From positions 1-36,803 of the forward strand of contig BQJQ01000005.1 of NCBI GenBank assembly GCA_021604785.1: a stretch of DNA of 36,803 nucleotides. Direction: 5' to 3'. Every line of letters begins with the position of its first letter. The stretch's first letter is position 1. The notes below the pieces were generated by a model. The model was given only the letters and a program-made list of their open reading frames with translations, ran no database searches and had not been told where the DNA came from. The position numbers were made by a program, and so were the translations under genes. Positions 1 through 36,803 of the stretch are shown here, piece by piece. The DNA is from Phycisphaeraceae bacterium (GTDB lineage Bacteria > Planctomycetota > Phycisphaerae > Phycisphaerales > UBA1924).

Positions 1-1017
1 GTCGATGAGGAGCTCGCGAAGATCCGCGACGCGGGCGCGCATCTGGTGACCATCGAAGATGATGACTACCCGGAGCTGCTGGCGCAGGTGCCGGGCGCGC
101 CGCCGGTGCTCATGGTCCGCGGCGACCTCCTGCCGAAGACCGACGACCGGCACCCGGTCGCGATCGTGGGATCCCGCAAGTGCACGGCGTACGGGATCGA
201 GCAGAGCGAGCGGTTCGGGGGGGTGCTGTCGCGCTCGGGGCTGACGATCGTCTCGGGCGGGGCGAGGGGCATCGACGCGGCGGCGCACAACGCGGCGATC
301 CGCTCGGGCGGGCGCACGATCGCGGTGCTCGGGTGCGGGCTGGCGCAGTGCTACCCGCCCGAGCACAAGGACCTGTACGACGAGATCGCGTCGGGGCACG
401 GGGCGGTGGTGTCCGAGCTGCCCATGGACACGCCGCCGGACGCGCAGAACTTCCCGGCCCGCAACCGGATCATCTCGGGGCTGTCGCTGGGCGTGATCGT
501 GATCGAGGCGGGCGAGGGGTCCGGGGCGCTGATCACGGCCCGGCACGCGCTGGAGGACCACGGGCGCGAGGTGATGGCGGTGCCCGGGCGGGCAGACTCG
601 AAAGCGAGTCGGGGGTCGCTGGGGCTGATCCGCGACGCGACGGCGGCGGTGGTCTACGAGCCGGCACACGTGATCGAGCAGCTCGAGCGGGCGGCGCGGC
701 ACCAGTTCCAGGGGACCCACGCGGCGTTGACCGCCGACCCGACTCGCCCGGGCCCGGGCGAGCCGGACGCGGAGCTCTTTGCGGGCGGCGAAGGGGCACC
801 GGGCGATCCGGCCCCGGCGGGCGCGGTCGGGCTTACCCCGGAGCAGGAAAAGATCGTGCTCGCACTGGCTGAGCCCCGGACGGCGGACCAGATCACGCGC
901 GCGACCGGGCTCGATGCTGGGGTGGTGCGGAGCGAGTTGACGATGCTCGAGGTGCTGGGGCGGGTTCGTCGGCACGGGGCCGAATTTGCGCGGGTGAACG
1001 AAAAGCGGCCTGGCTGA
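1..1017 (+). CDS. dprA: DNA-processing protein DprA (5' partial)
   Basis: DprA binds incoming single-stranded DNA and loads RecA during transformation. The reading frame is open from base 1, and the first residues (AHLVTIEDDDYPELL) are already typical DprA sequence, so the true start lies outside the window; the GTG at 46 is internal. The Rossmann-like core is clear: VAIVGSRKCTAYG, then SGGARGIDAAAHNAA, then AVLGCGLAQCYPPEH, FPARNRIISGLS and GEGSGALITARHALE. After a Pro/Gly-rich linker, the C-terminal 60 residues form the DprA winged helix (TPEQEKIVLALAEPRTADQI). Stop TGA is at 1015-1017. The gene stands alone here, with an 80-base gap before the next possible ORF. Assignment is firm; only the N-terminus is missing. 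Confidence 0.95.
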   Translation, partial: VDEELAKIRDAGAHLVTIEDDDYPELLAQVPGAPPVLMVRGDLLPKTDDRHPVAIVGSRKCTAYGIEQSERFGGVLSRSGLTIVSGGARGIDAAAHNAAIRSGGRTIAVLGCGLAQCYPPEHKDLYDEIASGHGAVVSELPMDTPPDAQNFPARNRIISGLSLGVIVIEAGEGSGALITARHALEDHGREVMAVPGRADSKASRGSLGLIRDATAAVVYEPAHVIEQLERAARHQFQGTHAALTADPTRPGPGEPDAELFAGGEGAPGDPAPAGAVGLTPEQEKIVLALAEPRTADQITRATGLDAGVVRSELTMLEVLGRVRRHGAEFARVNEKRPG

Positions 1018-1097
1018 GCCGGAATCTGGCACCCAAAGAACGACCGTACAGGTTATCCGTTCAAACCGCGAACGATCCTTGGCCGAAAGAAGGTCCT

Positions 1098-1991
1098 ATG
1101 CCGCAAGGACCGCACATCATGCATGACTCAGCCACGGATTCGAGTGCCCTGACGGGTTTTGAATGGGACATTTGTGTATCTGAGGACAAGAACCTCGATC
1201 AAGACCCGAATGGCGGGTTGACGGATGCCCTTCACCAAGATAGGCTTTCGTTCGGATCGCGGATCAAAGCGTGGCTGAGAATGAAAACGTCGCCATTTCG
1301 AATCGAGTTGCGCTGCATTCAACGGGCTGGTGCCCATGTGGGTTCGGTTGTGCCGTTCGGGCAACCCGGTGTGGAAGAAGAAGCGCTGGTGAGGATTGGA
1401 CCGGGCGGTGTTTACGTAGAAGAATTCGAAGGTTGCTCGGGTACCGGCTTGGTTCGGTTCCGGGCGTCTTCCTGCCAGGCCGCGAGGGGGGCCGGGGTGC
1501 GGAGCCGTGTGAACGGCGAGGTGCACCGGGGGCTCGTGGAGTTCGTGGACGGAGCAGACGCGCGGGGGAGGTCCCCGCGATCGGAACGTGACACCCGGCT
1601 GGCGGCCCGCGCCGGCACCCTGATGGCCCTCGACCGGGCGTTGGGTTTGCAGCAGGCGGGCGTGAACCACGCGATGGCGTGCGTGCGGGACCTGGGCGGC
1701 GTGCTCGGGTCGGCGCGGGCGGGCGTGATGCACCAGCCGAGCATCAGAAACGATCGGGCAGCCCCCGGTCGCAAAAAGGAGGCGCGTCGTGAACCTGACG
1801 CCCAAACAGCTTCGAATCTTGCAACTGATCCGCGACTCGCGGGTGCGCCGGGGCTATTCCCCGACGATGCAGGAGCTCGCCGACGAGATCGGCGTGAGCA
1901 AGGTCACGGTCTTCGAGCACGTCGAAGCGCTCATCAAAAAAGGAGCGCTGGTTCGCGAAGCGAACAAGGCACGCTCTTTGTCGATCGCTGA
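1098..1991 (+). CDS. Doubtful ORF between dprA and lexA
   Basis: A 297-residue frame with no recognisable domain. It has a plausible ribosome site (AGAAGG, 4 bases before the ATG). From about 1495 to 1740 its third codon positions are strongly G/C, as in real genes of this genome, giving a helical-looking stretch near ALDRALGLQQAGVNHAMACVRDLGGV. The first 350 bases are less biased. The frame has no stop before lexA and overruns lexA by 203 bases, where its product is plainly a shadow (Arg-rich, low complexity). It may be a decayed or frameshifted gene whose own stop has been lost, or a chance ORF. No function can be assigned. Confidence 0.35.
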   Translation: MPQGPHIMHDSATDSSALTGFEWDICVSEDKNLDQDPNGGLTDALHQDRLSFGSRIKAWLRMKTSPFRIELRCIQRAGAHVGSVVPFGQPGVEEEALVRIGPGGVYVEEFEGCSGTGLVRFRASSCQAARGAGVRSRVNGEVHRGLVEFVDGADARGRSPRSERDTRLAARAGTLMALDRALGLQQAGVNHAMACVRDLGGVLGSARAGVMHQPSIRNDRAAPGRKKEARREPDAQTASNLATDPRLAGAPGLFPDDAGARRRDRREQGHGLRARRSAHQKRSAGSRSEQGTLFVDR

Positions 1992-2403
1992 CGGGATCGC
2001 GGTGCCCGACGAGTCTCGCCCGCTGCGGTACCCGCTGGTCGGGAAGATCGCGGCTGGGTACCCGATCGAGAAGGTCGAGGACGTCGACGAGATCGACCTG
2101 GGCGAGATCCTCGGGGCGAGCGACCCGGCGCAGTCGCTGTTCGCGCTGCAGGTCGAGGGCGAGTCGATGCGCGACGAGGGGATCCTCGACGGCGACATCA
2201 TCCTGCTCGAGCGGGCGCAGGTTGCGAGCAACGGCGACCGCATCGTGGCGCTGCTCGAGGATGGTTCGACGACGCTCAAGACGTTTTACAAGGAAGCCGA
2301 CCACATCCGGCTGCAGCCGGCGAACCCGGACTTCGACCCGATCCGGGTGAAGTTCTGCCAGGTGCAGGGGATCGTGAAGGGTGTGGTGCGTCGGTACACG
2401 TGA
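1789..2403 (+). CDS. lexA: LexA repressor (SOS regulator, self-cleaving)
   Basis: LexA represses DNA-damage genes and is inactivated by RecA-stimulated self-cleavage. The 204-residue product has the family's normal length. Residues 1-65 form the winged-helix DNA-binding domain (MNLTPKQLRILQLIRDSR, SPTMQELADEIGVSKVTVFEH). The cleavage site is Ala89-Gly90 (KIAAGYP), the catalytic serine is Ser126 (VEGESMRDEG) and the catalytic lysine is Lys164 (TTLKTF). Start GTG at 1789 is chosen because AAGGAGG lies 6 bases upstream and the protein begins with the family's usual NLTPKQ. The recognition helix differs from proteobacterial LexA, so the SOS box cannot be predicted from known consensus. No clear operator was seen upstream. 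Confidence 0.95.
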   Translation: MNLTPKQLRILQLIRDSRVRRGYSPTMQELADEIGVSKVTVFEHVEALIKKGALVREANKARSLSIADGIAVPDESRPLRYPLVGKIAAGYPIEKVEDVDEIDLGEILGASDPAQSLFALQVEGESMRDEGILDGDIILLERAQVASNGDRIVALLEDGSTTLKTFYKEADHIRLQPANPDFDPIRVKFCQVQGIVKGVVRRYT

Positions 2404-2471
2404 TTGGTCGCGCGATCTGACGGGCACCCGGGGGCTGAAGCGCCGCGGTGTTTGAAGACCCCTCACCCCGG

Positions 2472-2494
2472 CCCTCTCCCCCAAGGGGAGAGGG
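2472..2494. repeat. REP-like perfect hairpin between convergent genes
   Basis: CCCTCTCCCC and GGGGAGAGGG form a perfect 10-bp stem with a 3-base loop, inside a CCTCACCCCGGCCC...GGAGGAAGAG context. This sequence type recurs between genes of many GC-rich bacteria. It sits between the convergent 3' ends of lexA and ispD. There is no T-run on either side, so it is a weak candidate for intrinsic termination. Confidence 0.55.
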
Positions 2495-2578
2495 AGGAAG
2501 AGCCGTCCGCTTCTCGCATGTTCAAGACATCCGCCCGCAGGCGAGCGAAGACGACCGGCGGTCCGTGGGCGCGGGGCT

Positions 2579-3394
2579 TCAGAAGCGCTTGTGCGCGGCG
2601 CGGTCGGCGGGGCCGGTGAGATTGAGCATGGCGCGGAGGGCGCGCAGGTCCGCGGGCGTTGTGATCTTCATCGCGCGGACGTCGCCTTCGACGACGAGGA
2701 CGGGCTCTCCGAGGCGTTCGACCAGGGCGGCGTCGTCGGTGGCGCCGGGCGATTCCGCTTCGTAGGCGCGCACGAACAACGATTTTTTAAACACCTGCGG
2801 CGTCTGGGCCGCCACGACGCCGGCGCGGTCGAGCGTCTCGGTGACCTTGCGCGCGGGCGGGGCGGCGGTGGCTTCGTCGCCCAGGATCGCGGCGAGCGGG
2901 TCCGGATCGGCGGCGAGTTCGGGGGCGTCGGCGACGCGTTTGATCGTGTCGGCGACAGGCAGGGCGGGGATGACCGCCGCGTTCGTGCGCGCGGCGTCGA
3001 GAATGCGTTCGAGCATCTCGGGCGGGACGCCGGGGCGGGCGGCGTCGTGCACCGCGACGTGTGTGCATGAGTCGGGCACGTGCGCGAGGGCGTTGCGCAC
3101 GGTTTGCGAACGCGAGCTTTCGTCGCCCTCGATGACGGTGACACCCAGCACGGCGAGTTTGTCGGCGTGGCGTGTGCGGAACTCTTCCATCTCGGCGGGG
3201 TCGGGCGGGCCGGCGACGATGATGGTGTGGACGTCAGGGCGGTTGGTGAAGAGCTCGACGGTGCGGTGGAGGACGGGGCGGCCTCCGAGCTCTTCGTCGA
3301 GCTTGGAGCGGGGGCTGTCGTTGCCCTCGGCGCGGGCGGCGTGCTTGTAGCGCTCGGAGGAGCCGGCGGCGGGGATGATGACGGCGACGTGCAT
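2579..3394 (-). CDS. ispD: IspD, MEP-pathway cytidylyltransferase
   Basis: 2-C-methyl-D-erythritol 4-phosphate cytidylyltransferase transfers CMP from CTP to MEP, the third step of non-mevalonate isoprenoid synthesis. The 271-residue product has the nucleotide-binding signature PAAGSSERY with a following Lys (SKLDEELGG), VAVHDAARP, AAQTPQVFKKSL and the closing GDVRAMKITTPADL. Start ATG at 3394 is preferred over an upstream in-frame ATG (3430) because it opens with MHVAVIIPAAG, the family N-terminus, and lies 8 bases after the stop of the transporter gene upstream. The two are probably cotranscribed. A hydrophilic insert (KHAARAEGNDSPRS) follows the PAAG loop, and another Ala/Pro-rich insert sits near residue 180. 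Confidence 0.92.
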   Translation of the reverse strand: MHVAVIIPAAGSSERYKHAARAEGNDSPRSKLDEELGGRPVLHRTVELFTNRPDVHTIIVAGPPDPAEMEEFRTRHADKLAVLGVTVIEGDESSRSQTVRNALAHVPDSCTHVAVHDAARPGVPPEMLERILDAARTNAAVIPALPVADTIKRVADAPELAADPDPLAAILGDEATAAPPARKVTETLDRAGVVAAQTPQVFKKSLFVRAYEAESPGATDDAALVERLGEPVLVVEGDVRAMKITTPADLRALRAMLNLTGPADRAAHKRF

Positions 3395-3402
3395 GGGAGA
3401 CC

Positions 3403-4947
3403 CTAGCTCGCCGAGAGGCGGAGCACCCACTCGACGGCGTAGCCCGAGGCGACGGCGATGAAGACGCCGATGATGTTGAGAGGGAGCCCGGTGCGGGCCA
3501 TGTCGCGGATCTCGAGCTTGCCGGTCGAGAACGCGATCGCGTTGGGCGGGGTCGCGACGGGGAGCATGAAGGCGTAGCTGGCGGCGATGGTCGCGGGTAC
3601 GAGCAGGCGGATGGGGTCGATGCCCATCGCGGGTGCCGCGGCGCCGAGGATGGGGATGAGCGCGGTGGTGGTTGCGGTGTTGCTGGTGAGTTCGGTGAGC
3701 GCGACGATGGTGGCGACGACGGCGAAGACGAGGGCGAGGTCCGGGACGCCGTGGAAGACGGTGAGAGAGCGGGCGATGGCGGCGTCGAGCCCGGTGGAGG
3801 TGATGGCGTTGGCGAGCGAGAACCCGCCGCCGAGGAGGATGAGGATGCCCCAGGGGACGCCGCGCTCGGCGGTGCGCCAGTCCATTGCAAAGTCACGCTG
3901 CGACGAGCGGACGGGGATGACGAAGAGCGCGAGAGCGGCCAGCATCGCGATCGTCGCATCCTGGAGGTCTTCGAGGACTGAGCCGAGCAGGACGGCACGA
4001 TCGGACTCGACGAGCGCGCCGCCGAGCTTCTGGATAAGCGGGCGGGTGATCCAGAGGATGGCGGTGGTGCAGAAGACGATGAAGACGGTCCACTCGCCGC
4101 GGGAGACGGGGCCCAGGGCGCGGAGCTTGTCGCGGACGCCTTGGGTGATGTCGGTCGTGGTTGTGCGCGCGGTGCGGTGCGTCCAACGGGTGAGGACGAG
4201 CCAGGCGAGGACGATGAAGAGGGCCGAGCCGGGGAGGGTCGCGGCGATCCAGTGCGTCATCGAGAGCTCGATGTCGAAGTGATCGTGCAGGTGCCCGGCG
4301 AGGAAGATGTTTGGCGCGGTGCCGACGAGGGTGACGGTGCCGCCGATGGACGAGGCGTAGGCGATGCCCAGGAGGAGGCACTTGGCGAGGTTGCCGGTGG
4401 CGCGTTCGTCCGAGTTCCCTGCGCTGATGAGGGCGACGACACTCGATGCGATGGGGATCATGAGCAGGGTGGTGGCGGTGTTGGAGACCCACATGCTCAT
4501 CACGGCGCAGGTGATCATGAAGCCGAGGATGACGCGGGAGGGGTTGCCGCCGACGACGCGGAGGGTGAGCAGGGCGATGCGTTTGTGGAGCCCCCACTTC
4601 TCCATGGCGAGGCCGAGGATGAACCCGCCGAAGAAGAGGAAGAGGATGGGGTGCGCGTAGGGCGCGGCGGCGGGCTTGATATCCATCACGCCCAGCATGG
4701 GGAGCAGGGCGAGCGGGAGGATGGCCGTCGCGGTGATGTGGATGGCTTCGGTGAGCCACCAGGTCGCCATGAGCGTCGCGAGGGCGGCGGTCGCGCGGGC
4801 GGGGTGCGAGAGGCCCGAGACGACTTCGCCCGAGCCGTCGCGCACGGCGTCGGGGAGCAGGGCGTAGACCGCGACGGCGAGGAGTGGGCCCGCGATCAGG
4901 CCGGTCGATGAGATGGTCGCTCCGAGCGAGCGGCGTTGATCACCCAT
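3403..4947 (-). CDS. DASS/SLC13-family anion:Na+ symporter
   Basis: An inner-membrane protein of 514 residues with about a dozen hydrophobic segments. It carries the two duplicated signatures of the divalent anion/Na+ symporter family, WVSNTATTLLMIP and ELTSNTATTTALIP, whose SNT motifs bind sodium and the carboxylate or sulfate substrate. PVATPPNAIAFSTG near the C-terminus is also typical. The substrate (dicarboxylate, citrate, sulfate or phosphate) cannot be told from sequence alone. It lies 8 bases upstream of ispD on the same strand, probably in one transcript, although no functional link is obvious. Confidence 0.9.
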   Translation of the reverse strand: MGDQRRSLGATISSTGLIAGPLLAVAVYALLPDAVRDGSGEVVSGLSHPARATAALATLMATWWLTEAIHITATAILPLALLPMLGVMDIKPAAAPYAHPILFLFFGGFILGLAMEKWGLHKRIALLTLRVVGGNPSRVILGFMITCAVMSMWVSNTATTLLMIPIASSVVALISAGNSDERATGNLAKCLLLGIAYASSIGGTVTLVGTAPNIFLAGHLHDHFDIELSMTHWIAATLPGSALFIVLAWLVLTRWTHRTARTTTTDITQGVRDKLRALGPVSRGEWTVFIVFCTTAILWITRPLIQKLGGALVESDRAVLLGSVLEDLQDATIAMLAALALFVIPVRSSQRDFAMDWRTAERGVPWGILILLGGGFSLANAITSTGLDAAIARSLTVFHGVPDLALVFAVVATIVALTELTSNTATTTALIPILGAAAPAMGIDPIRLLVPATIAASYAFMLPVATPPNAIAFSTGKLEIRDMARTGLPLNIIGVFIAVASGYAVEWVLRLSAS

Positions 4948-4991
4948 GCGTCACCGGGGGGATGGTACCGGTGGGCGGCGGGCGGGTGTGA

Positions 4992-5801
4992 TCAGCGGCG
5001 TCGGCGGCGCGCGCCAGCACCCAGGGCGAGCGTGAGGATCGCGGTCGCGGCTCCGGGCGCCGGGGTGTAGGTCACGTTGTCGACGGTGGCTTGTCCGACG
5101 GTGGTCGAGTTTTCGCTCTCGCCGTCGAACATGGTGAATGCATCGAACATGCCGTTCTCGACGTCCCAGTTTGTGAAACTGTGGCTGCCAGTGTTGCGGA
5201 TCTGCCCGGTGGCGGCGTCGGCAACGGTGGCCTGGAGGAGACCGATCTCGGTATCGACCGTGACGGTGAGGCGGTACCACGTGCCGAGCACGAACCTCGG
5301 GCCGCTCAGCTGGTCGTCTTTGTTTGGAGTGCCGTTGCTCTGGGTCGCGAAGAACCGCCAGCGCCGGTCGGTCCACCCATAGAGGATGGCCTGGGGGTTT
5401 CGGTTGACATCGACGCTGGGGTCGCCGAGGTCCTTGATGAACCCGACGCCCGCGGGCCAGCCCTGGCCCGGGGCTGCGAGTTGGTCGATGCGAACGTCCA
5501 TCGAGACGGTGTGGGTCTTGGCGTGGGCGATGGGGACGAAGGCGCCGTTGGTGCCTTTGACGACGCTGGACTGCATGGCTTTGGTGGCGTTGCCGTGGGC
5601 GTCGGTGGTGTCGATGACGGTCATCGAGGGGGAGGGGACCGGGCGATCGACGGCCCGCTCGAAGATGTCGTGCCACTCGCCGCCGGGGAGGGCGCCGTTG
5701 GTGTAGGACTCGAAGTCGTCGTGGAAGAGGTCCGCCGAGGCGGTGCCCGCGAGGGCCAAGGCCGCGATGGGGAGGGCGAGGGTGCTGCAGCGGGTTGCCA
5801 T
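4992..5801 (-). CDS. Exported protein with CTERM-like sorting tail
   Basis: The 269-residue product starts with a Sec signal peptide (LALPIAALALAGTASA, cleavage near residue 23) and ends with a PEP-CTERM-like tail: a Pro-containing spacer (PAPGA), a short hydrophobic helix (ATAILTLALGAG) and the cluster ARRRRR. In Phycisphaerae such tails mark proteins for envelope anchoring or sorting. The body (FHDDFESYTNGALPGGEW..., WRFFATQSNG, TWYRLTVTVD) resembles concanavalin/laminin-G-like beta-sandwich proteins, but no catalytic residues can be named. A ribosome site (AAGGAA) precedes ATG 5801. It is divergent from a helix-turn-helix gene across an 88-base AT-rich gap (5802-5889), which may control both genes. 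Confidence 0.8.
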   Translation of the reverse strand: MATRCSTLALPIAALALAGTASADLFHDDFESYTNGALPGGEWHDIFERAVDRPVPSPSMTVIDTTDAHGNATKAMQSSVVKGTNGAFVPIAHAKTHTVSMDVRIDQLAAPGQGWPAGVGFIKDLGDPSVDVNRNPQAILYGWTDRRWRFFATQSNGTPNKDDQLSGPRFVLGTWYRLTVTVDTEIGLLQATVADAATGQIRNTGSHSFTNWDVENGMFDAFTMFDGESENSTTVGQATVDNVTYTPAPGAATAILTLALGAGARRRRR

Positions 5802-5889
5802 GGGGTTTCCTTACGAGCGGGAGGGTTCGGGATTCATTATGTGTCTTTTTTGATGATTCACCAATTTATACGGCGAGTATGCTCCGCGG

Positions 5890-6480
5890 ATGCGGAAACT
5901 GCCACGAAAAACGAACACGATCCAGACCGCGGCCCAGATCCGCGCCTTGGCATCGCCAACCCGGCACGCGGTCCACCAGGTGGTCCTGAACCAGGGCGAG
6001 GCATCCGTCCGGGAGATCGCCGCCCAGCTGGGTCGGCACCCGGCGTCGCTGTACAAGCACATCGACCACCTCGAGGAGATCGGGCTCATCCAGGAGGTCG
6101 GGACCAAGGCGACGGGCAAGCGCGACGCACGGGTGTTCGCCTCGGATGCGTGGTACCTCAACTACGACGTGAACAATGAGGAGATCGTCGAGGCGCTGCT
6201 GGCGTATATGCACTCGGAACTCCGGAACTCCGGGCGCCGGCTCGATGACGCGCTCCACGACGAGACCTCGATCTCGAAGGGAAGCCACCGGGATACCAGG
6301 TTCATCTCGGTGTTCGCGTGGCTCACGCGGAGCGAGTTGGGCGAGTTGAACCGGCTGCTCAACGAGATGATGGACCTGATGATGGACAAGCCCAGGCGTC
6401 CGAAGACCAAGCTGGTGGCCTGGACGCACGCGTTGTTCCCGATGCGGATGGGCTCGCGGGCGGTGGAGCCGAAGGATTAG
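5890..6480 (+). CDS. ArsR-like winged-helix transcriptional regulator
   Basis: The 196-residue product has an N-terminal winged helix-turn-helix (IRALASPTRHAVHQVVLNQGEASVREIAAQLGRHPASLYKHIDHLEEIGLIQEV), as in ArsR/HTH_20-type repressors that sense the cell state and bind operator DNA as dimers. No Cys-rich metal site is seen. The C-terminal half (residues 95-180) is helical and includes a Met-rich segment (LLNEMMDLMMDK) likely used for dimerisation. It is divergent from the exported CTERM gene, so that gene is a reasonable target. Its stop overlaps the stop of the minus-strand gene downstream by 4 bases (tail to tail). No strong ribosome site is visible before ATG 5890. Confidence 0.8.
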   Translation: MRKLPRKTNTIQTAAQIRALASPTRHAVHQVVLNQGEASVREIAAQLGRHPASLYKHIDHLEEIGLIQEVGTKATGKRDARVFASDAWYLNYDVNNEEIVEALLAYMHSELRNSGRRLDDALHDETSISKGSHRDTRFISVFAWLTRSELGELNRLLNEMMDLMMDKPRRPKTKLVAWTHALFPMRMGSRAVEPKD

Positions 6481-7277
6481 GAAGCCGGCGTGGGCGGACG
6501 GTGCTTCGTAGGCTGCTTGGTGCCGCATTCGGGGCAGGTGTCGAGGTCGATGACGGAGTAGCCGCAGCGTGGGGCGATGCAGATGCCAGGCTTGATGCGC
6601 CCCCGTGCTTCGATCGCGAGAGCCAGTGCGTTGACAGCGTGCGCAAGCAGCAGGATCACCAATGCAGGTGGTGTGAACGCGAGAGTGTTTACGATGACGC
6701 CCGGGAAGATCGGCCGCAGAGGAATCGCACCCCTGAAATCGCGCGGGATGCCCCAACTCACAACCCCACTGGGGTGGTGGACGCAAGTTGCCGAGTACAG
6801 CGGCCATCCACACAGAATGACGGTGCTCGGGGGACCGGCGCCGGAGCGCACGATGCGGTCCGCGCCCGGGCGTGAGCGGAGGGCTGGCATGAGCCAGTGA
6901 AAACGGGGCGTGTCGCGACGAGGCCGCAAGCCGGAGCCATCGGTCGGGAAGACCAGCAAGTGCTCGATGCCGTTGAGGTGATCGGGTTCGGAGTAGACCC
7001 ACTTTCGCCCGGGCCCGGGGGGCCAGGCCCAGGTGCCCGGACCCGAGGAGATCGAGATCTGCCCGCCGGGCACGCGGCGACCGGTGAGGAACTGGCCGAA
7101 TTCAGGGTCCAGCGCGATCAGCACCGTTGTGGCCGCCTGGAGCACGAACGCGAACAGAAGCGTGGCAAGGCACCAGCGTCCGAGGGAGCGCCGGTTTCGG
7201 GCATTGGGCGATGGGGTGTCCACGGGGCTCAAGATCGGGAAGAGGGTGGCCGAGCCTATTGTTGTCCATGCGTCCAT
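6477..7277 (-). CDS. Membrane protein with C-terminal zinc ribbon
   Basis: Unrecognised protein of about 266 residues. It has a hydrophobic segment near the N-terminus (WCLATLLFAFVLQAATTVL), a second one later (VILLLAHAVNALALAI) and a C-terminal four-cysteine ribbon, CIAPRCGYSVIDLDTCPECG. This ribbon type (CxxCGY...CPECG) recurs in planctomycete membrane proteins; another copy is at 34888-35871. The start is uncertain: ATG 7277 is used because the longer frame would run into the tmRNA gene at 7311, but no good ribosome site marks it and a GTG near 7223 is possible. The gene is divergent from ssrA. Confidence 0.6.
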   Translation of the reverse strand: MDAWTTIGSATLFPILSPVDTPSPNARNRRSLGRWCLATLLFAFVLQAATTVLIALDPEFGQFLTGRRVPGGQISISSGPGTWAWPPGPGRKWVYSEPDHLNGIEHLLVFPTDGSGLRPRRDTPRFHWLMPALRSRPGADRIVRSGAGPPSTVILCGWPLYSATCVHHPSGVVSWGIPRDFRGAIPLRPIFPGVIVNTLAFTPPALVILLLAHAVNALALAIEARGRIKPGICIAPRCGYSVIDLDTCPECGTKQPTKHRPPTPAS

Positions 7278-8839
7278 GGCCGACGGTCGGTTGCGGGCGG
7301 ATGACAGGTTGGGGCCGATACGGCATTCGACCGGACGGGAGCAAGCTCGGTGTGGCGCGTCGAGGGGCGTGTAGGCCTCGTAAAAAAGCACGCAACTTTA
7401 TAACTGCCGAACCGCAGTTCGCACTCGCGGCTTAATAAAGCCGTGGATCCCTCGCCCGACGCCTGATGAGGCGGGGGATCATGATCATCGGGCTGGTCCG
7501 TGTGTGGTGCACCCTGGCACACGGGCGAGGAGGTTTCAGGGGGCTGGATGCGAAGCCAGGGTGTCGCTGCCCGGGCGAGCGTCGAGATTAAATCAGCGAC
7601 TACACGCGTAGAGGCGCCGTGCTGACCGTTCCGGGACGGGGGTTCGATTCCCCCCGGCTCCATTGATAGACACCGAACGACAGATTCGGACAGATCAGGA
7701 CTAAGTGCTCCGTCTGGCGACACTTGCACGCCAGACGGAGCGGGCCCCGATGCGTCTTCATCCGACACTAAACGACCCGTTTCGACCACGCCCGTTGCGC
7801 GCCACGTTGCGCGCTCTGACCCGAGCAGTGTCGGGAAGTCACGCATCGCCGTGGCGTGCTCGTCTTGCTCGGTGTGGAGATAGCCCTGCGTTGTCTTGAT
7901 GTCGGCGTGGTCCGCCATGCGTTGGGTGAGCCGCGTGTCCTTGGTCTGCCGAGCGATGATCGTGGTGAACGTGTGGCGGAGGCTGTGGAAGCAGGCGATG
8001 CCTTCCGCGGTCCGCTTCGTGATGCCGGCTGCGGCGAGATCCTTGTCGATAGTGTGATGGCTCGGCACGCCTCGAAACACGCTCGGCGTCTTGGCCCTTG
8101 ACCGGACTTCCGCCAGGGCATCGGCCAGCTCAACAGTGAGGAATTGCGTGCGCCCCTTGCGGTTTTTGGTCGTCTTGGGCCGCAGCGTGACATGAGGCTC
8201 CGGCCCATCCTCATGGATGTCGGTCCACAGCAACTGCTTCAACTCTTTGAAGCGTGCGCCAGTGGTCACGGCGGTGAGATAGAGCAGCCCGCGCGAGCCG
8301 GCTGACTCGATCAATCTGGATACCTCAATGACCGTCAAGGCGCGGCGATGCTCGCGTTCATCGGTCCGTATGCGCGGACGCCGGATCCGGCCCCGGACCG
8401 GGTTTGAGTCCAGCCGGTCTTCATGAACGAGCCAATCGAGGAACACGTTCCATGCGGTCAGGTACTCGGTCCGGGTCTTTGGGCCGCAGGCGAGCGAGTT
8501 CAGCCAAGACTCGAACGCCCGCTTGTTGATCTCACGCAGCGTGCGGAACCGTCCGGCTTCAACCAGATGCCTGAGTTGGGCCCGCTTCTTGCGGATGTGT
8601 TCGGCACCCCGCCCGTCGTGGTCGCGGAGATAGTCCAGGTGGTCCTCTATCAGGTCCTTGAGCCGGTCGCTGAGCGTGCGCTTGCCGCGGCGGTAGGCAT
8701 CAACTCCGACCTCCCGCATGCGCATTGCAGCCTGCATTGCAAGGCCTTGATCGGTGTGCCCGGTCGAGACGTACCGACCATCGATGCGGGCGTAGTAGCT
8801 CTTGCGTCCCGGTCGCTTTGTCACTGTCGGAGCAGGCAT
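7256..8839 (-). CDS. E1 tyrosine integrase, reading through att1
   Basis: Site-specific tyrosine recombinase. Residues 55-150 form the core-binding SAM-like domain. The catalytic domain shows Arg196 (TTGARFKELK), a basic TTKNRKGR strand, HxxR at His285/Arg288 (FHSLRHTF), His311 and nucleophile Tyr320 (TTQGYLHTE). No stop follows: the frame enters the att1 core at residue 393 (MEPGGIEPP) and then runs antisense through ssrA to 7256, giving 527 residues whose last 130 are probably not native. In an excised circle the same frame would join the tail ORF at 14512-14910 instead (524 residues). The start (ATG 8839) overlaps the Xis-like gene's stop (TGATG), so RHH, Xis and Int are translationally coupled. 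Confidence 0.9.
   Translation of the reverse strand: MPAPTVTKRPGRKSYYARIDGRYVSTGHTDQGLAMQAAMRMREVGVDAYRRGKRTLSDRLKDLIEDHLDYLRDHDGRGAEHIRKKRAQLRHLVEAGRFRTLREINKRAFESWLNSLACGPKTRTEYLTAWNVFLDWLVHEDRLDSNPVRGRIRRPRIRTDEREHRRALTVIEVSRLIESAGSRGLLYLTAVTTGARFKELKQLLWTDIHEDGPEPHVTLRPKTTKNRKGRTQFLTVELADALAEVRSRAKTPSVFRGVPSHHTIDKDLAAAGITKRTAEGIACFHSLRHTFTTIIARQTKDTRLTQRMADHADIKTTQGYLHTEQDEHATAMRDFPTLLGSERATWRATGVVETGRLVSDEDASGPAPSGVQVSPDGALSPDLSESVVRCLSMEPGGIEPPSRNGQHGASTRVVADLISTLARAATPWLRIQPPETSSPVCQGAPHTDQPDDHDPPPHQASGEGSTALLSRECELRFGSYKVACFFTRPTRPSTRHTELAPVRSNAVSAPTCHPPATDRRPWTHGQQ
7311..7662 (+). ncRNA. ssrA: tmRNA (trans-translation rescue RNA)
   Basis: tmRNA, with SmpB, frees stalled ribosomes and tags the nascent peptide. 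The 5' end GGGGCCGATACGGCATTCGA is a classic tmRNA opening. Its GGGGCCG (7311-7317) pairs with CGGCTCC (7655-7661), with G.U at the third pair, the alanine identity element. The tag frame resumes at GCA 7388-7390 and reads ARNFITAEPQFALAA, followed by two TAA stops (7433-7438); the ALAA end is the normal protease signal. The T-arm is GACGGGGGTTCGATTCCCCC. CCA is not encoded: the discriminator A at 7662 is followed by TT. The last 23 bases lie inside the att1 core, so the 3' end is now supplied by the integrated element. Confidence 0.96.
7640..7664 (+). repeat. att1: core at the ssrA / E1 junction
   Basis: A 25-bp core running from the T-stem (GGGTTCGATTCCCCC) through the acceptor (CGGCTCC) to CATT. 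The same bases occur at 14887-14911 and 25995-26019 in the same direction. With att3 the identity extends 4 bases further left (ACGG, 29 bases in all). Here it completes the intact tmRNA gene, as expected for an element that rebuilds the 3' end of its target. Confidence 0.93.
7707..7741. terminator. Strong hairpin 42 bases right of att1
   Basis: GCTCCGTCTGGCG and CGCCAGACGGAGC form a perfect 13-bp stem around a 9-base loop. It lies just downstream of the tmRNA gene and inside the 3' part of the integrase frame. Nearly the same hairpin follows att3, and an unrelated one follows att2 at a similar distance. There is no T-run, so its role as ssrA terminator, or as a structure in the att region, is inferred. 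Confidence 0.55.
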
Positions 8840-9045
8840 CAGAGGTACCCCCGCTGCTGGGCGAGCTTGTAGTACGCTTCAACGGCTCGCTCGCTGAAAA
8901 AGACCTGACGTCCCTTGCGAAGGACTTGCGAGAGAACGGGCTCGGTCTTCATGCGGCGTTCAAGTGTCTTGAGGCACATGCCCAAGCGTTGGGCGGCGTC
9001 CGTCTTCGTCAGGTAGCCGGGAGGGCAGTAGCTCGCGATGGGCAT
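8839..9045 (-). CDS. E1 Xis-like small helix-turn-helix protein
   Basis: A 68-residue protein with a MerR/excisionase-type helix-turn-helix (YLTKTDAAQRLGMCLKTLERRMK) and a C-terminal part with VFFSERAVEAYYKLAQQR. Such proteins bend att DNA and bias a tyrosine integrase toward excision, or regulate the operon. Start ATG 9045 overlaps the stop of the RHH gene (TGATG), and its own stop overlaps the integrase start in the same way. The longer frame from 9105 is rejected because it lies inside the RHH gene. E2 has a counterpart in the same gene order at 24613-24810. Confidence 0.8.
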   Translation of the reverse strand: MPIASYCPPGYLTKTDAAQRLGMCLKTLERRMKTEPVLSQVLRKGRQVFFSERAVEAYYKLAQQRGYL

Positions 9046-9359
9046 CACGACCCTCCCTTCTTCTTTGTGGCCTTGGCCTTGCGCCGGCGTCGCCACTCCT
9101 CCCAATCCGAAGCGGGCACTCTCATCACGAGTTCAACGGGCCCGTCTTCGTCGTGCCAATGGACGGCTGACAGGGCCGCAAGAACCTCGGTGGGCATGCA
9201 GTTCATGCGGAAGAACTCGACCTTGGGGTCTTGGTCCAGACTCCCTCGGCAGATCCGCTCAATCAACTCCGAGCTGCTAATTTCATCCGCCTCAGCCTGC
9301 TGATCGAGTTGAGCAACGAGTCGTTCGTCGAGCGAGATAGAGGTTTTGAGTGTTCCCAT
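9045..9359 (-). CDS. E1 ribbon-helix-helix regulator
   Basis: A 104-residue protein with an N-terminal CopG/Arc-type ribbon-helix-helix (LKTSISLDERLVAQLDQQAE...SSELIERICRGSL). It is followed by an acidic/aromatic middle (VLAALSAVHWHDEDGPVELV) and a Lys/Arg-rich tail (WRRRRKAKATKKKGGS) that probably contacts DNA. It is first in the RHH-Xis-Int operon and a natural autoregulator. ATG 9359 is chosen over 9365 because a likely -10 box (TTATAT, 9369-9364) covers the upstream ATG; the mRNA may then be leaderless. Confidence 0.75.
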   Translation of the reverse strand: MGTLKTSISLDERLVAQLDQQAEADEISSSELIERICRGSLDQDPKVEFFRMNCMPTEVLAALSAVHWHDEDGPVELVMRVPASDWEEWRRRRKAKATKKKGGS

Positions 9360-9363
9360 ACCC

Positions 9364-9393
9364 ATATAACACCACCTTTAAGGTATGCGTCAA
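9364..9393 (-). promoter_or_regulatory. Candidate promoter/operator of E1 RHH-Xis-Int
   Basis: On the minus strand, TTGACG (9393-9388), an 18-base spacer and TTATAT (9369-9364) end just before ATG 9359. The spacer holds the palindrome ACCTTTAAGGT (9374-9384), well placed as an operator for the RHH protein. The sequence match is good; its use is inferred. Confidence 0.45.
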
Positions 9394-9768
9394 CCAACTA
9401 CCAATACTTGTCTTAATCACCCTTGGCATACGTGCTGGCCCTGTACGAGCAGAACTTGTCGCCTGAGTGCGGTTAACCCCGGACATGCAGAGCGCAGTGG
9501 CTCTGCTGGGCTTCGAACTCATCCACGACACTGTCCGCAATCGGCACAACAAACGGGACAGGTCACGGAGGCGCAGAATCTAGCATCTAAGCCGCGAACG
9601 CCTCCCCGGCCTCGCTCCTGTACGCCATGGCGTAGACAAAGCGACAGACAAACACTGGGGGAAGATCACTTGCAAAAGAAAGACACCGCATCCCGAGCAG
9701 GGATGCGGCGCCAAAGAACCCATCTGCGCAGGGGGGAGTCCCGCGCTTCAGATCATGCGAAGCGTGAC
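9394..9768. other. Non-coding stretch between the int operon and cargo
   Basis: No convincing gene. Frames here are short or are shadows of the neighbouring exported-protein gene. It holds the terminator at 9675-9708 and, at its left edge, the promoter of the integrase operon. No repeats or RNA genes were recognised. Confidence 0.6.
9675..9708 (-). terminator. Intrinsic terminator of the E1 CTERM gene
   Basis: Reading leftward, the stem CCGCATCCC / GGGATGCGG (9686-9694 with 9700-9708, loop of 5) is followed by a T-rich run (GTGTCTTTCTTTTGC). It lies 60 bases beyond the stop of the 9769-10545 gene and would insulate the integrase operon. Confidence 0.75.
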
Positions 9769-10545
9769 TCAGCGCCGGCGACGCATCGCGACCAGCCCGC
9801 CGAGCCCGATGAGCGCGGCCGACGACGGGGTAGGGGTGACCTCGACGCGGAGAGTCGCTTTGACACCGTCCACCGTGCCGGTCGCCCAGTCACCGTTCAC
9901 GAAGCTGGTGAAGTCAAACCCGTTGGAGACGATGACGGAGTCGGTCGAGTAGGTAACCGAGACTCCCAATGTGCCGTCACCGTTGACGACCCAGTGCATG
10001 TTCGCGCCGCCGTCATCGACGTCGCTGAACGGGGCACCGTACCCGTCAATGTCCAAGAACACGCCGAAGTCGTCGATGATGCTCACCTGGGTGGCGGCGC
10101 CGAAGTCATCGAAGGCGATCCCGCCGCCGCCGATGCCGAACTCGAAGGTGATCTCGTTGATGGTGGCGCCAGAGGCGAGGGTGTCGCCGGTATCGATGAT
10201 GGGCGAATCGTAGAAATTGACGCCGAAGGGGAAGCCGGTTGAGCGGCTGCCGACGCGAACGCCGACGTTGTAGAGATTTCCACCGTTGGGGCCGGTGCCC
10301 GCGGCGCCCTGGGGCGTGACGACGTAGTCGCCGTAGACGGTGTTGTTGCCCAACGAGTTACCCAGGTCGGTGCCGAAGTCATCGGGATCGATGCTGAGGT
10401 TCGACGTGCCCGATCCGAGGATCATGGTCTCGCCCGAACCGCCGTTGCCCATGATGACGGACGTGCTGACGGCGGTGCCGGTCGGGCCGGCGAATGCGGT
10501 GCCCGCGGCGAGGAGCGTCGCGGCGATTGCGGTCTTGTAGCTCAT
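9769..10545 (-). CDS. E1 cargo: exported CTERM-like protein
   Basis: A 258-residue protein with a clear signal peptide (YKTAIAATLLAAGTAFA) and a C-terminal sorting tail: TPTPSS, the hydrophobic AALIGLGGLVA, then MRRRR. The body is rich in Gly, Asp and Thr with beta-type spacing (TINEITFEFGIGGGGIAF, NMHWVVNGDGTLGVSV) and shows no catalytic motif. It may be an anchored surface protein. AAGGGAA lies 8 bases before ATG 10545. The tail matches that of the chromosomal gene at 30751-31416 (LGLGGLMATRRRR), so the element carries cargo fitted to this lineage's sorting system. Confidence 0.8.
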   Translation of the reverse strand: MSYKTAIAATLLAAGTAFAGPTGTAVSTSVIMGNGGSGETMILGSGTSNLSIDPDDFGTDLGNSLGNNTVYGDYVVTPQGAAGTGPNGGNLYNVGVRVGSRSTGFPFGVNFYDSPIIDTGDTLASGATINEITFEFGIGGGGIAFDDFGAATQVSIIDDFGVFLDIDGYGAPFSDVDDGGANMHWVVNGDGTLGVSVTYSTDSVIVSNGFDFTSFVNGDWATGTVDGVKATLRVEVTPTPSSAALIGLGGLVAMRRRR

Positions 10546-10695
10546 CTGTAATTCCCTTTCTCTCTCAAAGACTTAGAAACTCTCTCTATTACTGGACCAC
10601 ACAAAGTGTCTCACACATGACGCTCGTTACGTGATCTGAACGTGCGACAACGAGCCGCCTGATCGATGCAAGCGCAGTTCCGGTGACTCGGGGGG

Positions 10696-11967
10696 TCATT
10701 CGGAGCCCGGGCACCCCGCCAGGAAGCAGGTCACGTAGCAGTCGATGTCATCGACGTTGAGCGTGCCTGAGCCGTCGCAGTCTGCGTCGCCCAGGTCGCC
10801 GCCGAGGAACGCGGAAACGAAACAATCGATGTCATCGACATTGAGGACGCCGTCGGCGTTGCAATCGCAGAAGGCGCACTGAGGCGTGATCTCAACCACC
10901 CAGCTGAATACTTCGTCCCCGAGGGTGAGCCCCCAGCCGGTGAACCATGTCGCGTCCGAGGAAACGCCCGAGATGAACGTGAGGGTGAGCGACGGGTCGA
11001 TGACGGCGCCGAGGGAGGCAAAGTACTCTGAGGCGGTCATCATGCCGATGCCATCCTGCCAGACGAAGCCCGTGCCGAAGGCGAATGCCGGTCCACCTTC
11101 CCAGGTCGAACCAACGATGAGCGACCCGTCGGCCGTCATGTCGTACCCGATGATCTGTTCGCTCGGCGTCTCGATGTTGCCGAGATCCTCGGAGACGTTG
11201 GTAACCGTGTTGTACCGCCAAAGCGAGCCGTTGATGTCCCCGACATCGGACCCGCTAACCCAAGTGCCGTCTTCAGAGACAGCCCAAGCATCACCGGCGA
11301 TTGTGGCATCGGTCTGGAAGATGAGCTCTTGGATACCGTCCACCCAGACGCAACCCTGGCGCCCCGGGCCGTCTTGCCACCCGGTGACGACCGAGCCGTC
11401 GAGGTCAGCACGGTTGGCGCGGGCAGAGTTTCCGACCACGTTGGTGCCGAAGTCTGTGATACCCGAGCCGACGGTCCACCTGATCGCGTGGTAGTCCGCG
11501 GTTCCCTCGGTGGTCCACCCGCCGCCGACGACGTTAAGCCCGTCGCCCGAGATGCCATACCCGGCGCTGACAGCCTGCCCGAGCTGACGCCCGATGACCG
11601 GGATCATCCCGAACCCGGTCCATATGTCGGCGGTGACGTCATAGCGTGCCCACTCGGCGTAGTTCTGGGTAGTGTTGAAGAAGGTACCCCCAACGAACAG
11701 ACCGTCGCGCGAAATGGTGGCCCCACCGCCGATGCCGTTGCCAGCCCCGACGCCCCCGATGGTGATCAGCCCGCCATCAACGCTCCACAGGGAATACGGC
11801 GCATTGCCCGTGCGCTCAACGGTCGCGATCCCGTTGTCGCTGATGTCGTTGGCGAGAAGGAATTCGGTCGTCGGGTCACCGATGATGTAGAAGTTCACAT
11901 CAGCGTGCGCGGCGTGGGCTCCGAGTCCCGCCGCGACAATCATGTTCAGCACGTGGTTCGTCTTCAT
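10696..11967 (-). CDS. E1 cargo: exported repeat protein with GC-type dockerin
   Basis: A 423-residue protein. It has a signal peptide (VLNMIVAAGLGAHAAHA), then about six repeats of the form DGxxVxG...W (DGLFVGGTF, DGLNVVGGGW, DGSVVTGWQ, DGTWVSGSD, DGSLIVGSTW), which suggest a HAF-like beta-propeller. It ends in a dockerin-like Ca2+-binding pair, CDCNADGVLNVDDIDCF and CDGSGTLNVDDIDCY, with paired cysteines. Start ATG 11967 is chosen because AGGGAG lies 7 bases before it and the signal peptide begins there; the frame extends 17 residues further upstream. The same dockerin type ends the chromosomal esterase at 27519-28823. Its partner is unknown. It is divergent from the gene at 12177. Confidence 0.82.
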   Translation of the reverse strand: MKTNHVLNMIVAAGLGAHAAHADVNFYIIGDPTTEFLLANDISDNGIATVERTGNAPYSLWSVDGGLITIGGVGAGNGIGGGATISRDGLFVGGTFFNTTQNYAEWARYDVTADIWTGFGMIPVIGRQLGQAVSAGYGISGDGLNVVGGGWTTEGTADYHAIRWTVGSGITDFGTNVVGNSARANRADLDGSVVTGWQDGPGRQGCVWVDGIQELIFQTDATIAGDAWAVSEDGTWVSGSDVGDINGSLWRYNTVTNVSEDLGNIETPSEQIIGYDMTADGSLIVGSTWEGGPAFAFGTGFVWQDGIGMMTASEYFASLGAVIDPSLTLTFISGVSSDATWFTGWGLTLGDEVFSWVVEITPQCAFCDCNADGVLNVDDIDCFVSAFLGGDLGDADCDGSGTLNVDDIDCYVTCFLAGCPGSE

Positions 11968-12071
11968 GAGAACGCTCCCTTTGTGTGAGCCGTCGGTGTG
12001 GTCAACCCGGTCACGCACTTGAGACCAAGCGAAGTGTCAGATGCCTCGGGGTGATGCTACCGGACGTAGAA

Positions 12072-12113
12072 TTGTCGCACAAGTTTCCCTGGGGAATATT
12101 CTGCGAATAATTC
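12072..12113. promoter_or_regulatory. AT-rich divergent control region in E1
   Basis: The 209-base gap between the dockerin gene and the 12177 gene holds an AT-rich patch with GAATATTC (a perfect palindrome, 12094-12101) and GAATAATTC (12105-12113), 11 bases apart. TTGTCG (12072-12077) with a 17-base spacer to AATATT gives a weak plus-strand promoter. A role as operator for either gene is inferred. Confidence 0.3.
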
Positions 12114-12176
12114 TCGTCAACCCCAAATCTCGGTATCATCTATCAGACCGAGCGATGCGACAGGAAATGTTGAGCA

Positions 12177-13385
12177 ATGACTGTTATACAGACAAACTCC
12201 GAACTAAAGCTTGAGGATCACTGTCGGGACACAGTCCTCGGGCTTCGCGGCGCGCTGCTCGACCTGTACCGCTCGGTCGGAGCGGACCCGAGCCGCCCAC
12301 AGGATGTCTCACGCCGGTTTCAACTCAACAAGAACCTCGCGTGGAAGATCTCCCGCGTGATCCAGACTGAGGACGCATTGGCGGCGGTACCGCTGATCCC
12401 AGGTCCCGGGGGCCTGTCGATCCTGCTCAAGGCGCTGCAAGCGGGTGGGGCCCCGGCCCCGACAGTCGATCGGGTTCGCTCGGCCGTCGCGGCGTACGAC
12501 GACATGATCGAAATCCATACGGGCGACCGGGCGACTCTCCAACTCGTGCTCGACAGCATGGGTGCCGGGCGTCAGCTAGAGATGAGCCGCAAGCTGGCGT
12601 ACCAAGGCAACAGCGGGCTTTGGGGCATCCGCGCGGGTGTGCGATCATCCACGTTCACGATCGCCCCAAGCAAACACAATTCCGACATGCTCGACATCGG
12701 GCTCGTAGGAGGCCTCACCAACGTGCACCGACTGCGATCGATTGACCGGTGGCCCGCGTTCCAGCGGTATCGAGTGCAAACGGACGTGACGGACGATCCG
12801 GGGAGGCACCTCGCAATCGCGGACTCCGAAACGGACGACCGGTACATCTTGCGTTCGTGCTGCTCCGGTGTCATGCCCCCTGTGCACGTCACGGACCGCG
12901 GCGGCATGGACGTCTACGAGTTTGGCCCGGGCCCGGTCGGTCTCACGGGTGAATTCAGCATGTTCATGGGCTTTCTGGACCGACAGACCGTGCCCCGGTG
13001 GCGCGACGGTGACAACACGCAAGGTGAGTTCGTCTGCTCAGTGACCACGCCCGTGGAACATCTGCTCGTCGACATCTTCGTACACCGCGATATTCCCGAA
13101 GCGCTCTCGCTAAAGACCCGTGTGCTCGGATGGTTGGGCGCGTCGCTGGCGAACGTCGCGTCGTTGCCGATCCCGATCGCCGAGCGCGTGCACGACCTTG
13201 GTGAGAACCCGGTCATCTCGACGCCTTTGATCGAGAATTATGACGATGTGGTCGAGGCGTTGTTTGACCGCGGGCAGTGGGATCGACGCGAATTCCGCTG
13301 CCTTCGTTTGGTGATGAAGTATCCGCCGATGTCATCCCGGACGATGTTGACATACGACCTGCCGGCGGCCCCTTCGCGTACATAG
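12177..13385 (+). CDS. E1 protein of unknown function, possible N-terminal HTH
   Basis: A 402-residue protein with base composition like its neighbours and no recognised family. The N-terminal 75 residues are helical and could hold a helix-turn-helix (PQDVSRRFQLNKNLAWKISRVIQ), followed by LIPGPGGLSILLKAL. The remainder mixes beta-type segments (MDVYEFGPGPVGLTGEFSMFMG, VEHLLVDIFVHRD) and could bind a ligand. It is divergent from the dockerin gene, so it may be a ligand-responsive regulator of it; this rests on position only. The ribosome site is weak (AGGA about 12 bases upstream of ATG 12177). No signal peptide or membrane segment. Confidence 0.7.
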   Translation: MTVIQTNSELKLEDHCRDTVLGLRGALLDLYRSVGADPSRPQDVSRRFQLNKNLAWKISRVIQTEDALAAVPLIPGPGGLSILLKALQAGGAPAPTVDRVRSAVAAYDDMIEIHTGDRATLQLVLDSMGAGRQLEMSRKLAYQGNSGLWGIRAGVRSSTFTIAPSKHNSDMLDIGLVGGLTNVHRLRSIDRWPAFQRYRVQTDVTDDPGRHLAIADSETDDRYILRSCCSGVMPPVHVTDRGGMDVYEFGPGPVGLTGEFSMFMGFLDRQTVPRWRDGDNTQGEFVCSVTTPVEHLLVDIFVHRDIPEALSLKTRVLGWLGASLANVASLPIPIAERVHDLGENPVISTPLIENYDDVVEALFDRGQWDRREFRCLRLVMKYPPMSSRTMLTYDLPAAPSRT

Positions 13386-13450
13386 CAGGTAGCGATGGAC
13401 GCAGTTGAGCTGTACCCGCCGCAACGATCGCGGCCTATCGGGGGCGTGCT

Positions 13451-14515
13451 TCAAACCGATCTCGCAGAGCTTGATTGAGATGAGGGCCCGAGGCCGAGGG
13501 AAGCAAGCTCGCTGGCGAGCTGCGGGCGACGACACGAGCCACTGAAGTCTCTCAGCAGCTCTTCGACGAGTTCACCGAGCGGACGCTCAAAGGTCTCCGC
13601 CAGGTGAATGAGAGTCCTCCCGTAGGATTGCACGAAGGCATTGAGCCATGCTTCCGCGGAGTACGGGTGCGGGTCACTCCGGACTGGCTTCGGATCGCAC
13701 TCAGCGACCAGACTGGTGAACCATTCGACCCACGGACGCCGATCTCGCTCTGCTCGGCCTGTCGCCTCTCGGAAATCGAACGCACCAAAAACGAGGTCTC
13801 GCATGATCACAGGCCAGCGCTCTCCGCTCTCGTCGAGTTCAACGCAGACGAGCGGCGCACGATCCTGCTTGAATTCGACCTCGATCCGCTCCCACGCTCC
13901 GATTGAGGGAATACCCAACTGGCGCCCTTTGTCGTAGATTCGAACGAATACAGACGACGACCGCTTCCCTAGATTGACCTGGCGACGGGTGAATCGACCT
14001 CCCGTCGTGCGTTCGCTCGCGTTACTCCATCTGCGAGGGCCGACGAGCTCGTACCGTTCACAGGAGGCTTCGGCGTGGTCGCACAGCTCACGCCGCTGCT
14101 GGACGTAGTCGAGCGCCAGATCGATGCGGGTTGGCTTGATCGGGATCCCGAGTTCCAACAGGTCAACGAGCAACTCGACGCCTCTGGCCCCGCCAAGTAG
14201 CGTGAAGCACTCGCCACGAACGTCGAGCATACAGATGGAGGCGCGGTGTTCCCAACTCAGCTGCACGCCCACCGGCCACTCGATTCCCGCCTTGAAATGC
14301 ATCGCTCCGCCCGTGCCGCGCATGGTATCGCCGAACCGACGAGACACGAATTCAAGCAAGGGGATTCGGAAACGATCGTGCGCCGTGACCCGGAGCCAGT
14401 CCAGTCCGGCATAGAGCCCGGGCTGCTCCAGGAGTTCGCCAACCGGATCCAGGCTGGGTTGGGTTTCTATCCCCGGTGTTACAGAACGGGGATAGGTCGG
14501 CTCGGGGGCGGTCAT
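13451..14515 (-). CDS. E1 replication initiator, Rep_trans-like
   Basis: A 354-residue protein resembling the Rep_trans family of rolling-circle initiators, which nick the origin through a tyrosine. Visible parts: an N-terminal beta strand GLDWLRVTAHDRF, a metal-site-like strand TRIDLALDYV, and the family's VRIYDKGRQLG...AWERIEVEFK block, whose Tyr is the likely nucleophile. The C-terminal third is helical. The product shares the same block order with the E2 protein at 15431-16726 (VRVYDKG...WWERFEAQLRG). Start ATG 14515 overlaps the stop of the tail ORF by ATGA, so translation is coupled to it. In the integrated state no promoter-bearing operon lies upstream. Confidence 0.7.
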   Translation of the reverse strand: MTAPEPTYPRSVTPGIETQPSLDPVGELLEQPGLYAGLDWLRVTAHDRFRIPLLEFVSRRFGDTMRGTGGAMHFKAGIEWPVGVQLSWEHRASICMLDVRGECFTLLGGARGVELLVDLLELGIPIKPTRIDLALDYVQQRRELCDHAEASCERYELVGPRRWSNASERTTGGRFTRRQVNLGKRSSSVFVRIYDKGRQLGIPSIGAWERIEVEFKQDRAPLVCVELDESGERWPVIMRDLVFGAFDFREATGRAERDRRPWVEWFTSLVAECDPKPVRSDPHPYSAEAWLNAFVQSYGRTLIHLAETFERPLGELVEELLRDFSGSCRRPQLASELASLGLGPSSQSSSARSV

Positions 14516-14910
14516 TGGCCCCCCTCCCGGTCCGTCGCGCGGACGCCGGGCCCGCGGCTGGCGCCGCGGTCCCCGACACCCCCGCGAGCCGCACCGTCCG
14601 ACGTTCGCCGACCAGCAACCCCGCCAGCGGAGGATTTTAGGGCCTTGCGGCCCGTGCTCCGCTCGTCAGGGTTGCAGCTCGGGCTGGGCTCCGGATCGGG
14701 AGTGACCCGACGCTCGGCAGCCGCGAGGCTCGATGCGAGTTGCACAAGCGAGGACTGATCGCACGGCGCCAGTGAAGGCCACAGGGCTGCGAGATGATTG
14801 AAGAGCGGATCGGCCTTGGTTGCGCGCCCGGTTGCGCGCACACCCTCTGAATCGGTGTCTGGGAAGCGTGGGATCGGAATCGGGTGGGGTTCGATTCCCC
14901 CCGGCTCCAT
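14512..14910 (-). CDS. Detached C-terminal integrase tail of E1
   Basis: The 132-residue frame begins inside the att2 core (MEPGGIEP) without a ribosome site, so it is unlikely to be a free-standing gene. In the excised circle it would continue the integrase frame exactly (residue 392 plus 132 gives 524). It contains LFNHLAALWPSLAPCDQSSL and VQLASSLAAAE, which align with the E2 tail (WCAIASRWPQLSPAARRCL, AELARELASE); the rest is Pro/Arg/Gly-rich. It ends with an ATGA overlap with the Rep gene. The frame continuity and overlap are seen directly; the fusion is inferred. Confidence 0.6.
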   Translation of the reverse strand: MEPGGIEPHPIPIPRFPDTDSEGVRATGRATKADPLFNHLAALWPSLAPCDQSSLVQLASSLAAAERRVTPDPEPSPSCNPDERSTGRKALKSSAGGVAGRRTSDGAARGGVGDRGASRGPGVRATDREGGQ

Positions 14911-14911
14911 T
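14887..14911 (+). repeat. att2: core between E1 and E2
   Basis: The 25-bp tmRNA core again, here with no tmRNA body to its left. On its left is the E1 tail ORF (minus strand), on its right the E2 tail ORF (plus strand). The right flank still resembles that of att1 (CCATTG then ACAGATCAG) after a gap of about 15 bases. Confidence 0.92.
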
Positions 14912-15240
14912 GCAGAGACCGTACAGATCAGAGTGGCCCACCCGGGGCCAACGAAGACCCAAGCCGTTCAACTCGAACGGCTTGGGCGGAATCGGTAACG
15001 GCTCACGCGAGCCCACCCGAGATCGGCGCGGACCCGGGAAGTCCAAATCCGAGTGTCAATACGCGTGTCAATCCGCCTCCCCAGAGGAATGCCGATTGGT
15101 GCGCGATCGCGTCGCGCTGGCCCCAACTGAGTCCCGCAGCCCGGCGCTGCCTGGCTGAACTTGCCCGCGAGCTGGCGAGCGAGGTTCCCGCGGATGGTGT
15201 CGCCGCGCCCGCAATCGCCAACACACGCCGAGAGCGATGA
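14887..15240 (+). CDS. Detached C-terminal integrase tail of E2
   Basis: An open frame from the att2 core (GFDSPRLH) to a stop at 15240, 117 residues. The E2 integrase reads the att3 core in the same phase (IPRGFDSPRLH), so in the circle its residue 396 would run into this frame and give 513 residues. The segment WCAIASRWPQLSPAARRCL resembles the E1 tail. GTGTCAA arm repeats and a perfect hairpin lie within it. It ends in an ATGA overlap with the next small ORF. It has no credible start of its own in the integrated state. Confidence 0.6.
   Translation, partial: GFDSPRLHCRDRTDQSGPPGANEDPSRSTRTAWAESVTAHASPPEIGADPGSPNPSVNTRVNPPPQRNADWCAIASRWPQLSPAARRCLAELARELASEVPADGVAAPAIANTRRER
14958..14986. 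terminator. Hairpin 46 bases right of att2
   Basis: CCCAAGCCGTTC and GAACGGCTTGGG pair perfectly (12 bp) around a 5-base loop. The distance from the core is nearly that of the hairpins right of att1 and att3, although the bases differ. No T-run follows. Confidence 0.5.
15053..15071 (+). repeat. Paired GTGTCAA repeats, right arm of E2 attP
   Basis: GTGTCAA at 15053-15059 and again at 15065-15071, 12 bases apart. The same pair with the same spacing lies left of att3 (25939-25957). In the circle the two pairs would flank the core, as arm-type Int or Xis binding sites do. Both fall in the integrase/tail frame and encode SVNT-like residues, so a coding repeat is an alternative. Confidence 0.5.
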
Positions 15241-15434
15241 AAGTGAAGGGTAGTGGTGATGAGACTCTCCGGAGCCGCGAAGGACGCCGCCGTCACCCCG
15301 TCGGCGGCGGGGTCCTTCGCAGCGGAGGGAGACGGGCCCAACAAGACCAACCTAACGCCCACGGAGACTTCTCCAGGAGTCTCTCTGGTGAGCGATGGAC
15401 GCATATGGCCCCAACAACGGAGAAGCCGCGATGA
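15237..15434 (+). CDS. Small ORF linking the E2 tail and Rep
   Basis: A 65-residue basic frame (MKVKGSGDETLRSREGRRRH...). Composition alone would not support it, since a second frame at 15253-15441 overlaps it. It is listed because its start overlaps the tail stop by ATGA (15237-15240) and its stop overlaps the Rep start by ATGA (15431-15434), which makes a coupled chain. No domain seen. Confidence 0.35.
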   Translation: MKVKGSGDETLRSREGRRRHPVGGGVLRSGGRRAQQDQPNAHGDFSRSLSGERWTHMAPTTEKPR

Positions 15435-16726
15435 GCAATGACACACGCTGCGAGCAAATGGACCGCGGGAGGCCGAGCAAGGTCCCGCCGGAGTGCGGAG
15501 CGGGAGGGCACCCCGCCGGGGCGCAGCACCGGCGGGGTGCTCCCGCCGAACCCGTGACCCCTGCTGGGTATCACAGGGGTCAGAATCCCACCCGAGTCGA
15601 TCAAATCTGTACACAAGCACCGTTTGATCCATCCCCGATCCCGCTCAGTATCCTCGACGAGATCACACGACGCGACGAACCCGGCGTCGTCGTGCGTGAC
15701 GAGATCGGCTTCGACACGCTCACCCTGACGGGGAAAGGATCAGGGCACAACGATGCCCTCGAACTGCTCGCCGCGCACGGCTTCGGTCCGCACCCGCGTG
15801 ACAAAGGCACGAACTGGTACAGGCAGGGGTTCGATATCGAGGGCGGTGGCATTGTTGCGTGGGATCACCGCACCGGCGCCGATTCATGGATGGTCGAGAT
15901 ATCGGGCAAGCAGTGGATGCGCGATCACGAGCGCACGCGCCGTGCGATGTTCGAGCTGTCCGGTTCGCTCCCGGTGCGGCGCACGCGGCTCGACATTCGG
16001 CGGGACCAATTCGGCAAGGAGCTCACGCTGATCGACAACGTCAGCGCTTCGTGCAGCCGCGGGGAGCTGTGCCGCGTTAAGACATTCGACGAGATGGACC
16101 GGCATCTCGCCAAAAACCCCAAGGGGTTCGTCGGCAGGGGGTACTACCTGGGCAGCCGCCAGTCCGAGCGGTTCGTGCGTGTCTACGACAAAGGGCTCGA
16201 ACGCGGCTGGGGGCTCGCGGGGTGGTGGGAGCGGTTCGAGGCTCAGCTGCGGGGCGATCTTGCTCAGGCATCATGGTTCGCGGTCGTTGCGGCTGCCGCG
16301 GAGTGGCCGCGCACGGCGTTCGATCACCTCATCGGCGTGGTGGACTTCCGCGTCCCGGTCGCTCGGCACGCCAAGGTCGGCGAACGCGAACGGCCCGGGT
16401 GGTGGGCGGCGTTCTGCGAGGGGCGATCCGGGGTGCGGACTTCCTCGATACGGGAGGAGACCGACGCCGCCCGGTTCCTGCGGTGGGTGCGGACCGCCGT
16501 CATGCCGACGCTCGAAGCGGTGCGCGAGGGCGTGGGTGCCGAACAGCTGTCGGATGTGGTGCAGGCGTTCGAGGTAGAGTTCCGCTCGGTTCGCCCGGGT
16601 GGATCTCCACTTGCTGTGACTGAATTGATCGAACTGTTTGCCGGGATATGTGAAGTACGCAATCTCGGTGACGTTGCCAGTCATGACCTTGCTGATGCAA
16701 CGGTTCATGGCGACACTTCAGGGTAA
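15431..16726 (+). CDS. E2 replication initiator, Rep_trans-like
   Basis: A 431-residue protein of the replication-initiation-factor (Rep_trans) type. After a loose, Pro-rich N-terminus come IGFDTLTLTGKG, the strand TRLDIRRDQF, and VRVYDKGLERG...WWERFEAQLRGD, whose Tyr is the likely nicking residue. A helical C-terminal region follows. The start ATG 15431 is chosen because it overlaps the preceding small ORF by ATGA; the frame itself is open from 15395. It is similar in layout, but not closely in sequence, to the E1 Rep. Rolling-circle replication of the excised circle is the expected role; no origin was identified. Confidence 0.7.
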   Translation: MSNDTRCEQMDRGRPSKVPPECGAGGHPAGAQHRRGAPAEPVTPAGYHRGQNPTRVDQICTQAPFDPSPIPLSILDEITRRDEPGVVVRDEIGFDTLTLTGKGSGHNDALELLAAHGFGPHPRDKGTNWYRQGFDIEGGGIVAWDHRTGADSWMVEISGKQWMRDHERTRRAMFELSGSLPVRRTRLDIRRDQFGKELTLIDNVSASCSRGELCRVKTFDEMDRHLAKNPKGFVGRGYYLGSRQSERFVRVYDKGLERGWGLAGWWERFEAQLRGDLAQASWFAVVAAAAEWPRTAFDHLIGVVDFRVPVARHAKVGERERPGWWAAFCEGRSGVRTSSIREETDAARFLRWVRTAVMPTLEAVREGVGAEQLSDVVQAFEVEFRSVRPGGSPLAVTELIELFAGICEVRNLGDVASHDLADATVHGDTSG

Positions 16727-16851
16727 TCAAATCGACTATGTGACTAGAGCAATCACTTCAGGGGAGAATGACAGCATCCGCTGCGCCACCCTCGCTCTTC
16801 ATCCCAAATCAACACCGACTGCGAATTGTCACGCCCCGACTGGCACGTCTC

Positions 16852-17709
16852 TCAGTGACTCACGCCATCGATCACTTGCCGTATTTCAGAAGGCGTGTGC
16901 GAGTAGCCCTTTACCCGAACAAAGCCAACAGATTTCATGCTCAACAGCGGCGCCATATTGCCATCTTCGACGAACGTGCCCACAAACCGAAAATCTTCCA
17001 AGCATTTAAATTTAGTTATGAATTGCAACGATTTGAGATTCGCACAGTTAATCAATCGCAAGCTAATCAGCTCTCTGCACCCGCCAAGTTGCTCTACGTC
17101 AACCAATTTATTAGAACTCTCTATATGAAGGCGCTTTATCTTTGTTCCTGCGCAAGCGGCTACTGATTGCAGATCTTGGAGACCGTAAAACTTTGCCATA
17201 ACCAAAGACGGCATGCGATCAATACCTTCGATACTAAGCAGATTCCCTTGATTGATTTCAATATCTTCAATCGCTTCGTAAACAGGCAAACTATTTAGTG
17301 TTTTTGAGTTTGGGTTATAACCTCTTAAATACAGCGACCTAATTGCCGAACTCGATTCCGGCAGAATCAAACGCGGCGTCCATTCGACCCGCAGGTCGTC
17401 GAGTTGATCAAAACCCCTGCAGTCTAAAGGCTGTTGGTACCCTGCAACTGTCAAGAACTGGAGGCCCGGAAGCTCACCAAGAACACTCAAATCATATTTT
17501 TCCGCAAAGGGGATGACAACACCCAACAACCCTTCGACATCAGAAAGAAACGAAATATCCCGGCCGGAATACCCGCTGTATGGGGAAATTCCAATCCCAT
17601 TAACTGCCCCGCTTGACAACAGGTCTAACGACTCTTGGATGTTGTCCGATTGCGCCCACGCGATAATATATCGTCCCCATGGTTCAATTTTTGGAGAAAC
17701 TGTTGCCAT
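16852..17709 (-). CDS. Leucine-rich immunity protein for the RHS toxin
   Basis: A 285-residue protein with irregular leucine-rich repeats (LPGLQFLTVAGYQ, GCRELISLRLINCANLKSL, IDRMPSLVMAKFYGLQDLQSV). It starts directly after the RHS stop codon (TAG then ATG, no gap), the usual place for the cognate immunity gene of a polymorphic toxin. Base composition is markedly AT-richer than the surrounding genome, like the toxin tip, so tip and immunity gene were probably acquired as one module. No signal peptide, so it should act in the cytoplasm. The role as immunity protein is inferred from position and type. Confidence 0.7.
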   Translation of the reverse strand: MATVSPKIEPWGRYIIAWAQSDNIQESLDLLSSGAVNGIGISPYSGYSGRDISFLSDVEGLLGVVIPFAEKYDLSVLGELPGLQFLTVAGYQQPLDCRGFDQLDDLRVEWTPRLILPESSSAIRSLYLRGYNPNSKTLNSLPVYEAIEDIEINQGNLLSIEGIDRMPSLVMAKFYGLQDLQSVAACAGTKIKRLHIESSNKLVDVEQLGGCRELISLRLINCANLKSLQFITKFKCLEDFRFVGTFVEDGNMAPLLSMKSVGFVRVKGYSHTPSEIRQVIDGVSH

Positions 17710-20700
17710 CTATTCACCATTCTGCCTCAGAAGCTTCTCGCCAGGCGAGTTGATTTTATTATATAAATTAGGATTATCAACCCCACCGGCTTCTCGAATC
17801 GCCCGGGCTTCATCCATCAACGCCTCTTGATTGTTTGGTGCCGGAGTGAATTGTTGATCAATTACAGGATCATCATACGCTTCTGATTTTTCCCTCGCCG
17901 ATCGTCTCATTCTTTTTTTGGGCCCTTTGCCGATATATTTCTTTCCGCTCGCAAAATCTATAATATACGAACCAAATTTTGAATTCTTAACTTTGCCAAT
18001 AGCTGTCGAGAACGTCTTGCCGACACCAGGGGGTCCTGGAACAAATGCCCCAGTAGCGGTGTCCCGACATTCAGTGAGCGTAGACACAGTATCGTCCATC
18101 GCCCCCTGTTCGATTTTTTCGGCATCAGATACCCATTTGTGGCCATCATTGACGGCGTCGTTCGCGCCATCTCGATCACCCCGGTCCCTGGCTTTCTTTC
18201 CGTTCCGCCCTTGGTTGACCTGAATAGCGGTGGTGGATCTGTCATGCTCCTTGTTTGCACGCCCCGAAAGGATGTCTACGAAGTATGAAGCCCCTTCCTT
18301 GTAGTGCTGCCAAATCGATCGCATTCCGTACGGATCAAGCAGGATCAATGGAGCACTGAGAACGTATGCGACTAAGTTTGGACTATCGATATAGCCTAGT
18401 GGATCCCGGTGCACCCACCGGCCAAGTCGAGGCCACAGAAACCGATGTCGCACCTGATAGAGTTCCGTCTCCGGCTCCCACAGTCGCCCCGTGTACATGT
18501 GCCGCACGGCGTAAAGCGATGACGCTCGCTCCAGCCCCGCCGCATCCATGACCACCGGCTCGCCGTAGTCGCCGTAGTCGTACCGCTCGATCACCGCGCC
18601 AGAAGAGTCCGTCAGCGCATACACGCTGAACTGGTCGTCCTGGTGGTAGTAGTAGTCCTCCGGCGTCTGCAGCGACTCGTCCGTCGTCGTGATGATCTCG
18701 TCGATGTAATTGCCGTAGACGTGCGTGCGCACAAGATCATCGGCGTCCGTCGGCCCGTCGTACTCCTCGATCAGCTGCCACGCACCCAGCCCGGCGTACA
18801 CGAAGTACGTCGTCTCGGCGTTCGTGCCCGTGACCTGCTTGCTCACACGCCGGTTGAAGGCGTCGTAGCGGTAGAGAGCCGCGGAGACCTCGGTCGCACC
18901 GTTGTTGCTCACCGCCGTGACCAGCTGGTCCCGGTAGTCGTAGCTGAGCTGGGTGTTGGCGCAGGTCGCGTTGCTGCCGGAAAAATCGGCAACGAAATCG
19001 CCCATGTCGTCGATGTTGATGGTGCCGTTTCCGTCGCGGTCCGCGGCGGGGTCGCCCGCCGTGAACAGGGCGACGTACGCGTCGATGTCGTCGACGTTGT
19101 TCTGGAAGTCACCGTTGATGTCCGCCGGGCACGGCTCGTGGTAGAGGACCATGTTGCCGTTGATGTCGTAGTGGTGCTCCCAGTCTGGCGACGTGGTGTA
19201 CTGGTTCACCGAGTCGTCGGGCGTGTCCATCGTGTAGGCGCCGTCGTACGCGCCGGCCTGGTCATCGCCGGTGACGGCGAGCCGGTTGCCGAGCTCGTCG
19301 AGGCCGTAGAGGGTGCCGCCGGCGGGCGCGGACGAGGGCGTCCACGGGTCCGGCGCTATCGGGAGCGTGGCAAGCTCGCGGCTCTGGACGAGCCGGTCCG
19401 CCGAGTCGTACGCGAACAAACGATTGCGCGGCGTCGCGACCGTGCCGCCGGTATCCAGATGAGCGACCTTGTTGCCCGCGCGATCCCACCAGAAGCGGCG
19501 TTGATCGACGGTGACACTGCCGGGCCCGGTGTGGGTGACCTGGGCCATGCGTCCGACGCCGAGATCGTTTGCGTTGTTGAACGCCGAGCCCTCGTACCCG
19601 TTGTAGGCGTAGTCGGTGACAACGCCGTTGCCCGAGGTACGTTGCTCGACACGGCCGGGACCGACGTAGGCGTATGACGCGATGTCGGTCAGCCCTACGT
19701 CGGTGCCGATCGAGCTGATTCGGTTCAGATCGTCGAAAGCGCGGTGGATCACGCGCCCGCCCGGGTAGGTGCACACCGTCGGGTTGCCGGCCTCGTCGTA
19801 GGTGGTAGCACAAAGGCGGTCCGACGCCGCCGGGAACAGCCCCACCGCGTCGGCGTTCAGGACCTCCGAGAGCATGTAGCCACGTGAGTCGTACGACCTC
19901 ACGATCTTCGCGCTGTCGTTCGTGGCGAGCTTGACCCGCCCGAGACCATCGTACTGGAAGGTCTCAGCGGTCGTGGTCTGGGCCGGGTTGTCGATCGCCG
20001 AGGCGAAGTCGAGCACCCGCCCGGTCAGCCGGTTGTTGAGGTCGTAGGTGAGTGTGGAGAGCACACCGCGGGCGTCGATCGCGGCGTCCATGTTGCCGGC
20101 GTGGTCGTAGCCAAAAGTGAAGATCCCCCCGTCGGGCATCACGCGCTCGATGGAGCGTCCCAGCCCGTCATACGAGAACCTCGTGACGTTGCCGTTGCTG
20201 TCCTCCAATTCGATCGGCCGCGACGAATCGTCGTACCTGGTCTTGGTCACGATCGGGCTGAGGGCGGTCCCGAACCCGAGCCCGGTGTCCGTCATGATCT
20301 CCTCGACCCGCACGCGCCGGCTGAGCCCGTCGTAATGCAAGGTCGTCAGGTTGGAGCGAGGGTCGAGGATCTCGACCAGGTTCCCCCGCGAGTCCCACCC
20401 GAAGTCCCAGGTGTTCTGTGGGCCATCACTCGACGCGCCCCCCGCGATCGTGTGCGCCCCTTCGACCCGCGCAATGATCCGGTCCATCGCGTCGTGCACG
20501 AACTCGGTGTGGAAGACTTGATCCGAGGCCCCCACCGCCGGCTTCTCGACCGACACGATCCGCGTGAGACTGTCCCCGTCGCCGTACTGATACCGCACCT
20601 CGTTGCCGGCGGCATCAATAACGGTGTCAAGGCGCCCGGCGCCGTCGTAATACCGATTCGAGGTCGCGGATGAGCTCCCCGAAGGGTCGTAGATCGGGTA

Positions 20701-23700
20701 GGTCACGCTGCGGACGGAGTCGTCGTCGTTGTAGCCGTAGGCGGTTTCCGCGTACGGCACCGGCGGCGCACTGCCGCCCGAATAGATCACACCCGCGGGG
20801 AGCGGGTCGAAGATGTACTCGCGTTGGGCGGTCACCCGATCCTGCTCGTCGTACTGCATCGATGAGTAGGCGAGCAGCTCGTTGTCGTTGCTTGTCGGGT
20901 CGTCCTGGCTCGGCGGCCCGATGACGGCAACCGAGAGCAGGTTGTCCGCGTCGTCGTACCCGAGCAGGGCTTCGTTGAGCATCGGGTCGGTGATTTCTTC
21001 GATCCGGTCGAACGGGTCCCACGACACCACGGTCTCACGCGGCTGGGCACCGCTCGGATCGACGATAATCTTGGCGACCTGGCCCTTGCCGTCGTAATTG
21101 AACTGCGTGACCAATTCAGTCCCGCCGGTGCCTTCCGTCTGCGTATACACGCGGTCCCGGGCGTCGTAGGCAAGGTCAATCCGGTTCTCGCCCTGGCACC
21201 CGTCCACCGCCTCGGGGTAGACCACCGCCGACAGGTTGTCGTTGTGGTCGTACTCCAGGTCCGTGATCGACCATGCGTTGAACGATCGCTCGTCGCACGG
21301 CGTGGAGTACCCGCCCGCGCCTTCGACGTAGTTGTCCGTCTCGAACGCCATCGAGGGCCCGGCCCTCAGCGACACCGTGCCGCTGAAGATGCCCGCCTCG
21401 ACCGCGACCCGTTCGAGCAGGTTGTACGCGTCGTACTCCCGGATCGTGGTGAGCTCGGGGTTCGCGCCCACGGACGCCTGGGTGGCGTCGAGGTTCGTGA
21501 TATCCTCGCGGACGAGGTTCCCGTTCGCGTCGTAGAAGTAGTCCGCCGCCGCGTAGAGCACCGCAGGCCCCGGATCAGGGTCGGCGTCGTACCGCTCGTA
21601 ACGCACGATCTCGTTGTACTGGTTGTAGATCCAGACCGACACGTCCCCGTCGGGCTCGGTGATCTTGGTCAGGTTCCCGACCGCGTCGTGCTCGTACTCG
21701 TAGGTCAGGTTCAGGCCGCCGTCATCGATGATGACCTTGTCGACATACCCATTGTCGTATTCGTACTTATCCGTTCGGGTGTACGCGGTCGGCGTGCCGC
21801 TCACCAGCACGGTCGTCTCGGGATGGGTATGGGTCAACATCTGCCCATACGTGTTGTATGTGAATTCTTCGACCGCGGTCGGATTGCCCGAGCTATCGAA
21901 ATCGTGGCGGATCCACCGCAGCTTGCCGGTGTTGTCGTCGTACTCGAACTCCGTCTTGACCCCGAGCGCGTTGAAGTGCTCGGTCGGGTAGTCTGCGGCG
22001 CAGCTGCACCCCGCGAAGTCGAAGTCGTATACCCAGGCCTCGGCGATCGAGTCCGTCCCCGCGGCGTTCCACTTCTCGCGTTGCGTGATCGCGCCGTTCT
22101 TAAGCGGGTCGAGATCCACATCATGGATGTCCCGATACCGCTCCAGAATCGTGAATTCATCGTTCGGGTGGATGATCTTGCTGAGCAGCCAATCCTCGTT
22201 CCACTCGAACTCCGTGTCGTAGAACGGTGGGTCGCCCGCGCGGATCGGCCCGGCGGGCATGTTCGTCGTGCCGTATGAGACCGCGTTCGCGTTCGGCGCG
22301 AGGCCGGTGTACTCACGCCGACGGACCAGGCGTCCGTCCGGCTGACAGATGCACGAGGTCCGTGTGGCGTTGTCCTCGCACGAGTCGCCGTTGGGGATGT
22401 TGTACTCGACCCGGGCGACCTGGCCCGCACGGTTGTTGACCCACACCAGGTAGTCCGTTTCGGCGTGCAAGTCGGTGGCACCTGAAGTCGTCGCGTCCTC
22501 GTAGTAGTAGTTGTAGTGGCGACCCTCGTGCTCCTGCTCGGCCACGAACACGCGGGACTTGAATGGTGTGCTCGGGTCGAGCATGTACAGGTTGTCAACG
22601 ATCTTCGTGCCGTTCGGGTCGATGATGCTCTCAAGGAACCTGCCGACGCACTCCTCACCCTCGCTGTCGTACTGAACGTCCTCCGCAACGGTCTGGTACG
22701 TGTACGTCCACTCGCGCCCGCTCGGAAATCGTGCGGCGTGATCAGCGGGCAAGTCGGGGAAAGCGCCTGCCGCGGCCGTGCCCGGCAGCATGACCGAGAC
22801 CAGGTCGTACCGCTGACCCTTGACGATGTTCGGGGCCTCGCCGGACTCCAGGTCGTTCGGCACGATGCCTGTGTCGGCGTCCGAGCAGAGCTTGCAGGTG
22901 TCTTCCGCCTGGTACCAGTAGTCAATGGTGCGGCCGCCCGTCACGTCCTCGATGGACGTGATGAGGTACGCGCTATCGACGTCATCGTACGAGAACTTGT
23001 ACACGTTCCCGAGCGTGTCCACGATCTCGTCGATACGGATGTCGTCGGGTTCGAGGGGGTCGGCGTCCTTGTAGCTGATCGTGATCTCGTTCCCGCTCCG
23101 ATCCCGGATGCTGCTCAGCCGGTAGTACCCCTCGTACGGGCCCGACAGATCGGCAAACTCGTCGAACTCGAACGGCTCGAGCTCATAGATCAAGCCGTCG
23201 GCGAGGCGGTACTCGATCAGCCCTGTATTGGGGATGCTGAACACACCCGTCAGACGCCCGTTCGAATCAAAGGCGTTGTGGTCGGTCGTCTGGGCTTCGT
23301 ACCAATCGACCCGGTTCTCGTGGTAGATCTGGATGCCCTCGTTGGGATCCAAAGCGGACTGCGCATCCCAGACCACCCCGATCATGAAGTACGGGTGCGC
23401 CCAGCCGGTGCCCATCGGGCTCAGGTCGCTGAACAGCGGCGGGATTCTGGGATTCACCTCGTTGGCGATCGCATCGGCAACGCCCGAAGGACGCCGGAGC
23501 TGCGGGAACCGGAACTCCTGCCACGTGTTCGTGGTCGAGCTGTACATCCGTTTGAACTCGAAGTCGATCCCGCGCCCGGGCACGAACAAGTCGGTCTGCT
23601 CGTACAGATAGCTGCCCGTCGCGAGGTCGATGGGGTCCGAGAGGTCGTTGCACCCGCTGTCCTCGCCTTCCTGGGGCGCGTCGGGGTTGCCCGACGACTC

Positions 23701-23886
23701 GCAGTCCTCGCACGGGGGGACCACGCAGCTCGTCGCCACGACCGGGCCCCCACAGTCGGCAACCTGGCCCCCGGCGGTGCACGCGAGGGTGAAGAGCACG
23801 CCTATCGCGGCGGCGGGCACAAACCTTCCGCGAACACCATCAAACGCACGTGCCGCGAACCCAACCCGATTCAACGTTGCCGTCAT
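17710..23886 (-). CDS. RHS-repeat polymorphic toxin with embedded dockerin
   Basis: A 2058-residue exported RHS protein. Start ATG 23886 has AAGGGAG 5 bases before it (the frame begins at 23913). Order: signal peptide (FVPAAAIGVLFTLA), Cys-rich stretch, a DUF6531-like opening (DPIDLATGSYLYEQTDLF), and many YD repeats (YDGLGR, YDEAGNP, YDSRGYM). A dockerin-like pair lies inside the shell at about residues 1583-1644 (DINGDFQNNVDDIDAYV, DRDGNGTINIDDMGDFV). Then come the RHS core (RHRFLWPRLGRWVHRDPLGY) and LLDPYGM at about 1850. The final 203 residues are the variable tip, AT-rich in base composition, with a GIY-YIG-like pattern: GSYIIDF, KKYIGKG, Arg-rich helix, NQEALMDEARAI. A DNase is the best guess. 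Confidence 0.88.
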   Translation of the reverse strand: MTATLNRVGFAARAFDGVRGRFVPAAAIGVLFTLACTAGGQVADCGGPVVATSCVVPPCEDCESSGNPDAPQEGEDSGCNDLSDPIDLATGSYLYEQTDLFVPGRGIDFEFKRMYSSTTNTWQEFRFPQLRRPSGVADAIANEVNPRIPPLFSDLSPMGTGWAHPYFMIGVVWDAQSALDPNEGIQIYHENRVDWYEAQTTDHNAFDSNGRLTGVFSIPNTGLIEYRLADGLIYELEPFEFDEFADLSGPYEGYYRLSSIRDRSGNEITISYKDADPLEPDDIRIDEIVDTLGNVYKFSYDDVDSAYLITSIEDVTGGRTIDYWYQAEDTCKLCSDADTGIVPNDLESGEAPNIVKGQRYDLVSVMLPGTAAAGAFPDLPADHAARFPSGREWTYTYQTVAEDVQYDSEGEECVGRFLESIIDPNGTKIVDNLYMLDPSTPFKSRVFVAEQEHEGRHYNYYYEDATTSGATDLHAETDYLVWVNNRAGQVARVEYNIPNGDSCEDNATRTSCICQPDGRLVRRREYTGLAPNANAVSYGTTNMPAGPIRAGDPPFYDTEFEWNEDWLLSKIIHPNDEFTILERYRDIHDVDLDPLKNGAITQREKWNAAGTDSIAEAWVYDFDFAGCSCAADYPTEHFNALGVKTEFEYDDNTGKLRWIRHDFDSSGNPTAVEEFTYNTYGQMLTHTHPETTVLVSGTPTAYTRTDKYEYDNGYVDKVIIDDGGLNLTYEYEHDAVGNLTKITEPDGDVSVWIYNQYNEIVRYERYDADPDPGPAVLYAAADYFYDANGNLVREDITNLDATQASVGANPELTTIREYDAYNLLERVAVEAGIFSGTVSLRAGPSMAFETDNYVEGAGGYSTPCDERSFNAWSITDLEYDHNDNLSAVVYPEAVDGCQGENRIDLAYDARDRVYTQTEGTGGTELVTQFNYDGKGQVAKIIVDPSGAQPRETVVSWDPFDRIEEITDPMLNEALLGYDDADNLLSVAVIGPPSQDDPTSNDNELLAYSSMQYDEQDRVTAQREYIFDPLPAGVIYSGGSAPPVPYAETAYGYNDDDSVRSVTYPIYDPSGSSSATSNRYYDGAGRLDTVIDAAGNEVRYQYGDGDSLTRIVSVEKPAVGASDQVFHTEFVHDAMDRIIARVEGAHTIAGGASSDGPQNTWDFGWDSRGNLVEILDPRSNLTTLHYDGLSRRVRVEEIMTDTGLGFGTALSPIVTKTRYDDSSRPIELEDSNGNVTRFSYDGLGRSIERVMPDGGIFTFGYDHAGNMDAAIDARGVLSTLTYDLNNRLTGRVLDFASAIDNPAQTTTAETFQYDGLGRVKLATNDSAKIVRSYDSRGYMLSEVLNADAVGLFPAASDRLCATTYDEAGNPTVCTYPGGRVIHRAFDDLNRISSIGTDVGLTDIASYAYVGPGRVEQRTSGNGVVTDYAYNGYEGSAFNNANDLGVGRMAQVTHTGPGSVTVDQRRFWWDRAGNKVAHLDTGGTVATPRNRLFAYDSADRLVQSRELATLPIAPDPWTPSSAPAGGTLYGLDELGNRLAVTGDDQAGAYDGAYTMDTPDDSVNQYTTSPDWEHHYDINGNMVLYHEPCPADINGDFQNNVDDIDAYVALFTAGDPAADRDGNGTINIDDMGDFVADFSGSNATCANTQLSYDYRDQLVTAVSNNGATEVSAALYRYDAFNRRVSKQVTGTNAETTYFVYAGLGAWQLIEEYDGPTDADDLVRTHVYGNYIDEIITTTDESLQTPEDYYYHQDDQFSVYALTDSSGAVIERYDYGDYGEPVVMDAAGLERASSLYAVRHMYTGRLWEPETELYQVRHRFLWPRLGRWVHRDPLGYIDSPNLVAYVLSAPLILLDPYGMRSIWQHYKEGASYFVDILSGRANKEHDRSTTAIQVNQGRNGKKARDRGDRDGANDAVNDGHKWVSDAEKIEQGAMDDTVSTLTECRDTATGAFVPGPPGVGKTFSTAIGKVKNSKFGSYIIDFASGKKYIGKGPKKRMRRSAREKSEAYDDPVIDQQFTPAPNNQEALMDEARAIREAGGVDNPNLYNKINSPGEKLLRQNGE

Positions 23887-24144
23887 CGCTGCTCCCTTCA
23901 CCAACCCCGACATCGACGCGCCGGGATCCCTGAGAGCAGACTACGAGGTGATCGGGGTTGGGGATCCTCTCATGTGCGGACTACACCAAATCTGCGCAAT
24001 CAGGTAGCGGTCATTATTTTAGAATGAATCAACATCAAGTCATAAAGACACGCGGATCAGCATTCCGTGTTTTCCCGGCTACAGACCACTTTGCGCAACT
24101 CATGACAATGCACCGCCAGCCTTAGCAGCCAGCGCCTCCGATCG

Positions 24145-24173
24145 CTTGACAGAACCATCCGAACACCCATAAC
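24145..24173 (+). promoter_or_regulatory. Candidate promoter upstream of E2 RHH
   Basis: TTGACA (24145-24150), a 17-base spacer and ATAACA (24168-24173). The -35 is perfect and the -10 is fair. It would give a leader of about 90 bases containing the palindrome at 24208-24219. Confidence 0.4.
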
Positions 24174-24207
24174 AGGGGGGCGGTTGCATCCGAGCGGCAC
24201 TGCATTA

Positions 24208-24262
24208 AATTACGTAATTCATATGGATCATCCTTGACAAGCCTATCTACACGCGCCATGAT
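24208..24262 (+). promoter_or_regulatory. Candidate operator and proximal promoter of E2 RHH
   Basis: The 12-bp palindrome AATTACGTAATT (24208-24219) precedes TTGACA (24234-24239), a 17-base spacer and CATGAT (24257-24262). Transcription from here would start at about the ATG at 24269, giving a leaderless message, as suggested for the E1 RHH gene. The palindrome is a candidate RHH binding site. Confidence 0.4.
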
Positions 24263-24268
24263 CTCCTG

Positions 24269-24616
24269 ATGCCCGACCGCAACGTCACCATTGTCCTCCC
24301 CGACGACATGATCGAAGGGCTCGATCTCCTGGCTGGGGAGATAGGCGTGAGCCGGTCGGCTCTGATCCGGCGCGCTGTGCTCCGCTTCCTCCCGAAGTTG
24401 AACTATTCGATCGAGCATTCCAAGCCCGGAGATTGGGCGGATGAGGTCGTGTACCTCCTCATGGGCGCGCCCGTGAAACGCACAGGCGATGACTCTGACC
24501 AGGAATTCGTCGAGGCCCTGCAAGCGGTGCGTGCCCGATTCAAAGCAGACAAGGCCAAGAAGCGGACCAGAAAGAAGCAAGCGGGGCGTCCTCGGAAAAC
24601 GGAGGGCAAACGGTGA
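24269..24616 (+). CDS. E2 ribbon-helix-helix regulator
   Basis: A 115-residue protein with an N-terminal ribbon-helix-helix (RNVTIVLPDDMIEGLDLLAGEIGVSRSALIRRAVLRFL). A middle segment (WADEVVYLLMGAPVKR) and a strongly basic tail (KKRTRKKQAGRPRKTEGKR, AT-hook-like GRP) follow. First gene of the RHH-Xis-Int operon and likely autorepressor. There is no Shine-Dalgarno sequence before ATG 24269; a promoter just upstream suggests a leaderless start. The next gene overlaps it by GTGA. Confidence 0.78.
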   Translation: MPDRNVTIVLPDDMIEGLDLLAGEIGVSRSALIRRAVLRFLPKLNYSIEHSKPGDWADEVVYLLMGAPVKRTGDDSDQEFVEALQAVRARFKADKAKKRTRKKQAGRPRKTEGKR

Positions 24617-24810
24617 TACCTCCAGTAGAGACGAAACCGCACTACACGCTCGTCGAGTTTGCTCGGGCTCTTCAAGTTTCGTATTCAACCGCGAAGCGGA
24701 TGGTTTGCACGGGCGACATCCGGCGCGTACGGCTTCGTTCCGGCGGCCGTGAAGTTATCCCGCACGCTGAACTTGAACGAATCATGAGGAAGCTGAGGGT
24801 GGCTCCATGA
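24613..24810 (+). CDS. E2 Xis-like small helix-turn-helix protein
   Basis: A 65-residue protein with an excisionase/MerR-type fold: HYTLVEFARALQVSYSTAKRMV (helix-turn-helix), a wing RVRLRSGGREVIPHAELERIM, and a short tail. Start GTG 24613 overlaps the RHH stop (GTGA), and its stop overlaps the integrase start (ATGA). It should act as a recombination directionality factor or operon regulator, as its E1 counterpart does. Confidence 0.8.
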   Translation: MIPPVETKPHYTLVEFARALQVSYSTAKRMVCTGDIRRVRLRSGGREVIPHAELERIMRKLRVAP

Positions 24811-26246
24811 TCGTTTTCCGGCGCAAGCGGAACGGGCCTGATGGCAAGGTCATTGTCGCTGACACATACTCGGCTCGTCATCGCTTCGCTGGCGACAAAA
24901 ACCCGACGACCATCCCGCTCCGCGTGACCCGCAAGGACGTAGCTGAACAGCGCGGGCGAGAATGGGTAGCGCGAGAGGAGCGACAACGGGCCGGGCTCAT
25001 CGTGGATCCGGTAGAACTCCATGCTGCAGAAACCCCGATCGTTGAACTCATTGAAGAATTTCGACAGTCGCTCAAGGCGCGTGGTTTGGAAGCGGATTAT
25101 GTACGCAAACCGGTGCAACGGTGCCGCGACCTGTGCGATATCTTGAGCTGGCGCCGCCTTGCTGACGCAAACCCGATGGAGTTGCGGCGGTATTTAGAGG
25201 GATCAAACTGGTCCCCCACTACCCGAAACCATTACCTGGACGCTGTGAAGCAGCTTTTCCGGTGGCTTCACCGTGATGGCCGGATCCCACACAGCCCTAT
25301 CGCGGACGTCCCAAGGTTCAAGGTGGCGTTCACGGAAACCTATGACCGCGCAGCGTTCACAGAAGACGAGCTTGTCAGACTGATTGACCCGAAGACCACT
25401 GACAAGCGACGGCTGTACCGAGCGGATGTATACGCGCTCATGGTGTTCTCAGGCCTCCGGTGGACCGAGGCTGGCCGCCTCCAGGTGCGAGATATCCGAC
25501 GCGACGACGATGGATATTCCATCATGATCCCACGCGGCAAAGACAAAGCTAACCGCGGCGACGTGATTGAACTACAAGCAGAACTAGAACCGGTCATCGA
25601 GAGGCTGGTTGCCGAGCGCAATCCACGCGACAAACTCATGCATGCCGGTCTTCCGACGCGGCACACATTCAGGAGAGACTGCGAACGCGCGGGGATTGAA
25701 CACGAACGTGCCGATGGCTCTCGGATCGTCCGGTACTCCTCACGCGACACGTACACCAGCCTTCTCCGCGCGCTGGCTCGTTCCACCGATCAACTCCGGG
25801 CCCTCACCCGGCACCGCACGCGCGGGATGGAGGACCGGTACACCGACAGGAAGACCCAAGGCCTCCGGACCCTCGTGAACCGCATGCCGGTCGTAGTGCC
25901 GGGTCGTGCTGAACGGGAACGGCAAGATACAGGACCGTGTGTCAAAGACAGTGTCAACACCCCCACTCACGCAACGGAAACCGGGATTCCACGGGGGTTC
26001 GATTCCCCCCGGCTCCATTTCCAGACACCGAACGACAAGTTCGGTCTCATCGGGACTCTGTGCTCCGTCTGGCGCCACTTGCACGCCGGACGGAGCGGGC
26101 CCGGACGACCGTTGATCAGACTCGAAATGACCTGCTGCGACGATGCCCGCTGCGGGCGGCACCGACGCGGCGTGGCGTCGCACGGACCTGTTGGCCCGCG
26201 ATCTGACAGACGCTGCCGAGTGGATGCTCGACGGCGGGCCGCCTGA
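24807..26246 (+). CDS. E2 tyrosine integrase, reading through att3
   Basis: A tyrosine recombinase of a different subgroup from the E1 enzyme. The core-binding domain spans about 75-165 (SPTTRNHYLDAVKQLFRWLHRDGRI). Catalytic domain: Arg218 (FSGLRWTEAG), a Lys-rich loop PRGKDKANRG, then YSSR (Tyr310/Arg313) where most relatives have HxLR, RHRTRGMEDRYT with His336 and nucleophile Tyr345. The frame crosses the att3 core at residue 397 (GFDSPRLH) and then reads the remnant on the right, ending at 26246 after 479 residues; that tail is probably foreign. In the circle it would instead join the tail at 14887-15240 (513 residues). Confidence 0.88.
   Translation: MIVFRRKRNGPDGKVIVADTYSARHRFAGDKNPTTIPLRVTRKDVAEQRGREWVAREERQRAGLIVDPVELHAAETPIVELIEEFRQSLKARGLEADYVRKPVQRCRDLCDILSWRRLADANPMELRRYLEGSNWSPTTRNHYLDAVKQLFRWLHRDGRIPHSPIADVPRFKVAFTETYDRAAFTEDELVRLIDPKTTDKRRLYRADVYALMVFSGLRWTEAGRLQVRDIRRDDDGYSIMIPRGKDKANRGDVIELQAELEPVIERLVAERNPRDKLMHAGLPTRHTFRRDCERAGIEHERADGSRIVRYSSRDTYTSLLRALARSTDQLRALTRHRTRGMEDRYTDRKTQGLRTLVNRMPVVVPGRAERERQDTGPCVKDSVNTPTHATETGIPRGFDSPRLHFQTPNDKFGLIGTLCSVWRHLHAGRSGPGRPLIRLEMTCCDDARCGRHRRGVASHGPVGPRSDRRCRVDARRRAA
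25939..25957 (+). repeat. Paired GTGTCAA repeats, left arm of E2 attP
   Basis: GTGTCAA at 25939-25945 and 25951-25957, 12 bases apart, ending 37 bases before the att3 core. Same word and spacing as at 15053-15071. Likely arm-type sites for integrase or Xis. Confidence 0.5.
25995..26019 (+). repeat. att3: core at the right end of E2
   Basis: Third copy of the tmRNA core. Both ACGG to its left and about 100 bases to its right resemble att1 and its right flank, so the DNA to the right is not simple chromosome but a relic of an E1-like element end. Confidence 0.92.
26000..26160 (-). pseudogene. Relic of a third, E1-type integrase C-terminus
   Basis: Reading leftward toward att3, the frame encodes GPAPSGVQVAPDGAQSPD, then VVRCLEMEPGGIEPP. 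The E1 integrase ends GPAPSGVQVSPDGALSPD, then VVRCLSMEPGGIEPP. DNA similarity to the region right of att1 continues for about 130 bases and then fades; no catalytic domain is present. This is best read as the last trace of an older element in the E1 orientation, mostly deleted. Confidence 0.7.
26062..26096. terminator. Hairpin 42 bases right of att3
   Basis: GCTCCGTCTGGCG and CGCCGGACGGAGC, 13 pairs with one G.U, 9-base loop. It is almost identical to the hairpin right of att1. Confidence 0.5.
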
Positions 26247-26437
26247 CCCGGGCACGGCATCACCTGGTTCCTCCAAACCCCCTCCCCTCATCACGGTGCA
26301 CGCCCATGCCCATCCGGGTCGCAATGGCGGGCGCGAGGTGAATTAATGACTACGCGGTCCTGTACTCCTTGTAATTGGCCGATATCATGCTGTGAAACAG
26401 GAATTTTTCCTATCTTGAAAGACAAGGGGGCGATCTC
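26161..26437. other. Right edge of the island, no gene
   Basis: No supported gene. A 67-residue frame at 26143-26346 has no ribosome site or recognisable sequence. AGGAATTTTTCCT (26399-26411), a palindrome, precedes the outer-membrane gene by about 26 bases and could be an operator. Confidence 0.5.
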
Positions 26438-27436
26438 GTGATTCAGACTCACAGCACCGTTTGGGCTTTGGCCGCCATGACACTCACCCAGGGAGCCATG
26501 GCGCAGCGCGAGACCCAGCCCGAGCCCATCGCCTCCGACGACCCGGTCATCAGCACGGACTTGAGCCTCGACCCCGGCGCCGGGTACCTCGTTTCGGACG
26601 CCCGATTCCACGACGACCCCGAGATCCTCTGGCCCGGATTCCTCTCGGGGCTGCGCGGGTACGAGGGGTTCTACCTGCCCGTGGGCAACCCGCTCTACTT
26701 TGAATCGCCCATCAACGACTCGCGCGTGACCTTCGTCTATCTGCACCACGATTTCCCATCGGGCTCGCAGATCGCCGGCGGTGACCTCGACGTCGTCGCG
26801 CTCCAGGTCCGCGTCGCGATCACCGAACGCCTCGGGCTGATCGCGACCAAGGACGGGTATTCGTTCCTCGACGCCGGCGCGTTCCCCGAGGACGAGGGGT
26901 GGAACGACATCGCGCTGGGCCTGAAGTACGTGTTCTACGCGGACGAGGAGACGGACACCGTCGCTGCGGTCGGTGCGCGGTACATGACCGAGAGCGGCGA
27001 CGGCAACGTGCTCCAGGGCAACGTCCAGGAACTCAGCCCGTTCATCTCGGCTGCCAAGGGCTTCGGCGATTTCCATCTGATGGGCAACGTCACCTGGCGC
27101 GCGCCGCTCGACGACGACGACGGCAACCACATCCTGCAGTGGTCCGCGCACGCCGACTACGAGCTTATCGACGGGTTCGCGCCCATGGTCGAGCTGCACG
27201 GGCTGCACTATCTGTCCGATGGCAACCGCGTGCCGCTCAGTGTTGGCGGGCTCGACTACGGCAACCTGGGCTCGGCCAACGTCGCGGGCTCGACCGTCGT
27301 CTGGGCCGAGGTCGGCGCGGCCTTCCGGTTCACGCCCAACGTCGAGCTCGGCGCGACCTACGGGCACGGGCTCACAAACCACAGCGCCGACATCATGGAA
27401 GACCGATTCACGGTGCTGCTGCACCTGAAATGGTGA
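26438..27436 (+). CDS. Outer-membrane beta-barrel protein
   Basis: A 332-residue protein with a signal peptide (STVWALAAMTLTQGAMA) and alternating beta strands typical of an outer-membrane barrel (DVVALQVRVAITERLGLIATKDGYSF, IALGLKYVFYA, TVVWAEVGAAFRFTPNVELGATYGHG). It ends in VLLHLKW, an aromatic C-terminal residue preceded by a beta strand, the usual insertion signal. No plug or periplasmic domain. The cargo is unknown; it could be a channel or structural protein. Start GTG 26438 follows AAGGGGG by 7 bases. Confidence 0.75.
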   Translation: MIQTHSTVWALAAMTLTQGAMAQRETQPEPIASDDPVISTDLSLDPGAGYLVSDARFHDDPEILWPGFLSGLRGYEGFYLPVGNPLYFESPINDSRVTFVYLHHDFPSGSQIAGGDLDVVALQVRVAITERLGLIATKDGYSFLDAGAFPEDEGWNDIALGLKYVFYADEETDTVAAVGARYMTESGDGNVLQGNVQELSPFISAAKGFGDFHLMGNVTWRAPLDDDDGNHILQWSAHADYELIDGFAPMVELHGLHYLSDGNRVPLSVGGLDYGNLGSANVAGSTVVWAEVGAAFRFTPNVELGATYGHGLTNHSADIMEDRFTVLLHLKW

Positions 27437-27483
27437 AATGCTCCGGAGGGGCCCGCCGAGTGGCCCTCTCTGCGTTTCAAGTG

Positions 27484-27512
27484 TTGAAGTCGCGGTCGGG
27501 CGGGCTCATACT
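27484..27512 (+). promoter_or_regulatory. Promoter for a leaderless esterase message
   Basis: TTGAAG (27484-27489), 17 bases, CATACT (27507-27512). The expected start of transcription is at or next to ATG 27519, which has no Shine-Dalgarno sequence. Confidence 0.45.
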
Positions 27513-27518
27513 CTCCGT

Positions 27519-28823
27519 ATGAGACCCCTCGCTCGACGCGCGTGCCCGCTCGCCCTGCTCGCTGGCTTTGTCCAGGCCGCGTCCGCGGCGACGGTCACGT
27601 TCCGGGTGCAAGTCCCCACGGACACCCCCGCAACCGCCACCGTCTACATCGCCGGCAGCTTCCAGGGGTGGGACCCCGGCAGCCCGGCGCACGCGCTGGC
27701 CAAGCTGCCCGACGGGCGGTGGTCCATCACGCTGGACCTGCCCGACGGCACGCCCATCGCGTACAAGTTCACCCGCGGCGACTGGGGCACCGTCGAGAAG
27801 GGGCCCGGGGGCGAAGAGATCGCCGACCGCACCCACACGCCCAACGGCACGCAGACCGTGGACCACACCGTCGCCCGGTGGGCCGACGGCAACGCCTCGA
27901 CCATCACGGGCAACGTCACCACGTTCACGCTCACGCCGTTCCTCAACGCGCGGCGCGTCTGGGTCTACCTCCCCCCGGGGTACGACGACACCGACGACCG
28001 GTACCCCGTCCTCTATATGCACGACGGGCAGAATCTCTTCGACAGCGCGACGAGCTTCTCGGGCGAGTGGGAAGTGGACGAGACCTGCGAGGCGCTCATC
28101 GGCGCCGGCGAGATCGAGCCCATCATCGTCGTCGGCATCGACAACGGCCAGAACTTCCGCATCAGCGAGTACACACCCTGGCCCGACCCGCAGTACGGCG
28201 GCGGCAACGGGGACAACTACCTCGCCGCCCTCCGCGACGTGCTCATTCCAGAGATCGATTCGCGGTACCGCACAAGGGCCGACGCGGCGCACCGGTACAT
28301 GAGCGGCTCGTCGCTGGGCGGGCTGATCTCGGCGTACGCCGCGTACACGCACCCGGATACGTGGTCGCGCGTCGCGTGCCTGTCGTCCTCCTACTGGTGG
28401 GACGACACGCACATGCTGACCTACGCCACGGGCGCCGGGCGATCCGGCGGGTTCGTCCGGTTCTACCAGGACCACGGCACGAACGAGTCCGGCGGGCTCG
28501 ACCACCTCGCCACCATGCGCTCCATCGCGCTCTCCCAGGGGTTCATCGAGGGGCTGGATTTCCTGTCCGTCATCGGCGCCGGGCACCAGCACAATGAAGC
28601 GGCGTGGGCCGAGCGGATGCCCGATGCGCTCCGGTTCCTCGTCGACGCCCCGTGCTTCCCGGACTGCAACGACGACGACGCGCTGAACATCGACGACATC
28701 GATTGCTACGTCACCGCGTTCCTCGCGGGCGACCTCGCGGCGGCGGACTGCGACGCCAACGGCGCGCTCAACGTGGACGACATCGACTGCTTCGTCGCGG
28801 CGTTCCTCGGCGGGTGCCCCTGA
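27519..28823 (+). CDS. Exported esterase with CBM20-like and dockerin domains
   Basis: A 434-residue protein. It has a signal peptide (CPLALLAGFVQAASA), then an N-terminal starch-binding-like beta domain (TATVYIAGSFQGWDPG, WSITLDLPDGTPIAYKFTRGDW). The alpha/beta hydrolase of the esterase D/Fes type follows: RRVWVYLPPGYDD, YPVLYMHDGQNLFD, nucleophile Ser in SGSSLGGLIS, probable His in GAGHQHNEAAW. A GC-type dockerin pair (CNDDDALNIDDIDCY, CDANGALNVDDIDCF) closes it. It probably hydrolyses esters on polysaccharides or siderophores outside the cytoplasm. The frame extends upstream to 27438, but ATG 27519 starts the signal peptide and sits at a promoter-defined transcription start. Confidence 0.85.
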   Translation: MRPLARRACPLALLAGFVQAASAATVTFRVQVPTDTPATATVYIAGSFQGWDPGSPAHALAKLPDGRWSITLDLPDGTPIAYKFTRGDWGTVEKGPGGEEIADRTHTPNGTQTVDHTVARWADGNASTITGNVTTFTLTPFLNARRVWVYLPPGYDDTDDRYPVLYMHDGQNLFDSATSFSGEWEVDETCEALIGAGEIEPIIVVGIDNGQNFRISEYTPWPDPQYGGGNGDNYLAALRDVLIPEIDSRYRTRADAAHRYMSGSSLGGLISAYAAYTHPDTWSRVACLSSSYWWDDTHMLTYATGAGRSGGFVRFYQDHGTNESGGLDHLATMRSIALSQGFIEGLDFLSVIGAGHQHNEAAWAERMPDALRFLVDAPCFPDCNDDDALNIDDIDCYVTAFLAGDLAAADCDANGALNVDDIDCFVAAFLGGCP

Positions 28824-28830
28824 ACGGGCC

Positions 28831-30462
28831 TCACCCCCGGCGCCCCGCCTCGGCCAGCTCGTCCTCGACGCCCGCGAGCCTCGCCCGCCCCTTCGAATCG
28901 GCGAGGCTCACCCCCACCGCGACGACGAACGACACGACAAACGCGGGGAGGAGCACATCGAGCGCGCCCAGGTGGGCCGCGGCGGTGTCCCACCCCATCG
29001 CCGTGAGCGCAGGCCCGGCCGCGAAGGCGAAGAACGGCACGCCCAGGAACCCCGCAAACATCGCGGCTTTGGCGCCCGACGCCGTCAGCCCGCGCCAGAA
29101 CAGGCTCAGGATTACCGTCGGGCAGAACGTCGCCGCGATGCCCGACCACCCGAAGATGATCACCCAAAAAATCTGTTTGTCCCGGTTGTTCAGCAGCAGC
29201 CCGATGCCGATCGCGTACGCGACCATCGCCAGCCCGAGCGTGACCAACTCGCTCAACCGTACGAGCCGCTCGTCGGGCAGGTCCGGGCGTTTAATCTTCT
29301 GCCAGTAGTCGCGGACGCCGGCGCTGGACGCGACGACGAGCAGCGAGTCGATGGTCGACATGATCGCGCTGAGCACCATCGCGATGAACACGCCCGTCAG
29401 GAAGCTCGGCAGCAGTTCCTCGGCCATGAACGGCAGGATCCGCTCCTTGTCGCCCGCGACAACGAAGCCTGGTTTCGCCGCGATCTGCGACCACTCGTAC
29501 ATCCCCCGACCCACCATGCCCACGAGCACGGCCCCCGAGTCCGCGAGGATCGTCCAGAGCAGCGCGACCGCGGCTCCCTTGCGGATCTCCTTCTCCGAAC
29601 GCAGCGCGATGAACCGCACAAAGACCTGCGGCGACCCGAGGAACCCGATGCCGATCGCCGCGAACCCGATGATCGTCGTGATCGTCAGCGCGTTCCAACC
29701 GCCTGTGGATGGCACCGGCTCGATGTAGCTCATGCCCTCGGCGACCTCGGGCGCGGGCCCCGGCCCGTGCAGCGTGAGCAGGTGCGGGTCAACGTCGCGG
29801 AGGGCGTCGAGGATGTGCGTGACACCGCCCGCCTCGAGGATGCCCACGATCGGGAGCGCGACGAGCCCGATGCCCATCAGCGTGCCCTGGAAGACGTCCG
29901 ACCAGACAACGGCCACGAACCCACCCCGGGTGATGTAAAGCAGCACCACCACGAACCCGACCGTGGCGCCCACGAAGTGGTTCCACCCAAGGAAGGAGTG
30001 GAACGCCCCGCCGGTCGCGAAGATCTGCGAGCCGGCGTAGATGGGCACGAAGACAAACAACGCCCCAGCCGCGATCAGCCGGAGCGTGTGCCCCGAGTCG
30101 CGCAGGCGTCCCTCTAGATAGTCCGGCATCGTGATCGCGTCGTACTTGTCCGAGAGGCGTTTGAACCGGCGGGCCAGGAAGAGCCACGCCCCGCCCACGC
30201 CGATGATCTCGCCCAGCACGATCCAGAAACCCTGGGCCCCGACCGCGAACCCCACGCCGGTCAGCCCGAGCAGCAGCCACGCGGACTCGCCCGTCGCGCG
30301 CGCGCTGAACGCGGCGGTGATGAACCCGAGGTTCTTGCCCGCTGCGAAGTAGTCGCGGATGTTCCGCATCCCACGGGACGCGAAATACCCGATCACAAGC
30401 AGAACGAAGGCGTAGATCGCAACAGCGACGAGCTTCCAAACGGAGTCAGCAGTGATGGGCAC
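28831..30462 (-). CDS. Sodium:solute symporter (proline permease-like)
   Basis: A 543-residue inner-membrane protein with about 13 hydrophobic segments, of the SSS family that contains PutP. Typical parts: FSARATGESAWLLLGLTGVG, YITRGGFVAVVWSDVFQG, GIGFLGSPQVFVRFIA, and MVLSAIMSTIDSLLVVASSA, which holds the Na+-site Ser/Thr pair. The likely substrate is proline or another amino acid. Start GTG 30462 is chosen because GGGAGG lies 5 bases upstream; the ATG at 30480 has no such site. It is divergent from the exported gene at 30751. Confidence 0.9.
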   Translation of the reverse strand: MPITADSVWKLVAVAIYAFVLLVIGYFASRGMRNIRDYFAAGKNLGFITAAFSARATGESAWLLLGLTGVGFAVGAQGFWIVLGEIIGVGGAWLFLARRFKRLSDKYDAITMPDYLEGRLRDSGHTLRLIAAGALFVFVPIYAGSQIFATGGAFHSFLGWNHFVGATVGFVVVLLYITRGGFVAVVWSDVFQGTLMGIGLVALPIVGILEAGGVTHILDALRDVDPHLLTLHGPGPAPEVAEGMSYIEPVPSTGGWNALTITTIIGFAAIGIGFLGSPQVFVRFIALRSEKEIRKGAAVALLWTILADSGAVLVGMVGRGMYEWSQIAAKPGFVVAGDKERILPFMAEELLPSFLTGVFIAMVLSAIMSTIDSLLVVASSAGVRDYWQKIKRPDLPDERLVRLSELVTLGLAMVAYAIGIGLLLNNRDKQIFWVIIFGWSGIAATFCPTVILSLFWRGLTASGAKAAMFAGFLGVPFFAFAAGPALTAMGWDTAAAHLGALDVLLPAFVVSFVVAVGVSLADSKGRARLAGVEDELAEAGRRG

Positions 30463-30672
30463 GGGTTCCTCCCAAGGCATCCAAGGTCGAGGCGGGCCTT
30501 GACCCTACTGCATCCGCACCCCGCTCGCGGAGCGTACCGGGCATAAATCGAGCCCGTTTCCGAACAAAATACGAGCATGCAAACCGTTCCGGTACACTGA
30601 CTCAGTCATGTGAAAAAATCGCTTTTTTGGGCTTCATCGGGGATTTCGATTGCTGTAACATGTTCCAGTGTC

Positions 30673-30691
30673 GGCGCCCCCAGTGGGCGCC
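30673..30691 (+). promoter_or_regulatory. Leader hairpin before the 30751 gene
   Basis: GGCGCCC and GGGCGCC form a perfect 7-bp stem with a 5-base loop about 60 bases before ATG 30751. The 270-base gap also holds AAAAAATCGCTTTTTT (30613-30628). These are possible mRNA leader or regulatory structures for one of the two divergent genes. Confidence 0.3.
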
Positions 30692-30750
30692 CGTCCTGAC
30701 CCTGTCAAGAGATTGAGAAGATCACATTTCGTAGAAGAGGGAGAAAGCAC

Positions 30751-31416
30751 ATGCGTCCTATTCACACCGCACTCTGCGCCGGGTTGCTGATCGCGCCCGC
30801 CGCGATGGCTGACGTCACCGTCGGCGTCGATCAGTCCGATGCCCCCTGGCTCGCGTTCATGAACGTCTTCGAGCTCGACGGCACCACGTACGCCTTCGGT
30901 TCCGGCTGGGGTATCGCCGACCTGAACGCCTCGTTCGATGACGGCGCCGGCACCCTTGAGGTCTCGCCCAACACGATCGGCGACCCCGACCCGTACTGGT
31001 ACATCGGCGGCGGCGGGCCCGGCCAGGCCGGCAACAAGATCATGGAGGCCAACCTCTACCAGGAGGTCACCGACGCCTTCGCCGGCCAGACCGTCACCTT
31101 CGAGGGCACGGTCCTGTCCGACACCTTCACCTCCGCGCACACGGCGTACGTCTTCATTAAGGACTTCGCCGCGGACTACTCCTCCTTCACCGAGACCAAG
31201 GTCGCGGTGTCCGGCACCGGCGCCTTCAGCATCTCCCACGTGACGAGCGGTGACGCGGGCCGCCACGTCCAGTGGGGCATCCAGACCGTCGGCGTGAACG
31301 TCTGGACCACTGATACCGCTCCGTTCGGCAGCACCGTGTTCGGGACGGTCCCCACGCCCGCGACGGCTGCGATCCTCGGCCTGGGCGGCCTGATGGCCAC
31401 CCGCCGTCGTCGCTGA
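30751..31416 (+). CDS. Exported protein with CTERM-like sorting tail
   Basis: A 221-residue protein: signal peptide (TALCAGLLIAPAAMA), a beta-rich body (VFELDGTTYAFGSGWGIADL, VTFEGTVLSDTFTSAHTAYVF) and a tail of VPTPATAAILGLGGLMA followed by TRRRR. No enzyme motif. The ribosome site GAGGGAG precedes ATG 30751. A strong terminator follows at 31449-31477, so it is transcribed alone. The tail is the best local example of the sorting signal shared with 4992-5801 and the E1 cargo. Confidence 0.82.
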   Translation: MRPIHTALCAGLLIAPAAMADVTVGVDQSDAPWLAFMNVFELDGTTYAFGSGWGIADLNASFDDGAGTLEVSPNTIGDPDPYWYIGGGGPGQAGNKIMEANLYQEVTDAFAGQTVTFEGTVLSDTFTSAHTAYVFIKDFAADYSSFTETKVAVSGTGAFSISHVTSGDAGRHVQWGIQTVGVNVWTTDTAPFGSTVFGTVPTPATAAILGLGGLMATRRRR

Positions 31417-31448
31417 TCGACGCCGCATCCTGCATTGATTCCTCCGAA

Positions 31449-31477
31449 GCCGCCGGGTTTATGCCCGGCGGCTTTTT
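31449..31477 (+). terminator. Intrinsic terminator after the 30751 gene
   Basis: GCCGCCGGG and CCCGGCGGC pair perfectly (9 bp, 6-base loop) and are followed by TTTTT, 33 bases after the stop codon. Confidence 0.9.
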
Positions 31478-31845
31478 CGTGCGCCGAACACGGCCCCTGT
31501 TTTATCAACCATCTCCACCCAGCACGCCAATCGTGAGCACCAAAAACCACGATCGCAATCTCTTGTTCGCGAACGATTTGTTTGATGCTCAGAAACCGCG
31601 CCGCAACGCTGTTCGTATCGACGCGTGGATGCGACGCTGCCCGGCAGCCAAGCGTTCCAGCCCGGTCGGATCACGACCGTTTGGGCCTCACCCGCACGGG
31701 CTGACAATCTGACAACTCGAACCCGGCGCCGGCTGCAGCCTTCGGACCTCATCTCATCGGGTCCGCAATCCGCACGATCGCGCACGCCGCCGACGCCGCA
31801 CGTGGCTTTATCCCATTCCTTGTCCACGACACGAAGGAGACCGAC

Positions 31846-31920
31846 ATGATTTACACGCAGAGATCCCGTGCGCCGGCCGCATCCTCGCGGGCCGAGCACG
31901 CCCCCCCGAACCCCGCCTGA
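31846..31920 (+). CDS. Possible 24-residue leader peptide
   Basis: ATG 31846 follows GAAGGAG by 8 bases and encodes MIYTQRSRAPAASSRAEHAP and 4 more residues before TGA. Good ribosome site, but no homology can be claimed. It stands just before the array of hairpins. Confidence 0.3.
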   Translation: MIYTQRSRAPAASSRAEHAPPNPA

Positions 31921-32308
31921 CCGCAGCGCCGGCTTGATCCGGCGCCATCGAGCGCGACGGCTCGGGGAAATCCGCCCCTGAACCCCTTTGTTCCTACGTG
32001 ATCGGGCGACACGCGCGCCCGTTCACGGCCCACACGCTCCGGCGACGCCGCCCCCCATGTGCGTCGCCCGGAACGTGACCGCGATCGGTGCACCCTTGTG
32101 GCGTGCCGGCGCTGTTCCGATCCGTCCCCCCGACGGACCGGAGCATTGACCGGGGGAGACCTGGCGTCTGTCCCCCGCCCACAGGAGGGCTTCCTCGGTC
32201 AAACCCGGGTCGGCGGCACTACCACGCCGCCGGCCCATTCACGGTGCCCGCCGCGCTTTGCGGGGGCACCAAGAGCGCGCCCGCGCGGTGGGTCGTGGGT
32301 GTTGCGTT

Positions 32309-32346
32309 CGGTCGGGCTCCCGTGGGGGGAGCCCGACCGCTTTCTT
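32309..32346 (+). terminator. Strong hairpin before the thrC 3' end
   Basis: CGGTCGGGCTCCC and GGGAGCCCGACCG pair over 13 bp with a 5-base loop, followed on the plus strand by CTTTCTT. This orientation fits the end of a plus-strand transcript better than the end of thrC, though it may work both ways. Confidence 0.6.
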
Positions 32347-32360
32347 CCGAACGAACTCGC

Positions 32361-33785
32361 TCAGGCGAGCATCGCGCGCACGATGGCGTCGAGATCATCG
32401 GCGACCGGGATCGGCGCATTCGCGTGCACGTTCGGGCCCGTGCGCTCACCGCGGTGATACCCGACCGTCACGTCCGGGTCCTTGAGCTGGTGCCCCGTGA
32501 GCACGCACGCCACGGTGTCGGTTGGTTTGATCAGCCCCTCGGCCCGCAGCAGGCGAACCCCCGCGACCGAAGCCCCACTCGCCGGCTCGCACCCAAATCC
32601 GAACCTGCCGACGAGCGCCTTGTGCTCGACGATGGTCTCGTCGTCGGCGACACGGACGACGCCGTTCATGACCTCGATCGCCCGCAGGGCCTTGGGCAGG
32701 TTCACCGGGCGGTTGATCTCGATGGCGCTCGCGACGGTCTTGGCCCGCTCGCCTTCGCGGTCCATCCGCTCGAACTCGCCGGCGACCTTCGCCTTGTCGT
32801 ACCGCCCGCCGTTCCACGTCACGCCCAGCCCGTTGACGACGCGGTCGAGCGTACGCGCGCCCGCGGCGTTGATGATCGCCAATCGCGGCACCCGGTCGAT
32901 CAGCCCGAGCTCGCGCAACTCGCTGAACGCCTTGCCGAACGCCGACGAGTTACCCAAATTCCCGCCCGGCACGACGATCCAGTCCGGGACGTTCCAGTTG
33001 AGCCCCTCGAGGATGCGCAGCATGATGGTCTTCTGCCCCTCGAGCCGGAAGGGATTGACCGAGTTCATCAGATACACGCCCACATCCGGGCGGGTGTCGG
33101 CGATCTCGCGCACGCGGGCGAGGCACGCGTCAAAGTCCCCCGCGACCTGCAGCGTCCGTGCGCCGTAGTCGAGCGCCTGGCTCAGCTTGCCGAACGCGAT
33201 CTTCCCCTCGCCAACAAACACATACGCCGGGATGCCCGTCATCGAGGCGTAGAGCGCCAGGCTTGCACTGGTGTTGCCCGTCGAGGCGCACGCGACGCGC
33301 TTCGCATCGACCATCCGCGCGTGCGTGAACGCGGCGGTCATGCCGTTGTCCTTGAAGCTGCCCGAGGGGTTGTACCCCTCGTACTGCAGATACACCCGCC
33401 CGCCGGCGGTCGTGTCCATGCCCAGCTCGGACGCGAGCGCGTCGGCCCGCTGCAGGTTGGTGCGTCCCTCGCCGACGGTGACGATGTCCGTGGCCCCGTT
33501 CGGAGCGTGCATCCAGAAGGGGAGAAGCTCGCGGAAACGCCAGACGCCGGAGAAATCGAGGGCGGCGTCGGTCGAGTCCGCGCCCGCCGGGTTGCGCGCC
33601 CCGAAGGTTGATCCGCGGCGCTCGAAGACCTCGAACGAGCGGTCAGCCTTGGGCCACGCCCGGTCCCAGTCGTACACGACATCGAGCATCGCGCCGCACC
33701 CGGGGCAGGCAGTGAGCACACGATCCACGCCGAACTCGGCGGCGCAGTCGGGGTCGATGCAGCGTTGGTGGGCAATGATGGTCAT
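32361..33785 (-). CDS. thrC: Threonine synthase
   Basis: PLP enzyme converting O-phosphohomoserine to threonine. The 474-residue product has an N-terminal cysteine pattern ([10 protein letters not shown]...CPGCGAML) like a zinc ribbon, found in one branch of threonine synthases. The PLP lysine is in [11 protein letters not shown], with [27 protein letters not shown] and [12 protein letters not shown] for phosphate and substrate binding. Start ATG 33785 (MTIIAHQRC) is preferred over the longer frame because it overlaps the stop of the upstream gene by ATGA, so the two are coupled. No other threonine genes are nearby. Confidence 0.93.
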
Positions 33786-34879
33786 TGGAAATGCGTCTTC
33801 CCCCGCCATCGATGCGGGCGGTACACCGTGACCCTGTCGGTCGCAGTCTTGGCGGCCGTCATGCCGCCCACCACGGCCCACCCGCCGGGCACACGCACGA
33901 GCCCCCGGTGATCCATCGTGGCGTGCTCAGCATCCATGTATCGAGGGCTCCATGACTCGGTGTCGTAGATGAGCACCGTGGCGAGAGGCTCGGCATCGAT
34001 CGGCGGGGGGCCGCTCCTGTCGTCGTATCCGACGCCGTCGATGTTGTAGGGGGTCTCGGTGCCGCCGAGAATGACGAGGGTCGTCTCGCCCACGGCGGGT
34101 TGAGAATTTGCTGCGCGATAACGCCCGATGCCGGCCATCTCTTCAGGCGGAGACCAATGGATGCGGGTCGGGTTTTCTGGATCAATCTCCCCGTGGTATA
34201 CGAACCGCGCCGCAACAAACTTGCGCGAGATGACGTCCCGGCCGACACCGCCGAGCACGATGATCTTGCCGCCGAGGATCCCCCCCGCGTGCCCGAACAG
34301 CCCCGAGCCCGGCCCGGGCATCGGCGTGCACGCACGCCACACGTCGCTCGCGACGTCCCAAACCTGCACATCGAGCACGTTGTCGTGCGCCGGCCCGTGC
34401 CATCCCGAAACAAGGTACAAGTACCGGCCGCGCCACACGACCGCCAGCGTGTCGTCCACCTCGACCGGAGGCGGAGCCCGCTCGATCCACCGGTCCTCAC
34501 CAACCAGATACTCGAGCAAACGCGGATCTGTCCGCTCGGCGCCGTCGTCGAGCACGGAGTACCCCCCCACCACGAAGACGCGCCCGTCGATCGAGACGGC
34601 GGACGCCGCGATGCGCGCCTTCCCCTCATCCAGCGGGACGTCCGCGATGCGGCGCCACGCGTCGGCACCGGGCCAATCCAGCGCGTACGCCGCGGGGGTG
34701 ATGGTGTCGGTGTCCGCCGGGTCCACTATGCCCATGAACGAGTAGACGGTCGCAGTCCCGTCCCCGTGGAGCACTGACGTCACGGCGTTGTTCGAGATCG
34801 GGTGCGGGTACGCCGGGAGGGTGCGCGCGCACGCCCCGAGCGTTGGCAGCAGACACGCGATGAGCAACAGCCGGAGCAC
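33782..34879 (-). CDS. Kelch-like repeat lipoprotein
   Basis: A 365-residue protein starting at GTG 34879 with a lipoprotein signal ([16 protein letters not shown], lipobox LGAC). The frame is open far upstream, but that part is a shadow of the next gene. The mature part has five or six blade-like repeats of the Kelch type ([52 protein letters not shown]) with aromatic residues at blade ends, so a beta-propeller anchored in the envelope. Ligand or enzymatic role unknown. It overlaps thrC by ATGA, which looks like cotranscription without an obvious functional link. Confidence 0.75.
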
Positions 34880-34887
34880 GCCGCATG

Positions 34888-35871
34888 CTACGCCGGCTGG
34901 GGGCGGGCCTCGCGGATCACGCGGCTGCGCCGGCGGACGATCAGAAGCATCCCCATGACCCAGATCAGCACCCCGACGCCCAGCACCGAGAGCACGACGA
35001 TGATCTCGTACGGCGACGCCCCGAAGCCGGCGCCCATGCCCATGTTGCTCGTGCCGCCCGTGTAGGTGAGCCCCCCGACCGCGTTGCCCGTCGTGTTGAA
35101 CCCGATCGAGGAGTACTCGTAGTTCCACGGGTCGGTCATCGCGCCTGAAAGCAGCTGGTCCAGATGCCCCGCCTCGGTCGCGAGGGCTTCGGATGCGCCC
35201 GCGTCGAGCCCGACGGTGGCGAACGCGAGGCGGGCGTCCGTCTCGGAGAAATCCGCGCCTGAGGCGATCTCGGTGCCCTCGTCGTCCGCCATCACCCAGT
35301 CGCCCATGAGCGCGTCGAGCGTGACCACGACTTCGGCATCGCCGTAGGTCAGCGTCGCGACGATCTCGCCCGACTCGGCGGACATGCCCGGGGAGACGAC
35401 GACGTCCGACGCGATCGAGAGGCGGTAGTTGGCCGAGGGCGCGAATTCGCCCGTGTCCTCGTCGTAGGACTGATCGGGCACAAACGTGTACGTGGAGGTG
35501 TAGGGGGAAGACGCGCCCGCGCCGCCGAAGGTTGCCATCATCGAGATGTACGACGCGACGCCCATCGCGATCGAGGCGATGGCGACGCAGATGATGGTCC
35601 ACCCGATCAGCGCCGCCGGGAGCGAGCCCGCCAGGCGGATCGCGGTGCGCCGCGTCATGACGCCCGCGAGAAGCAGGTCCGCCCCGCACTCCGAGCACCG
35701 CCCCTGGGCGAGCGTGGTCATCTCGTACCCGCACGAGCCGCACGACGCGCCGCGGGGCAGACCCGGGGGAGCCATCACCGCCCGCCAGACGGCGTTCGCC
35801 GCGAGCCCGAGTGTCAGCAGAACAGCGCCCAGCGAGAGCAGCCACGTCAGACCCATCCCGAAGAACATCAT
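34888..35871 (-). CDS. Membrane protein with zinc ribbon and large outer domain
   Basis: A 327-residue protein of unknown function. Membrane segments lie at residues 5-30 (LTWLLSLGAVLLTLGLAANAV), about 80-110 (LPAALIGWTIICVAIASIAMGVA) and near the C-terminus (IIVVLSVLGVGVLIWVMGMLLIV). A zinc ribbon, CGSCGYEMTTLAQGRCSECG, follows the first segment in the cytoplasm. A 180-residue, Gly/Ser/Thr-rich domain lies between the second and last segments. The same ribbon type is in the gene at 6477-7277. Stop lies 8 bases before the Kelch lipoprotein start, so one operon with it and thrC is likely. Confidence 0.7.
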   Translation of the reverse strand: MMFFGMGLTWLLSLGAVLLTLGLAANAVWRAVMAPPGLPRGASCGSCGYEMTTLAQGRCSECGADLLLAGVMTRRTAIRLAGSLPAALIGWTIICVAIASIAMGVASYISMMATFGGAGASSPYTSTYTFVPDQSYDEDTGEFAPSANYRLSIASDVVVSPGMSAESGEIVATLTYGDAEVVVTLDALMGDWVMADDEGTEIASGADFSETDARLAFATVGLDAGASEALATEAGHLDQLLSGAMTDPWNYEYSSIGFNTTGNAVGGLTYTGGTSNMGMGAGFGASPYEIIVVLSVLGVGVLIWVMGMLLIVRRRSRVIREARPQPA

Positions 35872-35929
35872 GCCCCGAGGGTACCCAAAAACCCGCCAAA
35901 CCCGAACGCCGGCGCGGTAGGCTGCCCTC

Positions 35930-36727
35930 GTGGCAGACGACCGTGCCTACTTGTCGATCGTGGACTGGCCCGCCGGGTGGGGCGTGGCGCGCCGGGTCGA
36001 GTCGCTCGTCGCCGCATCGGGCATGGACCCGCACACGTGCCAGCTCCGGTGCGCGAGCCCGACGCCCGCCGTCGTGGGCCTGATCGACGCGATGATCGCC
36101 GACGACGTGGTCGGGGCCCTCCGTGCTGATGACGTCACGGCCTTCGCGCCCTCGCAGGGCGCGATGAAAACCTGCCCGGCGCCCGAGCGTGTCAAGAGCC
36201 TGCACGTCTTCCCGGACAAGTCCGCCCTAGGCATCGAGTTCTGGCGCGGCGACCCCGCCGTGGTCCGGGCGAGCGACATCCGCCTGATGGCGCGCGGCGA
36301 CTCCCGTACGAAATCCGTGAGCGTCCGCCCCACCGAGGGACACGCGGCGGTGACGTTCGAGGGCGCCGTGATCGAAGCCGCCACGGACTCGGGCGTCTCG
36401 CGGGTGCAGACGGACACCATCGCGATGCTCCTCGACATCTACACCGCACCCGCCGGCGGCGAGCTGCGCCGCCTGCGTGTGGACGCCGACAAAATGAGCT
36501 TCGACGTCCTCGGGACCGAACGCGGCTACACCGACCGGGAAAACATGGGCAAGCTCACCGCGCGGATGCGCTCGCTCGCAACCGGCGGGTCCATGGACGA
36601 GGGGTTCGAGCGGTTCACCGTTCCCACGAGCATCCTCCGTGCCCGGGGCAGCGCGGGGCGGACCGCGGCGTTCGACTTCTACACCGCGTGGCTCTGCGAG
36701 TTGTACCGGTCGCTCGGGGCGCTGTGA
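35930..36727 (+). CDS. Conserved-looking protein of unknown function
   Basis: A 265-residue soluble protein, no signal peptide or membrane segment. It opens with LSIVDWPAGWGVARRVESLVAASGMDPHTCQLRC, continues with AFAPSQGAMKTCPAPERVKSLHVFPDK, and has a beta-rich middle and a helical end (AFDFYTAWLCELYRSLG). Codon use is that of a real gene. No family recognised. Start GTG 35930 lies 58 bases from the divergent membrane gene; no strong ribosome site. The remaining 76 bases of the window hold nothing recognisable. Confidence 0.7.
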   Translation: MADDRAYLSIVDWPAGWGVARRVESLVAASGMDPHTCQLRCASPTPAVVGLIDAMIADDVVGALRADDVTAFAPSQGAMKTCPAPERVKSLHVFPDKSALGIEFWRGDPAVVRASDIRLMARGDSRTKSVSVRPTEGHAAVTFEGAVIEAATDSGVSRVQTDTIAMLLDIYTAPAGGELRRLRVDADKMSFDVLGTERGYTDRENMGKLTARMRSLATGGSMDEGFERFTVPTSILRARGSAGRTAAFDFYTAWLCELYRSLGAL

Positions 36728-36803
36728 TGGGGCACCGCCGGGGCCTCGCCCCGCTGCTTCCCCGACGCGTGACGACGGCATGACCGGCTCGCCCCATGCC
36801 GAC

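Follow-up and report, generated by a model that had tools for sequence, protein, structure and literature searches.

Two tandem elements in a planctomycete ssrA gene with integrases that excision would rejoin to a conserved C-terminal tail

In this analysis of a 36,803-nt stretch of DNA from a Phycisphaeraceae bacterium (GCA_021604785.1, contig BQJQ01000005.1, positions 1-36,803, forward strand; hereafter the window), the explanation that best fits the data as a whole, and that we consider likely to be correct, is that the ssrA gene holds two tandem integrative elements of the integrative-plasmid kind. In these elements, attP most probably lies inside the tyrosine integrase gene, between the catalytic domain and a conserved WPxLP tail that is predicted to be a helical hairpin. 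Integration would cut int at the core, the catalytic part would gain a C-terminus from the DNA beyond, and the tail would be left behind at the element's opposite end. Excision would rebuild the full int::tail gene and, in the elements with a Rep_trans gene, would place Rep behind it. What our data show is the anatomy of this arrangement and the agreement in phase between integrase and tail. They also show that the tail is under purifying selection and, in one circular contig, the fusion itself. The target gene and the cores are located as follows:

7311-7665, plus strand: ssrA (tmRNA), the integration target, by ARAGORN and Rfam RF00023 (154.8 bits, E 2.8e-61); its 3' end is att1
7639-7665, plus strand: att1 core, 27 bp, direct repeat family D3
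14886-14912, plus strand: att2 core, the junction common to elements 1 and 2, identical to att1 over 27 bp
25994-26020, plus strand: att3 core, 26/27 bp identical to the other cores

All three sites are copies of the ssrA 3' end, and each adjacent pair encloses one element with genes for an RHH protein, an Xis-like protein, a tyrosine integrase and a Rep_trans protein. The traits of tRNA/tmRNA genomic islands were found, i.e., an intact tmRNA (7311-7665), repeats at att2 and att3 and an integrase inside, as was the trait of Rep_trans integrative plasmids, a PF02486 initiator on both elements, which scored above the Pfam cut-off in Rep1 and Rep2. The genes are:

7256-8839, minus strand: Int1 ORF in the integrated state, 527 aa, PF00589; crosses att1 as MEPGGIEP
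8839-9105, minus strand: Xis-like HTH_17 protein of element 1 (PF12728, E 2.7e-4, below the Pfam cut-off)
9045-9365, minus strand: RHH (CopG-type) protein of element 1, PF01402
13451-14515, minus strand: Rep1, Rep_trans initiator (PF02486, E 1.4e-14); its start and the stop of tail 1 overlap by 4 nt
14512-14910, minus strand: tail 1 ORF, which would fuse to Int1 on excision; LWPSLAP motif, ATG inside the core
14884-15240, plus strand: tail 2 ORF, which would fuse to Int2 on excision; RWPQLSP motif, GTG 14884 at the core edge
15237-15434, plus strand: ORF of 65 aa that overlaps with the stop of tail 2 (ATGA) and with the start of Rep2
15395-16726, plus strand: Rep2, Rep_trans initiator (PF02486, E 6.6e-23)
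24269-24616, plus strand: RHH protein of element 2, PF01402
24613-24810, plus strand: Xis-like HTH_17 protein of element 2, PF12728
24807-26246, plus strand: Int2 ORF in the integrated state, 479 aa (PF00589, E 4.7e-5, below the Pfam cut-off); crosses att3 as GFDSPRLH

The ORF coordinates agree with the RHH/Xis/Int gene overlaps that were described in the sequence-only reading from which this study started. The DNA to the right of att3 was also considered as the terminator of the host ssrA, a possibility that gained no support from 150 genomes of the family or from a genome of the same genus (G001). Positions 26021-26340 had matches in 16 of the 150 genomes, nearly all of them short (< ~50 bp), the only longer one being the window's own copy at 7668-7802, and G001 had nothing similar to this stretch except the ssrA 3' end. 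For the stretch after ssrA, the comparison with the window covered 16 relatives out of the 29 in which the tmRNA locus was complete. The DNA right of att3 is 79-81% identical to the end of int1, and the int1 frame is open there too.

The reading had held that both integrase frames cross the cores and that excision would join each of them to a tail, and this was upheld. Neither int1 nor int2 has a stop ahead of the core, and they run through att1 and att3 in the phases that were claimed. Joining att1 to att2 and att3 to att2 by script gave open int::tail frames of the expected 524 and 513 aa, with the core within an uninterrupted int ORF, as in the Mx8 type. Past att2, the int phase was the longest of the three in element 1 (132 vs 91 and 81) and in element 2 (117 vs 90 and 36). 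The two tails, noted in the reading for a shared motif, score 53.9 and 51.4 bits against a single short profile, and both are among the seven sequences from which it was built. The PF00589 match ends upstream of the core, at residue 325 of 527 in Int1 and at residue 347 of 479 (below cut-off) in Int2; the integrated int ORFs keep the catalytic domain whole and have their C-terminus replaced, and what is gained at integration depends on the DNA beyond the core. The description of the integrases as unrelated-looking had to be abandoned: Int1 and Int2 align with 27% identity over 279 aa (E 1e-15) and are, judged by this alignment, distant homologues. Int2 additionally shares 68% identity over 402 aa with the integrase of a related element, G017. 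The only models that a Pfam scan matched to Int1 and Int2, at E up to 1, were PF00589 and SAM-like N-terminal ones; PF16795 was not among them.

A survey of other genomes showed that the tail is a conserved domain. The tail profile, which was built from seven tails including both from the window, matched 84 of 392 Planctomycetota genomes; one list of confirmed matches gives 80 of 130. Integrase and tail agreed in phase in 30 of the 32 integrated elements in which both cores and the integrase could be placed, and the agreeing elements sit at the tmRNA gene and at ten tRNA types. Outside the set that had defined the tail, the phase agreed in 23/25 elements (P 1.5e-9 at 1/3 each, a value that overstates independence because some elements are related). 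Set aside ahead of this count were L193, whose tail is the second tail of L168, and L247 and L278, whose contigs are those of L144 and L192; the count also leaves out L205 (integrase fragment), L222, L246 and L265 (integrase runs off the locus). L179, in which the cores differ, was scored by eye, and L182 in a separate look. The two exceptions are L144 and L273, both with an integrase ORF that ends ahead of the core; L273 in addition has its core above the tail ORF. L104 is a further case: its integrase ends at a stop of its own ahead of the core, and it lacks a tail. Homologous integrases of this kind, which had been named as evidence against the proposal, do exist in L104, L144 and L273, and they are a minority.

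The frames themselves point in the same direction. The int frame was open over the last 150 bp plus 25 bp of the tRNA in 15/17 loci, compared to 4/34 for the two other frames, while the tail frame was open from the core to the end of the domain in 30 of 31 integrated elements (L273 left out), compared to 9/62 for the other frames. Among 29 tail pairs, N/S was 1.02 in the tail frame and 2.69 and 6.35 in the shifted forward frames; the antisense frame -1 of the tail was likewise low (1.34). A first version of this count, with 27 pairs, had 232 synonymous and 243 non-synonymous changes, and the selection counts additionally omit L151, L217, L251, L267 and L268. As measured by these ratios, the data show purifying selection on the tail frame. 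Structure prediction gave two helices with a mean pLDDT of 80.8, and the tail is accordingly described here as a predicted helical hairpin. It was ruled out as a known domain: searches with 19 tails against Pfam, PHROGs and NCBIfam found nothing significant (best E 0.01, 0.063 and 0.048), nor did a search of PDB sequences (best E 2.2). It was also rejected as part of a serine recombinase, one of which was found upstream on the same strand within 3 kb in only 1/144 tails (L202). Counting against the proposal, 45 of 60 fetched tails had no integrase further downstream within the stretch, and a simple pattern failed to find a T-loop-like core for 61 of 144 tails (the 144 omit L217, L251, L267 and L268 and keep L151).

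Candidate arm sites were found around the cores of both elements:

7794-7803, plus strand: candidate arm site for element 1; lies within int1, 138 bp ahead of the core, and forms a 10-bp direct repeat with 14819-14828 (shuffle p 0.015)
14819-14828, plus strand: candidate arm site for element 1, the partner of 7794-7803; lies within tail 1, 57 bp beyond the core
25850-25860, plus strand: candidate arm repeat for element 2, found by computation ahead of the core; its 11 bp recur at 14953-14963 (shuffle p 0.005)
14953-14963, plus strand: partner of 25850-25860 beyond the core, likewise a computed candidate arm repeat for element 2
25939-25957, plus strand: GTGTCAA twice, ahead of the att3 core; alternative arm sites, spotted by eye
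15053-15071, plus strand: GTGTCAA twice within tail 2, beyond the att2 core; alternative arm sites, likewise spotted by eye

The repeat that was computed for the related G017 element, CATGAGTGTCAAC, contains the GTGTCAA word. Among the 20 elements that were used for the arm-repeat and tail-stop analyses (L168 counted with two tail stops), the core was flanked by a direct repeat at shuffle p <= 0.06 in 19, the remaining one being L144 (p 0.79). Because candidate arm repeats lie on both sides of the core, attP appears to sit inside int.

The most direct example of the fusion is L203, a circular viral contig (exact 99-bp terminal repeat) with an unbroken int::tail ORF of 539 aa. Tails without integrase-fused homologues in any genome would have spoken against the sequence-only reading, and such homologues were found in L203 and also in L166 and L266, where the contiguous ORF comes without an intact N-terminal integrase part. 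L203 was the one circle from five scans of viral_contigs, in which P0001 matched L203 only, alignment A5 had no match, Int2 had no close relative and Int1 had one weak one. Neither window element was encountered as a circle. The tail had no match in the plasmid and phage collections, nor did the L203 integrase in the phage collection.

What the arrangement does can be read in several ways. The tailed integrase would be made only from the circle and would be the integration-competent form, while the tail-less form would favour excision or be weakened; the enzyme would therefore report its own state. We give roughly even chances to the full form of this proposal, in which widespread planctomycete integrases are self-reporting, the circle-only tail being a directionality switch (the tailed form integrates, the tail-less one does not re-integrate or takes part in Xis-aided excision) and the same join also turning on Rep_trans replication. 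It is possible, though on balance doubtful, that the tail is needed for integration and that its loss has no regulatory role, attP lying in int for compactness and the integrated int being silent or working without the tail. In the available part of PMC8371274, an att site inside an integrase gene is treated as a compact module with a potential to favour exchange between elements; in addition, the C-terminus that the integrase gains on integration depends on the DNA that happens to follow the core. An argument against this, though not a decisive one, is that the layout turns up again at many tRNA sites, in different phases and with the tail lying on the far side; such recurrence asks to be explained.

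Somewhat less probable still, and in our view unlikely, is that the tail is mainly a replication switch, the emphasis of the sequence-only reading, in which excision would join the RHH-Xis-Int promoter to Rep and the tail would be only a coupling leader for Rep. In both window elements, L093 (by blastp), L094, L099 and L171, the next gene past the tail, or the next but for a small ORF or gap, is a Rep_trans gene. The ATGA overlap between each tail and the next gene, leading to Rep, had been described for both elements; it is direct in element 1, and in element 2 the 65-aa ORF stands between tail and Rep2. The 4-nt overlap of the tail stop recurs with Rep in L093 and with an ORF ahead of Rep in L171. 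The supposed Int-tail-Rep operon holds as a gene order in the six elements checked but not in six others scanned (L109, L142, L144, L146, L180 and L184), in which the same tail domain occurs near helicase-like or primase-like genes, P63C genes or genes for which Pfam gave no match. Because of these other genes, the tail is taken to belong with the integrase and not with Rep, and a role as Rep leader only is ruled out as a general rule. Moreover, in integrated G017 the tail and Rep lie directly downstream of ssrA and in its direction, and read-through could therefore express Rep.

We consider it very unlikely that the tail is a separate small protein whose translation in the integrated state begins within or past the core, with the phase match as a by-product. 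There is an in-frame ATG inside the core in tail 1 and a GTG at the core edge in tail 2, and some ATG, GTG or TTG occurs past the core in 25/29 tails. However, 22 of these 29 have no in-frame ATG past the core and 26 have no start with an SD-like motif, which leaves 3/29 with one (L203 is included in this count; L144, L179, L182 and L273 are not). Tail 2 itself has no in-frame ATG, GTG or TTG from the core to the domain, and the phase agreement in 30/32 elements would not be expected; the contiguous fusion in L203 also speaks against this reading. That GC-rich DNA keeps frames open by chance and the motif match is coincidental can practically be dismissed, since, although the window has many long spurious ORFs and the DNA right of att3 (79-81% identical to the int1 end) is open in that frame too, the frame-openness counts (other frames mostly closed, 4/34 and 9/62) and the purifying selection rule it out, as does the phase agreement (P 1.5e-9).

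The preference of an element for integration over excision is commonly explained either by promoter switching or by a separate directionality factor. If the proposed self-reporting role of the tail is true, the DNA join itself would alter the enzyme. The data point to a bacterial counterpart of the self-disrupting recombinases in many Planctomycetota genomes. Because the tail is a conserved domain without a significant match in Pfam, PHROGs or NCBIfam, its role is directly testable. The arrangement would also account for two features of Planctomycetota annotation, short WPxLP ORFs beside tRNA genes and integrases that end in antisense tRNA sequence.

Among the closest known systems are the Myxococcus phages Mx8 and Mx9 (IntP/IntX). 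The sequence-only reading knew of no such arrangement, but Mx8 is a precedent for attP within int: according to the available part of PMC6070905, attP is located in the coding sequence of int, which acquires a new 3' end on integration, the altered integrase is still active with changed specificity, and a similar principle is stated for Mx9. In the Mx8 GenBank record, the excisionase gene uoi overlaps int. Mx8 resembles the window elements in having attP within int and a C-terminus that is replaced on integration, the catalytic domain being kept in the window integrases, but the Mx8 Int C-terminus has no WPxLP tail (1.3 bits against the tail profile). As far as the available text goes, the Mx8/Mx9 arrangement is described for individual phages, whereas the planctomycete layout is recurrent, with one conserved tail domain across the phylum. 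In the SSV-type ('suicidal') archaeal integrases, according to the accessible portion of a review (PMC8371274), the target lies inside the integrase gene, which is split by integration; the catalytic part is parted from the N-terminal part, the fragments are inactive, the domain is named as PF16795, and self-disrupting recombinases are stated to occur only in archaea. Judged by that portion, Int1 and Int2 share with them a recombination target within the integrase gene, but here the catalytic domain stays whole, the tail alone is lost and PF16795 is not among the matches. In integration-dependent immunity, attP lies in a repressor gene, and integration changes the C-terminus of the protein and so its state, whereas in the window elements the changed protein is the recombinase itself. 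The term appears in the available part of PMC4929511. In ICEKp1 and ICEclc, int is controlled by the integrated versus the circular state (available part of PMC13023037); there, transcription is switched, whereas in the window elements the protein sequence changes. Islander, in the accessible text of PMC4383910, covers tRNA/tmRNA islands in which the target is restored by the element's fragment, tandems occur and the integrase lies inside, and it allows overlap with integrase domains because the Mx8 and SSV integrases extend across attP. The window elements otherwise share these island traits, but in that text the overlap is an exception and no tail is mentioned. Among the titles and abstract openings of the top results in the open-access literature, no such tail or attP-split integrase was found in Planctomycetota. 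An attP within int is already known from Mx8; the variant with a conserved tail across a phylum is new.

Two elements lie in tandem in the window, delimited by three copies of the ssrA 3' end (att1, att2 and att3):

7311-7665, plus strand: full ssrA gene, whose 3' end is copied in all three att cores
7639-14912: element 1, with Int1, an Xis-like HTH protein and an RHH protein (minus strand) beside att1, and Rep1 and tail 1 beside att2
14886-26020: element 2, with tail 2 and Rep2 beside att2, and RHH, Xis-like protein and Int2 (plus strand) beside att3

The Int1 frame has no stop before att1 and the Int2 frame none before att3. Continued past the core into the opposite end of each element, where a conserved C-terminal stretch with a WPxLP motif (the tail) is encoded, they give 524 (Int1) and 513 (Int2) residues, as the sequence-only reading had claimed, and in both elements the other two phases past the att2 core stop earlier. 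In the integrated state, Int1 ends in an antisense read through the tmRNA gene and Int2 in the flank right of att3. The integrases had also been called unrelated-looking, which needs correcting, since their 27% identity over 279 residues makes them distant homologues; Int1 scored above the Pfam cut-off for the tyrosine integrase family PF00589 and Int2 slightly under it. Rep1 and Rep2 both belong to PF02486. A third int1-like integrase of the same genome (G000:C231, L095, 472-1809) has its ORF end inside a tRNA-Val gene. Element 2 also encodes, on the minus strand, a 2067-aa RHS-repeat protein (17710-23913; PF05593, PF20148) and after it, placed as an immunity gene would be, a protein of 285 aa that weakly matches leucine-rich repeats (16852-17709). 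The flank right of att3 (26021-26157) shares 79-81% identity with the sequence to the right of att1 (7666-7802), which encodes the int1 end, and the similarity includes a strong hairpin; this flank may be the ssrA terminator of the host, of which the element acquired a copy, or what is left of a third element, and a search of 150 family genomes gave only short matches elsewhere. A 12-bp perfect hairpin stem (14958-14986), possibly a terminator without a T-run, lies in tail 2 immediately beyond the att2 core, where ssrA read-through would enter given a single element-2 insertion.

A full tmRNA locus was available for 29 relatives; in 16 of them the post-ssrA stretch was compared with the window, and window-like elements were found in two, G017 (L093) and G018 (L094). 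The gene order in G017 follows that of element 2, running core, tail, Rep, RHH, Xis, Int and core; the G017 integrase shares 68% identity with Int2, and integrase and tail show the same agreement in phase. G018 resembles element 1; its integrase, which is interrupted upstream by a frame change, crosses the core in another phase (NGAGGNR), and the G018 tail is read in this other phase as well. This joint shift was the first strong sign of one gene. The family as a whole was represented by 22 integrases, the window's two and 20 from further loci. Of the 17 in which the ORF end was scored against the adjacent tRNA or tmRNA gene, 16 extend 24-226 bp into it, and one (L104) ends 265 bp before it. 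Over the last 150 bp plus 25 bp of the tRNA, the integrase frame was open in 15/17 cases and the two other frames in 4/34, which argues that this frame is maintained as an open frame across the core and does not merely reflect GC content.

Both cores were located for eight of the 22 integrases, and the circle frame yields a W-P-x-L tail in seven of them, L104 having none. A profile built from these seven tails matched in 84 of 392 Planctomycetota genomes. Among the best 60 matches (the window's two not counted), a T-loop-like core was present in the tail's own ORF within 400 bp upstream in 37 of 60 distinct tails (38 with one above the ORF), and in a larger set for 83 of 144; random stretches contained one anywhere in 77 of 1807 cases (4.3%). 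A downstream same-strand integrase was found for 15 of the 60, and its frame across the core agreed in phase with the tail in 14, the exception being L144. From a scan of a genome contig collection with a closer tail alignment, 80 of 130 confirmed matches were taken, 77 bearing planctomycete names (the others are L218, L232 and L243), and a viral contig collection gave two more. A downstream integrase was present in 17 of these 82; after two duplicates and four that could not be scored, 11 were counted, and ten agreed in phase, the circular L203 included, with L273 as the exception. Overall, 30 of 32 integrated elements agree, and 23 of 25 outside profile building (P 1.5e-9 at one-third chance each), kinship among elements (e.g. 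L142/L214, L146/L259) leaving fewer independent events than counted. In both exceptions the integrase ORF stops before the core. The integration sites are tmRNA and the tRNAs for Ile, Val, Ser, Leu, Ala, Tyr, Asn, Lys, Cys and Asp. At four loci (L168, L181, L199, L241), perhaps tandem islands, an integrase adjoins a tail in a different frame on its downstream side. One of 144 tails, in a viral contig (L202, 2709-5133), has a serine recombinase gene 779 bp upstream of the tail-like domain.

The tail itself is under selection. In comparisons of related tail domains (29 independent pairs), 253 non-synonymous and 247 synonymous changes were counted in the tail frame (ratio 1.02), compared with 2.69 and 6.35 in the shifted forward frames and 1.34, 2.59 and 5.15 in the antisense frames. 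No stop interrupts the tail frame between the core and the end of the domain in 30/31 elements; the other frames are open there in 9/62. An in-frame ATG between core and domain is absent in 22/29 tails, and four, window element 2 included, have no ATG, GTG or TTG there (a GTG lies at the core edge, at 14884); a start codon with an SD-like motif occurs in three of 29. Searches of Pfam, PHROGs, NCBIfam and PDB sequences gave no significant match to the domain. AlphaFold2 predicted a helix, a W-P turn and a helix for a 45-residue stretch of tail 2 (mean pLDDT 80.8, pTM 0.52).

One circular contig carries the joined gene. L203 (IMGVR_UViG_3300035133_000029, 9200 bp) has an exact terminal repeat of 99 bp. 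Such a repeat usually marks a circular assembly; a tandem chromosomal repeat could also produce this assembly. Across the join of the circle, a 539-residue ORF comprises integrase, core and a tail that reads:

RPDPDLVAIVEAWGSLPAPIRAGILAMVEAAK

The peptide ASHLAPG flanks its core on both sides; by eye, the core resembles the 5' half of tRNA-His, and ARAGORN found no complete tRNA on the circle. L203 (1-9200) further encodes a capsid protein, a small terminase subunit, an AAA ATPase and an HTH_17 protein, and is possibly a capsid-carrying phage satellite of planctomycetes. Two other contigs (L166, L266) have integrase and tail in a single ORF, but this ORF lacks an intact N-terminal part of the integrase.

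The integrase 3' part and the stretch immediately past the far core share a direct repeat of 10-24 bp in 19 of 20 elements (mononucleotide shuffle, p <=0.06 in 19 and <=0.015 in 17; L144, p 0.79). The copy before the core starts at a distance of 46-180 bp (85-180 in 18 of 19), and the copy beyond the core starts 35-148 bp from it. In the window these are:

7794-7803 and 14819-14828: candidate arm repeats of element 1, computed
25850-25860 and 14953-14963: candidate arm repeats of element 2, computed
25939-25957 and 15053-15071: GTGTCAA pairs of element 2, seen by eye, which match the G017 repeat better than the computed repeat does

Arm-type sites of lambda-type integrases have this appearance, and the repeats look like candidates for such sites, which would place attP within the gene.

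Excision had also been proposed to assemble an Int-tail-Rep operon. The tail is followed by a Rep_trans gene in the window's two elements and in G017 (identified by blastp to Rep1, 40%), G018, L099 and L171; the tail stop overlaps the Rep start by 4 nt in element 1 and G017, and the start of an ORF preceding Rep, likewise by 4 nt, in element 2 and L171. Near the tail, six further elements that were scanned have genes of primase-like, helicase-like or P63C type or genes with no Pfam match, and the linkage is therefore limited to a subset, in which excision could also join Rep to the integrase operon; as a common design the proposal does not hold. Because ssrA is immediately upstream of the tail and Rep in G017, the claim that integration separates Rep from any promoter is not secure.

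In the working that we consider most likely, a single transcript of the circle would give a tailed integrase, which would bind the core and the candidate arm sites within the int gene itself and recombine the circle with a tRNA or ssrA end. After integration, the catalytic integrase would have a new end and the stranded tail no reliable start, and excision, with Xis, would rebuild the int::tail gene. The layout of the sequence, the agreement in phase, the selection on the tail and one circle are observed; from these we infer that integrase activity depends on the integrated or circular state.

Among the top-ranked titles and abstract openings in our search of open papers, there was no account of a conserved tail, nor a report of this layout as a rule in a bacterial phylum. 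In the parts consulted, an archaeal review treats self-disrupting recombinases as archaeal only (PMC8371274), and Islander, the tRNA/tmRNA island database, handles integrases crossing attP as named exceptions (PMC4383910). SSV-type archaeal integrases also have attP in int, but the cut is placed differently. The Myxococcus phage Mx8 shares attP inside int with these elements, although its Int C-terminus (GenBank record) lacks the WPxLP tail. The integrated form of Mx8 Int is described, in the portion of the source seen, as still active with altered specificity (PMC6070905), and it is the best guide to the effect of tail loss. Since attP within int is itself already known, we file the planctomycete arrangement as a variant of the Mx8 kind.
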